Below are positions 1 to 64,000 of a DNA stretch of 64,000 bases, in pieces. This stretch comes from Burkholderia sp. Bp8992. Lineage in GTDB: Bacteria; Pseudomonadota; Gammaproteobacteria; Burkholderiales; Burkholderiaceae. The notes beneath the pieces are model-generated. The model did no database searches. It was not told where the DNA came from and worked only from the letters and a program-made list of their open reading frames with translations. The DNA is taken from NCBI RefSeq assembly GCF_003853705.1, contig NZ_QTQI01000011.1, forward strand, positions 1 to 64,000. The letters are read 5' to 3'. Within the stretch, counting starts at the first letter, position 1. The number at the start of each line of letters is the position of its first letter. The position numbers and the translations under genes were made by a program.

Positions 1-699
1 CAGCCGATCGCGGCATGCATGGTGATGCCGAACTTCCAGAACCCGCTCGGCTTCCAGATGCCCGACGAGCGCAAGCGTGAACTGGTGGCGTTCGCAACGA
101 AAGCGGACCTGCCGATCATCGAGAACGGCGTGTACAACGAACTGTACTTCGGCAACATGCATCCGAGCACGCTGAAGTCGTTCGATCGCCATGACATCGT
201 GCTGCATTGCTCGTCGTTCTCGAAGAGCCTGACGGCCGCGTACCGGATCGGCTGGGCATTGCCGGGGCGCTATCGCGAGCAGGTCGAGAAGCTGAAGTTC
301 CTGAATACGCTGGCGACGCCGTCGCTGCCGCAGCTGGCCATCGCGGAGTTTCTCGAACGCGACGGCTACGAGCATCACCTGCGGCGGATTCGCAAGGCGT
401 ATGCACAGCAGGCGAACCTGATGCGGACGATGGTGTCGCGGTTCTTCCCGGAAGGCACGCGCATGTCGAGCCCGGCCGGCGGCTACGTGCTGTGGGTCGA
501 GTTGCCCGCGCAGGTCGACGCGATGCGGCTGTACCAGCTCGCGCTGGAGCAAGGGATCACGATCGGGCCCGGCTACATGTTCTCGATCGCGGACAGCTAC
601 CGTAACTTCATCCGGTTGAACTACAGCAGCCCGTGGTCGCCCGAGATCGAGCAGGCGGTCGTGACCGTCGGCAAGCTCGCCGCACACTGTCTCGACTGA
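1..699 (+). CDS. MocR-type (GntR/aminotransferase) regulator, C-terminal part, cut by window edge
   Basis: The frame is open from base 1, so the 5' part lies outside the window. What remains is a fold-type I aminotransferase domain. It has an NPLG stretch near the start, a PLP-lysine context (SSFSKSLTAAYRIGW), and an ending like MocR/PdxR proteins (IRLNYSSPWSPEIEQAV). MocR proteins fuse a GntR winged helix to such a domain and act as PLP-responsive transcription factors. The winged helix is not visible here, so a free PLP aminotransferase remains possible. It ends 36 bases before the convergent end of the formate dehydrogenase gene. Confidence 0.8.
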   Translation, partial: QPIAACMVMPNFQNPLGFQMPDERKRELVAFATKADLPIIENGVYNELYFGNMHPSTLKSFDRHDIVLHCSSFSKSLTAAYRIGWALPGRYREQVEKLKFLNTLATPSLPQLAIAEFLERDGYEHHLRRIRKAYAQQANLMRTMVSRFFPEGTRMSSPAGGYVLWVELPAQVDAMRLYQLALEQGITIGPGYMFSIADSYRNFIRLNYSSPWSPEIEQAVVTVGKLAAHCLD

Positions 700-735
700 A
701 CCTGCCGTCGCGCGCGCCGTGCATGGCGTGTGGCA

Positions 736-1896
736 TCAGGTCAGCCGGTACGACTGCGCGCCCGTGCCCGCGAGCGTGCCGCCATCGACGATCAGGTACT
801 CGTCGCGGATCGGCTTGCCGTCGAACCAGCATTGCAGGATCTCCAGCGTGCCGGCCGCGTAGCGCGCCTGCGCGGACAGCGACGTGCCCGAGATATGCGG
901 CGTCATCCCGTTGAACGGCATCGCGCGCCACGGGTGATCGGCCGGCGCGGGCTGCGGAAACCACACGTCCCCGCCGTAGCCGGCGAGATGCCCGGACGCG
1001 ACGGCATTCACGACCGCGTCGCGGTCGACCAGCTTCGCGCGCGCGGTGTTGATCAGGTACGCGCCGCGCTTCATCCGCGCGATCATCGCCGCGTCGAACA
1101 GGTGCTCGGTCGACGGGTACAGCGGGATCTGCAGGTTGACGATGTCGACGGCACTCGCCAGCGACGCGGGATCGGCGTGATACGTGAGCCCGAGTTCCTG
1201 CTCGGTCGCGGCATCGAGCCGGTGGCGCTGCGTGTAGTGCAGCTGCAGGCCGAACGGCTTCAGCCGGCGCAGCACGGCGAGGCCGATGCGCCCGGCGCCG
1301 ACCGTGCCGAAATGCATGCCTTCGACGTCGTAGCTGCGCGACACGCAATCGGCGATGTTCCAGCCGCCTTGCTGCGCGACCGCATGCGACGGCAGGTAGT
1401 TGCGCACCAGCGCGAGCGTCGTCATTACCACGTGCTCGGCCACGCTGATGCTGTTCGAGCCGGTGACTTCGGCGACGGTGACGTGCGCGCGCGCCGCGGC
1501 GTCCAGGTCGACGTGATCGGAGCCGATCCCGGCGGTCAGCGCGAGCTTCAGCTTCGGCGCGCGGGCGATCCGCTCGGCCGTCAGGTACGCGGGCCAGAAC
1601 GGCTGCGAGATCACCACGTCGGCTTCGGGCAGCCGGCGCTCGAATTCGGAATCGGGGCCGTCCTTGTCGCTCGTGACGATCAGCGTATGGCCGTGCGCTT
1701 CCATATAGCCGCGCAACCCGAGCGCGCCGGACACGGAGCCGACGAGTTCGCCGGGCCGGAAGCCGAGCGGGCCCGCCGGCGTCGGCGCGCTTTGGCCGTT
1801 CGCGTATTGCGAAATGACCGGAATCGTGTCGCGCACGTAGCGCGGCGGATAGCCGTCGACGGGATCGGGGTAGAGCACACACAGGACGGTGGCCAT
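736..1896 (-). CDS. fdh: Formate dehydrogenase, NADP-preferring type
   Basis: A 386-residue D-2-hydroxyacid-dehydrogenase-fold formate dehydrogenase that oxidises formate to CO2 in the cytoplasm. Visible residues are Asn148 (GSNS), the nucleotide-binding GAGRIG at 200-205, Arg286 (NTAR) and His334 (PHISG), the usual catalytic set of NAD-type formate dehydrogenases. After the second beta strand the sequence is HYTQRHRL: Gln223 stands where NAD-specific enzymes carry Asp, and this loss of the acidic residue fits NADP use. From memory the sequence is almost that of the Burkholderia stabilis NADP-dependent enzyme. The start is supported by AGGAG nine bases upstream. The much longer open frame upstream is antisense shadow. 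Confidence 0.95.
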   Translation of the reverse strand: MATVLCVLYPDPVDGYPPRYVRDTIPVISQYANGQSAPTPAGPLGFRPGELVGSVSGALGLRGYMEAHGHTLIVTSDKDGPDSEFERRLPEADVVISQPFWPAYLTAERIARAPKLKLALTAGIGSDHVDLDAAARAHVTVAEVTGSNSISVAEHVVMTTLALVRNYLPSHAVAQQGGWNIADCVSRSYDVEGMHFGTVGAGRIGLAVLRRLKPFGLQLHYTQRHRLDAATEQELGLTYHADPASLASAVDIVNLQIPLYPSTEHLFDAAMIARMKRGAYLINTARAKLVDRDAVVNAVASGHLAGYGGDVWFPQPAPADHPWRAMPFNGMTPHISGTSLSAQARYAAGTLEILQCWFDGKPIRDEYLIVDGGTLAGTGAQSYRLT

Positions 1897-1927
1897 CGGG
1901 GAGCACTCCTGACGACGGGATGAAGGC

Positions 1928-1941
1928 GGCACGCGCATTGC
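1928..1941 (+). promoter_or_regulatory. Sigma-54 -24/-12 promoter candidate facing the Rieske reductase
   Basis: GGCACG-CGCA-TTGC matches the sigma-54 consensus exactly, with GG and GC at the correct spacing. The start point would be near 1953, leaving a long leader of about 178 bases before the gene at 2131. It lies in the intergenic region divergent to formate dehydrogenase, and no equally good site faces that gene. Confidence 0.6.
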
Positions 1942-2130
1942 GCGGGACGCGCGACGTGCCCCGCGGGCGGGCGGCGTGTTGCGCCGCAACGTTGATGACG
2001 TTCTACGCCCGTCATGGATCGCGTGCAAGCTACAGTCCGTGTTTGCGTGCGCTGCGGGGCGTCTGTACCTGTTCTTTTCAGGAGGGATGTCGATAATGGG
2101 ATCGTTACCTGACTTTCCGGGAGCCACGTC

Positions 2131-3663
2131 ATGACTGCAAGCGACGATTCGTCTTCGCGCCCCGATCTCGCGGCAGGCATCGCGCTCGATGACATCGCCG
2201 ACGGTGCGATGATCGAGGGCCATGTCGGCGATGCAGCGGTGCTGCTCGTGCGCCGTGCCGACGAACTGTTTGCCGTGGGGGCGAATTGCCCGCACTACGG
2301 CGCGCCGCTGGCCGACGGCCTGCTGGTCGGCGATACGATCCGCTGCCCGTGGCATCACGCGGCGTTCTGCCTGCGCACGGGCGAACTGCAGCGCGCGCCG
2401 GCGCTCGACGGGCTGCCGTGCTGGCGCGTCGAGTGCCGCGACGGCCGCGCGGTCGTGCTCGATGCGCGGCCGGCCGTCGTGCCGACTGCGCTGGAAGCGG
2501 CCGGGCTGCCGGCGTCGGTCGTGATCGTCGGCGGCGGCGCCGCTGCGATCGCGGCGGCCGTGACGCTGCGGCAGGAAGGCTATCCGCATCCCGTCACGCT
2601 GTTGAGCGCCGACGCCGATCCGCCGTACGACCGGCCGAACCTGTCGAAGGATTACCTCGCGGGCACGGCCGATGCCGACTGGCTGCCGCTGCGCGCACCG
2701 TCGTTCTATACCGCGCAGCGCATCGACGTGCGGTGCGGCACGCGCGTCGCCCGGATCGATCCCGCGCAGCACGTGGTCGAGCTGGCTGACGGCAGCCGCG
2801 TCGGATACGGCGCGCTGCTGCTCGCGACGGGCGCCGAGCCGAACCGGCTGACGGTGCCCGGTGCCGACCTGCCGCACGTGTGCGTGCTGCGCTCGCGCGC
2901 CGATTGCGACGCGCTGATCGGCAAGCTGAAAACCGCGCGCCGCTGCGTGGTGGTGGGCGCGAGCTTCATCGGCCTCGAGGCGGCCGCCGCGTTGCGTACG
3001 CGCGGGCTCGACGTGCACGTCGTCGCACCCGATGAGCGCCCGATGGCGCGCGTGCTCGGCGATGCGCTCGGCGATGCGATCAAGGCGCTGCACGAATCGC
3101 ACGGCGTCGTGTTCCATCTCGGCGCGACACCCGCGCGGATCACGCCGGACAGCGTGACGCTGTCGAACGGCGACGTGCTGCCGGCCGATGTCGTGGTGGT
3201 CGGCATCGGCGTGCATCCGAACGTCGCGCTCGCGCAGGACGCGGGGCTCGCCGTCGAACGCGGCGTGACGGTCGACCATTTCCTGCAGACGAGCGCGCCC
3301 GGCATCTACGCGGCCGGCGACATCGCGCGCTGGCCCGATCCGCTGACGGGCGAGCGGATCCGCGTCGAGCACTGGGTCGTCGCCGAGCGGCAGGGCATCG
3401 TCGCGGCGCGCAACATGCTCGGCCAGCAGCGGCCGTTCGACGCGGTGCCGTTTTTCTGGAGCCAGCATTACGACCTGACGATCCACTATGTCGGGCATGC
3501 GGAGCACTGGGATCGCGTCGAGATCGACGGTGACCTCGGCGCGCACGACTGCTCGATCGCATACTGGCGCGGCGACACGCGGCTCGCGGTCGTGACGGTC
3601 GGCCGCGATCTCGACAGCCTGAAGGCGGAAGCGGCATTCGAGCAGCAGATTGCAGCCGCGTGA
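2131..3663 (+). CDS. Rieske [2Fe-2S] / FAD-dependent ferredoxin reductase-type fusion
   Basis: 510 residues. The N-terminal domain (about 15-110) is a Rieske domain with Cys53-Pro-His55 and Cys72-Pro-Trp-His75, the two ligand pairs of a [2Fe-2S] cluster. From about residue 128 there is a pyridine-nucleotide-disulphide-type FAD/NAD(P) reductase with VVIVGGGAAA (FAD), a second nucleotide motif (CVVVGASFIGLEAA) and the late FAD motif (GIYAAGDIA). The order resembles AIFM3-like and ferredoxin reductase fusions, which pass electrons from NAD(P)H through FAD to an Fe-S centre. The electron acceptor is unknown. It is divergent from formate dehydrogenase, whose reduced cofactor could feed it; that link is inference. 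Confidence 0.9.
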   Translation: MTASDDSSSRPDLAAGIALDDIADGAMIEGHVGDAAVLLVRRADELFAVGANCPHYGAPLADGLLVGDTIRCPWHHAAFCLRTGELQRAPALDGLPCWRVECRDGRAVVLDARPAVVPTALEAAGLPASVVIVGGGAAAIAAAVTLRQEGYPHPVTLLSADADPPYDRPNLSKDYLAGTADADWLPLRAPSFYTAQRIDVRCGTRVARIDPAQHVVELADGSRVGYGALLLATGAEPNRLTVPGADLPHVCVLRSRADCDALIGKLKTARRCVVVGASFIGLEAAAALRTRGLDVHVVAPDERPMARVLGDALGDAIKALHESHGVVFHLGATPARITPDSVTLSNGDVLPADVVVVGIGVHPNVALAQDAGLAVERGVTVDHFLQTSAPGIYAAGDIARWPDPLTGERIRVEHWVVAERQGIVAARNMLGQQRPFDAVPFFWSQHYDLTIHYVGHAEHWDRVEIDGDLGAHDCSIAYWRGDTRLAVVTVGRDLDSLKAEAAFEQQIAAA

Positions 3664-3705
3664 TGGCGGCGTGACGACACAATCCGAACCTGGAGTGAAG
3701 AAGAG

Positions 3706-4083
3706 ATGAATCCCGACGTCCGTGCCCGTTTCGAAACCGAATTCGCGCCGCGTATCGCGGCGCGCCTGCGCGACCTGTACCAGCCCGGCGAAGTGACGGT
3801 CGACGTCGTGCCGCACGACGGGCAGGGCAGCCCGACCTGCGTCGACGTCGTCGGCCTCACGTCGACGGTGGGGCTGCCGAACCGGCTGAATGCGCGGCTC
3901 GCGTGGCGCGACGATGCAGTCGCCGGCTTGCTGGCCGAGCGCGACCCTGGCCGCTTCGACCGCTATCTCGCGGCACTGCCGGTGACGATCGAGCGTTGGC
4001 AGATGGAATTGCCGGTCGATTTCAGCTCGCGGACCCAGCGCGACCGCGAGATCCTGATCGGCGACCTCGATTTCGATGCATGA
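3706..4083 (+). CDS. Conserved hypothetical protein, 125 aa
   Basis: Not recognised with confidence. It is soluble, with no signal peptide or membrane segment. It begins with a charged helix-like stretch and then alternating strands (VTVDVVPHD). GGAGTGAAGAAGAG precedes the ATG. It follows the Rieske reductase by 42 bases in the same direction with no visible promoter, so it is probably cotranscribed. It looks like the small Burkholderia-restricted proteins of unknown function common elsewhere in this window. Confidence 0.7.
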   Translation: MNPDVRARFETEFAPRIAARLRDLYQPGEVTVDVVPHDGQGSPTCVDVVGLTSTVGLPNRLNARLAWRDDAVAGLLAERDPGRFDRYLAALPVTIERWQMELPVDFSSRTQRDREILIGDLDFDA

Positions 4084-4133
4084 AACGCGCGGTGCGACGG
4101 CGGCCGGGCGATGTGCCGATGAACCGCGCGACG

Positions 4134-4352
4134 TTAGCGGTCGCGCGTCTTGACGATCACGCGACCCTGGTCGATGCCGCCGCGCAGCGCCTCGTCGCAC
4201 GTGAGCCATTCGGGCGTGACGAGCTCGGGCGCGGGCAGGTCGACCGGCGCGCCGTCGCGGAAGATCCGCACCTGCGCGACCCACGCGCCGTTCGCGTTGC
4301 GCGTCGCTTCGACGCGAATCTCGTGATCCATGAAGGTATCGGTGGCTTGCAT
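4134..4352 (-). CDS. Small hypothetical protein, 72 aa
   Basis: Function unknown. The sequence reads as a compact alpha/beta domain (IRVEATRNANGAWVAQVRIF) with a charged C terminus and no membrane segment. GGAGG lies about ten bases before the ATG at 4352; a second in-frame ATG at 4331 is possible. It converges with the 125-aa gene and is divergent from marC. Third-position GC bias supports coding. Confidence 0.6.
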   Translation of the reverse strand: MQATDTFMDHEIRVEATRNANGAWVAQVRIFRDGAPVDLPAPELVTPEWLTCDEALRGGIDQGRVIVKTRDR

Positions 4353-4474
4353 CGGTCGGGGCCCTCCGTCATGCGTGAACGCGGTGCGTCGATCGTATCA
4401 GCACGGCGCGCGCCGTGCACCGGAAACCGGCATGAACCTGCATTCGATTCGGCATGCGAAACGGGAGCGACCCT

Positions 4475-5113
4475 GTGGCCTTCGACCTGACTTTTTCCAT
4501 CAAGGTATTCGCGGCGCTGTTCGCGATCATGAACCCGATCGCGAACATCCCGGTATTCCTGTCGCTGACCGAAGGCGCGGCGGACGGCGTGCGCCGCAAG
4601 GTCGCGCTGACGGCCGCGATCGGCGTGTCGGTCGGCTGCATCGTATCGGCCGTCGCGGGCGGCGCGATCCTGCACGTGTTCGGCCTGACGATCGACGATT
4701 TCCGCCTCGCGGGCGGGCTGCTGGTGCTGCTGATCGCGCTGTCGATGCTGCATGGTGCGCCGAGCCGCCAGCATGCGCCAGGCGAAGACGAGGGCGCCGA
4801 TCCGGCGGCGGCCGAGAGCATCGCGATCTATCCGTTGACGATCCCGTTGCTGGTCGGCCCCGGCACGATCGCGACGATGATCGTGCTCGGTCACGGCGCG
4901 TTCTCGACCGGGCAGGAACTTGCGTTCGCGCTCGGCCTGGCCGCGTTTCTCGTGCTGCTGGCCGTGTCGCTGCTGTCGGCGCCGCTGATCGGACATTACC
5001 TGTCGCCGCGCGTGACGGCCGTCACGCAGCGGCTGATGGGGATGATTCTCGCGGCGATCGCGATGCAGATGATCGTCGCGAGCCTGAAGGCCGCGTTCGG
5101 GCTGCCGCATTGA
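4475..5113 (+). CDS. MarC/SnatA family integral membrane protein
   Basis: 212 residues from a GTG start. I prefer 4475 to the ATG at 4454 because GGGAG sits seven bases before the GTG and the protein then starts like other MarC members (AFDLTFSIKVFAALFAIMNP). Five to six hydrophobic segments and the conserved MNPIANIPVF and TIPLLVGPGTIATMI stretches identify the UPF0056/MarC family. These are inner-membrane proteins of uncertain function; some members have been linked to amino-acid export. Not an antibiotic-resistance determinant despite the name. Confidence 0.9.
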   Translation: MAFDLTFSIKVFAALFAIMNPIANIPVFLSLTEGAADGVRRKVALTAAIGVSVGCIVSAVAGGAILHVFGLTIDDFRLAGGLLVLLIALSMLHGAPSRQHAPGEDEGADPAAAESIAIYPLTIPLLVGPGTIATMIVLGHGAFSTGQELAFALGLAAFLVLLAVSLLSAPLIGHYLSPRVTAVTQRLMGMILAAIAMQMIVASLKAAFGLPH

Positions 5114-5158
5114 GCGCGGCGTGCCGAAGCGCGGCCGTTCGATTGCATGGAGTCCCCG

Positions 5159-5623
5159 ATGAACACGCTGATCGTGTTGTCCTATCCCGATCTCGATGCG
5201 GCCCGTCGCGCGATGGCCGAACTCGGGACGTTGCGCGACCGGCACGTCGTCGCGCTGTCGGGCGTCGTGATCGTCGAGTGCACGACCGACGGACGGTTGC
5301 GCACGCATTCGGTCGATCCCGGCCGCGTGTCGTCCGGATCGCTGCTCGACAGCGTGGTCGAGCACATCGAAGCGTCGCTCGACGCATGGCGCGAGCGCCC
5401 GGTGGACGACGCGCTGACCGACCGCGTCGCGCGCAAGGCGCGCCCGGGCACCGTATCGCTCGGGCTCGCTGCGACGCAACTCGACATCTACGCGCTGAGT
5501 GCGGCGCTGGCGCCGTTCGGCGGAGAGGTGACCGACACGACACTGTCGATCGACGACGAACTGAAGCTCGTCGAAGCGATCTCGAACGCGCGCGACGGCG
5601 GCGGCAGCGTTGCGGCCGATTGA
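5159..5623 (+). CDS. DUF1269-like soluble protein
   Basis: 154 residues from ATG 5159. This start is chosen over 5147 because TGGAG (5148-5152) is then the ribosome site. The N terminus (NTLIVLSYPDLDAARRAMAEL) and the C terminus (LAPFGGEVTDTTLSIDDE) resemble DUF1269 stress-associated proteins. The hydrophobic glycine-rich centre typical of that family is missing here and replaced by a polar region, so this would be a soluble variant. Function unknown. It follows marC by 45 bases in the same direction. Confidence 0.7.
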   Translation: MNTLIVLSYPDLDAARRAMAELGTLRDRHVVALSGVVIVECTTDGRLRTHSVDPGRVSSGSLLDSVVEHIEASLDAWRERPVDDALTDRVARKARPGTVSLGLAATQLDIYALSAALAPFGGEVTDTTLSIDDELKLVEAISNARDGGGSVAAD

Positions 5624-5923
5624 TTGACGTCGCGTGAAGGTCGCGGTCGCACGATCGGTGCGCTGCGCGGCCGCAGGTGTGCGCCCCCTCCTGTCGATCA
5701 GGCTGGATGACGACGGGCGGTTCGCGAGGCGCTACATGGGAGTTTCGGGAAATTCGGCGAGAAGGCAGGCAAATGTCGTGCGGCGCAACGGCTGCTGACG
5801 GCCGCTGACGGCCCGATGCTTGCGGAATGGTCGCGTGCGCAGCCACCGGCCCGGGCGCACGCCTTGCTCGATAGCCTCGACGGTCACATGCACCGTTTCC
5901 GCTTTCGACAAGGAGGGCCTGAC
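5624..5923. other. 300-base intergenic region before the alcohol dehydrogenase
   Basis: No convincing gene. The useful content is two sigma-54-like sites near its right end (5810-5823 and 5854-5867) and a short direct repeat of GCTGACGGCC around 5795-5813. The left 150 bases show nothing I can name. Confidence 0.6.
5854..5867 (+). promoter_or_regulatory. Sigma-54 promoter candidate for the zinc alcohol dehydrogenase
   Basis: GGCGCA-CGCC-TTGC followed by T: one mismatch (A to G) from the consensus, with correct spacing. Start point near 5879, 45 bases before the ATG at 5924. A second site, GGCCCG-ATGC-TTGC at 5810-5823, also has one mismatch. Either could be used. Confidence 0.55.
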
Positions 5924-7129
5924 ATGAAAGCAGTCGTATTTCACGGCATCGGCGACATTCGCATCGACACGGTGCCCGATCCCGAGGTCGCCGCGGCGAC
6001 CGACGCGGTCGTGCGCCTGACGGCCAGCGCGATCTGCGGCACCGACCTGCACATGGTGCGCGGCACGCTCGGCGGGATGAAGCCGGGCACGATCCTCGGC
6101 CATGAAGGCGTCGGCATCGTCGAGGCGATCGGGCGCGACGTGCGCAACCTGAGGCGTGGCGATCGCGTGCTCATTCCGTCGACGATCGCCTGTGGCAGCT
6201 GCGCGTACTGCCGCGCGGGCTACACCGCGCAGTGCGACGCCGCGAATCCGGGCGGCCCGCGCGCGGGCACCGCGTTCTTCGGCGGGCCGGCCGAGACGGG
6301 CCCGTTCGACGGGCTGCAGGCCGAATACGCGCGCACGCCGCTTGCGCACGCGAGCCTGATCCGCTTGCCGGACGCGATCGACGACGATCGCGCGATCCTG
6401 ATGTCGGACATCTTCCCGACCGGCTATTTCGGTGCGCAGCTCGCGGAGGTGAAGCCGGGCGATACGGTCGCGGTGTTCGGCGCGGGGCCGGTCGGCCAGT
6501 TCGCGATCGCGAGCGCGAAGCTGATGGGCGCCGGGCGCGTGATCGCGGTCGACCGCATCGCGTCGCGTCTCGAGATGGCCTGCGCGCAGGGCGCCGAAAT
6601 CATCGACTTCTCCGAGGACGATCCGGTCGATACCGTGCTGCGGCTGACGGGCGGGATCGGCGTCGATCGCGTGATCGATGCGGTGGGCGTCGACGCGATG
6701 CGGGCGACGCACGGGCCGGCCGCGGCCGACGGTGACGCCGTGCGCGCATTCGATGCGGAAGTCGCGGCGATCGTGCCGCGCCCGAGGCCGGACGGCCGCA
6801 ACTGGGTGCCGGGCGACGGGCCGTCGCAGGTGCTGCAATGGGCGGTGCGCGCGGTCGCGAAGGCCGGCACGGTCGCGGTGATCGGCGTGTATCCGTCGGC
6901 CGCGCGTGTGTTTCCGATCGGCGACGCGATGAACCGGAACCTGACGATCAAGATGGGCAACTGCAATCACCGGACGGTGACGCCGCCGCTCGTCGAGCTC
7001 GTGCGCAGCGGCGCGTTCGATCCGTTGTCGGTGCTCACGCGCTGCGAGCCGCTGACGAACGCGATCGATGCGTATCGCGCGTTCGACGTGCGCGAGCCGG
7101 GCTGGATGAAGGTGAAGCTGGCGCCATGA
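5924..7129 (+). CDS. Zinc-dependent alcohol dehydrogenase (formaldehyde dehydrogenase-like MDR)
   Basis: 401 residues of the medium-chain dehydrogenase family. Catalytic-zinc elements are Cys in AICGTDLH and GHEGVGIVEAIG. The structural-zinc loop with four cysteines is CGSCAYCRAGYTAQC. The nucleotide fold is VAVFGAGPVGQFA. The long insert and C terminus (HRTVTPPLVELV) match the glutathione-independent formaldehyde dehydrogenase-like branch. The substrate is not determined. AGGAGG at 5911-5916 fixes the start. It is followed directly by the copper-protein gene, probably one transcript from the sigma-54-like site upstream. Confidence 0.9.
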   Translation: MKAVVFHGIGDIRIDTVPDPEVAAATDAVVRLTASAICGTDLHMVRGTLGGMKPGTILGHEGVGIVEAIGRDVRNLRRGDRVLIPSTIACGSCAYCRAGYTAQCDAANPGGPRAGTAFFGGPAETGPFDGLQAEYARTPLAHASLIRLPDAIDDDRAILMSDIFPTGYFGAQLAEVKPGDTVAVFGAGPVGQFAIASAKLMGAGRVIAVDRIASRLEMACAQGAEIIDFSEDDPVDTVLRLTGGIGVDRVIDAVGVDAMRATHGPAAADGDAVRAFDAEVAAIVPRPRPDGRNWVPGDGPSQVLQWAVRAVAKAGTVAVIGVYPSAARVFPIGDAMNRNLTIKMGNCNHRTVTPPLVELVRSGAFDPLSVLTRCEPLTNAIDAYRAFDVREPGWMKVKLAP

Positions 7130-7158
7130 CGACACGAACCGAAACCGGGAGCACTGCG

Positions 7159-7482
7159 ATGAACGATCGATACGACAACTGCATGGCCGCGTGCGATGCC
7201 TGCGCGCACGCGTGCGACACCTGCGCGGCCGCCTGCCTCGCGGAGCGCGACGTGCACGCGCTGGCCGGCTGCATCGCGCTCGACATCGAATGCGCGCAGC
7301 TGTGCCGCTTCGCGTCGGGCGCGATGTCGCGCCGCAGCGGGCTCGCACCGCGCATTTGCGCGCTGTGCGCGCATGCGTGCGACCTGTGTGCGGCCGAGTG
7401 TTCGCGGCACGCGCACGAGCATTGCCGGCGCTGCGCGCTCGCGTGCGAGGCGTGCGCGGCGATGTGCCGCGCAATGGCCTGA
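7159..7482 (+). CDS. Cys-rich four-helix-bundle copper-binding protein (Csp/DUF326 type)
   Basis: 107 residues with 19 cysteines spaced as C-x2/3-C along predicted helices, ending in CALACEACAAMC. This is the pattern of cytosolic copper storage proteins (Csp3-like, DUF326), which bind many Cu(I) ions inside a four-helix bundle. There is no signal peptide, so a cytosolic location is expected. I chose ATG 7159 because GGGAG precedes it. An alternative ATG at 7126 overlaps the stop of the alcohol dehydrogenase (ATGA) and would add 11 residues. Tight coupling to that gene suggests joint expression. Confidence 0.88.
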   Translation: MNDRYDNCMAACDACAHACDTCAAACLAERDVHALAGCIALDIECAQLCRFASGAMSRRSGLAPRICALCAHACDLCAAECSRHAHEHCRRCALACEACAAMCRAMA

Positions 7483-7492
7483 GCACGGGCGC

Positions 7493-9085
7493 TTACGGCG
7501 TGTCCTGAACCTGGCGCGCGACGCGCTGCAGCAATGCGTCGAGCACGGCCATCTCGACGGGCTTCACGAGATGGCCGTCGAAGCCTGCACGTTCGGTGCG
7601 CGCCAGGTCGGACGCGCGCGCATGGCCGGACAGCGCGACGCAGGTCGTGTCGCGCAGCGCGTCGATCGCGCGCAGTTCCTGCAGCAGCGTGAAGCCGTCG
7701 ACGTCCGGCATCGTCAGGTCGAGGATCATCAGTTGCGGCAGGTAGTCGCGGGCGAGCGCCAGCGCTTCTGCCGCGTGGTACGCGACGCGCGGCGCGTGTC
7801 CCTTCACCTTGAGCAGCACGGCGAGCGTGTCGGCCGAGTCGCGGTTGTCGTCGACGATGACGATGCGCAGCGGTGTGGTGTCCGATGGCGCGTTCCTGGC
7901 CGGTTCGGGCGCGCGGACCGGCGCCGCACGCGCCATCCGGTCGATCGGCAGTTGCACCGTAAACGTCGCACCGTGACCGGGCCCGTCGCTTTCGGCGGAA
8001 ATCCGTCCGCCATGCAGTTCGACGAAGGTCCGGCAGATCGAGAGGCCGAGCCCGAAGCCGCCGCTCGGCGGGCGCCCCGGTGCGCCTTGCTGCTCGAACA
8101 GGTCGAAGATCGCTTCGAGAGCGCCGGGCGCTATGCCGACGCCGCGATCGGTGACGCGGATCGCGACCACCGGCCCTTCCACCCGCGCGCCGACGTCGAT
8201 CCGTCCGCCGTGCGGCGAGAACTTCGACGCATTGTCGAGCAGGTTGTGCAGCACCTGGACGAGCCGCGCTTCGTCGCCGTGCAGCAGCACGGCATCGGCC
8301 GGCAGGTCGACGTGGATGTGCTGCCCGCGCGCGGCCAGTTTCGGCTGGATGCTCTCGACGCCGCGACACACGACATCGCGCACGGTGACGGGGCGATCGT
8401 CGAGCTCGACCTTGCCGGCCGTGATGCGCCCGACGTCGAGCAGATCGTCGACGAGCCGCGTCAGCTGTCCGACCTGGCGGTGCACGGCGTCGCGGCACTG
8501 CGCGAGCGCGGGCGCCGGATCGGGCAGGTGCTGCAGCACGCCGACCGAGTGGCGCAGCGGCGCGAGATGGTTGCGCAACTCGTGCGCGAGCATCGCGATG
8601 AACACGCTGAGCCGGTGCGTCGACGCTTCGAGCTCCTCGAGCCGCTTGCGCTCGGTCATGTCGCGCGTGATCTTGATGAAGCCGCACAGCTGGTTCGCGT
8701 GATCGTGCACGGGGGTGATCGTCACGCTCGCCCAGAACTGCGAGCCGTCCTTGCGCACGCGCCAGCCTTCGTCCTCGAAGTGCCCGCGCCTGGCTGCCGC
8801 GTCGAGCCCGTGCGACGGCCGGCCGGCCGCGATCGCGTCGGGCGGATAGAAGCGCGAGAAGTGCTGGCCGACGATCTCGGCGGCGCGATAGCCCTTGATG
8901 CGCTCGGCCCCCTTGTTCCAGGTCGCGACGTTGCCGTACGGATCGAGCATGAATACCGCGTAATCGGTGATCGAGCCGACCACCGTCTGGAAACGGAACT
9001 CGGCGAAGCGATGCAGCAGGTCGCGCGCGTCGGGCAAGCCGGGCGGCGAGGGGGGCGAGCGAGGATCGGTGTCGTCTCTGTTCAT
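7493..9085 (-). CDS. Hybrid sensor histidine kinase with PAS and C-terminal receiver
   Basis: 530 residues, no membrane segment, so a cytosolic sensor. Domains: PAS at about 30-145, HisKA with phospho-His168 (MLAHELRNHLAP), ATPase with N-box Asn285 and GGFGLGLS, and a receiver with Asp456 (MILDLTMPD) and Lys near 505 (HLVKPVE). No DNA-binding output is present; the phosphoryl group must pass to another protein or act locally. A ligand or cofactor cannot be read from the PAS domain. The start at 9085 is the first methionine before the conserved region; upstream frames (including a TTG at 9196) lack a ribosome site. It converges with the copper-protein gene. Confidence 0.92.
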   Translation of the reverse strand: MNRDDTDPRSPPSPPGLPDARDLLHRFAEFRFQTVVGSITDYAVFMLDPYGNVATWNKGAERIKGYRAAEIVGQHFSRFYPPDAIAAGRPSHGLDAAARRGHFEDEGWRVRKDGSQFWASVTITPVHDHANQLCGFIKITRDMTERKRLEELEASTHRLSVFIAMLAHELRNHLAPLRHSVGVLQHLPDPAPALAQCRDAVHRQVGQLTRLVDDLLDVGRITAGKVELDDRPVTVRDVVCRGVESIQPKLAARGQHIHVDLPADAVLLHGDEARLVQVLHNLLDNASKFSPHGGRIDVGARVEGPVVAIRVTDRGVGIAPGALEAIFDLFEQQGAPGRPPSGGFGLGLSICRTFVELHGGRISAESDGPGHGATFTVQLPIDRMARAAPVRAPEPARNAPSDTTPLRIVIVDDNRDSADTLAVLLKVKGHAPRVAYHAAEALALARDYLPQLMILDLTMPDVDGFTLLQELRAIDALRDTTCVALSGHARASDLARTERAGFDGHLVKPVEMAVLDALLQRVARQVQDTP

Positions 9086-9273
9086 CGGTGCAACGGGTCG
9101 AAGGCGGGCGGGCAAACGCCGCCCGGCCGCCGCCGGGCGGGCCGGCGGCGGCGTCATGAATCGGATTGGCACCCCGGAAAGCATAAGGGAACTCAATTCG
9201 CCTGATCAATGGGTGCGCATCGGCTGTGCCATCCGTCGTGTCGGCGGCCGGAACCGGCCCGGCCGCGCGATGC

Positions 9274-9287
9274 GGCATGCCGGTTGC
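9274..9287 (+). promoter_or_regulatory. Sigma-54 promoter for the acidic 125-aa protein
   Basis: GGCATG-CCGG-TTGC followed by A: full consensus match. Start point near 9299, 63 bases before ATG 9362. Confidence 0.75.
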
Positions 9288-9361
9288 ACGACCGTGCGGC
9301 CCGCCTGCCGTGCGATGGCCGCCCGGCCGCACGCGGCGGCAAGCCCTGCAAGGAGATCGAC

Positions 9362-9739
9362 ATGAATAGCACGCTGAACCCCGACAACGAACCGGCCGGC
9401 CCGGACGACGACAACGCCAGCCGCGGCCGCGACGGCCGCGCGCTGGGGCCGAGCGACTCGTCCGACAGCGGCAGCGACACGGCCGGCGCGCGGCGCCATC
9501 CGTTCGACATCGATTCGCCGCTCGACGATCACGCGCTCGAACGCGGCGATACATCGCTCGACAGCGATACGGACCGTGCGGGCACCGGCGAGCGTGCGTC
9601 GGCGGACGGCGATTCGACGCTCGACGAAGGCGCGGACATCGAGCCGGACCGTACCGAGCGGCTGAGCGAGCCCGGTCGCACAAGCGAGTCGAACGACCCG
9701 GACGAACCGGGCGACCCGGACGACGGCGGTGCGCCGTGA
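9362..9739 (+). CDS. Acidic, disordered hypothetical protein, 125 aa
   Basis: Very rich in Asp, Glu, Ser, Gly and Pro with almost no hydrophobic core; the last third is dominated by Asp/Glu/Pro (DPDEPGDPDDGG). No signal peptide. AAGGAG lies seven bases before the ATG. No family recognised. Composition resembles hydrophilin-like stress proteins, but that is only a compositional likeness. It has its own perfect sigma-54-type promoter. Confidence 0.7.
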   Translation: MNSTLNPDNEPAGPDDDNASRGRDGRALGPSDSSDSGSDTAGARRHPFDIDSPLDDHALERGDTSLDSDTDRAGTGERASADGDSTLDEGADIEPDRTERLSEPGRTSESNDPDEPGDPDDGGAP

Positions 9740-9756
9740 CGCCCGGCACGCAAAAA

Positions 9757-9773
9757 CTGCAATCGCGTTGCAG
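9757..9773. repeat. Inverted repeat CTGCAA-N5-TTGCAG, possible activator site
   Basis: A perfect 6+6 inverted repeat 64 bases upstream of the sigma-54 -24 element at 9838. Its position is right for an enhancer-binding protein site, and its half-site TTGCAG is also found in the recurrent motif at 41612 and 54607. Confidence 0.45.
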
Positions 9774-9837
9774 ATTCGCGCGCCCGGCGGCAGATCGCCG
9801 TTGCGGTGCGCATCCGTCGTGCGCGGGCCGCGGCATC

Positions 9838-9856
9838 GGCACGCGGCTTGCGTGCC
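9838..9856 (+). promoter_or_regulatory. Sigma-54 promoter for the BON protein and ABC-receiver gene, inside an inverted repeat
   Basis: GGCACG-CGGC-TTGC (9838-9851) is a full consensus match. The whole stretch GGCACGC-GGCTT-GCGTGCC is also a perfect 7+7 inverted repeat. Start point near 9863, 64 bases before ATG 9927. Confidence 0.75.
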
Positions 9857-9926
9857 ATCGGCTCGGCGCGCGCCGCGACGCGGCATGGGGCCGTGCGCGA
9901 CGCGGGCGCGATCAAGGAGAGACACG

Positions 9927-10766
9927 ATGCAACGACGATATCCCGGACGATACGGCGAGCGTGGCGGCCCGCCCGAGCGGCACGAGCGCGACGAGCGCCC
10001 GTACCGGGGCGCCGGCGAGCGCGGCATCCCGGACGATCCGGCGCGTTGGCCGGAGGAAGATCACGAGTCTGAATCGGCTTATCGCCGTTTCGCGAGCGAG
10101 GACGTCGGCCCGGAAGACTGGGGCAGCGAATGGACCGAGCGCGCCGCACGGCCGGCTGGCCAGTCGCGCGGCGCCGGTGCGGACTGGCCGGGCCGCGCGC
10201 GCCAGCCGGCGCGCGAAGCCGAACCCGGCCGCCGCGCGGAAGGCCGCGAAAGCGCGTACGGCGGCGACCGCCCGGCGTTCCGCGGTCATCACCGGATGGG
10301 CTGGTACGGCGGCGAGTACGACCAGGGCGATCCGCGCGGCGGCGACCGCGCCCCGGATCAGGCGCGATTCGGCAGTGAAGCCGAACGCGACGCGCTGCGC
10401 CAGCGCCGCGGGCCGAAGGGCTACACGCGCTCGGACGAACGGATTCGCGAGGACGTGTGCGAGCGGCTCGCGCATGCGCTCGAGATCGACGTGAGCGACG
10501 TCGCCGTGCAGGTGAATGACGGTTGCGTCCAGCTGGACGGCACGGTGCCGGCGCGCTGGATGAAGCACGACATCGAGGATCTGGCCGACGGCTGCCTGGG
10601 TGTGCGCGACGTCGAGAATCGCGTGCGCGTGCGTCGCGACGGCGAGCACGATACCGGCACGGTGCTGCATCCCGACCAGCGGACCGTCACGCCGACGCTG
10701 CCGGCCGCGCGCGATCCCGAACCCGGCACGGTCGGCCCCGACCGCGAGCGCAAGCCGCATCATTGA
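9927..10766 (+). CDS. BON-domain protein with long Arg/Gly-rich N terminus
   Basis: 279 residues. The first two thirds are low-complexity, rich in Arg, Gly, Glu and Pro, with repeated short GGD/RG patches. The C-terminal BON domain (about 175-245) runs from SDERIREDVCERL to DVENRVRVRRDG. BON domains are thought to bind phospholipid or to occur in stress proteins such as OsmY. There is no signal peptide, so this is unlike periplasmic OsmY. A disordered cytosolic arm with a BON head is similar to SWFGD-type Rhizobiales/Burkholderia stress proteins. AAGGAGA sits before the ATG. Confidence 0.8.
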   Translation: MQRRYPGRYGERGGPPERHERDERPYRGAGERGIPDDPARWPEEDHESESAYRRFASEDVGPEDWGSEWTERAARPAGQSRGAGADWPGRARQPAREAEPGRRAEGRESAYGGDRPAFRGHHRMGWYGGEYDQGDPRGGDRAPDQARFGSEAERDALRQRRGPKGYTRSDERIREDVCERLAHALEIDVSDVAVQVNDGCVQLDGTVPARWMKHDIEDLADGCLGVRDVENRVRVRRDGEHDTGTVLHPDQRTVTPTLPAARDPEPGTVGPDRERKPHH

Positions 10767-10819
10767 CCGATCGTGCACCACCCGGCGCGATCCCGATCCC
10801 GTCCGCGAGCAGCGCGCGC

Positions 10820-13555
10820 ATGACGACCGGAACCGACGATACGCGGCCCGCGCGCCGCGCTGCAGCCGCAGGCCGCGAGCGTCGCGACGAGCGCGGCCTG
10901 CGGCTGCGGATCGCGGCCGAACTGTGGCGCGCGATCTGGCATTACCGTGCGCGCGTACTGGCGGCCGTCGTGCTGCTGGTGCTCGCGAAGGCGGCGGCGG
11001 TGTCGGTGCCGCTGCTCCTCAAGGACATCGTCGACGGTTTCGGCCGCGCCCGCGACCAGCCCGTCGCATGGCCGGTGCTGCTGCTGTTCGCGTACGCGGT
11101 CGTGCGTTTCGCGTCGAATGCGCTGAACGAAGTGCGCGACATGACGTTCGTGCAGGTCACGCAGCACACGGTCGCGTCGTTTACAGTCCGCACGTTCGGC
11201 CACCTGCACCGGCTCGGCGCGCGCTTTCATGCGCAGCGCGAAACGGGCGCCGTCGTGCGCGACCTCGAGAAGGGCACGGCCGGCATCGGCTACCTGCTCG
11301 GCGTCGCGATATTCACCGTCGTGCCGACGGCCATCGAGATCGGCTCGGTGCTCGTGATCGTGATCGTCAAGTACGGCGGCGGCTTCACCGCGATCATCGT
11401 CGTCACGTTCGCCGTCTACGCGGCGTATACGGTGGTGTTCACGCGCCGGCGCATGCGTTACCAGCGGCGCGTGAATGCGCTCGAGGCCGAATCGAATGCG
11501 CGCGTGGTCGACAGCCTGCTGAACGTCGATACGGTCAAGTACTTCGCGCGCGAGGACGTCGAGCGCGATCGCCTCGGCCGCGTGCTCGACGCGTGGCGCG
11601 AAGCGGGCGTCGACAACCAGTACGCGTTGTCCACGCTGCATATCGGCCAGAGCGCGTGCATCGGCGCGGGGATCGCGGCCGTGATGCTGCTGGCCGGCCA
11701 GCAGGTCGCACGGGGCGTGATGACGGTCGGCGATCTCGTGCTGATCAATGCGTACATCATCCAGATCAGCCTGCCGCTGAACGCGCTCGGCTTCGTGTTT
11801 CGCGAGGCGAACGACGCGATGACGAATATCGAGCGGCTGTTCGGGCTGCTCGATGCGCGCGGCAAGCCGGGCGAGGACGGCGATGCGCCCGGCGCGCGGC
11901 CTCTCGAGGTGCGCGGCGGCGCGATCGAGTTCGCGCACGTCGACTTCGGCTACGAGCCGAGCCGGCAGATCCTGTCGGACGTGTCGTTTCGCATCGAGCC
12001 CGGGCAGACGGTCGCGGTGGTCGGCGGCAGCGGCTCCGGCAAGTCGACGCTCGCGCGGCTGCTGTTCCGGTTGTACCAGCCCGATGCGGGCACGATCCGG
12101 ATCGACGGCCAGGACCTGCGGCTCGTCACCGAGCGCAGCCTGCGCGACGCGCTCGGCATCGTCCCGCAGGACACCATCCTGTTCAACGACACGCTCGCGT
12201 ACAACATCGCGTACGGCAAGCGCGACGCGACGCGCGGCGAAGTGATCGCGGCCGCGCGCAGCGCGCAGCTCGATGCGTTCATCGAGCGGCTGCCCGATGC
12301 GTACGACACGCGCGTCGGCGAGCGCGGCGTGCGGCTGTCGGGCGGCGAGCGGCAGCGCGTCGCGATCGCGCGCGCGTTGCTGAAGGCGCCGCCGATCGTC
12401 GTGTTCGACGAGGCGACCTCGGCGCTCGACACGCGCTCGGAGCGCGCGATCCAGCAGGAGCTGATGCGCGTCGCGCAGCACCGCACGAGCCTCATCATCG
12501 CGCACCGGCTGTCGACGATCGTCGATGCGGACCGCATCCTCGTGATGGAGCACGGCCGGCTCGTCGAGCACGGCACGCACGACGCACTGCTCGAAAGCGG
12601 CGGCGTGTATGCGCAGATGTGGTCGCTGCAGGCGAAGCAGCGCGAACTGGCGCGCACGGAGGCGAAGTTCGCGCGGCAGCCGGTGCCGATCAACCCGCTC
12701 GTGTCGCAGGTGCTCGATTCGCTGTCGGAGGCGGCCGCACGACGCGGCGTGCCGGTGATTCGCCACCTGTCGGGCGAGGATCTCGTCGTCGAGGCCGATC
12801 CGGCCGCGCTGCGGCGCTTCGTATGGGAATTGTGCCGCGGCGCGATCGACGCGAGCGGCGGCGGGCAGCTCGAGGTGCGCACCGCGCGCCACGACCCGGA
12901 AGCGCGGATCACGATCGCGTGTGCGGGCGTCGACGCGCTCGAGCTGTCGCTGATCGATCTCGAGCGGCTGCAGGACACGATCGAGGAAGCCGGCGGCTAC
13001 GTGGTGCGCGAACGCGACGATACGGGCGTGACGCTGCACCTGTCGCTGCCGATGTGCGCGGTCGTGCCGGCGCCGGTGCAGCTGGCGGGCAGCACGCCGG
13101 ACCGGGGCGTCGATGCCCGTGCCCGGCCGCTCGACGGCATTCGTGTCGCGTGCGTGGACGATCACGACGAGGCGCGCGACGCGCTTGCCGCGCTGCTGAA
13201 GACGGCCGGTGCGGACGTGCACGCGTATGCGTCCGGACAGACGCTGCTGGACGACCTGTGGCGCGCGCGCCGCGCGGACTGGCCGGCACTGCTCGTCTGC
13301 GACATCGATCTCGGCGACGACGAGGAAGACGGCTACACGGTGATGTCGCGCGTGCGCCAGCTCGATGCCGCGCGCGACCGCGACGGCCGCGCGCCGCTCG
13401 AGGCGCTGGCGCTGTCCGGCCATGCGCGCGAGCGTGACCGCACGCGCGCGGTCGAAGCCGGTTTTCACGCGTACCTGACCAAGCCCGCGGTAGCGGCCGA
13501 CCTGATCGCGGCGTTGCGAGCGCTCGCGTTTTCCTCCGGAGAAACCCATGCCTGA
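10820..13555 (+). CDS. ABC exporter fused to a kinase-like ATPase region and a receiver domain
   Basis: 911 residues in one frame. Residues 1-330 hold a six-helix exporter membrane domain of the Atm1/HMT1 type. The ATPase has Walker A with Lys408 (GGSGSGKST), signature LSGGERQ at 506, Walker B Asp530-Glu531 and the switch His in IAHRLSTI. After about 600 comes a region like a histidine-kinase ATPase domain (RRFVWELCRGAIDAS resembles an N-box) but without a phospho-accepting His that I can find. Then follows a receiver with Asp780/781, phospho-Asp828 (LVCDIDLG) and Lys888. Such a fusion is not an architecture I know. The substrate is unknown. No good ribosome site precedes 10820. Confidence 0.85.
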   Translation: MTTGTDDTRPARRAAAAGRERRDERGLRLRIAAELWRAIWHYRARVLAAVVLLVLAKAAAVSVPLLLKDIVDGFGRARDQPVAWPVLLLFAYAVVRFASNALNEVRDMTFVQVTQHTVASFTVRTFGHLHRLGARFHAQRETGAVVRDLEKGTAGIGYLLGVAIFTVVPTAIEIGSVLVIVIVKYGGGFTAIIVVTFAVYAAYTVVFTRRRMRYQRRVNALEAESNARVVDSLLNVDTVKYFAREDVERDRLGRVLDAWREAGVDNQYALSTLHIGQSACIGAGIAAVMLLAGQQVARGVMTVGDLVLINAYIIQISLPLNALGFVFREANDAMTNIERLFGLLDARGKPGEDGDAPGARPLEVRGGAIEFAHVDFGYEPSRQILSDVSFRIEPGQTVAVVGGSGSGKSTLARLLFRLYQPDAGTIRIDGQDLRLVTERSLRDALGIVPQDTILFNDTLAYNIAYGKRDATRGEVIAAARSAQLDAFIERLPDAYDTRVGERGVRLSGGERQRVAIARALLKAPPIVVFDEATSALDTRSERAIQQELMRVAQHRTSLIIAHRLSTIVDADRILVMEHGRLVEHGTHDALLESGGVYAQMWSLQAKQRELARTEAKFARQPVPINPLVSQVLDSLSEAAARRGVPVIRHLSGEDLVVEADPAALRRFVWELCRGAIDASGGGQLEVRTARHDPEARITIACAGVDALELSLIDLERLQDTIEEAGGYVVRERDDTGVTLHLSLPMCAVVPAPVQLAGSTPDRGVDARARPLDGIRVACVDDHDEARDALAALLKTAGADVHAYASGQTLLDDLWRARRADWPALLVCDIDLGDDEEDGYTVMSRVRQLDAARDRDGRAPLEALALSGHARERDRTRAVEAGFHAYLTKPAVAADLIAALRALAFSSGETHA

Positions 13556-14072
13556 ACTTTCGAACCCGACGCGCGGCACGCTGACCGAGCGCCGCGCCGG
13601 TAGCGCGTTCGCGGACCGGCAGGCCGCGGTGGCTGCCGTCGAGCTGCTGCTGCCGAGCCTGTCGGCGGCGCTGCAGAGCGACCTCGTCGGCGACAGCGGC
13701 TGCCTGCACATCGTGATCATGGATCCGGCGCTCGGGCCGCACGACGCCGCGTTCGAGGACGCGATCCTGTACGAGTTCTCGCTGCCCGACCCGAAGGACT
13801 GGGATGCCGACTACCGCGCGTACGCGCGCGCGAAGGCGCGGCTGTCATGGGAGACGGGCCGCGACGGCCATGTCGTGCAGGCGCTGGAGCCGTACCGGCT
13901 GCGCGCGGGCGACACGAACCTGTGGGGCGGCGTCGCGCTCGGCGGCATCGTGGTCGGCGTGTCGGGCGCCCAGCCGTGGTTCGACGAGGCGTTCGCGGGC
14001 TGCATCGCCCACTGCCTGCGCGCACTGGCAAAGCGCCGTGCGCAGGCGACGCCCGACGCTCTCGCGATCTGA
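13548..14072 (+). CDS. Hypothetical protein, 174 aa, coupled to the ABC-receiver gene
   Basis: Its ATG lies within the end of the ABC-receiver gene (8-base overlap), so translation is probably coupled. It is soluble, with an N-terminal helical region, a central acidic stretch, and a C-terminal part (LWGGVALGGIVVGVSGAQPWFDE) that resembles the end of GlcG/HbpS-type domains. That likeness is too short to assign a family. Function unknown; the overlap suggests a partner of the fused transporter. Confidence 0.7.
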   Translation: MPELSNPTRGTLTERRAGSAFADRQAAVAAVELLLPSLSAALQSDLVGDSGCLHIVIMDPALGPHDAAFEDAILYEFSLPDPKDWDADYRAYARAKARLSWETGRDGHVVQALEPYRLRAGDTNLWGGVALGGIVVGVSGAQPWFDEAFAGCIAHCLRALAKRRAQATPDALAI

Positions 14073-14095
14073 ACGCGGCCGTCCGCGCGCGTTTT

Positions 14096-14120
14096 TACAG
14101 CCGGTTATAAAAAAGCCAGC
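14096..14120. promoter_or_regulatory. AT-rich block TTACA-N5-TTATAAAAAA upstream of the glycan operon
   Basis: An A/T run conspicuous in this GC-rich DNA, 43 bases before the weak sigma-54 site at 14164. A comparable block (CTTGTAAAAAAGC) precedes the rpoN-paralogue promoter at 42774-42800. Could be an activator or IHF-type site. Confidence 0.35.
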
Positions 14121-14163
14121 GATCGCCTGCCGGCGCCCGGTGCGGTGCCGGCGCGGGCGGCCC

Positions 14164-14177
14164 GGCACGGTTTTCGC
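14164..14177 (+). promoter_or_regulatory. Weak sigma-54 promoter candidate for the SDR-glycan operon
   Basis: GGCACG-GTTT-TCGC followed by T: one mismatch in the -12 element. Start point near 14189, 68 bases before the GTG at 14257. Confidence 0.45.
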
Positions 14178-14256
14178 TGTCTCTCCTGTATCGATGGTTG
14201 TCGCGACAAGCGTAACCGTCAGTCGGATTGCTTTCCAACGTCGACAGGAGGTGCAG

Positions 14257-15006
14257 GTGAATGCGACTCACGATCCAGCAGGACCGCCGCTCGCGGGCCG
14301 AACCGCGCTCGTGACCGGCGGCGGCCGCGGTCTCGGCGAGGCCATTTGCGAAGATCTCGCGCGGCACGGCGCGCACGTGGTCGTCGCCGACCTCGACGGC
14401 GACCGTGCGGCGGCCGTCGCGCAGCGGCTCGAACGGCACGGCGGGCAGGCGGTCGGCCGGCCGCTCGACGTGCGCGACGAGGCATCCGTGCTGCAGGTCA
14501 TCCACGATGCGCGCGAGTCGCTCGGCGATCTGGACGTGATCGTCAACAACGCGGCGATCGACGTGACCGCGCCGATCGACGACGTGAGCATCGACGCGTG
14601 GCGGCAGGTGCTGATGACGAACCTGTTCGGCCCGTACCTGATGTGCCATGCGGCCGTGCCGATGATGAAGGCGCGCGGCGGCGGGCATATCGTCAACATC
14701 GCGTCGACCGCGTCGAAGCGCGCGTGGCCGAACGCGTCCGCGTATCACGCGACGAAGTGGGGGCTGCTCGGCCTGTCGCATGCGCTGCATGCCGAACTGC
14801 GTCCCAGCGGCGTGCGCGTGTCGGCGATCGTCGCGGGCGGGATGCGCACGCCGTTCCTGCTCGACCGCTTCCCGGACATCGACGAGGACACGCTGCAGCC
14901 GCCGGAGCACGTCGCGGCCGCCGTGCGGTTCGTGCTCGCGCAGCCGCCGGGCACCGTCGTGCCGGAACTGATGGTGCTGCCGATGAAGGAGACGTCATGG
15001 CCCTGA
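14257..15006 (+). CDS. Short-chain dehydrogenase/reductase
   Basis: 249 residues from a GTG start chosen because AGGAGG (14246-14251) lies five bases upstream. Classical SDR: TGGGRGLG cofactor motif, NNAA, catalytic Ser in NIASTASKR, and YHATK with the Tyr/Lys pair. The substrate is unknown. It opens a run of sugar and glycosyltransferase genes with overlapping ends, so a sugar-modifying role is plausible but not shown. A GTG at 14251 is a less likely start. Confidence 0.85.
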   Translation: MNATHDPAGPPLAGRTALVTGGGRGLGEAICEDLARHGAHVVVADLDGDRAAAVAQRLERHGGQAVGRPLDVRDEASVLQVIHDARESLGDLDVIVNNAAIDVTAPIDDVSIDAWRQVLMTNLFGPYLMCHAAVPMMKARGGGHIVNIASTASKRAWPNASAYHATKWGLLGLSHALHAELRPSGVRVSAIVAGGMRTPFLLDRFPDIDEDTLQPPEHVAAAVRFVLAQPPGTVVPELMVLPMKETSWP

Positions 15007-15608
15007 AGCGCGAACGGCGGCTGCCCGGCGCGGTGCTGCTCGACAAGGACGGCACGCTGCTCGACGACGTGCCGTACAACGTCGATCCCGCGCGGATGCG
15101 CCTCGCGCCGGGCGCGGCGCGGGCACTGCGTGCGCTCGGTGCGACCGGCATGCCGCTCGCGGTCGTGTCGAACCAGCCGGGCATCGCGCTCGGCCGCTTT
15201 ACCGAACCTCAGCTTGGCGCGGTCCGCCAGCGTCTCGCCGAACTGTTCGAAGCGAACGGCGCGGTGCTGGCGGATTTTTTTTACTGCCCGCATCACCCGC
15301 AGGGCAGCGTGCCGCGCTACACCTGCGACTGCATCTGCCGCAAGCCGCGCCCCGGCATGCTGCGCCGCGCGCTGGCCGCGCTCGGCGTCGTGCCCGAATG
15401 GAGCTGGATGATCGGTGACATCCTCGACGATGTCGAGGCCGGCCGCACCGCGCGCTGCAGCACGATTCTCGTCGACTGCGGTCACGAGACCGAATGGCGG
15501 GTCGATGCAGCGCGCACGCCGCATCACGTGGTCGACCGTGTCGATCTCGCTGCCGACATCGTCGTGCGCGAAGCCGTGCGCCGGCACGGCACGTGGATGC
15601 GGCGATGA
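14997..15608 (+). CDS. HAD-IIIA phosphatase (GmhB / histidinol-phosphatase-like)
   Basis: 203 residues. The HAD nucleophile motif is LLDKDGTLLDD, motif II is VVSNQPG, and the acidic motif is IGDILDDVEAG. A zinc-type Cys/His loop (CPHHPQGSVPRYTCDCICRKP) is typical of D,D-heptose-1,7-bisphosphate phosphatase GmhB and its relatives. In LPS-type glycan clusters such enzymes supply heptose precursors. The start overlaps the SDR gene by ten bases, and its stop overlaps the next start (ATGA). Confidence 0.88.
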   Translation: MALKRERRLPGAVLLDKDGTLLDDVPYNVDPARMRLAPGAARALRALGATGMPLAVVSNQPGIALGRFTEPQLGAVRQRLAELFEANGAVLADFFYCPHHPQGSVPRYTCDCICRKPRPGMLRRALAALGVVPEWSWMIGDILDDVEAGRTARCSTILVDCGHETEWRVDAARTPHHVVDRVDLAADIVVREAVRRHGTWMRR

Positions 15609-16807
15609 ACGCCGCCTGGCGCCACGCGCGGCGCATCCTGTGCGTGCGGCTCGACAATCTCGGCGACGTGCTGATGACGACGCCCGCGCTGCGGGCGCTG
15701 AAGGAGGGCGGCGACGGCCGCCGGCTCACGCTGCTGACGTCGCGCGCGGCCGCCGTGCTGGCGCAGCATCTGCCGATGGTCGACGACGTGTGGAGCTACG
15801 ACGCGCCGTGGGTCAGGCACCCCGACCAGCGTGGCGACCCGGTGGCCGATCTCGACATGATCGACCGGCTGCTGGCGGGCCGCTTCGACGCGGCCGTGAT
15901 CTTTACCGTCTACAGCCAGAACCCGCTGCCCGCCGCGATGATGTGCTGGCTCGCGGGTATCCCGCTGCGGCTCGCGCATTGCCGCGAGAATCCGTATGAA
16001 CTCCTGACCGACCGCGTGCCGGAAACCGAGCCGGACGCGCACGTGCGCCACGAGGTCGCGCGCCAGCTCGCGCTGGTGCGGACCGTCGGCGCGAAGACGT
16101 CGGACTGGCGGATGGCATTCGAGCCGGGCGACGCGGCGCGGCGCGCGGTGCACACCCGCTTGCGGGCCGCGTTGCGGTGCATCGGCGGCATGCGCCGGCC
16201 GGACGCGGAGCACGCGCGCTGGCTGGTCGTTCATCCGGGCGCGAGCGCAGCCTCGCGGCGCTGGCCGGCCGAGCGGTTCGGCGAAGCCGCCGCCGCCGTC
16301 GCGCCGTGGTTCGACGGCATTGCGGTGACGGGCAGCGCGAGCGAACGCGCGCTGGTCGACACGGTGTGCGAACGCGCGGGGCCACGCGCGGTGCCGCTCG
16401 CCGGCGCGTTGCCGCTCGGCGAACTCGGCGCGCTGGTCGAGACGGCCGACCTGCTGCTGTCGAACAACAGCGGCCCCGTGCATCTCGCGGCCGCGCTCGG
16501 CACGCCGGTGGTCGACCTGTACGCGCTGACCAACCCGCAGCACACGCCGTGGCGTGTGCCGCATCGTGTGCTGAATGTCGACGTACCGTGCCGCAACTGC
16601 TATCGCAGCGTGTGCAACCAGCCCGGCCATCCGTGTTTGCGCGGCGTGAGCGTCGACGACGTGGTCGCCGCCGTGCACGCGTTGCTGCGCGGCGGCGCGC
16701 GTCATGCGCAACGCGCGGCCTCGCGGGCTGCGGCACACGGCGGCGAGCCGGTCGCTGCGCACGCATCGAACGTGATTCCGTTCGCGCACGCCATCACCAG
16801 GAGCTGA
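15605..16807 (+). CDS. Glycosyltransferase family 9 (heptosyltransferase-like)
   Basis: 400 residues. N-terminal LDNLGDVLMTTPALRAL, central VVHPGASAASRRWPAERF and SNNSGPVHLAAALGTPVVDLY mark the ADP-heptose:LPS heptosyltransferase family. A late Cys cluster (CRNCYRSVCNQPGHPC) is also common in this family. It transfers heptose or a similar sugar at the inner face of the inner membrane; donor and acceptor are unknown. It is tightly coupled to the HAD phosphatase, consistent with heptose use. Confidence 0.87.
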   Translation: MNAAWRHARRILCVRLDNLGDVLMTTPALRALKEGGDGRRLTLLTSRAAAVLAQHLPMVDDVWSYDAPWVRHPDQRGDPVADLDMIDRLLAGRFDAAVIFTVYSQNPLPAAMMCWLAGIPLRLAHCRENPYELLTDRVPETEPDAHVRHEVARQLALVRTVGAKTSDWRMAFEPGDAARRAVHTRLRAALRCIGGMRRPDAEHARWLVVHPGASAASRRWPAERFGEAAAAVAPWFDGIAVTGSASERALVDTVCERAGPRAVPLAGALPLGELGALVETADLLLSNNSGPVHLAAALGTPVVDLYALTNPQHTPWRVPHRVLNVDVPCRNCYRSVCNQPGHPCLRGVSVDDVVAAVHALLRGGARHAQRAASRAAAHGGEPVAAHASNVIPFAHAITRS

Positions 16808-16810
16808 GGC

Positions 16811-18556
16811 ATGCCAGACCCGATCCATACGCTCGGCATCAACGCCGCTTTCCACGACAGCGCCGCGTGCATCGTGCGCGACGGCATCGTGATCGCGGCC
16901 GCCGAGGACGAACGCTTCACGCACGTGAAGCACGCGAAGCGTCCGGTGCCGTTCTCGACCTGGGAGCTGCCTTTCCACGCGATCGATTACTGCCTCGCGG
17001 AAGCCGGCATCACGCTCGCGGACGTCGACCACGTCGCCTATTCGTACGACCCGTCGTTCGAACTCGACCGCGAAGGCGCGGCGCCGTCGCTGACGTTGCC
17101 GCTTGCACCGTCCGCGCATGCGCCGCGCGAGGACGGCGCGTCGCCATGGCATCCGCTGTTCCTGTCGTCGATCGTCAACGCGCCGCGCCAGCTCGCGGGC
17201 GGCGCGCCGCATCACCTGCAGCGGCGCTTGCGCGGCGTCACGCACGACGGGCCGTTCCGCTGGCATTTCATCGAGCACCATCTCGCGCACGAGGCGAGCG
17301 CGTTTCTTGCGGCGCCGTTCGAGCGCTGCGCGGTGATGACGATGGACGGGCGCGGCGAGCGCGCGACGACGAGCTACGGCGTGTTCGACGGCCGGTCCTA
17401 CCGGCGGCTCGGGCAGGTCAACCTGCCGCATTCGCTCGGGCTGCTGTACGAGCGGGTCACGCGCTATCTCGGCTTCCTGCATTCGTCCGACGAGTACAAG
17501 GTGATGGCGCTCGCGTCGTACGGCAAGCCGGTGTTCGCCGACGACATGCGCCGGCTCGTGCGGTATCGCGGCGAAGGGCGCTACGACGTGGTCGACGCGG
17601 ATCTCGCCGCGCTGTTCGGTGCGCCGCGCGAACGCGGCGGCCCGATCGAGCCGCATCACTGCGACATCGCGCATGCGCTGCAGATCGTACTGGAAGAGAC
17701 GGCGCTGCAGGCGGTCGACTGGCTGGCCGCCGAGACCGGCGAGCGGCAGCTCGCGATGGCGGGCGGCGTCGCGCTGAACTGCGTGATGAACGCGAAGATC
17801 CGCGATCGTGGCCCGTTCGACGACGTGTGGGTGCAGCCGGCGGCGGGCGACGCGGGCACCGCGCTCGGCGCCGCGCTGTGGACCGACTTCCGGATGCGCG
17901 GCGCGCGCGGCGACTGGCGGATGGATCATGCGTATCTCGGGCCGGCCTACGGCGACGACGCGATCGAGGCCTTCCTGAAGGAAGCGCAGCTGCCGTACCG
18001 GCGGCTCGCCGACGTGGCCGCGCAGACAGCCGCGCTGCTCGCGGCGAACCGCGTGATCGGCTGGTTCCAGGGGCGCATGGAGTTCGGCCCGCGCGCGCTC
18101 GGCGCACGGTCGATCCTCGCGTCGCCGATCGACCCGGACATGCAGCGCAAGCTGAACCGGATCAAGGATCGCGAGGATTTCCGGCCGGTCGCGCCGGTCG
18201 TGCTCGAAAGCCGCGCGCATCACTGGTTTGCCGGCGGCCGGCGCACGCCGCTGCGCGCGCCGTTCATGCTGTTCGTGTACGACGTCGTGGCCGATCGCGC
18301 GGAAAGGATTCCGGCCGTGCGCCACATCGACGGCACCGCGCGCGTGCAGACCGTCGACGAGCGCCAGCATCCGCTGCTGCACGCGCTGCTGACCGAGTTC
18401 GACGCGCTCACCGGCGTGCCGGTGCTCGTCAACACGTCGTTCAACACGCGCGGCGAGCCGATCGTCTGCACGCCGCGCGACGCGATCGAATGCTTCTGGA
18501 CGTCGCCGCTCGATGCGCTCGTGATCGGCCCGTTCCTGCTGGAGAAGCCGCGATGA
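16811..18556 (+). CDS. NodU/TobZ-type carbamoyltransferase
   Basis: 581 residues. The N-terminal Kae1-like domain begins LGINAAFHDSAACIV and contains HHLAHEASAFL and MAGGVALNCVMNAK. The C-terminal domain contains GWFQGRMEFGPRALGARS and DREDFRPVAPVV, both conserved in NodU-family O-carbamoyltransferases. These use carbamoyl phosphate and ATP to carbamoylate a hydroxyl, usually on a sugar. Within this glycosyltransferase run the target is probably the glycan being built. Its stop overlaps the next start (ATGA at 18553). Confidence 0.92.
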   Translation: MPDPIHTLGINAAFHDSAACIVRDGIVIAAAEDERFTHVKHAKRPVPFSTWELPFHAIDYCLAEAGITLADVDHVAYSYDPSFELDREGAAPSLTLPLAPSAHAPREDGASPWHPLFLSSIVNAPRQLAGGAPHHLQRRLRGVTHDGPFRWHFIEHHLAHEASAFLAAPFERCAVMTMDGRGERATTSYGVFDGRSYRRLGQVNLPHSLGLLYERVTRYLGFLHSSDEYKVMALASYGKPVFADDMRRLVRYRGEGRYDVVDADLAALFGAPRERGGPIEPHHCDIAHALQIVLEETALQAVDWLAAETGERQLAMAGGVALNCVMNAKIRDRGPFDDVWVQPAAGDAGTALGAALWTDFRMRGARGDWRMDHAYLGPAYGDDAIEAFLKEAQLPYRRLADVAAQTAALLAANRVIGWFQGRMEFGPRALGARSILASPIDPDMQRKLNRIKDREDFRPVAPVVLESRAHHWFAGGRRTPLRAPFMLFVYDVVADRAERIPAVRHIDGTARVQTVDERQHPLLHALLTEFDALTGVPVLVNTSFNTRGEPIVCTPRDAIECFWTSPLDALVIGPFLLEKPR

Positions 18557-19554
18557 ACCTGCGCGACACGCAACTGCCGCCGGTGGTGTCGGTCGTCGTG
18601 CCGACCTATCGGCGGCCCGACCTGCTCGAACGCTGCCTCGACGCGCTGTGCGTGCAGGTGTTCGATCCGGCGACCTACGAGATCGTCGTCGTGGACGACG
18701 ACCCGGCCGGCAGTGCACGGCCCGTCGTCGATGCATGCCGCGCGCGCGTGACCGACGTGCCGTCGATCCGCTACATGACCGCGCCCGCCACGCAGGGGCC
18801 GGCCGGCGCACGCAACGTCGGCTGGCGCAGCGCGTGCGGCGCACTGATCGCGTTCACCGACGACGACACGATTCCCGACCCGACCTGGCTGCGTTACGGT
18901 GCGGCGGCGCTGCTGGCCGAGCCGTCGGCGGTGGCCGCGGCAGGGCGCATCGACGTGCCGCTGCGGGCGTGCCCGACCGACTACGAGCGCGATGCGGCGG
19001 GCCTCGCGCATGCGGAATTCGCGACGGCGAACTGCTTCGTGCGGCGCGCGGCGCTCGAACGCATCGGCGGTTTCGACGAACGCTTCACGCGTGCATGGCG
19101 CGAAGACGCGGACCTGATGTTCGCGCTGCGCGAGCATGCGGGGCCGATCGTCGATGCCGGTGCAGCGCGCATCGTGCATCCGGTGCGCCCTGCGCGTTGG
19201 GGGGCGAGCGTCGGCCAGCAGTCGAAGGTGTATTTCGACGCGCTGTTGTACAAGAAGCATCGCGCGACCTACCGGCGCCACATCCGGCCGGTGCCGCCGT
19301 GGCACTACTATGCGGCCGTGCTGGCGGCGCTCGGTGCGATCGCGTGCTTCATGGCCGGATGGCCGGCGCCGGGCGTCGCGTGCGCGGCGGTCTGGGCCGT
19401 GATTACCGCCGCGTTCTGCGTGAAGCGACTGCGCGGCACGCAGCTCACGCCGTCGCACGTTGCCGAGATGATCGTCACGTCCGTCGCGATTCCGCCCGTG
19501 TCCGTGTACTGGCGCATGCGCGGGGCATTTCATTTCCGGGTGCTCTTCCTTTGA
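18553..19554 (+). CDS. GT2 family glycosyltransferase with C-terminal membrane segments
   Basis: 333 residues. GT-A fold with VSVVVPTYRRPDLLERCL, DDDP near 50, and the DDD metal-binding motif in AFTDDDTIPDP; the acceptor-side motif is WREDADLMFAL. Two hydrophobic segments near 250-300 suggest membrane anchoring. The inverting polymer- or core-building function cannot be resolved. The tnpB element is inserted directly after its stop codon, separating it from the next glycosyltransferase genes. Confidence 0.88.
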   Translation: MNLRDTQLPPVVSVVVPTYRRPDLLERCLDALCVQVFDPATYEIVVVDDDPAGSARPVVDACRARVTDVPSIRYMTAPATQGPAGARNVGWRSACGALIAFTDDDTIPDPTWLRYGAAALLAEPSAVAAAGRIDVPLRACPTDYERDAAGLAHAEFATANCFVRRAALERIGGFDERFTRAWREDADLMFALREHAGPIVDAGAARIVHPVRPARWGASVGQQSKVYFDALLYKKHRATYRRHIRPVPPWHYYAAVLAALGAIACFMAGWPAPGVACAAVWAVITAAFCVKRLRGTQLTPSHVAEMIVTSVAIPPVSVYWRMRGAFHFRVLFL

Positions 19555-19720
19555 CGTCCTCCTGTCCCTAAAGGGAGAGGATTCCCACATCTGGCGATGC
19601 ACGTCCGCATCGGAGAATGTTCAACGCAGCGTTGGTATCTCGATCATGCTCGACACCACAGTCACTGCAGGCCCACTCTCTTATTCTCAGTCCTGCGATA
19701 CCTTTCGGCCGCGTCGTGCT
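19540..19720 (-). ncRNA. Predicted omega (right-end) RNA overlapping the 3' end of tnpB
   Basis: TnpB nucleases of this family use an RNA that overlaps the 3' end of the gene and continues past the element end, where flanking sequence becomes the guide. If so, the guide here reads out of the element into the 3' end of the GT2 gene. Boundaries and folding are not determined; the call rests on family knowledge and the hairpin at 19565-19577. Confidence 0.35.
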
Positions 19721-20701
19721 GTCTTTCGACCCGCACGACGAACAGGACTGGGTCGAACCGCTTTCGTCGACTTCCTCGAACGTGGCTCCGTGCGCGATCG
19801 CTTTGTAGCTGAGCTTGTTTCGGAAGGACGACGAGGATGCGTCGTAGACGCTCTTCGCCATCCTGGTTCTGGCAAGTTTGACAGCCGACACGTTGCTGAC
19901 CGCGATGTAATCGAAGCGCCGCACCAGATCGAGCGCGAGCTTGTGCTGGAAATCGGCGCGGGCATTCGCGATCTTTGCGTGCAGCTTCGCGATATGTCGC
20001 TTGTGCTTTCGCGCCCGTTGCGCTTTCGCCAGCTTTTCCGCCGCTCGTCGACCGAACTGGTCATTGGGCAGCTTCTCGCCGGTCGAAAGTGTGGCGAAGT
20101 CTTTGAGGCCGAGATCGATGCCGACACCGGAACGGATAGGTCGGGCCGAAACATCCGGCATCTCGATCACGATGTTGAGAAACCAGTTGCCGCGTGCATC
20201 CTGCGCAAAGCTGGTTCCATCCTTGATCTTGCCTTCGGGAAGCGGTCGGCTGTTGAACACGCGGAAGGTGTTGCCGGCGAAACGGAACGCGTCGCCCTCG
20301 CGCTTCAGGTCACGGCCCTTCAACGGCACCCAGCCGAGCGACTTCCTGCCGCGATAACGCAGGTACGGGTGACGGTGCTGACTGCGCGACTTCGCGTATT
20401 GCTCGCAAGTCGCGTTGATCGTGCCGGAGTGGATGCCGAGTTCCTTGCTGCTGCCGGTCGTCAGCACGTTCAGGTCGAATCCCGTCGGCCACTTCTTGCT
20501 CCACTTGAGCGCGTGCTTCTGCGTGTCGTTGCAAAAGTTCCAGACGTAGTTCACCACACGGCTCTGCTTGTTGAGCGGTCCATTGAGCGATTTCACCCGG
20601 TAGCGGTAGACAAGGATCATGCAGGCGATCCTAACCCGTGGAAGAAGCTGCCTGTCAACAGCAGGCCTTTCCTCTCCGTCCTGAAGGACGGGGTTTCTCG
20701 G
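19555..20701 (-). mobile_element. tnpB-only IS200/IS605-type (IS1341-like) element
   Basis: One tnpB gene without a tnpA transposase. Ends are inferred: at the right (20676-20691) a hairpin CCGTCC-TGAA-GGACGG followed by GGGGTTTCTCGG, characteristic of this family's left end; at the left (19565-19577) a short hairpin TCCCT-AA-AGGGA near the tnpB stop. No terminal inverted repeats or target duplication, as expected for the family. The boundaries are estimates to within about ten bases. Confidence 0.75.
19568..20620 (-). CDS. tnpB: RNA-guided endonuclease TnpB
   Basis: 350 residues. RuvC-I is GIDLGLKDFATLS. The second acidic residue sits in ATFEEVDESGSTQ. The zinc ribbon has CSSCG and CSDCG pairs. 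RuvC-III is DRDTNAALNIL. All three acidic active-site positions appear intact, so the nuclease could be active. The reading frame is full length, although family members are often 370-400 residues. Codon use is less GC-biased than the surrounding genes, consistent with transfer. It runs against the glycan operon that surrounds it. Confidence 0.92.
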   Translation of the reverse strand: MILVYRYRVKSLNGPLNKQSRVVNYVWNFCNDTQKHALKWSKKWPTGFDLNVLTTGSSKELGIHSGTINATCEQYAKSRSQHRHPYLRYRGRKSLGWVPLKGRDLKREGDAFRFAGNTFRVFNSRPLPEGKIKDGTSFAQDARGNWFLNIVIEMPDVSARPIRSGVGIDLGLKDFATLSTGEKLPNDQFGRRAAEKLAKAQRARKHKRHIAKLHAKIANARADFQHKLALDLVRRFDYIAVSNVSAVKLARTRMAKSVYDASSSSFRNKLSYKAIAHGATFEEVDESGSTQSCSSCGSKDSTTRPKGIAGLRIREWACSDCGVEHDRDTNAALNILRCGRASPDVGILSL

Positions 20702-20709
20702 AGCAACTG

Positions 20710-21798
20710 ATGAAGCTCGATCCCAGCGTTGATTCCGACGGCCCGCGCGGCCCGAAGCGGATCGCGGTGTTCCGTGCGTTACAGCTCGGCGACATGCTGT
20801 GCGCCGTGCCCGCGTTGCGCGCGCTGCGGCGCGGCGAACCCGATGCGCGCATCACGCTGATCGGCCTGCCGTGGGCGCGCGAATTCGCGTCGCGCTTCTC
20901 GGACTACATCGACAGCTTCATCGCGTTTCCGGGTGCGCCGGGTCTCGCCGAGCAGCCCGCACCGGACGCGGCCGCGCGCGAAGCGTTCATCGCCGAATGC
21001 CGGTCGCGCGACTTCGACCTCGCAATCCAGCTGCACGGCAGCGGCGCACACACGAACGCGATCGTCGCGTCGCTCGGCGCGACCCGCACGGCCGGTTTCG
21101 TGCCGGCCGGCGGCGGCACGACCGCGCTCGACTGCGCGCTGGTCTGGCGCGACGACGAACCGGAAGTGACGCGCTACCTGACGCTGACGCGCGAGCTCGG
21201 CTATGCGGACTGGGGCGACTACCTCGAATTCCCGCTCGGCGGCCTCGACTATGCGCTGTGGCACGTGCTCTGCGACGAACACGCGCTCGATCCGGGCCGC
21301 TACGTGATCGTCCATCCCGGCGCGCGGATGGCGTCGCGGCGCTGGCCGGTCGAGCGCTTCGCACTCGCGGCGCGGCAACTGGCCGACGACGGCTGGCAGA
21401 TCGTGCTGACCGGCACGCGCGCGGAACTGGCGCTGGCCGGCGCATTCGCCGAGCATCTCGCGCGGCCGTGCGTGAACCTGTGCGGCCGCACGCCGCTCGG
21501 TGCGCTCGCGGCGTTGATCGGCCGTGCGCGGCTGCTGATGTGCAACGACACGGGCGTGTCGCATATCGCGGCGGCGCTCGGCACGCCGAGCGTCGTCGTC
21601 GCGTGCGGCAGCGACGTGGCGCGCTGGGCGCCGCTCGACGGCACGCGCCATCGCGTGCTCGCGAACTACCCGGCCTGCCGGCCGTGCATGTTCGATACGT
21701 GCCCGTACGGGCACGAATGCGCGACGGCGATCGGCGTCGGCGACGTGATGGACCAGGCGGGCGCACTGCTCGCAGAGGAGAGACGTCATGTCACATAA
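20710..21798 (+). CDS. Glycosyltransferase family 9 (heptosyltransferase-like), second copy
   Basis: 362 residues. ALQLGDMLCAVPALRALRRG, VHPGARMASRRWPVERFALA and CNDTGVSHIAAALGTPSVVV define GT9. The C-terminal Cys cluster is CRPCMFDTCPYGHEC. It is related to, but clearly different from, the GT9 at 15605. The start sits nine bases after the inferred end of the IS element; the element may have displaced the original leader, and no clear Shine-Dalgarno is visible in the remaining bases (GGAGCAACTG only). It overlaps the next gene by 11 bases. Confidence 0.87.
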   Translation: MKLDPSVDSDGPRGPKRIAVFRALQLGDMLCAVPALRALRRGEPDARITLIGLPWAREFASRFSDYIDSFIAFPGAPGLAEQPAPDAAAREAFIAECRSRDFDLAIQLHGSGAHTNAIVASLGATRTAGFVPAGGGTTALDCALVWRDDEPEVTRYLTLTRELGYADWGDYLEFPLGGLDYALWHVLCDEHALDPGRYVIVHPGARMASRRWPVERFALAARQLADDGWQIVLTGTRAELALAGAFAEHLARPCVNLCGRTPLGALAALIGRARLLMCNDTGVSHIAAALGTPSVVVACGSDVARWAPLDGTRHRVLANYPACRPCMFDTCPYGHECATAIGVGDVMDQAGALLAEERRHVT

Positions 21799-22738
21799 GC
21801 GATTGCGCGTGCTGACCTGGCACGTGCATGGCAACTACCTGTATTACCTGTCGCAGGCGCCGCACGATTTCTACATCGTCACGAAGCCGCAGCATCCGGC
21901 GGGTTACGCGGGCCGCGTCGGGCACCTGCCGTGGGGCGACAACGTGCATGAGGTACCGGCGGAGTGCGTACGCGACACAACGTTCGACTGCGTGCTGTAC
22001 CAGCATGTGAAGCATTACCAGCACGACCGCCTGCGGCTGCTGAGCGAAGCGCAGCGCGCACTGCCGACGCTGTTCGTCGAGCACGATCCGCCGCGCGAGC
22101 ATCCGACCGACACGCTGCACCCGGTGCAGGACCCGAACGTGTTGCTCGTGCACGTGACGCCGTTCAACGCGCTGATGTGGGACAACGGCGTGACGCCGAC
22201 GCGCGTGATCGAGCATGGCGTGCCGATGCCCGAGGGCGTTGAATATCGCGGTACGCTGCCGAAGGGCGTGACCGTCGTGAACCATCTCGCGAAGCGCGGC
22301 CGGCGCCTCGGCGCGGACGTGTTCGAGGCGGCGCGCCACTGCGTGCCGATCGACCTGGTCGGGATGGGCTCGGCCGAGCTCGGCGGGATCGGCGAGGTGT
22401 CGAACCCGGCGCTGCCGCAGTTCCTGTCGCACTACCGGTTCTTCTTCAATCCGATCCGCTACACGAGCCTCGGGCTCGCGGTGATCGAGGCGATGATGAT
22501 CGGGCTGCCGATCATCGCACTCGCCACGACCGAGATGGCGCAGCTCGTGAGAAGCGGTTGCAACGGCATGGCCGATACGCGGCCGGCCGTGCTGGTCGAT
22601 GCGATGCGCATGCTGATCCGCGATCCGGAGCTGGCGCGCGAGTGGGGCGCGGCGGCCCGGCGCGACGCATGCGAACGATTCGGCATCGAACGGTTCGCGC
22701 GCGACTGGGACGCGGCACTGCACGACGTGACGGCATAG
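21788..22738 (+). CDS. GT4-like glycosyltransferase
   Basis: 316 residues beginning RLRVLTWHVHGNYLYYLSQ. The C-terminal half has the GT-B donor-site pattern: YRFFFNPIRYTSLGLAVIEAMMIGLPIIAL followed by a C-terminal helical cap. Similar proteins appear as putative glycosyltransferases in capsule and LPS loci. AGGAG precedes the start within the end of the upstream GT9 gene, so translation is coupled. Donor sugar unknown. It converges with the activator gene at 22749. Confidence 0.8.
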   Translation: MSHKRLRVLTWHVHGNYLYYLSQAPHDFYIVTKPQHPAGYAGRVGHLPWGDNVHEVPAECVRDTTFDCVLYQHVKHYQHDRLRLLSEAQRALPTLFVEHDPPREHPTDTLHPVQDPNVLLVHVTPFNALMWDNGVTPTRVIEHGVPMPEGVEYRGTLPKGVTVVNHLAKRGRRLGADVFEAARHCVPIDLVGMGSAELGGIGEVSNPALPQFLSHYRFFFNPIRYTSLGLAVIEAMMIGLPIIALATTEMAQLVRSGCNGMADTRPAVLVDAMRMLIRDPELAREWGAAARRDACERFGIERFARDWDAALHDVTA

Positions 22739-22748
22739 CGCGTCGCGC

Positions 22749-23786
22749 TCATGGCGCCGGCGCGGACGACGCGTCGGGCGGGTTGCCGCCGTTCGCCGCA
22801 TTCGCATTCTGCGGCGCGGTGGCGCTGGCCGCGTTGCGCTCGTGCGCGGGCAGCAGCGCGAGACGGTTGTACAGCGTCTTCAGGCTGATGCCGAGCGCCT
22901 TCGCGGTACGCGGCTTGTCGCCCTTGAAATGCCGCAGCGACGCGACGATGAAGCGCTGCTGCGTATGCGCGAGCGTCGTGCCGATATGCAGCGTCATCGC
23001 GTTGTGACGGACTTCCTCGCGCGGTGGCGGGCGGCGCGGCAACTGCAGTTCGATCTGCTCGTCGGCGAGGATGAAGGCGCGTTCCAGTGCGTTGCGCAAC
23101 TCGCGCACGTTGCCGGGCCACGAATACGCGCGCAGCGCCTTCATCGCCTGCGTCGACAGCCGCTTTCTCGTGCGGTGCCGCGCATTCAGCCGCTCGACGA
23201 TCTGCAGCGCGATGTCGCCGACGTCGTCCTCGCGCTGCCTGAGCGCGGGCACGTGCAGCGCGACCGGTGCGATCCGGTAGAACAGGTCTTCGCGCAAGCG
23301 GCCGCTGCGCAGCGCCTCGACGGGATCGTGGTGGGTGGCCGCGACGATCCGCACGTCGAGCGGAATCGGCTCGTGGCCGCCGACGCGAACGATCGTGTTC
23401 GTCTCGAGCGTACGCAGCAGCTTGACCTGCAGTTCGCCGGGCATCTCGGCGATCTCGTCGAGAAACAGCGTGCCGCCGCGCGCGGCTTCGAACATGCCCA
23501 CATGCTGGGCAACGGCGCCCGTGAAGCTGCCTTTCTCGTGACCGAACAATTGCGATTCCGCGATGTCGTGCGGGATCGCGCCGCAGTTGACGGGCACGAA
23601 CGGCCCGCGTCGGCGCGGGCTCATGTCGTGGATGAGCCGCGCGACGATATCCTTGCCGGCACCGCTTTCTCCGACGATCAAAACGCTGATGCGCGTGGCC
23701 GCCACGCGCGATATTTTCAGCAGCAGATCCTGGATCGTGCGCGAGCGACCGAACAGACGTGCGCCGTCGTCGACTGATTTCGACAT
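22749..23786 (-). CDS. Sigma-54-dependent activator lacking a regulatory domain
   Basis: 345 residues. AAA+ domain from residue 1: Walker A GESGAGKD (39-46), the sigma-54 contact loop GSFTGA (86-91), Walker B Asp110-Glu111 and WPGNVREL. A Fis-type HTH ends with SLKTLYNRL (301-309), followed by a 36-residue Ala/Asn/Pro tail. There is no receiver, GAF or PAS domain, so activity must be controlled by amount or by a partner, as for PspF or HrpR/S. The recognition helix is almost identical to that of the divergent activator at 24138, which suggests shared targets. I chose ATG 23786; the longer upstream frame has no domain. Confidence 0.9.
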   Translation of the reverse strand: MSKSVDDGARLFGRSRTIQDLLLKISRVAATRISVLIVGESGAGKDIVARLIHDMSPRRRGPFVPVNCGAIPHDIAESQLFGHEKGSFTGAVAQHVGMFEAARGGTLFLDEIAEMPGELQVKLLRTLETNTIVRVGGHEPIPLDVRIVAATHHDPVEALRSGRLREDLFYRIAPVALHVPALRQREDDVGDIALQIVERLNARHRTRKRLSTQAMKALRAYSWPGNVRELRNALERAFILADEQIELQLPRRPPPREEVRHNAMTLHIGTTLAHTQQRFIVASLRHFKGDKPRTAKALGISLKTLYNRLALLPAHERNAASATAPQNANAANGGNPPDASSAPAP

Positions 23787-24137
23787 GATGTGATCCCGAA
23801 TGGGGAAGATTTGACCGAATGTGTCGAGGCGGATGAAAAAATGACGTGGCACACGCCGTTTTTCACGTCTCCAGCATACATTTCGTACCGATTCCAAGGC
23901 ATTGAATCTGGCAATGCGGGTAGCGTCGACAGATAGATTTATTCGATGAGCGAAGCTTGCGCGACACCGTTCTTCTATACTGCTAAGCACTCGTATGTCA
24001 TTGCAGGAAGTCTCGTCTGCTCATTCGCGTGCAGCGTCGCGCGTGTCGTCGTATGTGCCGGTGGCGCACGCCGCGCGCGGCATGCATGCCGCGGTGTCGG
24101 CCGACGCATGGGCCGGGCCGCATTACAAGGAGCCTCG
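23787..24137. other. 351-base divergent intergenic region between two sigma-54 activators
   Basis: No gene supported. It is lower in GC than its surroundings around 23820-23990. It contains TATACT at 23976-23981 (a possible -10 toward the right-hand gene, without a good -35), an 18-base palindrome at 24076-24093, and no full sigma-54 consensus on either strand. The two activators are therefore more likely made from ordinary sigma-70-type promoters. Confidence 0.5.
24076..24093. repeat. Perfect 18-base palindrome upstream of the NtrC-like activator
   Basis: CGCGGCATGCATGCCGCG is self-complementary over 18 bases and lies 45 bases before ATG 24138. It could be an operator. It also contains GG and GC at sigma-54 spacing (GGCATG-CATG-CCGC), but without TTGC, so I do not call it a promoter. 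Confidence 0.5.
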
Positions 24138-25505
24138 ATGCCTTATGTCCTGATCGTCGAAGACGATGCCGATACGCGCACCATGCTGGCCACGCTCGCG
24201 CGCACGCAGCAACTCGCGTGCGATACGGCGGCCACGCTCGAAGAAGCGCGCACGCTGGTCTCGACGCATACCCCCGATCTCGTGCTGTGCGATCTCGTGC
24301 TGCCGGACGGCAATGGAATGGACCTGTTCGACGCGCTGCCCAAACGCGGGCATTGCGAAATGGTGCTGACCACCGGTCACGCGAGCCTGGAAACCGCGAT
24401 CGATGCGTTGCGGCGCGGCGCGACCGACTACCTCGTGAAGCCGATCAACATGCAGCGGCTGAACAGCATTTTCGCGCGCGTGCCGCGCACGACCGCGCTG
24501 CACGAGGAAATCGCGGAGCTGCGCTCGGAACTGCAGCGCCTCGGCCGCTTCGGCCGCATGCTCGGCAGTTCGCCCGCGATGCAGGCCGTCTACGACGCGA
24601 TCGGCCGCGTGGCGCGCACCGAGGCATCGGTGCTGCTCACGGGCGAATCGGGCACCGGCAAGGAGCTCGCCGCGCAGACGGTACACGACCTGAGCCTGCG
24701 CCGCCGCGGCCCGTTCCTCGCGGTGAACTGCGGCGCGATTGCCGCGAACCTCGTCGAAAGCGAGATGTTCGGCCATGACCGCGGCAGCTTTACCGGTGCC
24801 GAGCGCCAGCACAAGGGGTTCTTCGAGCGCGCGGACGGCGGCACGCTGTTTCTCGACGAGATCACCGAGATGCCGCTCGAATCGCAGGTCAAGCTGCTGC
24901 GCGTGCTGGAAACGGGGCGCGTCACGCGGCTCGGCTCGACGCGCGAGATCGATGTCGATGTGCGCATCGTCGCCGCGACGAACCGCGACCCGGAAGCCGC
25001 GATGGCGGACGGCAAGCTGCGGCCCGACCTGTTCCACCGGATCAACGTGTTTCCGATTCCGCTGCCGTCGCTGCGCGAGCGCGGCGACGACATCCCGATG
25101 CTCGCGGAGGCATTCCTGCAACGCTACAACGAGGAAAGCGGGCGCGGCCTGCGCTTCGCGCCGGCCGCGCGCGACGCGCTGAAGACCTACGAATGGCCCG
25201 GCAACGTGCGCGAGTTGCGCAACTTCGTGCAGCGCGCGAGCATCTTTACCGATGGCGACGTGATCGAGACGCTGCCGCCGCCGATCATGGACGAGTTGTC
25301 CAGCATGGTCGATTCGCACGAGGATCGCGTGACGGTGCCGTTCGGCACGCCGCTCGAGGAAGTCGACCGCAAGCTGATCCTCGGCACGATCGCCCAGTGC
25401 GGCGGCGTGAAGGCACAAGCGGCCGAGGTGCTCGACGTCAGCCTGAAGACGATCTACAACCGGCTCGCGCAACTCGAAGACGAAGCGGAAAAGCCGGATT
25501 CCTGA
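24138..25505 (+). CDS. NtrC-family sigma-54 response regulator
   Basis: 455 residues. Receiver with acidic pocket Glu8-Asp9-Asp10, phospho-Asp52 and Lys101. AAA+ domain with Walker A GESGTGKE (169-176), GSFTGA (216-221), Walker B Asp240-Glu241 and WPGNVREL. Fis-type HTH with recognition helix SLKTIYNRL (435-443). All parts needed to activate sigma-54 RNA polymerase are present. No cognate kinase is adjacent; the hybrid kinases at 7493 and 27255 are candidates. AAGGAGC precedes the ATG. Confidence 0.95.
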   Translation: MPYVLIVEDDADTRTMLATLARTQQLACDTAATLEEARTLVSTHTPDLVLCDLVLPDGNGMDLFDALPKRGHCEMVLTTGHASLETAIDALRRGATDYLVKPINMQRLNSIFARVPRTTALHEEIAELRSELQRLGRFGRMLGSSPAMQAVYDAIGRVARTEASVLLTGESGTGKELAAQTVHDLSLRRRGPFLAVNCGAIAANLVESEMFGHDRGSFTGAERQHKGFFERADGGTLFLDEITEMPLESQVKLLRVLETGRVTRLGSTREIDVDVRIVAATNRDPEAAMADGKLRPDLFHRINVFPIPLPSLRERGDDIPMLAEAFLQRYNEESGRGLRFAPAARDALKTYEWPGNVRELRNFVQRASIFTDGDVIETLPPPIMDELSSMVDSHEDRVTVPFGTPLEEVDRKLILGTIAQCGGVKAQAAEVLDVSLKTIYNRLAQLEDEAEKPDS

Positions 25506-25534
25506 TGCCGCGGCGATCGTGCACACACTTCCGT

Positions 25535-26446
25535 TTACGCATCACGACGTGTTTTCCGGTCGAGACGGCGGCGCATGCGCTCGACATGCGGCGGGATCGC
25601 CCGCCGCTCGCGCAGGATCCACGGCAGGCCGGCGAACGTACTGGCGACTGCATGTTCGCGGCGCAGCAGCGGCAATTGCCGCACGGTGTGCCGCCATGCC
25701 GCGGCGGCCGGCCACCTGAGCCATGCGGTCCACACCGCGTTGCGCGCGGCGACGCGTGCACGCGCTGGCCGGTCGCGCCGCGTCGACGGGTAGTGATGCA
25801 CGGTCAGGCGCGGCTCGTACACGAGCCAGTAGCCGGCACGATACAGGTCGAGCGCGAGCAGCGCTTCCTCGCCACCGAGAAAATAGCGCGGGTGGTAGCC
25901 GCCGGCAGCGACGAAGGCGTCGCGCCGGAACGCGGTCGCGCCGGCCAGCAGCCCGAGAATCGGTCGGCCGGGCAACTCGACGGATGCATCGAGCGGGCTG
26001 TCGGCCATCGATCGGCAGGTCGGATCCTCGCGGTGCTCGGGGCCGACCAGCACGCGCGCGGTGACGGCCGCCACGTGCGGATACGCATCGAGCAGGTTGG
26101 CAGCTTCGGCGAGCGTGCCGGGCGCCCACCACGTGTCGTCGTCGCAGAACGCCACGTGGCGCGTACGCGCGACGGCCGCGCCGAGATTGCGGCCGGCCGC
26201 GCCGAGATTGGCCGGCGCATGCACCAGCACGACGTGCGGGAAGCGGTCGCGGATCAGCGCGACCGTCTCCCCGTCCGACCCGTTGTCGACGACGACGATC
26301 GCCGGCCGGTCGGGCAGCGCGGTGAGCCGCGCCAGCGTGCGCGCGAGTTCCGCCGCGCGCCGGCAGGTCAGCACGATGGCGGTGACGCGCGGCTCCCCCG
26401 GCGGCAGCACGGTGCGCGCGGGCGTTACGCGAATGTGATGTCGCAT
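25535..26446 (-). CDS. GT2 family glycosyltransferase
   Basis: 303 residues. VTAIVLTCRRAAELARTL, VVVDNGSDGET and the metal motif CDDDTWW are GT-A features; GGEEALLALDL fits the catalytic-base region. There is no clear membrane segment. The first codons overlap the PIG-L gene by 22 bases, so the two are cotranscribed. A deacetylase plus glycosyltransferase pair suggests assembly of a sugar conjugate; the product is unknown. It converges with the NtrC-like activator. Confidence 0.85.
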   Translation of the reverse strand: MRHHIRVTPARTVLPPGEPRVTAIVLTCRRAAELARTLARLTALPDRPAIVVVDNGSDGETVALIRDRFPHVVLVHAPANLGAAGRNLGAAVARTRHVAFCDDDTWWAPGTLAEAANLLDAYPHVAAVTARVLVGPEHREDPTCRSMADSPLDASVELPGRPILGLLAGATAFRRDAFVAAGGYHPRYFLGGEEALLALDLYRAGYWLVYEPRLTVHHYPSTRRDRPARARVAARNAVWTAWLRWPAAAAWRHTVRQLPLLRREHAVASTFAGLPWILRERRAIPPHVERMRRRLDRKTRRDA

Positions 26447-27135
26447 TCGAGCCGCCAGTACGTTTCAGGTTCATGGAGGTCGGCGCGCATATGAGGTTCG
26501 AACAAGGCAACCTGGCTCGCGTATTCGGCGACGGCGGCGGCTTTCGCGGCACCGCCGCTCGTGCCGTTGCCGGCCGGCGTGTCGACCGGGTGCGCGATCC
26601 AGCCGCGTTCGCGCCAGCCGCTCACGCGTTCGGCCATCAGCCCGTCGATGCGGCGATACGGTACGTCTTCGTAGAAGCGCCAGACGCGCGCGGCGCCTGC
26701 CGGCATGTCCGCGTTGTGCCACAGCAGCGACAGCACGGCCTGCTGCACCTGCCGGTGATCGCGATGGAACAGGCCGGCCGGTGCGAGCACGCCGCAGCCC
26801 GGGTGCGCGTCGATCGCGTCGGCCACGCGCGCGGCGATGGCGGCCGAGGCGGCCGGCACACCGTACTGGTCGTCGAGAAAGTCGAGCCAGACGGGATGCG
26901 CGCCGAGCAGCGCGAGCGCGCGGCCGTCCTCTTCGCGACGTGCACGCACGGCTTCGTCGGCGCTGCCGAAGCCGGCGCGGCGATCCCACGGCGGCGCGGG
27001 CGTGCCGCGCGGCGGAATGCCCGCGAAGACGGTGACGACGACGGAGCCCGGCGCTTGCGCGAGCAGTTGTCCGCAACTGAAGACGGCGTCGTCGAGATGC
27101 GGCGAGACGACGAGCCAGCGTGCCGGAGCGGTCAT
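26425..27135 (-). CDS. PIG-L/LmbE family N-acetylglucosaminyl deacetylase
   Basis: 236 residues. The zinc-binding start is VVSPHLDDAVFSCG, equivalent to the AHPDDE motif, with a later FHRDHRQV supplying His ligands. Family members remove acetyl groups from GlcNAc-containing lipids or thiols. The substrate here is not known. It heads a two-gene operon with the GT2 at 25535 and has a weak sigma-54-like site 52 bases upstream. GAGGAGATTC precedes the start. Confidence 0.88.
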   Translation of the reverse strand: MTAPARWLVVSPHLDDAVFSCGQLLAQAPGSVVVTVFAGIPPRGTPAPPWDRRAGFGSADEAVRARREEDGRALALLGAHPVWLDFLDDQYGVPAASAAIAARVADAIDAHPGCGVLAPAGLFHRDHRQVQQAVLSLLWHNADMPAGAARVWRFYEDVPYRRIDGLMAERVSGWRERGWIAHPVDTPAGNGTSGGAAKAAAVAEYASQVALFEPHMRADLHEPETYWRLECDITFA

Positions 27136-27186
27136 GGCGTGAATCTCCTCATGATGGGCGGCTGCGCCGCCGGTTCCGACCGGCCA

Positions 27187-27200
27187 GCATGCGCCGTGCC
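27187..27200 (-). promoter_or_regulatory. Weak sigma-54 promoter candidate for the PIG-L operon
   Basis: On the minus strand GGCACG-GCGC-ATGC followed by T: one mismatch in the -12 element. Start point near 27175, 40 bases before ATG 27135. Confidence 0.45.
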
Positions 27201-27254
27201 CGTCGGCGGTGTACGGGCCCGCAGCGGTCGGCCCGCCTCGCAGGAGCGTGTCCG

Positions 27255-29564
27255 ATGATCGATCTGGGCCGGCCGCAGGCCGGAAATTACGCTACCGCGG
27301 TGATGCTGGTTGCGATCGCGACCGTGCTGCAGGCGCTGGCGATCCGTTTCGGCGGCGTGAACCTGCCATTCGTCCTGTACTACCCGCTGCTCGCGGGCGC
27401 TGCATGGGCGACGTCGTTCCTGTTCGGCGTCGCGTCGACCGTCGTCAGCGGGATGCTCGTGTGGACGCTGTTCCTGTCCGACTCGGCCGCCTATCCGGCG
27501 CCGCTGCCGGAGCGGCTCGTGCAGCTCGGCACCTTCATGCTGGTCGGTGCGCTGGTTTGCGCGATCGCGTCGACGCTGCGGAACACGCGGATCACGAACG
27601 ATCGCGCGCACCGGCGCGAGGCGGCCGCACGCCGGCAGCTCGACGCCGTGCTGCGTGCGCTGCCCCACGGCGTGATCGCGACCGATGCGAAAGGGCGGCT
27701 GACCTATATCAATGCGGCGGCGGCCGAACTCGCCGGCTGCCGGCCGGACGACGCGACGGGGCGGCCCGTGCGCGACGTGCTGCGGATCGTCGACCGTGAG
27801 GGCCGCCGCGTGCAGACGACGCCGCTCGATCGCGCGCTCGGCGGTGCGGACGCGGTGTCCGACCAGCACTGGCTGCAGCCGGCCGGCGGCGGCGATCCGG
27901 TTCCGATCGTCGAGGTGGCGTCGTCGCTCTGCGACGCGGACGGCAACCTCGACGGCGCGGTGCTGCTGTTGCGCGATGCCGGCGCGGACCGTGCCCGCGT
28001 CGATGCGTCGCGGTTGCAGCATGCGGTCGTCGACGCATCGCCGGATGCGATCGTCGGGATCGATGGCGCGGGGCACATCGTCAGCTGGAATCCGGCCGCG
28101 CGGCGAATCTTCGGGTACGACGAGGCCGACGCGCGCGGCCGCAAGTTCGACACGCTGGTCGCGATGCGCTGGTTGCGGCGCAATCCGCTCGCCGCATCGC
28201 TCGATGCGATGCGCGAGTCGGTCGGGCCGCTCGAACTGCTGTGCGTGCGGCGCGACGGCCGGCGTTTTCGTGCGACGGTGTCGGCAGGCCCGGTGCAGGG
28301 CGACGCGCGCGCCTGCGTCGCGATGTCGCTGACCCTGCGCGAGACCGGCGCACAGCGCCGTCGCGACCAGCGCGCGAAGCGCTCGCTGCAAGGCGCACGC
28401 GATGCGCGCGACCAGGCCGATACGTCGAACCGGCTGAAGGACGAGCTGCTCGCGACGGTATCGCACGAGCTGCGCACGCCGCTGAACGTGATCTACGGCT
28501 GGATCGAGGTGCTGCGCAATTCCGGCGACCACGCGCTGCAGAACCAGGCGGTCGACGCGATCGACCGCAGCGCGCGTTCGCTGACGCGGATGGTCGGCGA
28601 CATCCTCGATGCGTCGTCGCTCGCGACCGGCAAGCTGCGCCTCGACGCGACGCCGGTCGACGTCGTGCGGCTGTTTTCCGATTCGGTCGGCGCGTTCCAG
28701 ACGGCCGCTGCGTCCGCCGGCATCGTGCTCGAATTCGATTGCGATACCGCGTCCTGCATCGTGTCGGGCGATGCCGAGCGGCTGCGGCAGATGCTGTCGA
28801 ACCTCGTCTCGAACGCACTCAAATTCACGCCGGGCGGCGGCCACGTCACGGTCGGACTCGCGCGCGACGATGTGCATGCGGTACTGACCGTGGCCGATAC
28901 GGGGCAGGGCGTCGCAGCGGAGTTCCTGCCGTACGTGTTCGACATGTTCCGCCGTGCGGACGATTCGCCGGCGTCGTCGCGGCGCGGGCTCGGTCTCGGC
29001 CTGTCGATCGTGCGGCATATCGCCGAGCTGCATGGCGGCCGCGTGACCGTCGTGAGCGCGGGGCGCAATCGCGGCACGACGTTTACCGTGATGCTGCCGG
29101 CCGGCTGGCACCCGGCCGGCGCGATGGCGTGGGGGCTCGCGCAGGCGTCCGATCAGCGCGAGTCGCTCGCGCTCGATACGCAGCGGATCCTGATCGTCGA
29201 CGACGATGCAACCACGCGCGCGAGCCTCACGGCCGCGCTGACCACGTTCGGCGCGGCCGTCGCGATCGCGTCGTCGGGCCGTGAAGCGCTCGCGGTGGCC
29301 GCCGACATGCGGCCGACCGTCGTGCTGTCCGATCTCGCGATGCCCGACGGCGACGGCTTCTGGCTGCTCGATGCGCTGCGGCGCGGGACGATGAACGGCG
29401 ACAGCGGGCCGCCCGACGTGCGCGTGCTCGCCGTCACCGCGCACGCCGGCCTCGCCGACGAACGGCGCGCGCTGGAGGCCGGGTTCGACGGCTATCTGTG
29501 CAAGCCGGTCGACGTGCGCGAACTGGCGCACAAGATCGCGCACGTGACGAAGCGCGACGGCTGA
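27255..29564 (+). CDS. Membrane hybrid histidine kinase with PAS domains and receiver
   Basis: 769 residues. About three to four hydrophobic segments at 15-110 resemble a DUF4118/KdpD-like membrane anchor (FVLYYPLLAGAAWATS). Two PAS domains follow (VIATDAKGRLTYINAAAAEL, then AIVGIDGAGHIVSWNPAARR), then HisKA with His404 (VSHELRTPLNV), an ATPase domain with GLGLGLSIV, and a receiver with Asp693 (LSDLAMPDG) and a late Lys (YLCKPVD). There is no output domain. AGGAG at 27242-27246 supports the start. It converges with the UDP-glucuronate decarboxylase gene. Confidence 0.92.
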   Translation: MIDLGRPQAGNYATAVMLVAIATVLQALAIRFGGVNLPFVLYYPLLAGAAWATSFLFGVASTVVSGMLVWTLFLSDSAAYPAPLPERLVQLGTFMLVGALVCAIASTLRNTRITNDRAHRREAAARRQLDAVLRALPHGVIATDAKGRLTYINAAAAELAGCRPDDATGRPVRDVLRIVDREGRRVQTTPLDRALGGADAVSDQHWLQPAGGGDPVPIVEVASSLCDADGNLDGAVLLLRDAGADRARVDASRLQHAVVDASPDAIVGIDGAGHIVSWNPAARRIFGYDEADARGRKFDTLVAMRWLRRNPLAASLDAMRESVGPLELLCVRRDGRRFRATVSAGPVQGDARACVAMSLTLRETGAQRRRDQRAKRSLQGARDARDQADTSNRLKDELLATVSHELRTPLNVIYGWIEVLRNSGDHALQNQAVDAIDRSARSLTRMVGDILDASSLATGKLRLDATPVDVVRLFSDSVGAFQTAAASAGIVLEFDCDTASCIVSGDAERLRQMLSNLVSNALKFTPGGGHVTVGLARDDVHAVLTVADTGQGVAAEFLPYVFDMFRRADDSPASSRRGLGLGLSIVRHIAELHGGRVTVVSAGRNRGTTFTVMLPAGWHPAGAMAWGLAQASDQRESLALDTQRILIVDDDATTRASLTAALTTFGAAVAIASSGREALAVAADMRPTVVLSDLAMPDGDGFWLLDALRRGTMNGDSGPPDVRVLAVTAHAGLADERRALEAGFDGYLCKPVDVRELAHKIAHVTKRDG

Positions 29565-29583
29565 CGCGTGGGCGGCGGTGGCG

Positions 29584-30630
29584 TTACGTCGCCGGTGCCG
29601 GCCGGTTCTGCGTATGAACCTGCGCGAGCAGGTGCGACGCGATCCGCGTGCTGCGCACGAGGTCGCCGGGCGCATGGTGCGTGACCTGGCGCTGGATGAA
29701 ATACCGCGCGGTGTGCGCGAGGCCGTTCGCGAACGCCGTCGTCGCCTGCCAGCCGAGCCGCCGGCGCGCGGCGTCGAGATTCGGTCGCCGCTGGCGCGGA
29801 TCGTCCGACGGCAGCGGCCGGAATTCGATCGGCACCGTCGCGCCGACGATGCGCACGACCTCGCGCGCGACGTCGATCATCGCGATCTCGACCTCGCTGC
29901 CGAGATTGACCGGCTCGCTCGCCTCCCCCGGCTCGGCCATCAGGCGCGTCAGCGCCTCGACCATGTCGTCCACGTAGCAGAACGAGCGCGTCTGCCGGCC
30001 GTCTCCGTATACGGTCAGCGGCTCGTCCGCGAGCGCCTGCGTGACGAAGTTCGACACGACGCGCCCGTCGGCCGGGTGCATGCGCGGGCCGTAGGTATTG
30101 AAGATCCGCGCGATCCGCACGTCGACGCCGTACTGGCGGTGATAGTCCATGAACAGCGTTTCCGCGCAGCGCTTGCCTTCGTCGTAGCACGCGCGAAGGC
30201 CGGTCGGATTCACGCGGCCGCAATACTGCTCGTCCTGCGGGTGGACGTCGGGGTCGCCGTACACCTCGCTCGTCGACGCCTGCAGGATGCGCGCCTTCAC
30301 GCGCTTCGCGAGGCCGAGCAGGTTGATCGCGCCATGCACGCTGGTTTTCGTCGTCTGCACGGGGTCGCGCTGGTAGTGGACCGGCGACGCGGGGCACGCG
30401 AGGTTGTAGATCTCGTCGACTTCGACATAGAGCGGAAACGTCACGTCGTGCCGCATCAGCTCGAAGTTCGGTGCGTCGAGCAGGTGCGCGATGTTGTCGC
30501 GGGCGCCCGTGTAGAAGTTGTCGACGCACAGCACGTCGTCGCCGGCCGTCACGAGGCGTTCGCACAGATGCGAACCGAGAAAGCCGGCGCCGCCGGTGAC
30601 GAGCACGCGTTTGCGATCGTAGCCCTTCAT
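29584..30630 (-). CDS. UDP-glucuronate decarboxylase (UDP-xylose synthase)
   Basis: 348 residues of the extended SDR family. [36 protein letters not shown], the YxxxK pair in CYDEGKR, and [11 protein letters not shown] are the diagnostic order for UXS, which converts UDP-glucuronate to UDP-xylose. Related RmlB or ArnA enzymes lack the ACPASP motif. It follows the GT4 gene with a TAATG overlap, so enzyme and transferase are probably made together to supply and use xylose or a derivative. Confidence 0.92.
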
Positions 30631-31949
30631 TAAGCATTCTCCTTGCGATGGGCAAGTACGCCCTGGGTGGGGGCGACGGGCGTGCGCCGGCCGGCGGCGG
30701 CCGACGTGCCGGCGCGCGGCGCGCGCGCGACGTCGCGGTAGATGTCGACGAGCCGGTCGGCCACGCCCTGCCACGTATAGAACCGGTGCGCGCGCAGGTA
30801 GCCGGCGCGCCCGAGGGACGCGCACAGGTCCGGTTGCGCGCGCAACTGCACGAGGCGGGCGGCCAGTGCGGCCGGGTCGCGCGGCGGCACCAGGTAGCCG
30901 GTCGCGCCGTCCTCGACCGTCGTGCGGATGCCGCCCACGTCGCTGCCGACCACCGGCGTCGCACAGGCCATCGCCTCGACCGGCGTGATCCCGAAAGGCT
31001 CGTACCACGGCGTCGTCACGAACACGTCGGCCGCGCTGTAGTACAGGTGCAGCGCATCGCGATCGCGCCGGCCGACGAAGGTCACGCGATTGGCGATCCC
31101 CAGTTCGTGCGCGAACGCGGCGAGCCGTGCGAGTTCCGGATCGCGCGCGGGGTCGGGCGTGGTCTGGCTGCCGCCGACGATGTAGAGGTGCGTCGGCCGC
31201 CGTGGATCGCGCGGCATGCGCGCCAGCGCATCGATCACCGTGTCGACACCCTTGCGCGGCACGAGGCGGCCGAGCTGCAGCACGACGAACGCGTCCTGCC
31301 GCCAGCCGAGCCGCAGGCGCGCATCGAGGCGCGGCACCGGGCGGAGTTCGCGCACGTCGAAGCCGCACGGCACGATCTCGATGCGCGCGGCGTCGGCGCG
31401 ATAGTGCGTCGTCAGGTCGAGCGCATCCTGCGGGCATTCCGCGATCAGCCGGTCCGAACGGCGCGCGAGCGTGTCCTCGATCGCGAAGCGCGCGTCCGGG
31501 AATCCGTCGGCCGCGCCCTGATGCAGGCGCCGCACGCGGCCGAGCGCGTGGAACGTCGTGACGAGCGGGATGCCGAGTTGCCGCTTCACGCGCAGCGCGG
31601 CGTCGCCCGACATGAAGAAGTTCGCATGCATCACGTCGACGGGGTCGGGCTCGCGCCGCATGCGCGCGATCATGGCGTCCGCGAACGCCACCATGTACGG
31701 CAGCAGCCGCTCCTTCGGCACGTCGGTCGGCGGCCCGGCCGGCACGTGGATCACACGCATGCGCGAGCCGATCGGCACGACTTCCGGCAGGTGCGGGTTG
31801 TCGCAGCGCGTATAGACGTCGACGTCGAGCCCGCGCTCCGCAAGCTGCTTCGCGACGTTCGCGACATAGATGTTCTGGCCGCCGGCATCGACGCCGCCGA
31901 TCACCCCCAGCGGCGACGCATGTTCACTGATCAACGCGATTCTTTGCAT
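30630..31949 (-). CDS. GT4 glycosyltransferase (MshA/sucrose-phosphate synthase-like)
   Basis: 439 residues. GT-B fold: N-terminal [23 protein letters not shown] and C-terminal [27 protein letters not shown] with the E-x7-E donor motif. The GGQN loop is typical of the MshA/sucrose synthase branch. It probably uses a UDP- or GDP-sugar; UDP-xylose made by the overlapping downstream gene is an attractive donor, by inference. GGGAGCC precedes the start at 31949. A perfect sigma-54-type promoter lies 56 bases upstream. Confidence 0.9.
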
Positions 31950-32004
31950 GGCATGGCTCCCGGTATCAGGGGTGCTTCGATGCACCCCCGTTAGCCGGCT
32001 TTCG

Positions 32005-32018
32005 GCAATCGGCATGCC
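32005..32018 (-). promoter_or_regulatory. Sigma-54 promoter for the GT4-UXS operon
   Basis: On the minus strand GGCATG-CCGA-TTGC: full consensus. Start point near 31993, 44 bases before ATG 31949. Confidence 0.75.
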
Positions 32019-32093
32019 CGGTGCGTTGCGGGGAAATCGGCCGGTCGGTACGCCGAAAAAATTACAAAGCGTTGGATGATAGGGCGTCCGATC

Positions 32094-32127
32094 GGTGTGC
32101 CGTACGGGCGGGTGTGCCGTACGGGCG
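32094..32127. repeat. Perfect tandem repeat, 2 x 17 bases
   Basis: GGTGTGCCGTACGGGCG occurs twice in direct tandem (32094-32110, 32111-32127), each with the palindrome CCGTACGG. The pair ends 17 bases before the sigma-54 -24 element at 32145, so it could be a protein-binding array controlling that promoter or the divergent one at 32005. Confidence 0.6.
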
Positions 32128-32144
32128 CGCGGCGCGGCCGGCGC

Positions 32145-32158
32145 GGCACGCGGCTTGC
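32145..32158 (+). promoter_or_regulatory. Sigma-54 promoter for the BON/SDR stress operon
   Basis: GGCACG-CGGC-TTGC: full consensus and identical to the core at 9838. Start point near 32170, 41 bases before ATG 32211. Confidence 0.78.
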
Positions 32159-32210
32159 GCACCACGGGTCACCTGCCGGCACTGCCCGGCCAGACCACAA
32201 GGAGGTCACG

Positions 32211-32603
32211 ATGAAGGTCATCCCGCTGCAAGCAGGCTCCCCGAGAATCCGTCGTCAGCGCGCGATGCGCGCCGGCATGGCAGTCGCGATTGCCGCAGCC
32301 GCGGCCTGCGCGGTGATCGCGCCGAACGCGGTCGCGGCAGGCGACGACAGCACCGCGTCGTCGTCGCATTCGACTACCGGCGCGAAGATTCGCGACGCGA
32401 CGATCACGACCAAGGCGAAGGCCGAACTCGTCGGCGCGAACGGCCTGTCGTCCGGCGACATTCACGTGAAGACGCGTCGCGGCACCGTGACGCTGACCGG
32501 CAGCGTGCCGGACGAGCAGCAGCGCACGCAGGCCGTGAGCGTCGTGAAGCAGGTCGACGGCGTGCAGGACGTGCGCGACCAGCTGACCATCCGGGCCAAG
32601 TAA
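32211..32603 (+). CDS. Exported BON-domain protein (OsmY-like)
   Basis: 130 residues. An Arg-rich N region followed by a hydrophobic stretch (AGMAVAIAAAAACAVI) and an Ala-x-Ala-type end (AVAAGDD) suggests a signal peptide cut near residue 43. The BON domain occupies about 58-128 (RDATITTKAKAEL to VRDQLTIRAK). Periplasmic BON proteins such as OsmY are osmotic and stationary-phase proteins that associate with membranes. AAGGAGG gives a strong ribosome site. First gene of a run to the DUF at 34041. Confidence 0.88.
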   Translation: MKVIPLQAGSPRIRRQRAMRAGMAVAIAAAAACAVIAPNAVAAGDDSTASSSHSTTGAKIRDATITTKAKAELVGANGLSSGDIHVKTRRGTVTLTGSVPDEQQRTQAVSVVKQVDGVQDVRDQLTIRAK

Positions 32604-32630
32604 TCGCGGCGTCGCCAAAGGAGTCCAGTG

Positions 32631-33659
32631 ATGAACTGCATGCTCAAACCGGTCGGCGAGCAGACGATCGTGATCACCGGCGCGACGAGCGGCATCGGCC
32701 TCGTCACCGCGCGCAAGGCGGCACGGCGCGGCGCGAAGCTCGTGCTGTTCGCGCGCAACGCGGACGCGCTGAACACGCTGTGCGAGGAAATCCGCCAGCA
32801 CGGCGGCCTGGCGGTGCCGGTCGCCGGCGACGTCGGCAATGTCGAGGATCTGCAGCGCGCGGCCGCGGCGGCGGCCGACACGTACGGCGGCTTCGATACG
32901 TGGGTCAACAACGCGGGCGTGTCGATCTTCGGCACGGCGGCCTCGGTGCCGCTCGAGGACCAGCGCCGTCTGTTCGACACCAACTACTGGGGCGTCGTGC
33001 ACGGCTCGCTCGTCGCGGCCGATCATTTCAGGCGCAAGAGCGATTTCCACGGCGGCGCGATCATCAACATGGGCAGCGAGGCGTCCGACGCGCCGGTGCC
33101 GCTGCAAAGCGCGTATGTCGCGTCGAAGCACGCGGTGAAGGGCTTCACGGATTCGCTGCGGCTGGAGATGGAAGCGGATCACCTGCCGGTCTCGGTCACG
33201 CTGATCAAGCCGGCCGCGATCGACACGATGTTCGTGATGCACGCGAAGAACTACATGAACGTCGAGGCGAAGCTGCCGCCGCCGATCTACGACCCCGATC
33301 TCGTCGCCGACGCGATCCTGTTCGCGGCCGCGCACGCCCGTCGCACGCTGTTCGTCGGCGGCGCCGCCAAATTCACGTCGGCGAGCGCGTACCACGCGCC
33401 GCGCCTGTTCGATCGCGTCGCGGCCACGCTGTTCTCGCGCGGCCAGCGCACGGTGCGGCCCGCGCGGCCGCGCGACGACAACGCACTGTACGACTCGCGC
33501 CATGCGCTGCACGAGCGCGAGGGGATGGACGGCCCCGTGCTGCGCAGCTGTGCCTACAACACGGTGGTGCAGCGGCCGAAGGTTGCCGGTGCGGTCGCGC
33601 TGGGCGCGGCGGCGCTCCTGTTCGCCGCCTTCGCACGCGCGCGCCGCCCGTCCGCGTGA
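32631..33659 (+). CDS. SDR family oxidoreductase with C-terminal membrane segment
   Basis: 342 residues. TGATSGIG cofactor motif, NNAG, catalytic Ser in NMGSEAS, and YVASK. The C-terminal end has one hydrophobic helix (GAVALGAAALLFAAFA) followed by RARR, suggesting a tail anchor. This 'DUF4267-like tail on an SDR' form is often seen in stress clusters; the substrate is unknown. I start at ATG 32631 after AAAGGAG; the preceding GTG (32628) is less likely. 27 bases separate it from the next gene. Confidence 0.85.
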   Translation: MNCMLKPVGEQTIVITGATSGIGLVTARKAARRGAKLVLFARNADALNTLCEEIRQHGGLAVPVAGDVGNVEDLQRAAAAAADTYGGFDTWVNNAGVSIFGTAASVPLEDQRRLFDTNYWGVVHGSLVAADHFRRKSDFHGGAIINMGSEASDAPVPLQSAYVASKHAVKGFTDSLRLEMEADHLPVSVTLIKPAAIDTMFVMHAKNYMNVEAKLPPPIYDPDLVADAILFAAAHARRTLFVGGAAKFTSASAYHAPRLFDRVAATLFSRGQRTVRPARPRDDNALYDSRHALHEREGMDGPVLRSCAYNTVVQRPKVAGAVALGAAALLFAAFARARRPSA

Positions 33660-33686
33660 TTTCATTCAATTTCCAAGGAGGCTTTC

Positions 33687-33986
33687 ATGACATCCCGACA
33701 ACATACGGGCCACGAGTACAGCCACGCACGCGCGCACGAAGGCGAGCGCGTGCAGCAGGACCACGACAAGGGCGGCCACCAGACCGGGCACGGCAAGGCG
33801 CCGAGCCCGGTCGACGTGCAGAAGGCGCTGAAGGGCATGGACTATCCGGCGAGCAAGTCGGAGGTCGTCCAGTGCGCGGAGCGCGCGCATGCGGATCCCA
33901 ATGTACTCGACATGCTGCGCCGGATTCCCGATCGCGAGTACGGTACGCCGGCATCGGTATCGAAGGAGCTCGGACGGCTGATGTAA
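33687..33986 (+). CDS. DUF2795 domain protein
   Basis: 99 residues. A charged His/Lys-rich N terminus is followed by VDVQKALKGMDYPASKSEVVQCAER and a helical end (ILRRIPDREYG-like), matching the DUF2795 fold. Function unknown; it is recurrently found among stress-induced small proteins. AAGGAGG lies seven bases upstream of the ATG. Same transcript as the SDR before it. Confidence 0.8.
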   Translation: MTSRQHTGHEYSHARAHEGERVQQDHDKGGHQTGHGKAPSPVDVQKALKGMDYPASKSEVVQCAERAHADPNVLDMLRRIPDREYGTPASVSKELGRLM

Positions 33987-34040
33987 GGGCCGTCCCGTCG
34001 CGCCCTGTGCGGCGCACCACCGGTCACGCGGAGGACCAGC

Positions 34041-34607
34041 ATGGCGATGATCGTCGCAGGCCGCTTCACGACGTTCGACGAGGCGGAAGGTGCGGCGCGC
34101 CACCTTTACGAGCGCGCGTTCGGCACGGACGACGTGTCGATCTTCTTCCTGAATCCGGGCGGCCAGCACGCGCGCTTTCCGATCGGCGGGGACGTGTATG
34201 CCGATACGGCGGCGAAGCCGGGCGGCCGCGGCGCGATGGCGGGGGCGGTCCGCGGGCTGCTGATCGGCGTCGTCGTCGGGTTGATCGTCTACGCGGTGGG
34301 CGTGCGCTACTGGTTCGTGCCCGCCGCGGGTGCGCTGGCCGGCGCGTATCTCGGCGCCTTCGGCGGCGCGCTCGGCCGGATGCGCGGCGAGGCGGCCGAG
34401 GGCAAGGGCGCGCTCGCGCAGAGCGACACGGGCGTGATCCTCGCCGCGCGCGTGACGCCCGACACCGCGACCGCCGCGGAAGACGTGCTGCACGCGAACG
34501 GCGCGCAGTCGATCGAGCGCGTCGAGGGCGACTGGCGTGACGGCGAATGGCGCGACTTCGACCCGGTGCGCCGTCCGGACCAGGCCACGTCGGGCGGTTC
34601 GCGCTGA
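34041..34607 (+). CDS. Glycine-zipper membrane protein, 188 aa
   Basis: Starts MAMIVAGRFTTFDEAEGAARHL, a ferredoxin-like strand-helix pattern. Then come two hydrophobic Gly/Ala-rich segments (about 70-115) and a second ferredoxin-like part (VILAARVTPDTATAAEDVL) ending in an acidic/Arg tail. This is the layout of DUF1269/general-stress membrane proteins. Function unknown. GGAGGA precedes the ATG; it lies 54 bases after the DUF2795 gene with no promoter in between. Confidence 0.75.
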   Translation: MAMIVAGRFTTFDEAEGAARHLYERAFGTDDVSIFFLNPGGQHARFPIGGDVYADTAAKPGGRGAMAGAVRGLLIGVVVGLIVYAVGVRYWFVPAAGALAGAYLGAFGGALGRMRGEAAEGKGALAQSDTGVILAARVTPDTATAAEDVLHANGAQSIERVEGDWRDGEWRDFDPVRRPDQATSGGSR

Positions 34608-34617
34608 CGATGCACTT

Positions 34618-34669
34618 TATTGCATGCGCTTGCAACGTCGACCGTGCAAACACGGCCGCGCCTTGCAAG
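34618..34669. promoter_or_regulatory. Cluster of TTGCA/TGCAA half-sites upstream of a sigma-54 promoter
   Basis: Within about 50 bases there are TTGCATGCGCTTGCAACG (34619-34636), GTGCAAA and CTTGCAAG. These are the same half-sites as in the motifs at 9757, 41612 and 54607, and they end about 20-50 bases before the -24 element at 34686. Candidate activator binding region. Confidence 0.4.
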
Positions 34670-34685
34670 CCGGCGTCTCGGGCGC

Positions 34686-34699
34686 GGCATGCGGCTTGC
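34686..34699 (+). promoter_or_regulatory. Sigma-54 promoter for the SDR-DUF4142 operon
   Basis: GGCATG-CGGC-TTGC: full consensus. Start point near 34711, 23 bases before ATG 34734. Confidence 0.78.
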
Positions 34700-34733
34700 G
34701 CGGCATGACCGGCACCCGTTCAAGGAGGAACCC

Positions 34734-35591
34734 ATGACCAGCGCACAAACGCCGCCGCCCCAGAAACAGACGCACCAGCCGGGCACCGAGGGCGACATGG
34801 TCCCGAAGCCGCGCGACGACGCAGCCGATTACACGGGCAGCGGCAAGCTGGCCGGCAAGGTCGCGCTCGTGACGGGCGGCGACAGCGGGATCGGTCGCGC
34901 GGTGGCGATCGGTTTCGCGAAGGAAGGCGCGGACGTCGCGATCGTCTATCTGAAGGAGTCCGACGATGCCGCGCACACGAAGAAGCTGATCGAACAGGCC
35001 GGCCGGCGCTGCGAGGCGATCGCGTGCGACGTCGGCGATCGCCGTCAGGCGCGCGACGCGGTGGCGCGCACGGTCGAGCGGCTCGGCCGGCTCGACGTGC
35101 TCGTGAACAATGCGGGCGAGCAGCATCCGCAGCCGGGCATCGAGGACGTGACCGAGGAACAGCTCGAACGCACGTTCCGCACGAACGTGTACGGGATGTT
35201 CTTCTGCACGCAGGCCGCGCTGCCGCACATGAAACAGGGCGGACGCATCGTCAACACGGCGTCGGTGACGGCCTACCACGGCAGCCCGAAACTGCCCGAC
35301 TACTCGGCGACCAAGGGCGCGATCGTCGCGTTTACGCGCTCGCTGGCGATCGAGCTGGCCGAACGCGACATTCGCGTGAACGCGGTCGCGCCGGGGCCGA
35401 TCTGGACGCCGCTGATCCCGTCGACATTCACGGCCGAGCAGGTCGCGAAGTTCGGCTCGAACGTGCCGCTCGGGCGGCCGGGGCAGCCGGACGAGCTGAT
35501 CGACTGTTACGTGCTGCTCGCGTCGGACGGCGCGAGCTACATGACGGGGCAGACGCTGCACCCGAACGGCGGCTCGATCGTCGGCGGCTGA
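34734..35591 (+). CDS. SDR oxidoreductase, general-stress type (YghA/Gsp39-like)
   Basis: 285 residues with a polar extension of about 45 residues (PPPQKQTHQPGTEGDM) typical of the YghA/GSP39 branch. TGGDSGIGRAV cofactor site, NNAGEQHPQ, catalytic Ser in TASVTAY, YSATKGA, and an end PNGGSIVGG. Homologues are general-stress or glucose-dehydrogenase-like reductases; the substrate is undetermined. AAGGAGGA fixes the start. Directly driven by the sigma-54-type promoter at 34686. Confidence 0.9.
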   Translation: MTSAQTPPPQKQTHQPGTEGDMVPKPRDDAADYTGSGKLAGKVALVTGGDSGIGRAVAIGFAKEGADVAIVYLKESDDAAHTKKLIEQAGRRCEAIACDVGDRRQARDAVARTVERLGRLDVLVNNAGEQHPQPGIEDVTEEQLERTFRTNVYGMFFCTQAALPHMKQGGRIVNTASVTAYHGSPKLPDYSATKGAIVAFTRSLAIELAERDIRVNAVAPGPIWTPLIPSTFTAEQVAKFGSNVPLGRPGQPDELIDCYVLLASDGASYMTGQTLHPNGGSIVGG

Positions 35592-35645
35592 CGAGCGTCG
35601 ACCGCCGCCGGCGGCCGCTTCCACGCAAGTGCAAGGAGGACACAG

Positions 35646-36251
35646 ATGAAACATCCCAACTGGACGATCGCGGTGCTCGCCGCAGGCGCGCTCGCCGTGT
35701 CTGCGCTCGCCGGCGCGCAGATGCCGAGCGAGCCGCCCGCATCGAATTCGCATGTGCCGGGCGGCGTGATCAATCCGTCGTCGGGCGCGGGCGACGCACG
35801 CATCGCGAAGGCGCCGCAAGGCGGCGACGCGGAATTCGTCGACAAGGCCGCGATCGCCGGCAAGGCCGAACTGCAGGCAAGCCAGCTCGCGCTGAAGCAG
35901 GCGCGGTCGCCGGACGTGCGCGCATTCGCGCAGCGGATGGTGAGCGATCACGGCAAGGCGAACGCGCGGCTCACCGAGATTGCCGCCCGCAAGGGTATGA
36001 AGCCGCAGGTCGAACAGATCGCGGACCCCGACGTCGAGGCGCTGCGCGGCAAGAGCGGTCGCGACTTCGACGCCGCGTACGTGGCGGCGGTCGGCCCCGA
36101 CGCGCACCGCAAGGCCGTCGCGCTGTTCGAAGGCGAGGCGCGCGACGGCCAGGATCCGCAGCTGCGCGAGTTCGCGAGCGCCACGCTGCCGACGCTCCGG
36201 CATCACCTGAGCATGGCGCAGGCGCTCGAACGCAAGGTGGGCGCGCAGTAA
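35646..36251 (+). CDS. DUF4142 exported protein
   Basis: 201 residues. Signal peptide (KHPNWTIAVLAAGALAVSALAGA) with cleavage near ALAGAQ. The rest is a DUF4142 ferritin-like four-helix domain: DAEFVDKAAIAGKAELQASQLAL, AFAQRMVSDHGKAN, and a second pair of helices. The family is periplasmic and common in stress regulons, with unknown activity. AAGGAGGA precedes the ATG. A hairpin terminator follows the gene. Confidence 0.88.
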   Translation: MKHPNWTIAVLAAGALAVSALAGAQMPSEPPASNSHVPGGVINPSSGAGDARIAKAPQGGDAEFVDKAAIAGKAELQASQLALKQARSPDVRAFAQRMVSDHGKANARLTEIAARKGMKPQVEQIADPDVEALRGKSGRDFDAAYVAAVGPDAHRKAVALFEGEARDGQDPQLREFASATLPTLRHHLSMAQALERKVGAQ

Positions 36252-36271
36252 CGCGCGCCCGTCCAACCCCC

Positions 36272-36297
36272 GGGCCGCGCGCGCGGCCCGTTTTTTT
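36272..36297 (+). terminator. Rho-independent terminator after the DUF4142 gene
   Basis: Perfect stem GGGCCGCGC/GCGCGGCCC (36272-36289) followed by seven T residues (36291-36297). The next gene starts only 14 bases later, so its transcription must involve read-through or a promoter I cannot see. Confidence 0.75.
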
Positions 36298-36310
36298 CGG
36301 AGAGTCAGTC

Positions 36311-36919
36311 ATGGCCCATCGGCAACCGAAACACGAAGGCATCCGCGAATTGCTCTGCCAGGCATACGAAACCGAGCTTGGCGGCGCGAAGATCTACGAG
36401 GCCGCGCTGCAGTGCGCGACCGACGAGGATCTGCACAAGGAATGGGAGAAGTATCACCGCGAGACGCTGCATCACCAGGAGGTGCTGCGCAAGGTGTTCG
36501 AGACGTTCGGCATGGACCCCGATGCGCAGTCGCCCGGGCGCAGCGCGGTCGCGGCCACCGGCAAGTCGCTCGTCCACGTGATCGAGCAGGCGCAGAAGCA
36601 GGCCGACCCGGCCGTCGCGCAGGTCGTCGCGGCGGAGTGCGTGGTGCTCGCCGAGACCAAGGACCACCTGAACTGGGAATTGATCGGCTACGCGGCCGAC
36701 CAGCTGTCGGGCGACGCGGCGAAGACGCTGAAGGATGCGCACGACGAGGTCGAGGCCGACGAGGATCACCACCTGTATCACACGCGCGGCTGGGCGCGCG
36801 AGCTGTGGATCGGGTCGATGGGCTTCAAGGCCGTGCTGCCGCCGCCGGAAGAGGTGAAGAAGGTCGAATCGGCGGCCGAGGCAGCGCGCGCCGAACGCTC
36901 GCGCGGCAAGATGATGTGA
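36311..36919 (+). CDS. Ferritin-like domain protein, 202 aa
   Basis: A four-helix bundle protein with repeated metal-ligand-like motifs: YETELGGAKIYEAAL, KYHRETLHHQEVL, LAETKDHLNWEL and DEVEADEDHHLYH. Spacing of E-x2-H and D/E residues suggests a diiron or other metal site, as in the 'DUF892/ferritin-like' stress proteins. Enzymatic role unknown. CGGAGAG lies before the ATG, right after the terminator T-run. It ends convergently with the NRAMP gene. Confidence 0.8.
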   Translation: MAHRQPKHEGIRELLCQAYETELGGAKIYEAALQCATDEDLHKEWEKYHRETLHHQEVLRKVFETFGMDPDAQSPGRSAVAATGKSLVHVIEQAQKQADPAVAQVVAAECVVLAETKDHLNWELIGYAADQLSGDAAKTLKDAHDEVEADEDHHLYHTRGWARELWIGSMGFKAVLPPPEEVKKVESAAEAARAERSRGKMM

Positions 36920-37027
36920 CGGCCGCGGGCCGGCAGCCGGGCGGTGCCGCATGGGCGTCCGCCCGGCTGTTCGCGTTGCGCTTCGCGCTGCGCCGAACCG
37001 GTTGCCGGCACAACCGTTCCGTTCCGC

Positions 37028-38320
37028 TCAGGTCAGCAGGTCGACGATCATCGCGACCACCGATGCGCCCATCAGCGCGACCGCGAGCCAGCCGAACAGT
37101 TTCGCTGCCGGTCCGCTGCCGGGCTGCCCGGCCGCTTCGCGCCGCCGCGCCAGCAGCATCACGAGCACGAGCATCGGCACCGCCGCGACGCCGTTGAGCA
37201 CGGCGCTCCAGTACAACGCCTTGATCGGATCGATCGGGCTGATGCAGATCGCGATGCCGACGATCACGCACAGCGCCAGCACCGCGTAGAACGCGGGCGC
37301 GCGCCGCACGGGTTCGTTCAGCCCTTCGCGGAACCGCCAGGCTTCCGCGCAACCGTACGCGGCGCTGCCGGCGAACGCCGGAATCGCGAGCAGCCCGCAG
37401 CCCACGATGCCGAACGCGAACACGACGAACGCGGCTTCGCCGGCGATCGGCCGCAACGCTTCGGCAGCCTGCGCGGTGCTGCCGATATCGTGCTTGCCGT
37501 GTGCGAAGAACACGGCCGCGCCGATCACCATGATGCAGAACGACACCGCGTTGGTGACGATCATGCCGGTCCACGTGTCGAACGTGACGCGCCGTTCGGT
37601 CGCGGCGCGCGTGCCGGCCGCCCCTTCGCGCTGCTCGGACGCGGTTTCCTCGACTTCGAGCGCGGCCTGCCAGACGAACAGGTAAGGGCTCAGCGTCGTG
37701 CCGAGCACGGCGACGGCGGTGGTTGCGTACGCATGCGTGAACGCGATCTGCGGCAGCACGAGCGCATGCAGCACGCCGCGCCAGTCGACCTGCACGAAGC
37801 CGAGTTCGAGCACGTACGCGAGCAGGCCGAGCGTCATCCACTTCAGCCAGCGCGCGTAGCGCTCGTACGACAGCGTCACCTGCAGCGCGAGCGATGCGAT
37901 GCCGTAAAGCGGCGCATACCAGTAGCTGCGGCCGCCGGCGACGAGCGTCGTTGCATCGCCCATTGCCGCGAGATCGGCGCCGACGTTCGCGATATTGACG
38001 ATCGCGACCATCACGATCAGCACCTTGGCGAGACGGTCGGAGAAATGCTCGCGAATGGCGGCGACGAGCCCTTCGCGGTTGCGGCGCCCGATGAAGGCCG
38101 ACGCGAGCTGCACGGCGACCATCATCGGCAGCGTGACGACGATCATCCACAGCATGTTGAAGCCGAACTGGCTGCCGGCCTGCGCGTAGACGGCCACGTT
38201 GCTCGGGTCGGCATCGGATGCTCCCGCGAGCAGGCCGGGGCCGAGCCGCCGGTACCACGGTTGCACGGCGGGCGGCGCGGCGTCGGCCGCCGGCGGCACG
38301 CCTTCGTCCGGCGCGCTCAT
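37028..38320 (-). CDS. NRAMP-family divalent metal transporter
   Basis: 430 residues with about 11 hydrophobic segments. The first helix carries GASDADPSNVAVYAQAG, in which the canonical DPGN metal-binding motif reads DPSN. A mid-protein segment carries GTTLSPYLFVWQAALEVEE. Several NRAMP-related transporters with this change move Mg or other ions rather than Mn/Fe, so the substrate is uncertain. Inner-membrane. Its ATG overlaps the stop of the UdgX gene (ATGA), so they are cotranscribed. Confidence 0.88.
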   Translation of the reverse strand: MSAPDEGVPPAADAAPPAVQPWYRRLGPGLLAGASDADPSNVAVYAQAGSQFGFNMLWMIVVTLPMMVAVQLASAFIGRRNREGLVAAIREHFSDRLAKVLIVMVAIVNIANVGADLAAMGDATTLVAGGRSYWYAPLYGIASLALQVTLSYERYARWLKWMTLGLLAYVLELGFVQVDWRGVLHALVLPQIAFTHAYATTAVAVLGTTLSPYLFVWQAALEVEETASEQREGAAGTRAATERRVTFDTWTGMIVTNAVSFCIMVIGAAVFFAHGKHDIGSTAQAAEALRPIAGEAAFVVFAFGIVGCGLLAIPAFAGSAAYGCAEAWRFREGLNEPVRRAPAFYAVLALCVIVGIAICISPIDPIKALYWSAVLNGVAAVPMLVLVMLLARRREAAGQPGSGPAAKLFGWLAVALMGASVVAMIVDLLT

Positions 38321-38979
38321 CCGGCGTCGCCGCGGGCGTGACGGCCGCTCTCGCGGTGCCGGTCGCGCGCGAGGTCCGACGCGGTGCGCAGCGCGTCGAC
38401 GAGCGCCCGGTACGCGTGCTCGCGCGAATCGGCGCCGCGCGTGCGCAGCACGTACGACGGGTGGTAGGCCGCGACGACGAGCCGGCCATCGCCGGTGCGC
38501 ACCGGCGCGCGCGTGCGCTCGAGCGTCGCGTCGTTGTCCTGCAGCACGGCGCGCAGCGCGGTGGCGCCGAGCGCGACGACCACGCGCGGATGCACCGCAT
38601 CGAGTTCGCGCTCGAGCCAGTAGCGGCACGCGGCCACTTCGCGCTGCGCGGGCGTCTTGTGCAGGCGCCGCTTGCCGCGCGGCTCCCATTTGAAGTGCTT
38701 GACCGCGTTCGTCACGTACACGTGCGTGCGTTCGATGCCGGCCTCGTCGAGCGCGCGATCGAGCAGGCGGCCGGCCGCGCCGACGAACGGCAAGCCGGCG
38801 CGGTCTTCCTGGTCGCCCGGCTGTTCGCCCACCAGCATGATCGATGCGTCGAGGGGCCCCATACCGGGCACCGGCTGCGTTGCGTGTTCCCACAGCGTGC
38901 AGCGGCGGCACGCGTCGAGCGTGGGCGGCGCGTCGTCGTCGGCGGGCGGGGCCGGATGTGCCGGCGGCTTGCGGGTCAT
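38317..38979 (-). CDS. udgX: UdgX-type uracil-DNA glycosylase
   Basis: 220 residues of the family 4-related UDG group. GEQPGDQED (51-59) and the loop KRRLHKTP with His107 are the UdgX signature; in Mycobacterium smegmatis UdgX the equivalent His bonds covalently to the uracil site after excision. Cys24, Cys27 and Cys118 fit Fe-S ligands, and His95 (NAVKH) stands where classical family 4 enzymes have the fourth Cys. The YHPSYVLR motif near the end is conserved. Role: DNA repair, with an irreversible protein-DNA link. Its start overlaps a 41-residue ORF upstream. Confidence 0.92.
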   Translation of the reverse strand: MTRKPPAHPAPPADDDAPPTLDACRRCTLWEHATQPVPGMGPLDASIMLVGEQPGDQEDRAGLPFVGAAGRLLDRALDEAGIERTHVYVTNAVKHFKWEPRGKRRLHKTPAQREVAACRYWLERELDAVHPRVVVALGATALRAVLQDNDATLERTRAPVRTGDGRLVVAAYHPSYVLRTRGADSREHAYRALVDALRTASDLARDRHRESGRHARGDAG

Positions 38980-39101
38980 GCGACGCCCCGTGCACGGACC
39001 GCAGCCGGGGCGCGCCGCCGGCGCGCGGAACGGTCCGGCGCGCGGGCTGCCGCACGCGCGGAGGAACGCAAACCGGACAGATGAAGCCGCATCGCGCGCA
39101 T
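38976..39101 (-). CDS. Possible 41-aa Arg/Ala-rich leader protein before udgX
   Basis: ATG at 39101 preceded by GGGAG six bases upstream. The peptide is strongly basic (many Arg, Ala, few others) and its stop overlaps the udgX ATG (ATGA). It lies between the minus-strand sigma-54 site at 39136 and udgX. It could be a real small protein, a translational coupler, or chance. No homologue recognised. Confidence 0.35.
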   Translation of the reverse strand: MRAMRLHLSGLRSSARAAARAPDRSARRRRAPAAVRARGVA

Positions 39102-39135
39102 GAAGAACTCCCGTATCGACGATGCGAGAGACGCA

Positions 39136-39149
39136 GCAACCGGCATGCC
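39136..39149 (-). promoter_or_regulatory. Sigma-54 promoter for the udgX-NRAMP operon
   Basis: On the minus strand GGCATG-CCGG-TTGC followed by T: full consensus. Start point near 39124, 23 bases before the small ORF and about 145 before udgX. Confidence 0.7.
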
Positions 39150-39165
39150 GCATGCAGTCGCGACG

Positions 39166-39179
39166 GGTGCGCGGCTTGC
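39166..39179 (+). promoter_or_regulatory. Sigma-54 promoter candidate for the single-domain receiver
   Basis: GGTGCG-CGGC-TTGC: one mismatch (A to G), sharing CGGCTTGCG with four other sites. Start point near 39191, 22 bases before ATG 39213. An alternative plus-strand site is GGCATG-CCGC-ATGC at 39142-39155. Confidence 0.55.
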
Positions 39180-39212
39180 GTGGCCATCCGGTCCAACGAC
39201 GGGAGAACCGCG

Positions 39213-39701
39213 ATGCAATTCGACCCCGGCGACGATCCGACCGCCGACGATGTGCTGCTGTGGCGCGCGCCCGGCACCGTGCCGCGCCGCCCGCGTCGCG
39301 TCCTGGTCGTCGACGACTATCGCGACGCAGCCGACGCACTGCGCCTGCTGCTCGAGGCGCGCGGCTTCGAATGCCGCGTCGCCGACGATCCGTTCGCCGT
39401 GTGCGACGTCGCGCGCGACTGGCAGCCGTTCGCGGTCGTGCTCGACATCGCGATGCCGGGCCTCGACGGGCTGCAACTCGCGATGCGGCTGCGCGGCGAT
39501 CCGCGAACGGCCGACATGCTGCTCGTCGCGTGCAGCGGGTTCGCGTCGCGGCGCGACTGCGAACAGGCGAAGGCAGCGGGCTTCGACGCGCACTGCGCGA
39601 AACCGCTGACGCCGCACCGGCTGCTGGGCTATCTGGAATCGGCGAGCGGCGGCGCAGGGCAGGTCGACGGTGCCGTTACACGGCCTTGTAAAAACGCGTG
39701 A
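39213..39701 (+). CDS. Stand-alone response-regulator receiver
   Basis: 162 residues. A 27-residue Asp/Arg-rich lead is followed by VLVVDDYRDAADALRLLL, phospho-Asp78 (VVLDIAMPG) and Lys130 (HCAKPLT). There is no output domain. Such receivers act as phosphate sinks, relay intermediates or partner-binding switches. It is closest in style to the receivers of the hybrid kinases in this window, so it may take part in the same relay. GGGAG precedes the ATG. Confidence 0.88.
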   Translation: MQFDPGDDPTADDVLLWRAPGTVPRRPRRVLVVDDYRDAADALRLLLEARGFECRVADDPFAVCDVARDWQPFAVVLDIAMPGLDGLQLAMRLRGDPRTADMLLVACSGFASRRDCEQAKAAGFDAHCAKPLTPHRLLGYLESASGGAGQVDGAVTRPCKNA

Positions 39702-39726
39702 CGTGCGTGACGCGTCGACGCACAAG

Positions 39727-39752
39727 AAAAACGCCCCGCGCGGGCGGGGCGT
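39727..39752 (-). terminator. Rho-independent terminator of the CBS-PRC operon
   Basis: Stem ACGCCCCGC-GCGG-GCGGGGCGT (39731-39752). On the minus strand it is followed by TTTTTCTTG, so it ends transcription coming from the PRC-barrel gene. It may also slow plus-strand transcription leaving the receiver gene, though no T-run follows on that strand. Confidence 0.75.
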
Positions 39753-39798
39753 GTGGAACGCGGATGCACCGGCGAGCCGGCGCCGCATCGGCGTGCGG

Positions 39799-40281
39799 TC
39801 AGTGACGATCGCGCGCGCGCGGATCGTTCAGTTCCTCGGTCGGGTCGGTCAGCCCGAGTTCGTCGCCGGCGCTCCAGTACGGCGCGCTGCCGTAGAACTC
39901 GTGCAGCGGCTCGGCCCATTGCGGATCGGCCATCGCCGGCCAGTGATCCTTGTCGAATCCCGGTGCGTTGCGGATCCGCTCGGACGATACCGACAGCAGG
40001 AAGCACTTGCGTTCGGTGTCGAGCGTGAGCGCGCTCCACGGAATCGCGTGCAGCTTGTCGCCGATGCCGAGGATGCCGCCGCTCGACAGCACCGCATAGG
40101 CGATCCGGCCCGAGCGCACGTCGAGCATGATGTCCTTGATCTTGCCGACATCGTCGCCGTCGGTCGTATAGACCTTGTCGCCTTCCAGCGTATCGGCCGC
40201 CATCACGTCGGGGCCGGGGCCGGCCGCGGTCGCGGCGCCCTTGCCGATGATGCGGGTCTGACCTTGATCGGAAGTCTGCAT
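39799..40281 (-). CDS. PRC-barrel domain protein
   Basis: 160 residues. The PRC-barrel core spans about 27-105 (VMAADTLEGDKVYTTDGDDVGKIKDIMLD, then GILGIGDKLHAIPWSAL). The C-terminal region contains WPAMADPQWAEPLHEFYG, common to stress-type PRC proteins of proteobacteria. Function unknown; PRC barrels mediate protein interactions in photosynthetic reaction centres and RNA maturation. It follows the CBS gene by 88 bases with GGAGGAAACC before the ATG. Confidence 0.87.
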   Translation of the reverse strand: MQTSDQGQTRIIGKGAATAAGPGPDVMAADTLEGDKVYTTDGDDVGKIKDIMLDVRSGRIAYAVLSSGGILGIGDKLHAIPWSALTLDTERKCFLLSVSSERIRNAPGFDKDHWPAMADPQWAEPLHEFYGSAPYWSAGDELGLTDPTEELNDPRARDRH

Positions 40282-40369
40282 GGTTTCCTCCAGGCTGCAT
40301 GGGCGCGACCGTGCCCGGGGTGGGCCCTGCGGGTCGCGCGGGTGGTCGGGACGGGCGAGGATCGCGCCG

Positions 40370-40801
40370 TCACGTCTGCTTCGGTTGCGACACGCCTTCG
40401 AGCGTGTTCGCGACGTCGTCGCGGTCGGGGCTGGCCGTGCGCGTCGCGATGTCCGCGAGCGACAGCATGCCGACCAGACGCTTGTCGTGATCGACGACCG
40501 GCAGCCGGCGCAGTTGCGCGTCGGCCATGTAGTGCTGGATCTCGTCCAGCGAATCGTCGTCGAAGCACCATTCGATCGGGCCCGACGCGACTTCGTGGAT
40601 CCGCGTCTCCGGCGGCTTGCCGGCCGAGATCGCGCGCACCGCGAGATCGCGGTCCGTCACCATCCCGATCAGCCGGTTGTTGTCGCACACGGGCAGCGCG
40701 CCGATGTCGTAACGCTCCATCAGTTGCGCGGCGTGCCGGATCGAGTCGGTCGGCGCGATGCGCACGACGTCCTGCGACATGATTTCGTTGACGCGATGCA
40801 T
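40370..40801 (-). CDS. Tandem CBS domain protein
   Basis: 143 residues made of two CBS motifs: IMSQDVVRIAPTDSIRHAAQLM with DRDLAVRA, and a second with RRLPVVDHDKRLVGMLSLADIA. A CBS pair binds adenosine nucleotides and works as an energy or ligand sensor. There is no attached enzyme domain, so it is a stand-alone module. AAGGAGG precedes the ATG. Driven by the perfect sigma-54-type site 47 bases upstream. Confidence 0.92.
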   Translation of the reverse strand: MHRVNEIMSQDVVRIAPTDSIRHAAQLMERYDIGALPVCDNNRLIGMVTDRDLAVRAISAGKPPETRIHEVASGPIEWCFDDDSLDEIQHYMADAQLRRLPVVDHDKRLVGMLSLADIATRTASPDRDDVANTLEGVSQPKQT

Positions 40802-40847
40802 GAAGTCCTCCTTGCGGGTGGGTAGGGCGATTCGTCAGCGGGGTTCA

Positions 40848-40861
40848 GCAAGCCGCGTGCC
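40848..40861 (-). promoter_or_regulatory. Sigma-54 promoter for the CBS-PRC operon
   Basis: On the minus strand GGCACG-CGGC-TTGC followed by T: full consensus, same core as 9838 and 32145. Start point near 40836, 35 bases before ATG 40801. Confidence 0.78.
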
Positions 40862-40882
40862 GTCCGCCATGCGCGCGGCCGC

Positions 40883-41137
40883 TCACGCGTCGCCGCGCTC
40901 GCGCTTGTCCTGCCACGGCCCGTCGTCGTGCGTGCCGGGCGGCGTATCCGGCTCGATGCGCGTAACGCCGCCGGTCGCCGGCGGGTCGCTCGCCGGAAAC
41001 GTGTCCTCGAGCTGCCGGTCGATATGGCGTTCCGAATGGCGCGTGCGCGTGCGGTCCTGTTGCTTCAGCGGCGGCGACGTGTCGCTGTGCCGCTCGTGCG
41101 CCGGCTTGTCGTGGCCGGGCCGGGTCGAATCCTTCAT
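40883..41137 (-). CDS. Small hydrophilic protein, 84 aa, with LEDTFPASDPP motif
   Basis: Highly charged and Pro-rich, lacking hydrophobic segments. The stretch RHIDRQLEDTFPASDPPATGG is a pattern I have seen in many small uncharacterised proteins of beta- and alpha-proteobacteria. Probably disordered in isolation. Function unknown. The start at 41137 is preferred over longer upstream frames because those run through the divergent promoter region. It has its own perfect sigma-54-type promoter. Confidence 0.75.
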   Translation of the reverse strand: MKDSTRPGHDKPAHERHSDTSPPLKQQDRTRTRHSERHIDRQLEDTFPASDPPATGGVTRIEPDTPPGTHDDGPWQDKRERGDA

Positions 41138-41176
41138 CGCGAGGCTCCGTGTCGGTGACGATGGGCCACAAGTGCC

Positions 41177-41190
41177 GCAACGGTCGTGCC
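41177..41190 (-). promoter_or_regulatory. Sigma-54 promoter for the 84-aa protein
   Basis: On the minus strand GGCACG-ACCG-TTGC: full consensus. Start point near 41165, 28 bases before ATG 41137. Only 14 bases separate it from the divergent site at 41205. Confidence 0.75.
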
Positions 41191-41204
41191 CGGCTCGCGC
41201 ACGC

Positions 41205-41218
41205 GGCACACGACTTGC
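41205..41218 (+). promoter_or_regulatory. Sigma-54 promoter for the 101-aa protein
   Basis: GGCACA-CGAC-TTGC: full consensus. Start point near 41230, 68 bases before ATG 41298. Confidence 0.75.
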
Positions 41219-41252
41219 CGTATCGACGATAACGACGATGACGACCACGCGC

Positions 41253-41268
41253 GGCACCGACCGGTGCC
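41253..41268. repeat. Inverted repeat GGCACC-GACC-GGTGCC in the leader
   Basis: A perfect 6+6 inverted repeat in the 5' leader of the 101-aa gene, downstream of the inferred start point. Could form an RNA hairpin or be an operator. Confidence 0.45.
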
Positions 41269-41297
41269 AGCCATGCGCACTACAAGCCGGAGGCACG

Positions 41298-41603
41298 ATG
41301 ACGATTCCGAAACGACGACCAGGGGTGCGCTACGAAGTCAACGTATGCGGCGGCGGATTCGATTCGGTGAAGAGCCATTTCACCGAATGGAAGCATGAAC
41401 CGCTGATCTACCGGCCCGAGCGCCGGATGTTCGAAGGCAAGGCCGACGTGCGGCCGCTCGGCGACGAGACGTTCGGTTCGACCGAGCCCGCGCGCTTTGC
41501 GCTGCAGCGCGCTTGCGAGCCGTCGGACCCGTATGCGCTCGCGGCCTGCGTGAGGGACGACGGCCGCGAGCTGTGGCTCGTGATGGCCGCGTATGACGCG
41601 TAG
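41298..41603 (+). CDS. Hypothetical protein, 101 aa
   Basis: Not recognised. A small soluble protein with aromatic and charged residues (SHFTEWKHEPLIYRPERRMFEGKADV), no signal peptide or membrane helix. CCGGAGG lies seven bases before the ATG. It is a single-gene unit between its sigma-54-type promoter and the next promoter at 41711. Confidence 0.65.
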   Translation: MTIPKRRPGVRYEVNVCGGGFDSVKSHFTEWKHEPLIYRPERRMFEGKADVRPLGDETFGSTEPARFALQRACEPSDPYALAACVRDDGRELWLVMAAYDA

Positions 41604-41611
41604 CGGCGCGC

Positions 41612-41628
41612 TTGCAAGATTTGCAGCG
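41612..41628. promoter_or_regulatory. Recurring upstream motif, copy 1 (TTGCAA-GA-TTTGCAGCG)
   Basis: TTGCAAGATTTGCAGCG lies 82 bases before the sigma-54 -24 element at 41711. The same 17-base pattern with few changes is at 54607 (85 bases before the promoter at 54709) and 55698. Spacing fits a bacterial enhancer site for a sigma-54 activator. Confidence 0.55.
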
Positions 41629-41710
41629 AACGGTGTAGCGAAGGCACGGCGTATCGCGCGAGGCCGCGCGGATGCGCAGCGCTGCCCGTATGCGGGCGAC
41701 GCGCCGGGAC

Positions 41711-41724
41711 GGCATGCGCATTGC
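41711..41724 (+). promoter_or_regulatory. Sigma-54 promoter for the three-gene operon at 41793
   Basis: GGCATG-CGCA-TTGC: full consensus. Start point near 41736, 57 bases before ATG 41793. Confidence 0.78.
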
Positions 41725-41792
41725 GGGACTGCTGTATCCGGATGCGACCGTGGCACACGCTATCGATCCGAACCCGCCATCATGGAATGCCG

Positions 41793-42050
41793 ATGAAACA
41801 CGATCCCGCACAGCGGCTGCAGCGGCCGGAGCCGCCGATTCCCGACTACGAGCCCGACCCCGAGCCACCCGATCCCGACGACGTGCCGCCCGACCTGCCG
41901 GAGCCGTACCGCCACCCTGCAGGCGACCCGCCCGGGACGGCACCGCCGGAACGCGAACCGCCGTCGCGCGAGCCGCCCGTGCATGCGCCGCCCATGCATG
42001 CGCCGCCGGCGAGCATGGCGTGGCGAACCCGAACGGAGGCGCGGCGATGA
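41793..42050 (+). CDS. Pro-rich disordered protein, 85 aa
   Basis: About a third Pro, with PEPPIPDYEPDPEPPDPDD-type repeats and then EPPSREPPVHAPP. No hydrophobic core or signal. Function unknown. No strong Shine-Dalgarno (GGAATGCCG precedes the ATG). Its stop overlaps the start of the next gene (ATGA), so translation is coupled. Confidence 0.65.
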   Translation: MKHDPAQRLQRPEPPIPDYEPDPEPPDPDDVPPDLPEPYRHPAGDPPGTAPPEREPPSREPPVHAPPMHAPPASMAWRTRTEARR

Positions 42051-42358
42051 GCGTCCGTGTGAAACCCGGCCTGCTGCGCGATATCGCCGAGACGCTCGGC
42101 CGCCATTTCGAGGCGCGCGCGATGCCGTTCCATGTCGAGGAACAGCCGGCCGGCGCGTTGCATATCGGTTTTAGGGTCGACGGCCATCCGGCGTCGCTCA
42201 CCGTGACGTTCGACGCGGATGCATTCGCCGCGCTCGAGCAGGCCGCCATCGAACGGCAGCGCGGCACGCTCACGCGCGTCGCGGCCGAATTCGACGTGAT
42301 GATGGCGCGCCGTGCGCCGACCGCCTACGCGGGCGATTTCCATTTCAATCGGCTCTGA
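42047..42358 (+). CDS. Hypothetical protein, 103 aa
   Basis: Soluble alpha/beta protein not assigned to a family. It begins with an amphipathic helix (LLRDIAETLGRHFEAR) and continues with strands (ALHIGFRVDGHPASLTVTFDADAF) and a long helix. Translation is coupled to the Pro-rich gene by an ATGA overlap; GGAGG lies eight bases upstream. Confidence 0.7.
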   Translation: MSVRVKPGLLRDIAETLGRHFEARAMPFHVEEQPAGALHIGFRVDGHPASLTVTFDADAFAALEQAAIERQRGTLTRVAAEFDVMMARRAPTAYAGDFHFNRL

Positions 42359-42383
42359 GCCGTCGATCCGAGGGAGGATTTCG

Positions 42384-42698
42384 ATGAACACGATCCAGAC
42401 GATACGCGCGGGCGCCTGTGCGTTCGCTGCCGCGTGCGCGCTGGGCGCCTGCACGCAACCGACGAACGGCAATTACGGCGCGCGTGCGGCGCCGCCTGCC
42501 CCGCCGGACGGCCGTGGCGCGCAGTCGACCACGACGATGCCGGATGCGAATACGCGCTACGACGCGCGTCCGTCGCCGGGCAACACGATGCCGCAAGGCG
42601 CGGCCGGCGGCGAACCGGCCGACGTCCCGCCGCCGGGCCCGAACGGCGTACAGGGCGACCCGCCTCTGCCGGGCACGCCGCCGCCGATGCAGTACTGA
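42384..42698 (+). CDS. Predicted lipoprotein, 104 aa, Pro/Gly-rich
   Basis: Signal peptide of type II: RAGACAFAAACALGAC with a lipobox Leu-Gly-Ala-Cys22. The mature part is Pro-, Gly- and Asn-rich and probably disordered (GTPPPMQY at the end). Envelope-located; function unknown. GGGAGGA precedes the ATG. Last gene of the operon before the rpoN paralogue. Confidence 0.75.
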   Translation: MNTIQTIRAGACAFAAACALGACTQPTNGNYGARAAPPAPPDGRGAQSTTTMPDANTRYDARPSPGNTMPQGAAGGEPADVPPPGPNGVQGDPPLPGTPPPMQY

Positions 42699-42773
42699 AC
42701 CGGCCGGCAGCGCGTGACGCACGGCATGCCGCGCCGCCGCGCGCTTCCCGACGAGCGAAATACGTGCCCCAAA

Positions 42774-42800
42774 CTTGCCGCCGGCTTGTAAAAAAGCGGC
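42774..42800. promoter_or_regulatory. AT-rich block upstream of the rpoN-paralogue promoter
   Basis: CTTGCCGCCGGCTTGTAAAA and the A-run that follows stand out in GC-rich DNA 66 bases before the -24 element at 42866. Comparable blocks occur at 14096 and, inside a coding end, at 39676-39691 as TTACA-N6-TGTAA. Confidence 0.35.
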
Positions 42801-42865
42801 CCCGGCCCATCGCGAAACGGGGGGCAAATCCGCGAGAGCCGCCGTGCGACGCGCGTCGCCGGACT

Positions 42866-42879
42866 GGCACGAAAGCTGC
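42866..42879 (+). promoter_or_regulatory. Sigma-54-like promoter of the rpoN paralogue (autoregulation)
   Basis: TGGCACG-AAAG-CTGC: all conserved positions match except C for the first T of TTGC; the extra T before GG also fits the consensus. Start point near 42891, 39 bases before ATG 42930. If functional, the sigma factor gene would be transcribed by sigma-54 polymerase. Confidence 0.6.
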
Positions 42880-42929
42880 GTGAATCCTGTCAACGACTTA
42901 CCGCGAACCGTACCGTCAGGAGGCTTTCG

Positions 42930-44363
42930 ATGTCCGTCTCGCTTGCGCTGCAGATGCGACAGCATCTGGCACTTACGCCGAGGCTTCAGCAGTCGCTGCG
43001 GCTGCTGCAGTTGTCCTCGCTCGAATTTCAACAGGAATTGCGGCAGGCGCTCGACATGAATCCGTTTCTCGAAGACGGCCAGGGCGACGAGGAACCTGCT
43101 CCCGGCACGCCGGAGCAGCCGGCCGAAACGGCCGCGCCCGAAGCGACGCCCGAACCCGACGAAGTCCGCCCGCCGGACGGCGAAGTGCCGTTTACGGCCG
43201 CACCCGCGCCGCGCGGCACGAATCGCCAGGGCGACGATGCAGACGGCCTGTCGCCGGGCGAATGGATCGCCGCGGAGCCGTCGCTGCATCAGCAGCTGCA
43301 CGACGCGCTCAGGCTGTATCCGTTGAACAGGCGCGACCGCGAAGCCGCGCGCATCGTGATCGACGCGCTCGACGACGACGGCTACCTGCGCCAGGAACTG
43401 CCCGAGCTGCTGATCGCGGCCGATCCGGCGCTGCTGCTGTCGGAACAGGATCTCGCGATCGCGCTGCGGCTCGTGCAGATGCTCGACCGGCCGGGCATCG
43501 CCGCGCGTTCGCTGTCCGAATGCCTGACGTTGCAGCTCGATGCGATTCCGGCCGGCACGCCGGCGCTGGCGGAAGCGAAAGCGATCGCGCGCGAGCATCT
43601 CGAACGGCTCGCGCGCCGCGAGACGGCCGAGATCCAGCGGCGCCTCGGCTGCAACCCGCAGACGCTGCATGCGGCCTGCGCGCTGGTGCGCGGGCTCGAC
43701 CCGCGGCCCGGCAATCACTACGGCAGCACGCGCGGCGACTATGTGGTGCCCGACGTGATCGTGCGCCAGGTACGCGACGAATGGATCGTGACGATCAACC
43801 CGGCCGTGCTGCCGCGCGCGCGCCTGCACGAGCGCTACGCGACGCTGTTCGCGCAGTCGAGCGGCGAGCGCGATTCGCCGCTCGGCCAGCAGCTGCAGGA
43901 GGCGCGCTGGTTGATCCGCAACGTGCAGAAGCGCTTCGACACGATCCAGCGCGTGGGCGAATGCATCGTCGCGCGGCAACGCGACTTCTTCCGCTACGGC
44001 GAGATCGCGATGAAGCCGCTGGTGCTGCGCGACATCGCGGAAGAACTCGACCTGCACGAATCGACGGTGTCGCGTGCGACCGGCAACAAGTACATGGCCA
44101 CGCCGCACGGCACGTTCGAGTTCAAGCATTTCTTCCCGCGCAAGCTCGAGGCGGCCGGCAAGGGCGTGTGTTCGGCATCGGCCGCGAAGGTGCTGATCCG
44201 CGACATGATCGCGGCCGAGCGGCATACCGAACCGCTGTCCGACGTCGCGCTCGCGGAGAACCTCGCGGGGCGCGGCATTCTTCTTGCGCGTCGCACGGTG
44301 ACGAAGTATCGCCAGGCGATGAAGATTCCGCCGGCCGACCTGCGGCGCCGCGATGCCGCGTGA
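42930..44363 (+). CDS. rpoN: RNA polymerase sigma-54 factor, RpoN paralogue
   Basis: 477 residues with all parts of sigma-54. Region I is Gln/Leu-rich (LRMRQHLALTPRLQQSLRLL-like, residues 8-30). Region II is acidic and Pro-rich (about 45-105). The core-binding domain follows, then an HTH (DIAEELDLHESTVSRATGNKY) and the RpoN box ARRTVTKYR at 453-461, which reads the -24 element. The acidic linker is shorter and its sequence differs from the usual Burkholderia housekeeping RpoN as I remember it, so I take it to be a second copy. CAGGAGG fixes the start. It heads a row of stress genes. Confidence 0.95.
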   Translation: MSVSLALQMRQHLALTPRLQQSLRLLQLSSLEFQQELRQALDMNPFLEDGQGDEEPAPGTPEQPAETAAPEATPEPDEVRPPDGEVPFTAAPAPRGTNRQGDDADGLSPGEWIAAEPSLHQQLHDALRLYPLNRRDREAARIVIDALDDDGYLRQELPELLIAADPALLLSEQDLAIALRLVQMLDRPGIAARSLSECLTLQLDAIPAGTPALAEAKAIAREHLERLARRETAEIQRRLGCNPQTLHAACALVRGLDPRPGNHYGSTRGDYVVPDVIVRQVRDEWIVTINPAVLPRARLHERYATLFAQSSGERDSPLGQQLQEARWLIRNVQKRFDTIQRVGECIVARQRDFFRYGEIAMKPLVLRDIAEELDLHESTVSRATGNKYMATPHGTFEFKHFFPRKLEAAGKGVCSASAAKVLIRDMIAAERHTEPLSDVALAENLAGRGILLARRTVTKYRQAMKIPPADLRRRDAA

Positions 44364-44437
44364 CGGCTTGCCTGGCGAATCAACCGCGCGCGACGCCGCC
44401 CGTCGTATCGGCCCGCGCATTCAACAGGAGCGCAACC

Positions 44438-44626
44438 ATGCCAGCAAAATCCCAGGCCCAGCAACGTGCCGCAGGCGCCGCGCTGTCGGCCAAGCGCGGC
44501 GACACGAAAATGAAGGACCTCAAGCCGCCGGCGAAGTCGATGGCCAAATCGATGAGCGAGAAAGAGCTCGAGAAAATGGCTTCCACGCCCGCGCGCGGCA
44601 AACCGAAACACAAGCACGATGCGTGA
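44438..44626 (+). CDS. DUF3008 family small protein
   Basis: 62 residues, Lys- and Ala-rich: [20 protein letters not shown], then [20 protein letters not shown]. This matches the short DUF3008 proteins, found widely as small basic stress-associated proteins of unknown function. ACAGGAG precedes the ATG. It follows rpoN by 74 bases with no promoter seen. Confidence 0.85.
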
Positions 44627-44672
44627 CCGACGACGACGTTTGGTGACGACCGCTGTCATCCAGGAGGGTTCC

Positions 44673-44834
44673 ATGCTTCGATACGCCATCATCTTCTTCA
44701 TCATCGCGATCATTGCGGCCGTGTTCGGCTTCGGCGGCATCGCGGCCGGCGCGGCCGAGATCGCGAAGATCCTGTTCTACATCTTCGTCGTGATCTTCCT
44801 GGTCACGCTGCTGCTGGGCGTCGTGCGACGATGA
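44673..44834 (+). CDS. DUF1328 family small membrane protein
   Basis: 53 residues, two hydrophobic helices with a central [20 protein letters not shown] stretch diagnostic of DUF1328 (YtjA-like). Inner-membrane, function unknown, often stress-induced. CAGGAGGG precedes the ATG. Its stop overlaps the next start (ATGA). Confidence 0.9.
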
Positions 44835-45217
44835 GCGACGCGCCCGACCGGTCGCAGCGCGTGGCCGAACTCGAACATGCGCTCGCGATCGGCTTTCCTT
44901 CGCAGTCGACCGTCGTCGTGCACTCGGACGACGCCTCCGGCCGGCTGACGATCCAGGTGTCGTGGGTGCGTGTGCCGGCCGAGGCCACGGCGCGCGACTG
45001 GCGCTGCACCGTCGACCTGCGGTTCGATCCGGACGTGATCACGCGCTACGCATCGCTCGACGCGGCCGACCGGCTGCGCGTGCGCACGCAGCTGTGCGAC
45101 CGCGCGCGGCGCGCGGTGGACGAGCACAAGCCGCGCGTCGAGGATGCCGCGATCGAATGCAACGTGGCGCTCGACGTGACGCGCGCCGAATTCGACGCGG
45201 CGCTGCGCGCGCCCTGA
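44831..45217 (+). CDS. DUF3022-like protein, first copy
   Basis: 128 residues, soluble. The central part ([30 protein letters not shown]) aligns by eye with the protein at 54202, so the two are paralogues. I assign them to the Burkholderia DUF3022 group from memory; function unknown. Translation coupled to the DUF1328 gene. Confidence 0.7.
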
Positions 45218-45347
45218 CGCCGCAGCCGGCCCCGCGGGCGCTGTCGCGGCCCGCGCCGCGCCGGCTTTTCCTGCTGTCCGCCCGCGCGTGCCGCAGTGCG
45301 ATGGCGCGCGTGGCGGCTGCCTACCCGAATGCCACGAGGACCTATCG

Positions 45348-47453
45348 ATGACCCATTCCCCCTCAGCCGGCAAGATTTCGCCCGCGCCGTCGCCCGACAG
45401 CGCGAAGTCGCGCCAGCTCGACGAAAACCGTGTGCGGCCCGACCACGAGGCGTTGCGCACCAACCAGGGCGTACGGATCGCCGACAACCAGAACACGCTG
45501 CGCGGCGGCCCGCGCGGCCCGTCGCTGCTCGAAGACTTCATCATGCGCGAGAAGATCACGCACTTCGATCACGAGCGCATTCCCGAGCGCGTGGTGCACG
45601 CGCGCGGCTCGGCCGCGCACGGCGTGTTCCGCGTCTACGAACCGATGGCCGACTACACGAAGGCCGCGTTCCTGCAGGACCCGGCCGCCGAAACGCCGGT
45701 GTACGTGCGCTTCTCCACGGTGCAGGGGCCGCGCGGGTCGGCCGACACCGTGCGCGACGTGCGCGGCTTCGCGGTGAAGTTCTACACGGAGGAAGGCAAC
45801 TACGACCTCGTCGGCAACAACATGCCGGTGTTCTTCATCCAGGACGCGATCAAGTTTCCCGACTTCGTGCATGCGGTGAAGCCCGAGGCGCCGAACGAGA
45901 TGCCGACCGGCGCATCCGCGCACGACACGTTCTGGGATTTCGTGTCGCTGGTGCCGGAAGCCACGCACATGGTGCTGTGGCTAATGTCGGATCGCGCGCT
46001 GCCCGCGAGCTTTCGCGCGATGGACGGCTTCGGCGTGCACACGTTCCGCTTCGTGAACGCGGCCGGCGACGTGCGTTTCGTGAAGTTCCACTGGCGCCCG
46101 GTGAGCGGCGCGTATTCGCTGCTGTGGGACGAGGCGCAGCGGATCGCCGGCCATGACCCGGATTTCAACCGGCGCGACCTGTGGATGGCGATCGAGCGCG
46201 GCGACTATCCGGAGTTCGAACTGGGCGTGCAGATGATCGACCCGGCCGATGCCGACACCTTCGGCTTCGACTTGCTGGATCCGACCAAGCTGGTGCCGGA
46301 AGAACGGGTGCCGGTGCGGCCGATCGGCCGGATGACGCTGAACCGCAATCCCGACAACTTCTTCGCGGAGACCGAGCAGGTCGCGTTTCATCCGGGCCAC
46401 GTGGTGCCGGGCATCGACTTCACGAACGATCCGCTGTTGCAGGGGCGCCTGTTCTCGTACACCGATACGCAACTGAGCCGGCTGGGCGGCCCGAACTTCC
46501 ACGAGATTCCGATCAACCGGCCGGTGTGCCCGTTCGCGAACAACCAGCGCGACGCGCTGCACCGGCAGACGATCAACGTCGGGCAGGCGTCGTACGAGCC
46601 GAATTCCACGAGCGGCGGCTGGCCGCGCGAGACGCCGCCCGCGCCGTCCGGCGGCGGCTTCGAGACCGTGCACGAGCCGCTCGAAGGCGACAAGGTGCGC
46701 GTGCGCAGCGAATCGTTCGCCGACCATTTCTCGCAGGCCGCGTTGTTCTATCAGAGCATGACCGAGATCGAGCAGCGGCATATTCGCGACGCGTACTGCT
46801 TCGAACTCGGCAAGGTGACGCAGCCGCAGATTCGCGAACGTGTGGTGAACGAAACGATCGCGCGCTTCGACGCGGGGCTGGCCGCGCAGGTCGCCGAACG
46901 GCTCGGGCTGCCCGCGCCGCAGGCGGCCGCGACGCCGGCCGTCGCGCAGCGCTCGCCCGCGCTGAGCCTGATCGGGCGCTCGAAGCCCGGCATCCGCTCG
47001 CGCAAGATTGCGCTGATCGCGACGCCGGGCGTGAGCCAGACGCTCGTCGAGCAGGTGCGCGACGCGCTGCAGGCCGCGCACGCGGTGCCGACGATCGTCG
47101 CGCCGACGCTCGCGCCGATCGGCAGCATCGTGCCGCAGGCGACGCTGGCCGGCATGCCGTCGGTGATGTTCGACGCGGTGTTCGTCTGCGGCGGCGACGG
47201 CGACGGCCGCGACCTCGCGCACAGCGCCGACGCACGGCACTTCGTGCGCGAGGCGTTCAAGCACCTGAAGCCGATCGCGGCCGTCGGGTCGGGGCGGCAA
47301 CTGCTGAGCGCCGCGCACCTGCCGGATCCGGCCGAAGGCGTGTGCGTCGGGCAGGCCGTCGATCTCGACGCGATCCTGAAGACGTTGTCGGACGACCTCG
47401 GCCAGCATCGCGTCTGGGCGCGCGAGCCGCAGGCCGCCGAGTTGCCGGCCTAG
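45348..47453 (+). CDS. katE: Large-subunit catalase (KatE / HPII type)
   Basis: 701 residues, the length of clade 2 catalases, which carry a C-terminal flavodoxin-like (DJ-1/PfpI) domain from about 550 ([19 protein letters not shown]). Haem-site features: catalytic His84 in [12 protein letters not shown], Asn in VGNNMPVFF, and the proximal Tyr motif RLFSYTDTQ. It breaks down hydrogen peroxide in the cytoplasm; in other bacteria it is a stationary-phase enzyme. A 130-base gap precedes it in which I see no clear promoter, so it may be read from rpoN onward. Confidence 0.96.
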
Positions 47454-47465
47454 CGCCGCGCGATC

Positions 47466-47969
47466 ATGGACGCCGTCGTCGCGCTGTTCGGACAGGGCCG
47501 GATGCTCGACCCCGGGCAGATGGTGTTGCGCGCGATCGTCGTGGCCGTGATCGCGCTCGTGCTGATCCGCATCGCCGGGCGGCGGGCGTTCGGCCAGCGT
47601 TCGCCGTTCGACTACGTGGTCGGGATCCTGCTCGGCGCGATCCTGAGCCGCGCGGTGGTCGGCGCGTCGCCGTTCGTGGCGACCGTCGCGGCGTCGTTCG
47701 CGATTGCGCTGCTGCATCGCGCGATTGGCTGGGCCTGCGTGCGCTCGCGCCGGCTCGAGCGGCTGCTGGTGGGTGTCGAGCGCGAGGTGTATCACCACGG
47801 CCGCTTCGACGACGCGCAGATGCGTGCCGCGCTGATCACGCCGACCGACATCCGCGAAAGCGTGCGGCAGGCACTCGGCGCGACCGACCTGGCCGACGTC
47901 GACGCGGCGATCCTCGAGCGCAACGGCCACGTCAGCATCGTGCGGCGAAGCCGCTGCCGCAGGCACTGA
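47466..47969 (+). CDS. YetF/DUF421 family membrane protein
   Basis: 167 residues. Three hydrophobic segments in the first 85 residues with IRIAGRRAFGQRSPFDYVVGILLGAILSR, the DUF421 signature. A small cytosolic domain ends DVDAAILERNGHVSIV. Function unknown. Only 12 bases separate it from the catalase stop; no distinct ribosome site, so coupling is likely. Confidence 0.88.
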   Translation: MDAVVALFGQGRMLDPGQMVLRAIVVAVIALVLIRIAGRRAFGQRSPFDYVVGILLGAILSRAVVGASPFVATVAASFAIALLHRAIGWACVRSRRLERLLVGVEREVYHHGRFDDAQMRAALITPTDIRESVRQALGATDLADVDAAILERNGHVSIVRRSRCRRH

Positions 47970-48015
47970 CGTTCGGTGCATGAAGGGGGCGCCACACGCC
48001 ACAAGGAGGGCATCG

Positions 48016-49011
48016 ATGGCACGGATGATCTGGAAAGGCGCGATCAGCTTCGGGCTCGTTCACGTGCCCGTGCAGCTGTTCCCGGCCACGCGTACCGTGA
48101 AGCCGTCGTTCCGGCTGCTCGACAAGCGCTCGATGGACCCGGTCGGTTACCGGCAGATCAACAAGCGCACCGGCAAGGAGGTCACGCGCGAGGACATCGT
48201 GCGCGGCTACGAGTACGAGAAGGAACGCTATGTCGTGCTGACCGACGACGAGATCCGCGCGGCGAACCCCGAATCGACGCAGACGGTCGACATCGTCACG
48301 TTCGTCGACGAGGACGCCGTGTCGTTCCTGTATCTCGACACACCGTACTACCTCGTGCCGGACCGCAAGGGCGAGAAGGTCTATGCGCTGTTGCGCGACG
48401 CGCTGAAGGACAGCGGCAAGATCGGCATCGCGCATGTCGTGATGCGCGACCGGCAGCATCTCGGTGCGCTGATTCCGGTCGGGCCGCTGCTCGCGCTCGA
48501 TACGCTGCGCTGGCAGGAGGAACTGCGCCCGCTCGACGAGCTGTCGGTGCCGGCCGGCGACGCGAAGCGCGCCGGCGTCAGCGCGCGCGAACTCGCGATG
48601 GCGAAGAAGCTGATCGACGACATGTCGGGCACCTGGACGCCCGACGAGTATCACGACACGTTTCGCGACGACATCCTCGAGCTGGTCGAGCGCAAGGTGC
48701 GCGCGGGCCGGATCGAGGCGATCGAGGACCGGCCGGCGCAGACGGGGCGCGCGGCGTCCAACGTCGTCGACCTGACCGAGCTGCTCAAGCGCAGCCTGAA
48801 GGGCGGGGCGCGTGCGGCCGATGCGGACGACGAAGGGGAGGCCGAGGCGCCGGTGTCGTCGCGTGGCGCCGGCGCGCGGCGCAAGCCGGCGTCGAAAACG
48901 CCGGCGAGAGGCGCGGCGAAGGCGCCCGCCAAACGCACGGCCGCGAAGCACGGTGCGACCGGCGCGCACGCGGCGAAGAAGACCGCCGCGCGCCGCAAGC
49001 ATGCTGCATGA
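48016..49011 (+). CDS. ku: Ku protein, non-homologous end joining
   Basis: 331 residues. Begins ARMIWKGAISFGLVHVPVQL, the conserved start of bacterial Ku, with the beta-barrel core over about 1-260 and a Lys/Ala-rich C-terminal tail (KTPARGAAKAPAKRTAAK) that binds DNA and partners. Homodimeric Ku holds broken DNA ends and recruits LigD. AAGGAGGG precedes ATG 48016. It is followed by ligD after 24 bases. Confidence 0.97.
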   Translation: MARMIWKGAISFGLVHVPVQLFPATRTVKPSFRLLDKRSMDPVGYRQINKRTGKEVTREDIVRGYEYEKERYVVLTDDEIRAANPESTQTVDIVTFVDEDAVSFLYLDTPYYLVPDRKGEKVYALLRDALKDSGKIGIAHVVMRDRQHLGALIPVGPLLALDTLRWQEELRPLDELSVPAGDAKRAGVSARELAMAKKLIDDMSGTWTPDEYHDTFRDDILELVERKVRAGRIEAIEDRPAQTGRAASNVVDLTELLKRSLKGGARAADADDEGEAEAPVSSRGAGARRKPASKTPARGAAKAPAKRTAAKHGATGAHAAKKTAARRKHAA

Positions 49012-49035
49012 CGGCGCACGACGGAGGGAAACGCG

Positions 49036-51783
49036 ATGGCCGGCAAGCTCGAACCGTATCGCCGCAAGCGCCGCTTCGACGAGAGCCCTGAACCCGAGGG
49101 CGCGCACGGGCGGCGGCGCGCGCATGCCGATGCGCATGCGCAGAAGCCTCGACCGTCCGCGCGCGCGGGCCGGCCGCTGCGCTTCGTGATCCAGGAACAT
49201 CACGCACGGCGGCTCCATTACGACTTCCGTCTCGAACTCGACGGCACGCTGAAGTCGTGGGCCGTGCCGAAGGGGCCGAGCGTCGACCCGTCGGTGAAGC
49301 GGCTGGCCGTGCACGTCGAGGATCATCCGCTCGAATACGCGTCGTTCGAAGGCGAGATTCCGGCCGGCCATTACGGCGCGGGCTCGGTCGTCGTCTGGGA
49401 CGAAGGCACGTGGACGCCCGACGGCGGCGTCGCGCAGGCACGCGACGGCTACCGGGCGGGCAAGCTGACGTTCCGGCTCGACGGCACGAAGCTGCACGGC
49501 GGCTGGGCGCTCGTGCGCAGCGGGCGGCAGCAGGGCCGCCAGGAGCAATGGCTGCTGATCAAGGAACGCGACGACGACGCGCGCGACGCCGAGGCGTTCG
49601 ACGTGGTCGCGCAGCGGCCGGGCAGCGTCCATCACGAACACACGCCGGCCGCGCGCAGGAAGCGCGGCGATGGCGGTGCGTCCGGCCCGCGCAGCGCGCG
49701 TCGCGACGACGACGCAGGACATGCGTCGGCCGATCTGTCCGACATCGACGGCGCCGTGCGCGCGGCGTTGCCCGAGCGCGTCGCGCCGCAACTCGCGACG
49801 CTGGTCGACGGGCCGCCTGCGCACGGCGACTGGCGCTACGAAGTGAAATTCGACGGCTACCGGATCCTCGCGCGGATCGCGGGCCGCGGCGCGCGGCGGC
49901 ACGTCGTGCTGATGACGCGCGAAGGCCGCGACTGGACCGCGAAACTGCGCGCGCAGCGCGACGCGCTTGCCGCGCTCGACGTCGACAATGCGTGGCTCGA
50001 TGGCGAGGCCGTCGTGCTGGGCGCCGACGGCCTGCCCGATTTCCAGGCGCTGCAGAACGCGCTCGGCGCGGGGCGCTCGGACGCCGTGACGCTGTTTGTC
50101 TTCGATCTGCCGTTCCTCGACGGATACGACCTGCGCGACGCGCCGCTCGCCGCGCGTCGCGCGCGGCTCGAACCGCTGCTCGCCCGCAGCGACCCCGCGC
50201 GGCTGCGCTACTCGCCCGACCTCGGCGACGACGTCGCGTCGCTGATCGCGAGCGCGTGCGACACGGGGCTCGAGGGGCTGATCGGCAAGCGCGCGGATTC
50301 GCGCTATCGCGGCGGCCGTTCGCCTGCGTGGATCAAGCTGAAATGCAGGCGGCGCCAGGAGTTCGTGATCGGCGGCTATACCGAGCCGTCGGGCAGCCGG
50401 CATGGCTTCGGCGCGCTGCTGCTCGGTGTGTACGAGCCCGCCGCGGGCGGCAAGCGGTCGCGCGGCGCGCCGCCGCTGCGCTACGTCGGCCGCGTCGGCA
50501 CCGGGTTCGATACGCGCCTGCTCGACCGGCTCGCGGCCACGTTGCGCAAGCACGAACGCGACACGACGCCGTTCGATCCACCGCCGCGCGAACGGTCGCG
50601 CACGCGCGTGCACTGGGTCGAGCCGACGCTCGTCGCCGAGTGCGAGTTCGCGGAATGGACGGGCGACGGGATCGTGCGGCAGGCGGCGTTCGTCGCGCTG
50701 CGCGAAGACAAGCCGGCGCGGCAGATCGTCCGCGAGGTGCCGCGGCAACCCGAAACGGAGGCGACGATGGATGAACCCCGTGCAGCGCACGACCGACAAC
50801 CGCCCGAGCCGCATGCGGATGCCGCGCATGGCCGCCGGTCGCGCGCACGATCGCCTGCGTCTGCCGGCCGTGCGCGCGGCGCGTCCGGCGCCGATCAGGT
50901 CGGCCATGTGCGCATCACGCATCCCGATCGCGTGATCGACCCGCAAAGCGGCACGCGCAAGATCGACCTCGCGCATTACTGGCAATGGGTCGCGCCGTGG
51001 CTGCTGCCCGACCTCAAAGGCCGGCCCGTGTCGCTCGTGCGCGCGCCGGGCGAGATTGCCGGCGAACTGTTCTTCCAGAAGCATGCGGAACGACGCGAGA
51101 TCCCGTTCGTCACGCAGCACGCCGGGCTCGACCCCGGCCACGGGCCGCTGCTGTCGATCGACAGCGTCGACGCGCTGCTCGGCGCCGCGCAGATGGGCAC
51201 GGTCGAGCTGCATACGTGGAATGCGCATGCGTCGAACGTCGAGCGGCCCGACCGCATCGTGTTCGACCTCGATCCCGACCCGGCGCTGCCGTGGCGCGCG
51301 ATGATCGACGCCGCGCAGCTCGTGCGCGGGTTGCTCGACGAGCTGGGGCTCGTATCGTTCTGCAAGACGAGCGGCGGCAAGGGGCTGCACGTCGTCGTGC
51401 CGCTTACGCGGCATGCGGGCTGGGACGACGTGAAGGATTTCTCCCGCGCGGTCGCGCAGCATGTCGCCGCTACGCTGCCCGAGCGCTTCACCGCGACGAT
51501 GGGGCCGCGTCACCGGCGCGGCAAGATCTTCGTCGATTACCTGCGCAACGGCCGCGGCGCGAGCACGATCGCCGCGTACTCGGTGCGCGCGCGGCCCGGC
51601 ATGGGCGTGTCGGTGCCGCTCGACTGGGACGAGGTGCCCGATACGACGGGCGGCGCGCAATGGACGATCGACACGCTGCACGAGCGGCTCGATGCGCTGA
51701 AGCGCGATCCGTGGGAAGGCTACGCGAAGACGCGCCAGCGCATCACCGCCGCGATGCGCGCGCGGCTCGCGGCGGAAACATGA
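49036..51783 (+). CDS. ligD: ATP-dependent DNA ligase LigD (PE-LIG-POL)
   Basis: 915 residues in the order phosphoesterase - ligase - polymerase. PE domain (about 45-190): FVIQEHHARRLHYDFRLE. Ligase: motif I KFDGYR with Lys near 271, later IGKRADSRYRGGRSPAWIKLK. Polymerase/primase (about 620-915): HPDRVIDPQSGTRKIDLAHY and the metal motif FDLDPD. It repairs double-strand breaks with Ku by end processing, gap filling and sealing. All three domains look intact. It ends convergently with the antiporter gene. Confidence 0.97.
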   Translation: MAGKLEPYRRKRRFDESPEPEGAHGRRRAHADAHAQKPRPSARAGRPLRFVIQEHHARRLHYDFRLELDGTLKSWAVPKGPSVDPSVKRLAVHVEDHPLEYASFEGEIPAGHYGAGSVVVWDEGTWTPDGGVAQARDGYRAGKLTFRLDGTKLHGGWALVRSGRQQGRQEQWLLIKERDDDARDAEAFDVVAQRPGSVHHEHTPAARRKRGDGGASGPRSARRDDDAGHASADLSDIDGAVRAALPERVAPQLATLVDGPPAHGDWRYEVKFDGYRILARIAGRGARRHVVLMTREGRDWTAKLRAQRDALAALDVDNAWLDGEAVVLGADGLPDFQALQNALGAGRSDAVTLFVFDLPFLDGYDLRDAPLAARRARLEPLLARSDPARLRYSPDLGDDVASLIASACDTGLEGLIGKRADSRYRGGRSPAWIKLKCRRRQEFVIGGYTEPSGSRHGFGALLLGVYEPAAGGKRSRGAPPLRYVGRVGTGFDTRLLDRLAATLRKHERDTTPFDPPPRERSRTRVHWVEPTLVAECEFAEWTGDGIVRQAAFVALREDKPARQIVREVPRQPETEATMDEPRAAHDRQPPEPHADAAHGRRSRARSPASAGRARGASGADQVGHVRITHPDRVIDPQSGTRKIDLAHYWQWVAPWLLPDLKGRPVSLVRAPGEIAGELFFQKHAERREIPFVTQHAGLDPGHGPLLSIDSVDALLGAAQMGTVELHTWNAHASNVERPDRIVFDLDPDPALPWRAMIDAAQLVRGLLDELGLVSFCKTSGGKGLHVVVPLTRHAGWDDVKDFSRAVAQHVAATLPERFTATMGPRHRRGKIFVDYLRNGRGASTIAAYSVRARPGMGVSVPLDWDEVPDTTGGAQWTIDTLHERLDALKRDPWEGYAKTRQRITAAMRARLAAET

Positions 51784-51788
51784 ACGCG

Positions 51789-53108
51789 TCAGCGCCGATG
51801 CTGCAGCCGGTAGTACCAGTTCATCAGCGGCGTCGCGGAGATCCCGTGCGCGACCACCGACGCGGACACGACGGCCAGCACCGGCGCCGCGAGCGACCGC
51901 ACCGCATCGAACGGCCCGTGCTCGAGCGCGAACAGCAGGTAGTAGAACGAGCCGATGCCGCGGATGCCGAACCACGCCATCAGCCGCCGCTGCGCATGCG
52001 TCGCGCGCGAACCGGTGAGCGTGAGCAGCACCGCGAGCGGGCGCACGGCGACGAACAGCACGGCCGCCAGCGTGGCCGCGCCCCACGTGATCAATGGGCC
52101 GGGCAGCGTCGCGAGCACGCTGCCGATCATCGTCATCACGACGGCTTCCGCGATCCGTTCGAGTTCGATCGTGAAGCCGAGCACCGATTCGGCCATGAAC
52201 GCGTGTGCCTTCTCCGGATGCTTTTCGGTGGCGACGACGTCTTCCGAATCGATCTGGCCGATCACTTCGCGCGGCGGCCGGTCGCCGCTCGCCCGGTGCT
52301 CGACGCGGCGCATCGCGACACCGGCCGCGAACGCCGCGATGAAGCCGAATGTATGTGCGAGCTGTGCGGCGCCGAACGACAGCACGATCAGCGCGAGCGC
52401 GAAGAAGCCTTCGAGGCCGAGCGCCTGCGCGTGACGCGTGCGCAGCCAGCCGATCGTCTTCGTCGTCACCCAGCCGAGGCTGCCGCCGATCGCGGCCGCG
52501 CCTGCGATGCCCCACAGCGCGACGAGCGCGAACGTGCCGGACAGCGGCGCAATGCCATGCGTCACGTCGCGCGCGCCGCACAGCGCGAGCCCTGCGAGCG
52601 CGAACGGCAGCGCGATGCCGTCGTTCATCCCGCCTTCGCCGGACAGCGCGAAGCGCACGAGGTCGCGATCGCCCGGATCGTGCACCTGTACGTCGTGCGC
52701 GAGCACGGGGTCGGTCGGCGCGAGGATCGCCGCGAGCAGCAGCGCGGGGCCCCAGCCGAGCCCGAGCGCGAGCACCGCGCAGGCGGCGAGCAGCGGCACG
52801 GTGACGACCATCGCGAGCAGGCCGAGGCGGCATGGCACGAGCCACAGTTTGTCGGACAGCGGCACGCGCAGCCGCAGCCCGATCGCGAACAGCGAGACGA
52901 GCAGCGCGATTTCGACGATTTCGCGCAGCAACCGGGCGTCGCGCTCGAGGTCGAGCTGCAGCAGGCCGGCGCCGGCCGGGCCGAGCGCGATGCCGAGCAC
53001 GAGATAGATCATCGCGGTGCTGCATGGCAGGTGGCGCAGCGCCGATGTCGCGACGCCCATGCCCAGCAGGACGGCGCCGATGATCAGGTACCAGAGCGTC
53101 TCGTGCAT
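51789..53108 (-). CDS. Cation:proton antiporter (CPA1/NhaP type)
   Basis: 439 residues with 11-13 hydrophobic segments, starting LWYLIIGAVLLGMGVATSAL. LAPTDPVLAHDVQ carries the conserved Asp of the ion site, followed by RFALSGEGGMNDGIALPF, the equivalent of the CPA1 double motif. It exchanges Na+ or K+ for H+ across the inner membrane. It lies 42 bases after the DUF3175 gene in the same direction, so it probably shares the sigma-54-type promoter at 53557. Confidence 0.92.
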   Translation of the reverse strand: MHETLWYLIIGAVLLGMGVATSALRHLPCSTAMIYLVLGIALGPAGAGLLQLDLERDARLLREIVEIALLVSLFAIGLRLRVPLSDKLWLVPCRLGLLAMVVTVPLLAACAVLALGLGWGPALLLAAILAPTDPVLAHDVQVHDPGDRDLVRFALSGEGGMNDGIALPFALAGLALCGARDVTHGIAPLSGTFALVALWGIAGAAAIGGSLGWVTTKTIGWLRTRHAQALGLEGFFALALIVLSFGAAQLAHTFGFIAAFAAGVAMRRVEHRASGDRPPREVIGQIDSEDVVATEKHPEKAHAFMAESVLGFTIELERIAEAVVMTMIGSVLATLPGPLITWGAATLAAVLFVAVRPLAVLLTLTGSRATHAQRRLMAWFGIRGIGSFYYLLFALEHGPFDAVRSLAAPVLAVVSASVVAHGISATPLMNWYYRLQHRR

Positions 53109-53150
53109 GCGTGCGGTCGTGGCGAGTCGGCAGGGCGGACGCGCAAGCCG

Positions 53151-53507
53151 TCAGGGCTTGCGGCCGAACGCCTCGCGCAGTTTTCGCTTCGCGCGTTCGA
53201 GCGTCGTGCGGCGCGTTTTCGGCAGATTGCGGCCTGCGCGGTTCACGTAGAAGTTCAGCATCGACATCGCCGACTGGAACGGCGACGCCTTGCGGCGGCG
53301 GCTGTGTTCGGCCGAATGCTTCAGCGATGCGGCAATCGCCGCCGGATCGTCGGACTTGAAGATGTCGGGCTCGATGTCGAGCGCATCGCTTTTTTGCGTG
53401 ACTTCGCCGGACCAGCGCTTGCGGTGGTTCGGATCGGCGCTGCGGGCGCGGCCGGCGCGGCGCGTGAGGCGCTTGCCGTGCGCGTGGGAGGCGGAAGCGG
53501 AAGGCAT
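53151..53507 (-). CDS. DUF3175 domain protein
   Basis: 118 residues. Basic N terminus, then KRWSGEVTQKSDALDIEPDIF, AAIAASLKHSAEHSRRRKASPFQSAMSML and NRAGRNLPKTRRTTLERAK, the pattern of DUF3175. Function unknown; small basic, possibly nucleic-acid-binding. GGAG lies eight bases before the start. A short GCAAGCC/GGGCTTGC hairpin overlaps its stop codon. Confidence 0.88.
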   Translation of the reverse strand: MPSASASHAHGKRLTRRAGRARSADPNHRKRWSGEVTQKSDALDIEPDIFKSDDPAAIAASLKHSAEHSRRRKASPFQSAMSMLNFYVNRAGRNLPKTRRTTLERAKRKLREAFGRKP

Positions 53508-53556
53508 GGCAGGGGCTCCATAGGGGGCACGAAACGAACGTACGAAGACGGGTGAC

Positions 53557-53570
53557 GCAAACCGCGTGCC
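53557..53570 (-). promoter_or_regulatory. Sigma-54 promoter for the DUF3175-antiporter operon
   Basis: On the minus strand GGCACG-CGGT-TTGC: full consensus. Start point near 53545, 38 bases before ATG 53507. Only 22 bases lie between it and the divergent site. Confidence 0.77.
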
Positions 53571-53592
53571 GCGCCGCGCACAGGCCGATGAC

Positions 53593-53606
53593 GGCATGGG
53601 CCTTGC
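53593..53606 (+). promoter_or_regulatory. Sigma-54 promoter for the Gly-rich exported protein
   Basis: GGCATG-GGCC-TTGC followed by T: full consensus. Start point near 53618, 56 bases before ATG 53674. Confidence 0.77.
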
Positions 53607-53618
53607 TGAAAGGAACGG

Positions 53619-53644
53619 GCAGGAATGTTCAGCAGGAATGTTCA
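53619..53644. repeat. Tandem 13-base repeat in a leader
   Basis: GCAGGAATGTTCA occurs twice back to back, starting at the inferred transcription start of the Gly-rich protein gene. Could be a protein- or RNA-binding site, or a slip duplication. Confidence 0.5.
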
Positions 53645-53673
53645 TCAGGGCACCATCAACAGGGAGAAACGCC

Positions 53674-54117
53674 ATGAAGTCAGTATCCGAATCGAAGTGT
53701 GTCGCGCGGCTTGTCGCGCGCGGCGTGCTTGCGTTCGCGGCGGTCGCGGTCGTCACGGCCGCGCCGGCCGCGTGGGCGCAGAATTCGCAACGCCCGGACG
53801 AGGGGACGGGCGCGCCGAATCCGTCGATGGACATGTCGACGCCCGGCGCCAACGGCAATACGGCCGCGCCGCCGCCGCCGGCCAGTCCGAAGCAGAAAGG
53901 CGCGAAGCACGGCATGCGTTCGCATGGCGGATCGGCCGCCCACGTGAAGCCGGGCGGCGGCCCCAACGGCGCGGGCGAAGGCGGCAGCGGCGCGCCGGGT
54001 GGCGGTGTCGGCGGCACGGGCGGCACGGGCGGCACGGGCGCCGGCAACGGCGGTTCGACCGGATCGACGGGCCCGGGCGGCGGCGGGACCGGCGGCGCGG
54101 GTTCCAGCGGTTATTGA
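53674..54117 (+). CDS. Exported Gly-rich protein, 147 aa
   Basis: A signal peptide (VLAFAAVAVVTAAPAAWAQ) with cleavage after AWA near residue 35. The mature protein is Asn/Pro-rich and then a long Gly tract with GGTGG-type repeats to the end. No enzyme motif. Periplasmic or secreted; probably disordered. AGGGAGA precedes the ATG. Function unknown. Confidence 0.75.
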   Translation: MKSVSESKCVARLVARGVLAFAAVAVVTAAPAAWAQNSQRPDEGTGAPNPSMDMSTPGANGNTAAPPPPASPKQKGAKHGMRSHGGSAAHVKPGGGPNGAGEGGSGAPGGGVGGTGGTGGTGAGNGGSTGSTGPGGGGTGGAGSSGY

Positions 54118-54201
54118 CGGTGTCGTGCCGGCGCGGCCGGCACGGCGCGATGGTGGCGCGGTTGCCAGGACGGGCGCGCCACCACCACGCAGGAGGACAT
54201 C

Positions 54202-54567
54202 ATGCAATCGAATTCCCGGATCTTGCTGGAGAACGAAGCGGTCGACGGCGATGCGGCCGACGCGGACGATCTCGATACGACGGTCCACGTCGACGTCGAA
54301 ACGGGCCGGATCATGTTTCATGCGGCGTGGGCGCTCGCGAACGAAGCACCGCCCGAGGCCGCGCGGCATTCGGTCGTGCTCGCGCTCGACTGCGACACGA
54401 TGGAGCATTACGCCGATCTCGACGACGGCGCGCGGATGCGCGTGCATGCGATGCTGCACGAGGCCGTGCAGCAGACGCTCGACCAGTTGCCCGACACCGA
54501 CGAGAACCTGACGCTGACGATCGAGCTGACCGATTCGATGCTGGACGCGGCGCGTCGCCTGCAGTAG
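54202..54567 (+). CDS. DUF3022-like protein, second copy
   Basis: 121 residues, soluble. The region SVVLALDCDTMEHYADLDDGARMRVHAML parallels the protein at 44831, with the same spacing of Asp, Tyr and Arg residues. CAGGAGGA precedes the ATG. A weak sigma-54-like sequence with GG and TTGC lies upstream but is too divergent to call; cotranscription with the Gly-rich gene (84-base gap) is possible. Confidence 0.7.
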   Translation: MQSNSRILLENEAVDGDAADADDLDTTVHVDVETGRIMFHAAWALANEAPPEAARHSVVLALDCDTMEHYADLDDGARMRVHAMLHEAVQQTLDQLPDTDENLTLTIELTDSMLDAARRLQ

Positions 54568-54606
54568 TCACGCCGGCCCGACCGGCCGCGTCCGGTTACA
54601 GACCCG

Positions 54607-54623
54607 TTGAAATCTTTGCAGCG
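54607..54623. promoter_or_regulatory. Recurring upstream motif, copy 2 (TTGAAA-TC-TTTGCAGCG)
   Basis: TTGAAATCTTTGCAGCG, preceded by TTACA at 54596-54600. It lies 85 bases before the -24 element at 54709, the same distance as copy 1 from its promoter. Confidence 0.55.
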
Positions 54624-54708
54624 CGGCGACGCCGCACGCGTATGCCCGTGCAGGCGAGCGTGATCGCGGGTCGTTCCCCCCGCGGTGCCGCGATAGGGCG
54701 GCCGTGCC

Positions 54709-54722
54709 GGCACGCCGATTGC
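54709..54722 (+). promoter_or_regulatory. Sigma-54 promoter for the DJ-1/PfpI operon
   Basis: GGCACG-CCGA-TTGC followed by T: full consensus. Start point near 54734, 39 bases before ATG 54773. A perfect inverted repeat CGATTGC-TGC-GCAATCG (54716-54732) overlaps the -12 element, and another, GGCAC-GACCT-GTGCC (54738-54752), follows the start point. Confidence 0.78.
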
Positions 54723-54772
54723 TGCGCAATCGCCATGGCACGACCTGTGCCGACACACCGAAGGAGGCATTC

Positions 54773-55321
54773 ATGAGCGGCAGGCTGGATCATTGCAAGG
54801 TAGCGATCCTCGCGGTCGACGGTTTCGAGGAAGCCGAACTCGTCGAACCGCAGCGCGCGCTTGCGGCCGAAGGCGCGCAGGTCGACGTGATTTCGCAGAA
54901 GCGCGGCGAGATCCAGGGTTTCCGGCACGTCGACAAGGGCAGCCGGGTGAAGGTCGACCGCACGTTCGACGATGCGCGCGAAGGCGACTACGACGCGGTC
55001 GTGCTGCCCGGCGGCGTCGTGAACGGCGACGCGATCCGGATGCTGCCGGCCGCGCGCGAATTCGTGACGGCGGCCGTCGGCGCCGGCAAGCCGATCGCGG
55101 CGATCTGCCACGGTGGCTGGCTGCTCGTGTCGGCCGGGCTCGTGGAGGGCCGCACGATGACGAGCTGGCCGAGCCTGCAGGACGATATCCGTCACGCGGG
55201 CGGCAAGTGGGTCGACGAGGAAGTCGTGCGCGACGGCAACCTGATCACGAGCCGCAAGCCGGCCGACCTGCCGGCGTTCAACGGCGCGCTGGTCGACCGC
55301 CTCGCGGCGCGGGGCGCCTGA
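54773..55321 (+). CDS. DJ-1/PfpI family protein (YhbO/deglycase-like)
   Basis: 182 residues. The nucleophile elbow AICHGGW carries Cys and neighbouring His; Glu in DGFEEAEL completes the usual active-site trio, and GGVVNGDAIR matches the family. Members have been described as stress-protective glyoxalases, deglycases or chaperone-like proteins; the activity here is not determined. AAGGAGG precedes the ATG. First gene of a three-gene unit. Confidence 0.93.
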   Translation: MSGRLDHCKVAILAVDGFEEAELVEPQRALAAEGAQVDVISQKRGEIQGFRHVDKGSRVKVDRTFDDAREGDYDAVVLPGGVVNGDAIRMLPAAREFVTAAVGAGKPIAAICHGGWLLVSAGLVEGRTMTSWPSLQDDIRHAGGKWVDEEVVRDGNLITSRKPADLPAFNGALVDRLAARGA

Positions 55322-55325
55322 GCCC

Positions 55326-55658
55326 ATGCCGGCCGATTCCCCACGCCGCGTGACGCTGACCGACGCGCCGCCCGTATTCGACGGCGCGGCGCTGCAGTTG
55401 CGCTTCGTCGTCGAGGTCGACGGCGCGCCGCAAACCTGTGCGATCACGGTCGAATCGCTGGAAGATCATTTCGGCGCGCAATCCGCGCTGGAGGCCGACC
55501 TGCGCGACGCGTTCGAACGCGGCCGCGCGCGCATCGAGGCCGCGTGCGCGGACGTGCTGGCCAACGGCAATGGCGGCGACGTGGTGCTGCACAGCGGCTA
55601 TTTCCGCGCGCCGGCCGGCCGTGCGCGCGCCGGCCTGTTTCATCCGCGCAAGCCTTGA
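55326..55658 (+). CDS. DUF1488 family protein
   Basis: 110 residues, soluble. PPVFDGAALQLRFVVEVDGAPQTCAITVESLEDHFGA and a C-terminal helical part with GDVVLHSGYF match DUF1488 proteins. Function unknown. Four bases after the DJ-1 gene, so cotranscribed. Confidence 0.8.
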   Translation: MPADSPRRVTLTDAPPVFDGAALQLRFVVEVDGAPQTCAITVESLEDHFGAQSALEADLRDAFERGRARIEAACADVLANGNGGDVVLHSGYFRAPAGRARAGLFHPRKP

Positions 55659-55697
55659 CGCGGCCGCGCTCCGCGGCCCGTCCGGCATTACATGTCG

Positions 55698-55714
55698 TTG
55701 AAAACTTTGCAGCG
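55698..55714. promoter_or_regulatory. Recurring upstream motif, copy 3 (TTGAAA-AC-TTTGCAGCG)
   Basis: TTGAAAACTTTGCAGCG, preceded by TTACA (55688-55692) as in copy 2. No sigma-54 promoter is seen at the usual distance downstream. It sits just before the 84-aa gene at 55761. Confidence 0.45.
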
Positions 55715-55760
55715 CGTCGCGGTCGGCGCGTCGCACGCAGCCGCCAACGGGGAAACGAGC

Positions 55761-56015
55761 ATGCTGACCGCCCACGAATTTGCCGCGCTGTTCCTGGTGC
55801 ATCACGCACCGGAGCAGATCCAGATCGACCGCGACGACGTCGTCGCACTCGTCGAACAACACCTGATCGTGATGCAGCGCGACGACGCGTCGGGCGAGCA
55901 TCGGCCCGTGCTGACGGCCGGCGGGCTGTCGGTGCTGCGGTGCGTGCAGCGGCATGACGTGCCCGAACCCGACACGATCGACGCTAGCGACCTGAACGAC
56001 GTGACCGATGCGTGA
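55761..56015 (+). CDS. Hypothetical protein, 84 aa
   Basis: Acidic soluble protein (HEFAALFLVHHAPEQIQIDRDDV) with a winged-helix-like pattern of helices and strands, not assigned to a family. I take ATG 55761 after GGGGAAACGAGC; an ATG at 55692 would run through the recurring upstream motif. It converges with the phosphatidylserine-decarboxylase-like gene. Confidence 0.65.
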   Translation: MLTAHEFAALFLVHHAPEQIQIDRDDVVALVEQHLIVMQRDDASGEHRPVLTAGGLSVLRCVQRHDVPEPDTIDASDLNDVTDA

Positions 56016-56033
56016 CGCGCCCTCGCGCGGCGC

Positions 56034-57290
56034 TTACCGCGCGATCGCGACGGACGCGTTGACCTGGACGACGGGTGTCCGGCCGTCGAACGGCGGCGCA
56101 TGCAGGAAGCGGTCGATCACGCCGGCCTCGAACAGCAGGCAGTACGTCGATCCGCCGAACTGGAAGTAGCCGATTTCGTCGCCCTTGTCGACGCGTTGTC
56201 CCGGCACGACCTCGACCACGCACGACGACACGTCGCCCATCCCGACGAACACGGCTGCCACGGTGCCGATGCCGGGATCGTCGCAGGCGATCGCGACCAC
56301 CGCGCGCGTGGCGACGGCCGTCGTGTAGCCCTGCGAATCGTTCAGGCCGGCCGGGTCCGGGCCTTCCGCTTCGGCGACCGAGTAGTAGGTGCCGTCGACG
56401 CGGTACGCATGCGTGACGACGCCGCGCACCGGCGCATGCCAGCGATGGTAGTTGTACGCGCTCAGGTAAGCCTGGTACACGTCGCCGCCGACGAAGCGCT
56501 CGGCGAGCGACAGCCGTGCGGGCGTGAAGAGGTCGCGCAGCGAATACGGCTGCGCCTTGATCCAGAACGTGTCGCGCAGCTTGACGTTCGACTCGGTGTG
56601 ATAAGGCGCGGCCTCGCACGCGCTGACGATCACGTGCGGATCGTCGGGCGCCGCGACCGGGCGCGCGCCGTCACGAAAGCGCCGCGTGAAGAAGTCGTTC
56701 CACGAATCGAAGCCCCAGTGCGGCTGGTCTTCGCGATACTGGAACTGCGACAGCCCGAGGCGCTTGCGCGCTTCGTCGCAGAACCAGCCGTCGGGCGCCG
56801 ACGTGTCGAGATGCGCGCGCGAATGCGGGCCGCCGAGGAAATCGCACCATACGTTCAGCACGCGCTTCAATTGCGCGTTGACGGCCGCGTCGCGAAACAC
56901 CGCGTGGCCCGACGGCATGCACATCGGCCAGTCGAAGAACGCGTTCAGCGGGCACACGATCAGGCTTTCCTCGCTGAACGGCGGCGTGTAGGTCATCAGA
57001 TGATCGATCACGGTCATCAACTCGCCGATCGACGTGTAGCCGAGCCGGTGTCCCGATTCGATTGCTTCGTCGATCGCGCGGGTCAGGCTCATGCGCAGCA
57101 CGGCGTCGTCGTCGAACAGCCGCGCGAGTGCCTGCACGGCGGGCGTGCGCAGCCGGTCGCCCGCATGCGCGCGGGCGTCGGCCGCGATCTTCTCGCGGAA
57201 CGCGACCATGTGGGCTTCTTCGCGCGCCATCCATTCGCCGAGCCGACGGCGCGTGGCGGGCGGCGGGTTGCGGTCGGTCGGCATCGTCAC
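56034..57290 (-). CDS. Phosphatidylserine decarboxylase-like protein
   Basis: 418 residues, longer than the housekeeping enzyme (about 210-320). An N-terminal 'PSD-associated' region (about 1-170) is followed by the decarboxylase-like domain: NYHRWHAPVRG, and near the end GYFQFGGSTYCLLFE. The Gly-Ser-Thr of GGST corresponds to the self-cleavage (LGST) site that generates the pyruvoyl group. It may decarboxylate phosphatidylserine or another serine- or amino-acid-derived substrate. No membrane segment. GGAGGT precedes the ATG. Confidence 0.85.
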   Translation of the reverse strand: MTMPTDRNPPPATRRRLGEWMAREEAHMVAFREKIAADARAHAGDRLRTPAVQALARLFDDDAVLRMSLTRAIDEAIESGHRLGYTSIGELMTVIDHLMTYTPPFSEESLIVCPLNAFFDWPMCMPSGHAVFRDAAVNAQLKRVLNVWCDFLGGPHSRAHLDTSAPDGWFCDEARKRLGLSQFQYREDQPHWGFDSWNDFFTRRFRDGARPVAAPDDPHVIVSACEAAPYHTESNVKLRDTFWIKAQPYSLRDLFTPARLSLAERFVGGDVYQAYLSAYNYHRWHAPVRGVVTHAYRVDGTYYSVAEAEGPDPAGLNDSQGYTTAVATRAVVAIACDDPGIGTVAAVFVGMGDVSSCVVEVVPGQRVDKGDEIGYFQFGGSTYCLLFEAGVIDRFLHAPPFDGRTPVVQVNASVAIAR

Positions 57291-57322
57291 CTCCGGGCAT
57301 CAATTCGGGACGACATGACGCA

Positions 57323-57336
57323 GCAAGATGCTTGCC
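57323..57336 (-). promoter_or_regulatory. Sigma-54 promoter candidate for the decarboxylase-like gene
   Basis: On the minus strand GGCAAG-CATC-TTGC followed by T: one mismatch (C to A). Start point near 57311, 21 bases before ATG 57290. Confidence 0.6.
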
Positions 57337-57343
57337 CGGATTC

Positions 57344-57357
57344 GGCACCGAAATTGC
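57344..57357 (+). promoter_or_regulatory. Sigma-54 promoter for the 82-aa basic protein
   Basis: GGCACC-GAAA-TTGC: matches all strong positions. Start point near 57369, 31 bases before ATG 57400. Only seven bases separate it from the divergent site at 57336. Confidence 0.68.
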
Positions 57358-57399
57358 GGCAATCGGTCGGCCATTTTCTGATGACACGGGAGAGAAAGG

Positions 57400-57648
57400 A
57401 TGAACGCGGCTTCGAATGCACGACAGGCGAACGACGCAGGCGCGACCGACACGCGCCGCAGGGATGGGCAACGCACCGTGACGCCGACGCGCACGCGGGC
57501 GCGTGCGACCACGGCGACCTCGCGCGACACGCGGCGGTCGACGGCGCGCGGAGCAAGCGGGCCGGTGGCGGCGCGCGATGGCGACGGGAAGGGCAAGCCG
57601 CTGTGGGAGGACGACAGCGGGGCGACGCCGCCGGAGGAGTGGTCGTGA
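57400..57648 (+). CDS. Thr/Arg-rich disordered protein, 82 aa
   Basis: Mostly Arg, Thr, Ala, Asp and Ser without a hydrophobic core (ARATTATSRDTRRSTARGAS); the C terminus KPLWEDDSGATPPEEWS is distinct and acidic. No family recognised. GGGAGAGAAAGG precedes the ATG. Promoter on its own strand is a good sigma-54 match. Confidence 0.65.
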   Translation: MNAASNARQANDAGATDTRRRDGQRTVTPTRTRARATTATSRDTRRSTARGASGPVAARDGDGKGKPLWEDDSGATPPEEWS

Positions 57649-57658
57649 GGTCGGGCGT

Positions 57659-57874
57659 TTACTGGCCCGCAGGCCGTTCGGGCCGGTAACGATCGGCAAT
57701 CGCGACATCGACCGATTCACCGTCGCGAAATGCCGCAGAAACCGCATCGACGATAGCGGGCCAAATACCGGGTTGTTGCAGAACGGGCATTTCTTTCGCG
57801 AGGACGTTGCTGAGCCTCTGCTCAAAATCGAATACAAACGCGTGTTTTGTGCGTAATCGATTTCGGATGTACAA
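57659..57874 (-). CDS. Doubtful 71-aa protein or gene remnant
   Basis: Frame from a TTG codon with no visible ribosome site. The end reads like a folded protein (IWPAIVDAVSAAFRDGESVDVAIADRY), but the start overlaps the repeat region. It could be the tail of a decayed gene. No family recognised. Confidence 0.3.
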   Translation of the reverse strand: MYIRNRLRTKHAFVFDFEQRLSNVLAKEMPVLQQPGIWPAIVDAVSAAFRDGESVDVAIADRYRPERPAGQ

Positions 57875-57915
57875 AAACGATTATGCGCGGCCTGTTTTGT
57901 ACAAATTTGATTATC
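57868..57915. repeat. Two 18-base direct repeats, 30 bases apart
   Basis: TGTACAAAAACGATTATG (57868-57885) and TGTACAAATTTGATTATC (57898-57915) agree at 14 of 18 positions and are spaced by 30 bases, close to three helical turns. Looks like a pair of transcription-factor sites in an AT-rich island. Confidence 0.5.
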
Positions 57916-58023
57916 TTCGCGCCACTGACCGCAGCGTGGAGGCGACAGTCATGGGAAGTTACGTCCAGCCCCATTATTGGACGCAGCGGCCCCCAAGGTG
58001 ACGAGGGCCTCGATTGGATTGGA

Positions 58024-60819
58024 CTACGGGGCGCGATCGTATTCTAAGGGACCCCGATTCGTCGTTCGCGCCGCCACGAACACGGCGACGGGCAACCCGT
58101 CCAGGCAGCGATCGAGCGCCAGCCTGCCTCCCGGCGCATCGACGGCGGCCCGCGGATCCAACGCGTCCGTCCACGGTCCGGCGCTGCCGCGCGGCCGCGC
58201 GACCGCCGTATCGCCCCACTGCGCGGGCTCCACGCGCGGCAACCCGGGCGCTTCGCCCAGCAACCGGCACGCGAGCCGCGTCGCCACGACCACCACCGTA
58301 GCCGCATCGTCGCACCGCGCGAATGCCACCACGTGGCGCGCGAGGCGGCCGTGCACCCGCAGCGGCACATATGCGCCATCCGCAAACGTCGTCGGCCACC
58401 GCGCACGCAGTGCGAGCATCCGCTCGACCAGCGCTCGCTTCACGCGCCCGTCGGGCCATGTCGACAGATACGACGCGACCGGTTCGTCGACCCGTTCGGC
58501 CGCCAGCGCCGCAAACGGCACGTCGCACCGGTTGTCCGGATCGACGAGCGAGTGATCCCAGGATTCGGTTCCCTGATACAGGTCTGGCACGCCGGGCGAG
58601 GCGATCCGCAGCGTCGTTTGCGCCAGGCTGTTGACGACACCGGCCGGCGCGATCCGCGCGACGAACGCATGCAGCCGGTGCGCGAAATCGCCGGCACCGC
58701 GCGGCGTCAGGATCGCGCGGACGAATGCCGCGCAGTCCTGCTCGTAATCGATCGCGGGCGCCAGCCAGTCGGTATGCTGCTTCGCTTCGCGCAGGGCCTT
58801 CGTCTGCCACTGCACCACGCGCGCGGCGAGTGCGACGAGCCCGGCGGCATCGTCGGGCGCGAGCGCCGGCGGCCAGCAACCGACGAGCGTCTGATACAGC
58901 ATCGCCTCGGCGGCCGGTCCCGGCGCCCACGCGAGGTCGCGATGCGCGCGGCCGCGATGCGGCAGGTTCAGCGCCGACCAGTCGAGCGATACCGCGCGCC
59001 ACGCGTCGGGCATCTCGCTGAGCACCGCGAGCCGCGCACGTGCGTCCTCCCCGCGCTTGTGGTCGTGCGTGGCCGTCGCGAGGAGCCCGTGCGGCACGGT
59101 GCGCGCGCGGTGCCGGTTCCGCGCATGGAACGCGCCGCGCGACAGGCTGAAGTCGCCGGCATCGGCGCCGACCTCGTTGCGCGACAGCAGCCGGCCGTAG
59201 CGATAGTGGGCCGTATCCTCGACGCCTTTCGCGGCGAGCGGTGCGGTGAGCTGCGCGAATGCGATGCGCGCCGCGACCAGCGCGTCGGGGGCTGCGCGCG
59301 GCACGCGCACGACCGGCAGGCCCAGCCAGGCGGCGACACGATCGAGCGCGAACCGGTCGGCCGGATCGATGGCCGCGCGCGCGCCTTCATAGGCCTGTGC
59401 GAGCACGCGACGGTCGGCATCGGCCGGCTCGTCGCGCGGTGCCGGATACATGCGGTACACGGGCAGCCGTACCGCGAGTTCGCCCATCACGCGCTGAATC
59501 GCGATCCGGCTGACGTCCCGGGTGGCGGGCGACGCCCGTGCAATCGCATGCAGCAGTCGCGCCACGCGCGCATGCTCGACGGCGAGCTGGCGCATCAGCA
59601 CGCGCCGCTTGCCGTCGAGCGCTTCCTGCGCGAACATGCGCGACGACCCCGACACGGCGGCCCAGTGCGCGGCGAGCGGGGCGGCGCCGGCCGGGTCGTG
59701 CAGCAGCGCGCCGACATCGTTCATGAAGTCGTAGCCGGTCGTCCCTTCCACGGCCCAGTCGGCCCGCAGCGTCTCGCCGGGCGCGAGGATCTTCTCGACG
59801 ACCACATACGGCTGCGCCCGGCCCTGCGCGGCGAGTCGCTCGTGCAGCCGCCGGCAGTACGCGCGCGGATCGGCGAGGCCGTCGACGTGATCGACCCGCA
59901 CGCCGTCGACGAGCCCGGCCGCATGCAGGCGCAGCGGCAGCGCATGAACGGCGTCGAATACGGCGTCGTCGTCGACGCGCACGGCTGCGAGCGTCGCGAT
60001 GTCGAAGAAGCGCCGCCAGTTCAGTTCGTCGGCGGCCGTGCGCCACCACGCGAGCCGGTAGTGCTGGCGTTCGAGCAGCCGGTGCAGGCAGGTACGCGAA
60101 CGCGCGATGCGCGGGTCGGCGCCGCGCAGCACGGCGTCGAGCGCGTGCGGGCCGTGCGCGGCCGCGTGATCACGCAGCGCCGCGTGCGCGGCGGCCAGCC
60201 GCGCACTGTCGCGTGGCGGCGCGGCATCGAAGCGCTCGGCGAGCGCGTTCAGGTCCGCGCGGTTCGCGATGCGCAGGATGTCCGCGTAGGTGGCGGCCGC
60301 CACCGGCAACCGCCGTCCGGGGCACGCGACGAAGAAGCGTCCGCTGGCCGGGTCGGCGCCGAGCGTGATGTCGCCGGCCGCGAGCGCGTCGGCATAGGGC
60401 ACGCCGAGACACGGCAGCAGCACCTTGCCGTCGAGTGCCGGGTCGGGCGGGTGCCAGTCGATATCGAAGTAGCGCGCGTACGGGCTCGCGGGGCCCCATT
60501 CGAGCAGGTCGTTCCACCAGCCGTTCGACGATCCGCCGACGCCCATGTGGTTCGGCACGATGTCGACGATCACGCCGAGGCCGCGGGCACGCAGCGCGTC
60601 GACGAGCCGGACGAAACCGGCTTCTCCGCCGAGTTCGGGATTGAGTACGTCGTAGTCGACGGTGTCGTAGCCGTGCCGCGAGCCCGGTTCGGCTGTCGCG
60701 ACCGGCGACAGGTAAAGGTGGCTCACGCCGAGCCGTGCGAAGTAGTCGGCATGCGCGGCTGCGTCGTCGAACGTGAAGCCCGCATGAAGCTGCAGGCGCA
60801 GCGTCGCGCGCGGCGTCAT
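58024..60819 (-). CDS. treY: Malto-oligosyltrehalose synthase
   Basis: 931 residues of glycoside hydrolase family 13. Starts RATLRLQLHAGFTFDDAAAHADYFARL, with YLSPVATAEPGSRHGYD, DIVPNHMG, VDGVRVDHVDGLADP (nucleophile region) and VVEKILAPGE (acid/base region). It rearranges the reducing end of glucan chains into a trehalosyl unit. With TreZ it makes trehalose, an osmo- and desiccation protectant. The start overlaps the stop of malQ (ATGA). Confidence 0.95.
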   Translation of the reverse strand: MTPRATLRLQLHAGFTFDDAAAHADYFARLGVSHLYLSPVATAEPGSRHGYDTVDYDVLNPELGGEAGFVRLVDALRARGLGVIVDIVPNHMGVGGSSNGWWNDLLEWGPASPYARYFDIDWHPPDPALDGKVLLPCLGVPYADALAAGDITLGADPASGRFFVACPGRRLPVAAATYADILRIANRADLNALAERFDAAPPRDSARLAAAHAALRDHAAAHGPHALDAVLRGADPRIARSRTCLHRLLERQHYRLAWWRTAADELNWRRFFDIATLAAVRVDDDAVFDAVHALPLRLHAAGLVDGVRVDHVDGLADPRAYCRRLHERLAAQGRAQPYVVVEKILAPGETLRADWAVEGTTGYDFMNDVGALLHDPAGAAPLAAHWAAVSGSSRMFAQEALDGKRRVLMRQLAVEHARVARLLHAIARASPATRDVSRIAIQRVMGELAVRLPVYRMYPAPRDEPADADRRVLAQAYEGARAAIDPADRFALDRVAAWLGLPVVRVPRAAPDALVAARIAFAQLTAPLAAKGVEDTAHYRYGRLLSRNEVGADAGDFSLSRGAFHARNRHRARTVPHGLLATATHDHKRGEDARARLAVLSEMPDAWRAVSLDWSALNLPHRGRAHRDLAWAPGPAAEAMLYQTLVGCWPPALAPDDAAGLVALAARVVQWQTKALREAKQHTDWLAPAIDYEQDCAAFVRAILTPRGAGDFAHRLHAFVARIAPAGVVNSLAQTTLRIASPGVPDLYQGTESWDHSLVDPDNRCDVPFAALAAERVDEPVASYLSTWPDGRVKRALVERMLALRARWPTTFADGAYVPLRVHGRLARHVVAFARCDDAATVVVVATRLACRLLGEAPGLPRVEPAQWGDTAVARPRGSAGPWTDALDPRAAVDAPGGRLALDRCLDGLPVAVFVAARTTNRGPLEYDRAP

Positions 60820-63017
60820 GTGCCGCGCTCCCGCGAACGGCGCGCGTGCACGACGGCCGCGATGCGTTCGCGCACGTCGGCGTCGAACAGCGTGTCGATC
60901 GTGCGCGGCAGCCGCTGCCGCCAGTTCGGATGGCCGCACGGCGGGCCCGGCAGGTTCGGCTGTGCGTCCAGCGCGAGCAGGTCCTCGAGCGGCACGATGG
61001 CGAGCGGCGACGCGCTGCGCGCGACGTAGGCGAGGATCGCGCCGACCGGCGGCGCGTCGGTCGGCGGGGTCGCCTTGTCGGCCGGTGCGCAGCCCGCTTG
61101 CTGCAGCGCGCGCCATAACGCGGCGCGTTCGGTCGCGCGTTCCGCGTGCGCGGCGAGCAGGTCGGGGGGGCAGGCGGGCGGTTGCGCGGCGTCGGCGGCG
61201 TCAGGCCCGGGCACCGTGCGTTGCACGATCTCGTCGGAGTCGTGTGCGCTCGCGTCGTCCGGCGCCGGTGCGGCGATGTCGCGCGCATCCGTTGCGCCGT
61301 CCCGCTGCGCGGCACCTGCCGCGGCAGCGGCCGCGACCCGCCGCCATGCCAGGTCGACACCGCGCCACCAGCCGGCGACGGTCGGCAGATCGTGCGTCGA
61401 CGTCGTCGCGATGGCGTCGCGATCCCACGCGGACGGCGGCCGGAACGTGCCGTCCGCCTCGCGCTCGAACCATAGCGCGCGCATGCCCGCGATCCCCTGT
61501 GCGCCGAGCCGTTCGCGGAATCCGGCCGGCACGGTGCCGAGGTCCTCGCCGATCGCGATCGCGCGATGGCGGGCCGCCTCGAGCGCGACGAGCCGCACGA
61601 GGTCGTCGAGCGGATAGCGCAGGTACGCGCCGTCGCGCGGCGCGCCGCCGTCCGGCACGATCCACATCCGTGCGAAACCGAGCACGTGATCGATGCGGAT
61701 GCCGCCCGCATGCGCGAACGTGGCGCGCAACAGTTCGATGAACGGCACGAAACCGTCGGCGCGCAGCGCCGCGGGTGTCCAGGTCGTCACGCCCCACGCC
61801 TGGCCGGCCGCGTTGAACTGGTCCGGAGGCGCGCCGAGCGACACGCCGCGCAGCAGCGTCGCGCCATGCGCCCACGCGTCGCTGCCTGCGCGATCGGAGC
61901 CGACCGCGAGATCGGCGATCAGCCCGGTCGCCATGCCGACGCCGCGCGCCGCGTGCTGCGCGTCGCCGAGCGCGCGCGACGCGCACCACTGCAGGAAGGC
62001 GTGGAACACGATCGTGTCGGCATGCGCGTGCGCGAACGCATCGACTTCGGCCGATCCCGGCGTGCGCCACGGTGCCGGCCACTGCCGCCAGTCCGCACCG
62101 AGCCCGTGTTCGAGACAGAACGCCTGCAGCGCATCGAAGCGCGCGTGCGCGTCGAGCGCCGCACCGCCCGCCGCGCGAAACCGCTGGAACGCGTCGCGCT
62201 CGGGCGTGGCGCCGGCATGCCACGCGTCGAAGCACGCGCGCAAGCGGCGCAGTTTCATCGGCAGCACGTGCGGCCAGTCGATCAGCGGCGTATCGGGCGG
62301 CGCACCGGATTCGGGGTAGGCGGCCTCGGCGCCCGGCACCGCGTCGCAGTCGAGATACGCGACGTTGTGCCAGCGCCGCGACGACGGCGAATACGGGCTG
62401 TCGTGCGCGGGCAGCGCCGGATAGCCGGCGTGCGTCGGGCTGACGGCCACGGCTTGCGCGCCGTGCCGCGCCGCGTGGGCGGCCAGCCGTGCGAGCGCCG
62501 TATAGTCGCCGGCGCCGCCGTCGCCGGTGCGGCGCAGGCTGTAGAGCTGCGCCGCGATGCCCCAGCGGTTGTCCGCACCGGCCGCACGCGTGTCGAACGG
62601 GCGCGTGCGCGGCGGCGCGATCGTCAGCCCGATGCGCTGATCGCCGACGTCGAGCGCGTGATAACCGGGTATCGCAAGCGGCGGCAGCGCGCCGTGCGTG
62701 TCCACCCGCCCGTCGACGTGGCCGCCGGCTTCGAGCGTGATCCGGAAGCGCGCGCCCGGCGGCGCGACGGCAGCCGGCAGCGGCAGCGGCTGCCCGGCGT
62801 CGCCGGTCACGATGCGCGGCGGCGCCGCGTTCTCGTCGGCGAGTGCGGCGGCACTGTCGACGCGCTGAGCCGCCGTGCCGCACGGCCAGCCGAGCGCGTC
62901 GACGAGCGCGGCGAGCGCGTCGTCGTCCACCCGCCGCGCGACGCCGCCTGCGTCGATCCAGTCGGTTTCCAGGCCGGCCGCCTGCGCGAGTACCGCGATC
63001 GAGACGTCGGTCGTCAT
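60816..63017 (-). CDS. malQ: 4-alpha-glucanotransferase
   Basis: 733 residues, GH77. Visible motifs: RRTGDGGAGDYTALARL, SPYSPSSRRWHNV, GIRIDHVLGFARMWIVP with the nucleophile Asp, EDLGTVP with the acid/base Glu, and STHDLPTVAGWW. It disproportionates malto-oligosaccharides and so feeds or trims substrate for TreY/TreZ. Overlaps both neighbours by four bases, so the three genes form one translationally coupled unit. Confidence 0.95.
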   Translation of the reverse strand: MTTDVSIAVLAQAAGLETDWIDAGGVARRVDDDALAALVDALGWPCGTAAQRVDSAAALADENAAPPRIVTGDAGQPLPLPAAVAPPGARFRITLEAGGHVDGRVDTHGALPPLAIPGYHALDVGDQRIGLTIAPPRTRPFDTRAAGADNRWGIAAQLYSLRRTGDGGAGDYTALARLAAHAARHGAQAVAVSPTHAGYPALPAHDSPYSPSSRRWHNVAYLDCDAVPGAEAAYPESGAPPDTPLIDWPHVLPMKLRRLRACFDAWHAGATPERDAFQRFRAAGGAALDAHARFDALQAFCLEHGLGADWRQWPAPWRTPGSAEVDAFAHAHADTIVFHAFLQWCASRALGDAQHAARGVGMATGLIADLAVGSDRAGSDAWAHGATLLRGVSLGAPPDQFNAAGQAWGVTTWTPAALRADGFVPFIELLRATFAHAGGIRIDHVLGFARMWIVPDGGAPRDGAYLRYPLDDLVRLVALEAARHRAIAIGEDLGTVPAGFRERLGAQGIAGMRALWFEREADGTFRPPSAWDRDAIATTSTHDLPTVAGWWRGVDLAWRRVAAAAAAGAAQRDGATDARDIAAPAPDDASAHDSDEIVQRTVPGPDAADAAQPPACPPDLLAAHAERATERAALWRALQQAGCAPADKATPPTDAPPVGAILAYVARSASPLAIVPLEDLLALDAQPNLPGPPCGHPNWRQRLPRTIDTLFDADVRERIAAVVHARRSRERGT

Positions 63018-64000
63018 GATCGACCCTGCCCGTTCGCGCGGTGGTGCCGCGCATCGTGGTTGACCGCACCGTCGCGCCACACGATGCACGCACGTGGCGG
63101 CAGCCGCAGGTCGGGCAGCCGGTCGCGGGCGCGCGGCGGCGTCTCGAACACGAGCTTGCCGACCGGCAATTCGGACAGCACGGCATCGTGCGAGCCGAGG
63201 TTCAGCGCGATCGTCAGCGTGCTGCCGTCGCCGAGGCGCCAGCGCGCGACGAGCCCCTGCGGGTCGCCGCCGCCCGCGAGCCGCTCCACGCCGAGTGCAT
63301 GCGCGCCCGGCAGCTGCGGCATCACGAGCGCCGCGCGCACGGCCAGTGCGCTGCGGTAGAAGCGCTGCCAGGCGGCCGCGTCGGCCCAGGTGTCGTCGGG
63401 CGGATGGTGCAGCGACGAGCGGACGAACGTCGCGATGTCGTTCGGATCGGGAATCAGGTCGCGATGCGCGGGATCGGCGAATGCGGGAAACGCCGCGAAT
63501 TCGCGGCGCCGGCCTTCGCGCACGGCATCGGCCAGCAAGCCGCGATAGTCGGTGAAGAACTGGAACGGCTGCGTGCTGCCGTCTTCCTCGCCCATGAACA
63601 GCAGCGGGATCGACGGCGCGAGCAGCATCAGCGCGGTGGCGGCGCGTACCGCGTCGTCGTTCGCGAGTGCGCGCAGCCGTTCGCCGAATGCGCGGTTGCC
63701 GACCTGGTCGTGGTTCTGCAGGAACGTGACGAACGCCGTGGGCGGCAGGTGCGCACTCGGCTCGCCGCGCGCGGCGCCGTCGTGCAGCGGCGATGGTTCG
63801 CCCTGGTACGCGAATCCTTCGCCGAGCGTGCGGGCGAAATGGTGCAGCGGCGCGTCGGCGTACGCGCGGTAATAGCCGTCGCGCTCGCCCGTCAGCAGCA
63901 CGTGTGCGCTGTTGTGGAAGTCGTCGTTCCACTGCGCGTCGAAGCCGCCGGGGCCGAGCAGGCTCGCCGCGTTGCGCTCGTTCTCGAGCACGAGGTGAAT
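63014..64000 (-). CDS. treZ: Malto-oligosyltrehalose trehalohydrolase, C-terminal part, cut by window edge
   Basis: 328 residues remain; the frame is open to the window end, so the N terminus lies beyond 64000. Visible: DAQWNDDFHNSAHVLLTGE, FLQNHDQVGNRAFGERL (the conserved His-Asp of GH13 region IV), and IPLLFMGEE. It releases free trehalose from the TreY product. Its stop overlaps the malQ start. The promoter of the operon is outside the window. Confidence 0.94.
   Translation of the reverse strand: MHLVLENERNAASLLGPGGFDAQWNDDFHNSAHVLLTGERDGYYRAYADAPLHHFARTLGEGFAYQGEPSPLHDGAARGEPSAHLPPTAFVTFLQNHDQVGNRAFGERLRALANDDAVRAATALMLLAPSIPLLFMGEEDGSTQPFQFFTDYRGLLADAVREGRRREFAAFPAFADPAHRDLIPDPNDIATFVRSSLHHPPDDTWADAAAWQRFYRSALAVRAALVMPQLPGAHALGVERLAGGGDPQGLVARWRLGDGSTLTIALNLGSHDAVLSELPVGKLVFETPPRARDRLPDLRLPPRACIVWRDGAVNHDARHHRANGQGRS

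Follow-up and report, generated by a model that had tools for sequence, protein, structure and literature searches.

Sequence comparison supports the view that, in the 64-kb stretch of Burkholderia DNA analysed here (the window), densely placed and conserved promoters of sigma-54 type accompany a paralogue of rpoN and stand before protective-looking genes. The locus is probably the home of RpoN2, a second, ancient sigma-54 factor of the Burkholderiaceae, with a regulon of its own. Pfam recovered every regulator named in a preliminary description of the window, namely one RpoN copy, two activators and a pair of hybrid kinases; these genes and the katE group are placed as follows.

7493..9037, minus strand: second hybrid histidine kinase (PAS, HisKA, HATPase, REC)
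22749..23852, minus strand: second sigma-54 activator, without receiver domain, GSFTGA loop, divergent from 24138
24138..25505, plus strand: response-regulator sigma-54 activator (REC, AAA+, Fis HTH), GSFTGA loop
27255..29564, plus strand: hybrid histidine kinase (DUF4118, PAS, HisKA, HATPase, REC)
42930..44363, plus strand: rpoN2, second sigma-54, 477 aa, RpoN2 clade; three Pfam sigma-54 domains (AID, core-binding, DNA-binding) over cut-off
45348..51783, plus strand: katE, DUF421 protein, ku and ligD (Pfam), without a sigma-54 site of their own

The pattern GGCAYR-N4-TTGC has 14 exact matches in the whole window, all of them intergenic, versus a chance expectation of 0.59 (sd 0.79; maximum 3) from 100 dinucleotide-preserving shuffles; the preliminary description had counted thirteen against about one, and its list held all 14. 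When up to one mismatch was allowed, 46 matches were obtained versus 21.3 expected, so that a single one-mismatch site, as are 7 of the 21 listed earlier, is weak evidence on its own. Twenty of those 21 coordinates match at the given base with no or one mismatch, and the remaining one, 39166, was corrected to 39142, 24 bases away. Using a sigma-54 matrix in which position -26 was ignored, and a score threshold of 12, 20 matches were found in 5.8 kb of intergenic DNA versus 2 in 58 kb of coding DNA after correction of two genes. The resulting densities, about 3.5 and 0.03 per kb, are far from the equal coding density that had been named as speaking against the promoters. With uncorrected gene calls, 19 intergenic and 3 coding matches were counted. 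Markov simulations of intergenic DNA (n = 300) yielded a mean of 0.88 matches and a maximum of 5. The earlier statement that the sites are intergenic and correctly oriented also holds for the matrix matches, 19 of the 20 intergenic ones being oriented to a gene at most 350 bp away and 18 of these 19 lying 34–189 bp from the called start. Oriented matches numbered 18 at N4 spacing and 0–1 at each of five other spacings; the GG and GC elements of the window sites keep a constant distance, as is usual for sigma-54 promoters. The site at 9274 is coding by the mechanical gene call; since orthologues align only from residue 47–54, the real start is probably near 9362, with the site upstream. The individual -24/-12 elements are listed below, with fractions giving the orthologues that have the site.

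1928..1941, plus: exact; before Rieske/reductase gene 2131; kept in 6/6
5854..5867, plus: one mismatch; before alcohol dehydrogenase 5924
9274..9287, plus: exact; before acidic 125-aa protein 9362 (corrected start); 4/28
9838..9851, plus: exact; before BON-domain gene 9927; 1/1
14164..14177, plus: weak, one mismatch; before SDR gene 14311
27187..27200, minus: weak, one mismatch; before PIG-L family gene 26425-27135
32005..32018, minus: exact; before glycosyltransferase/epimerase genes 29584-31949; 2/2
32145..32158, plus: exact; before BON-domain gene 32211; 5/5 Burkholderia, 52/53 others
34686..34699, plus: exact; before SDR 34734, which is followed by DUF4142 and DUF892-like genes; 6/8 Burkholderia, 0/1 other
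39136..39149, minus: exact; before uracil-DNA glycosylase/Nramp genes; 10/10
39142..39155, plus: one mismatch, overlapping and divergent to the preceding element; before receiver protein 39213; 3/8 Burkholderia, 0/1 other
40848..40861, minus: exact; before CBS-domain gene 40370; 13/14
41177..41190, minus: exact; before 84-aa gene 40883; 10/14
41205..41218, plus: exact; before 92-aa gene 41325; 13/13 Burkholderia, 2/11 others
41711..41724, plus: exact; before 103-aa gene 42047, whose called start is 322 bp away; 11/12
42866..42879, plus: one mismatch; element of rpoN2 itself, canonical T at -26
53557..53570, minus: exact; before DUF3175 gene 53151; 14/14 Burkholderia, 1/20 others
53593..53606, plus: exact; before 147-aa gene 53674 with secreted-looking product; 4/4
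54709..54722, plus: exact; before DJ-1/PfpI gene 54773; 7/7 Burkholderia, 35/35 others
57323..57336, minus: one mismatch; before phosphatidylserine-decarboxylase-like gene 56034; 1/3
57344..57357, plus: weak and doubtful, one mismatch, matrix score 10.7; before 82-aa gene 57400; upstream site at score 12 absent in 2/2 orthologues

In relatives, the site was retained before 106 of 121 orthologues; for genes that have no site, the figure was 24 of 298. The complete relative G001 has 17 of its 91 genomic sites within 77 kb around rpoN2, an interval chosen after the matches were seen, where 0.74 are expected from the density elsewhere; 15 of the 17 are intergenic and oriented, and an N5 control pattern placed 1 of 48 matches there. 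The intergenic density of sites was 2.4 per kb in 100 kb around rpoN2 versus 0.06 per kb in 20 other stretches. For the rpoN2 locus of LB400, a degenerate matrix gave 8 sites in 4.5 kb of intergenic DNA versus 5 in 39 kb; clustering at rpoN2 was seen there with this matrix alone and not with the strict pattern. Target sets change between genera, as illustrated by the DUF3175 gene (1/20) and genes 41325 (2/11) and 9362 (4/28).

The view of the window as a sigma-54 stress island is supported for the conserved, dense promoters beside the rpoN paralogue, clustered likewise in G001, and is not supported for katE, ku and ligD, which have no sites of their own. A site was present in 0/6, 0/11 and 0/11 upstream regions of katE, ku and ligD orthologues, respectively, and no matrix match of at least 5 bits was found upstream of katE in the window; at most, these genes may be reached by read-through from the rpoN2 promoter. 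An alpha-glucan/trehalose-type operon spans 58024-63991 and has its start at the edge of the window or past it, which puts its promoter out of view.

The promoters differ at base -26, where T is a usual, not absolute, feature of sigma-54 promoters. None of the 20 intergenic window sites scoring at least 12 has T at this position; in island promoters the base is C, G or A and rarely T, whereas rpoN2, glnK and ureA have promoters with the canonical T. For rpoN2 itself, 26 Burkholderia loci were examined, and all 25 that have a site show T; the same base occurs in the best-scoring site at 52 of 54 other loci and in 13 of the 14 loci at greater distance, with a C candidate and a T candidate at the fourteenth. 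Among 16 genomes examined for each gene, T was present in 14/14 glnK and 8/8 ureA promoters with a site, so that G+C composition alone does not remove it. Target sites had T in 12 of 124 and 21 of 217 cases (about 10%), and those of the G001 island in 2 of 15. At a Dps-like gene well away from the island, for which 14 loci were examined, all 5 proximal sites have C; genes of the T class beyond the island encode, among others, P-II, urease, acetyl-CoA synthetase and a PQQ dehydrogenase. Of 34 oriented intergenic strict sites lying elsewhere in G001 than the island, 22 likewise lack T, and the genes behind the 10 examined are mostly not obvious stress genes. The -26 difference is new here; it, the canonical promoter of rpoN2 and the conservation across genera are all absent from the preliminary description.

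The consensus of the RpoN box is ARRTVAKYRE, and the window RpoN2 reads ARRTVTKYRQ. Its final residue is E in 16/16 RpoN1 and 0/25 RpoN2 proteins, which have Q, H, R or G instead; three deposited sequences in the alignment read KYRE. This deviation is variation within the sigma-54 family, not exclusion from it. Replacement of the glutamate correlates with the T-less promoter class and is a candidate cause of its proposed use by RpoN2. RpoN1 and RpoN2 differ in many other ways as proteins, and the change in the box is a single contrast at the level of clades.

Sigma-54, unlike RpoS and EcfG, acts at -24/-12 promoters and needs an ATP-driven activator. Both activators in the window have an AAA+ domain by Pfam, and their GSFTGA loop is a variant of GAFTGA. 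The response regulator 24138, matched within the rpoN2 flanks examined at 30 of 80 loci, is a candidate activator of the regulon. Two divergent activators near rpoN2 also occur in L024 and many Caballeronia-type loci, and a kinase of the 27255 type lies directly downstream of the activator in five related loci (L001, L004, L006, L010, L013). A clear shared enhancer was not found in 14 window and 19 relative upstream regions; of the several hundred thousand words possible, a few had a nominal p close to 1e-8, and these differed between the two sets.

Under the proposed mechanism, the housekeeping factor RpoN1 would transcribe rpoN2 from its canonical T(-26) promoter under nutrient limitation. 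The promoter is seen here; in R. solanacearum, rpoN2 expression was abolished in an rpoN1 mutant (PMC4371752), a dependence that would carry over to the present species. RpoN2 polymerase would then occupy about 20 promoters of the form (C/G/A)GGCAYG-N4-TTGC, tolerating or preferring them, and the lack of T would probably make these poor substrates for RpoN1; the two promoter classes are observed, and we infer which sigma factor reads which. Opening would require the ATP-driven activator, most likely 24138 fed by hybrid kinase 27255, a role suggested by their linkage. Predicted outputs are BON, CBS, PRC and DJ-1 proteins, uracil-DNA glycosylase, Dps-like ferritin and dehydrogenases, and katE-ku-ligD may follow via rpoN2 read-through. 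The outcome would be a regulon for stress or starvation that is enhancer-gated and that a single promoter base partly insulates. Extended to a Burkholderiaceae-wide cascade, in which RpoN1 makes RpoN2, T-less promoters are private and the general stress response is insulated from nitrogen control, the proposal is an even call from the comparisons at hand; here, loss of the RpoN-box glutamate would free RpoN2 from the T(-26) requirement.

Instead of a general stress response, the regulon may be a more limited programme for nutrient limitation or stationary phase that acts downstream of RpoN1 and has protective genes as its output; this reading is a real possibility, somewhat short of an even chance, and is compatible with the RpoN2 regulon proposed here. 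In Ralstonia, rpoN2 is silent in complete medium and is switched on through rpoN1 in minimal medium, and B. pseudomallei katE expression was detected at 48–72 h, but Pfam places the targets among protective or envelope-type genes and not among nitrogen genes. That ordinary RpoN1 reads these sigma-54 promoters, with RpoN2 redundant or minor and C at -26 mirroring high G+C content, appears unlikely. The window is G+C-rich, the -24/-12 core is canonical and the activities of the two factors overlap: RpoN2 of B. pseudomallei and of Ralstonia (PMC4676750) complements E. coli rpoN mutants, and Ralstonia rpoN2 supplied on a plasmid lets an rpoN1 mutant grow again on C4-dicarboxylates (PMC4676750). 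RpoN2 can thus serve ordinary sigma-54 promoters, and the promoter code is at best one-way. Against a reading by RpoN1, however, glnK, ureA and rpoN2 promoters in the same or related genomes almost always keep T, and the katE transcript of B. pseudomallei was not detected in an rpoN2 mutant (PMC4745423) although rpoN1 was intact. A site for another regulator that merely resembles -24/-12 is very improbable: in its favour, the evidence here is of sequence and shows no clear shared enhancer, but two elements at strict N4 spacing in one orientation, their distances to called starts and their position beside rpoN2 across genera all argue for promoters.

A one-base promoter code, if true, would mean that promoter sequence can separate two paralogous sigma-54 factors and that an ATP-gated sigma factor can govern a stress regulon, and it makes the question of the role of RpoN2 directly testable. 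General stress responses under RpoS or EcfG comprise protective genes such as Dps-like and catalase-type functions, a gene content shared by the present island. The low-oxygen-activated lxa locus of B. cenocepacia presumably lies on another replicon, judging by BCAM numbers. It is a large persistence island (BCAM0275-BCAM0323) that, compared by literature passages alone, has a BON-domain protein in common with the present one, and the word rpoN is absent from the main text of the paper (PMC6127331). In Bradyrhizobium DOA9, an alpha-proteobacterium, the second RpoN (RpoNp) is tied to stress adaptation, with a TGG to CGG motif shift before the -24 GG; the available part of that report gives 22 sites that either RpoN may serve and describes no island or cascade (PMC13207237). 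R. solanacearum shares the RpoN1/RpoN2 pair, 44% identical and not interchangeable (PMC4676750), and a T-type rpoN2 promoter, TGGCAC (PMC4371752, PMC4676750), but the passages available describe no stress regulon for its RpoN2. The role of the latter was called enigmatic, and its targets were sought via a TGGCAC consensus, with T in 37 of 40 listed hits (PMC4371752); a one-base code, if true, would help explain missed RpoN2 targets. A close precedent is the RpoN2–katE connection of B. pseudomallei, where rpoN2 lies on chromosome 2, an RpoN box was predicted before katE, and KatE had earlier been reported under RpoS (PMC4745423). Because RpoN2 control of katE was reported there, the earlier wording of a new type of stress control is too strong. 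One target was followed at transcript level in the available part of that study, whereas the proposal for the present locus comprises a regulon of many promoters, a promoter code and an activator, and katE has no site of its own in this lineage.

Exact matches to the -24/-12 element GGCAYR-N4-TTGC numbered 14 in the window, as compared with 0.59 expected, and this count was reached in none of 100 shuffles. All 14 were intergenic once the gene start at 9209 had been replaced by 9362, a correction also made when the orthologues of this gene were compared, so that the excess over chance put forward in the preliminary description was borne out. For degenerate scans, a sigma-54 matrix with frequencies taken from general knowledge was used without position -26 (the base before GG). 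The span 608-1894, masked in the final scan, nearly coincides with a gene at 736-1898 (-), divergent to gene 2131, that was absent from the mechanical gene call and whose product, named from its N-terminus, we take to be formate-dehydrogenase-like. At a score of 12, there were 20 intergenic hits (19 oriented and at most 350 bp from a gene) versus 2 coding hits, and at a score of 10 there were 23 versus 11; an equal density within coding regions was thus not seen. When the N4 spacer was exchanged for N2, N3, N5, N6 or N7, the oriented intergenic count in the window, determined with the uncorrected 9209 start, fell from 18 to 0-1. N4 was favoured elsewhere too: 132 oriented hits were counted at this spacing across 25 related loci from Burkholderia, versus 3-6 at other spacings, and 263 versus 13-17 across 54 Paraburkholderia/Caballeronia-type loci.

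Conservation was followed in the best 80 of 174 rpoN2 loci. Upstream of the orthologues of window genes with a site, the site was kept in 106 of 121 cases in Burkholderia and 90 of 121 in other genera, compared with 24 of 298 and 88 of 290, respectively, for window genes without a site. The latter 88 were mostly accounted for by rpoN2 itself (51/54), which had been grouped with the site-less genes, as it scored below 12 in the window, and by PRC (23/24) and DUF4142 (11/41) genes. Strong targets across genera were the BON gene 32211 (52/53) and DJ-1 (35/35); DUF3175 was limited to the genus (14/14 in Burkholderia versus 1/20 in others), as were further targets.

Whole-genome context was taken from the relative Burkholderia sp. 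MS389. Among its 91 strict sites, 17 lay within C3:858-936 kb around rpoN2 (15 intergenic and oriented, 2 coding), with 0.74 expected in this post hoc interval at the density found elsewhere; an N5 control gave 48 hits, of which 1 fell into the interval. Intergenic density was 2.42 per kb in the 100 kb around rpoN2 versus 0.061 per kb in twenty other 20-kb stretches. In Paraburkholderia xenovorans LB400, the strict pattern gave 94 hits, none of them clustered at rpoN2, and with the degenerate matrix 8 sites were detected in the 4.5 kb of intergenic sequence around rpoN2 versus 5 in 39 kb elsewhere.

The window has a G+C content of 66-75% per 2-kb step, and its rpoN2 is 95% identical to the copies in B. 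arboris, B. anthina (chromosome 3) and MS389 (chromosome 3). The window probably comes from the third replicon of a species in the Burkholderia cepacia complex, because a 24.5-kb piece matches a 1.1-Mb B. cenocepacia replicon (97% covered, 88% identity). Pfam searches confirmed the rpoN paralogue, two sigma-54 activators and two hybrid kinases noted previously. They assigned BON, CBS, PRC, DJ-1, DUF3175, DUF4142, DUF892 and uracil-DNA glycosylase domains to island proteins, and also identified a long catalase, Ku and LigD, together with alpha-glucan/trehalose-type enzymes at the right end of the window and a glycan cluster in its central part. The 'stress' label of the regulon rests on this gene content. 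Individual features are as follows:

10820-13555 (+): 911-aa ABC transporter (membrane and ATPase domains) with the receiver domain of a response regulator fused C-terminally, which looks unusual
14311-22738: glycan cluster within the island, with carbamoyltransferase, heptosyltransferase-family and other glycosyltransferase genes
19568-20620 (-): IS605 OrfB/TnpB-like gene within the glycan cluster (OrfB_IS605 and Cas12f1-like TNB domains; lower GC3, 0.75)
22749-25505: divergent pair of sigma-54 activator genes, one product lacking a receiver domain
42930-44363 (+): rpoN2
44673-44834 (+): 53-aa DUF1328 protein, showing 75-87% conservation in distant genera (L202-L208, L212 and L213), where it also lies near rpoN2

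Control of katE, ku and ligD by sigma-54, as proposed initially, was not supported, since none of these genes is preceded by a site of its own; for katE, direct control was discarded on this ground. Read-through from the rpoN2 promoter into katE, ku and ligD is possible, because the genes in 42930-51783 all lie on a single strand with short gaps. The promoter of the trehalose genes lies outside the view given by the window. For B. pseudomallei, a katE transcript is described as undetected in an rpoN2 mutant, in conflict with an earlier report on RpoS (PMC4745423).

The sites fell into two classes by the base at -26, counted without a T-weighted matrix. In the promoter of rpoN2 itself, this base was T in all 25 Burkholderia loci having a site (26 examined; locus L023 had none) and in 52 of 54 others; in L042 and L060, the T site ranked second to a non-T site. 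Among 14 more distant Burkholderiaceae loci, T was found in 13, and the last had one C and one T candidate. T was likewise invariant in the glnK (14/14) and ureA (8/8) promoters having a site (16 genomes each); no site was found in the 14 glnB upstream regions examined. T was present in 0 of 20 island targets in the window, 12 of 124 in Burkholderia and 21 of 217 in other genera. At a Dps-like gene located well away from the island, C occupied this position in 5/5 proximal sites; a site was detected at 7 of 14 loci, two weak ones at 286 bp being left out of the proximal count and the partial or weak matches L260-L263 out of the set. Counted by promoter group, T was the main base in 3/3 groups (rpoN2, glnK, ureA) versus 0/12 target groups (Fisher p 0.002).

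In MS389, 2 of 15 oriented intergenic strict sites in the island had T at -26, compared with 12 of 34 outside; among coding sites outside the island, the count was 4 of 24. Genes behind non-island sites were searched against Pfam for 10 of 13 T-class and 10 of 22 non-T sites. The former encode an aldehyde dehydrogenase, urease, P-II, two MFS transporters, an AraC-type regulator, a PQQ dehydrogenase, acetyl-CoA synthetase, a 2-hydroxycarboxylate transporter and an FMN reductase; the latter a Dps-like protein, a DUF72 protein and mostly unrelated enzymes and regulators, and these non-T sites are expected to include chance sites.

RpoN2 is ~43-44% identical to the housekeeping RpoN1 and 60-65% to RpoN2 of Paraburkholderia/Caballeronia. 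A midpoint-rooted tree with 41 proteins placed RpoN1 and RpoN2 in one clade each (support 0.97 and 1.0). When 100 genomes were sampled from the family to which MS389 belongs, 70 encoded a relative of the query protein; among the matches listed, most full-length ones fell into an RpoN2-like class above ~50% identity or an RpoN1-like class near 45%. The last residue of the RpoN box, which is reported to bind the -24 element (PMC4496707), is E in 16/16 RpoN1 and Q, H, R or G in 25/25 RpoN2 proteins. At some loci, the ORF taken for rpoN was in a wrong frame, so that a box was missing from three of them (2 Burkholderia, 1 other) and the identity value of L028 is an artefact. We infer that the T-class and non-T promoters are probably read by RpoN1 and RpoN2, respectively. 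The box residue appears to correlate with promoter class, and the change, which represents a single evolutionary contrast, is a candidate cause.

A match to activator 24138 (receiver, AAA+ and Fis HTH domains) was present in the fetched rpoN2 flanks of 30/80 loci (38-96% identity), followed by the kinase in 5 of these; L024 and many Caballeronia-type loci likewise carry a divergent activator pair close to rpoN2. The loop of both window activators reads GSFTGA. In L202-L208, taken to be Ralstonia on account of their protein identity and an almost identical rpoN2 promoter, the activator gene has a T-class sigma-54 promoter (0/10 in the Burkholderia loci examined), and a T-less -24/-12 element of its own lies before the DUF1328 gene. 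Searches of the regions upstream of the sites, for gapped dyads and for inverted repeats, revealed no clear shared enhancer; they were repeated after masking, as overlapping divergent promoters dominated the unmasked run. The top-ranking window word, CCGTCGTC, occurred in 7/14 regions and 6 background regions (nominal p 1e-8, among several hundred thousand words and related regions); the words listed for the relative did not include it, and a different word ranked first there. The density of inverted repeats did not exceed that of the background (3.3 versus 3.9 per kb).

Among the papers listed in literature searches, which mostly lay outside subscription journals, no account of the regulon or of a -26 difference in Burkholderiaceae was found. 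The role of Ralstonia RpoN2 has been called enigmatic (PMC4371752), and RpoN1 and RpoN2 of Ralstonia are described as not interchangeable (PMC4676750). Rejection of T promoters by RpoN2 was discarded as a reading, since the Ralstonia protein is stated to complement E. coli rpoN mutants and, in part, an rpoN1 mutant, restoring growth on C4-dicarboxylates (PMC4676750). In Bradyrhizobium, the sites of the second RpoN are reported to shift from TGG to CGG (PMC13207237).
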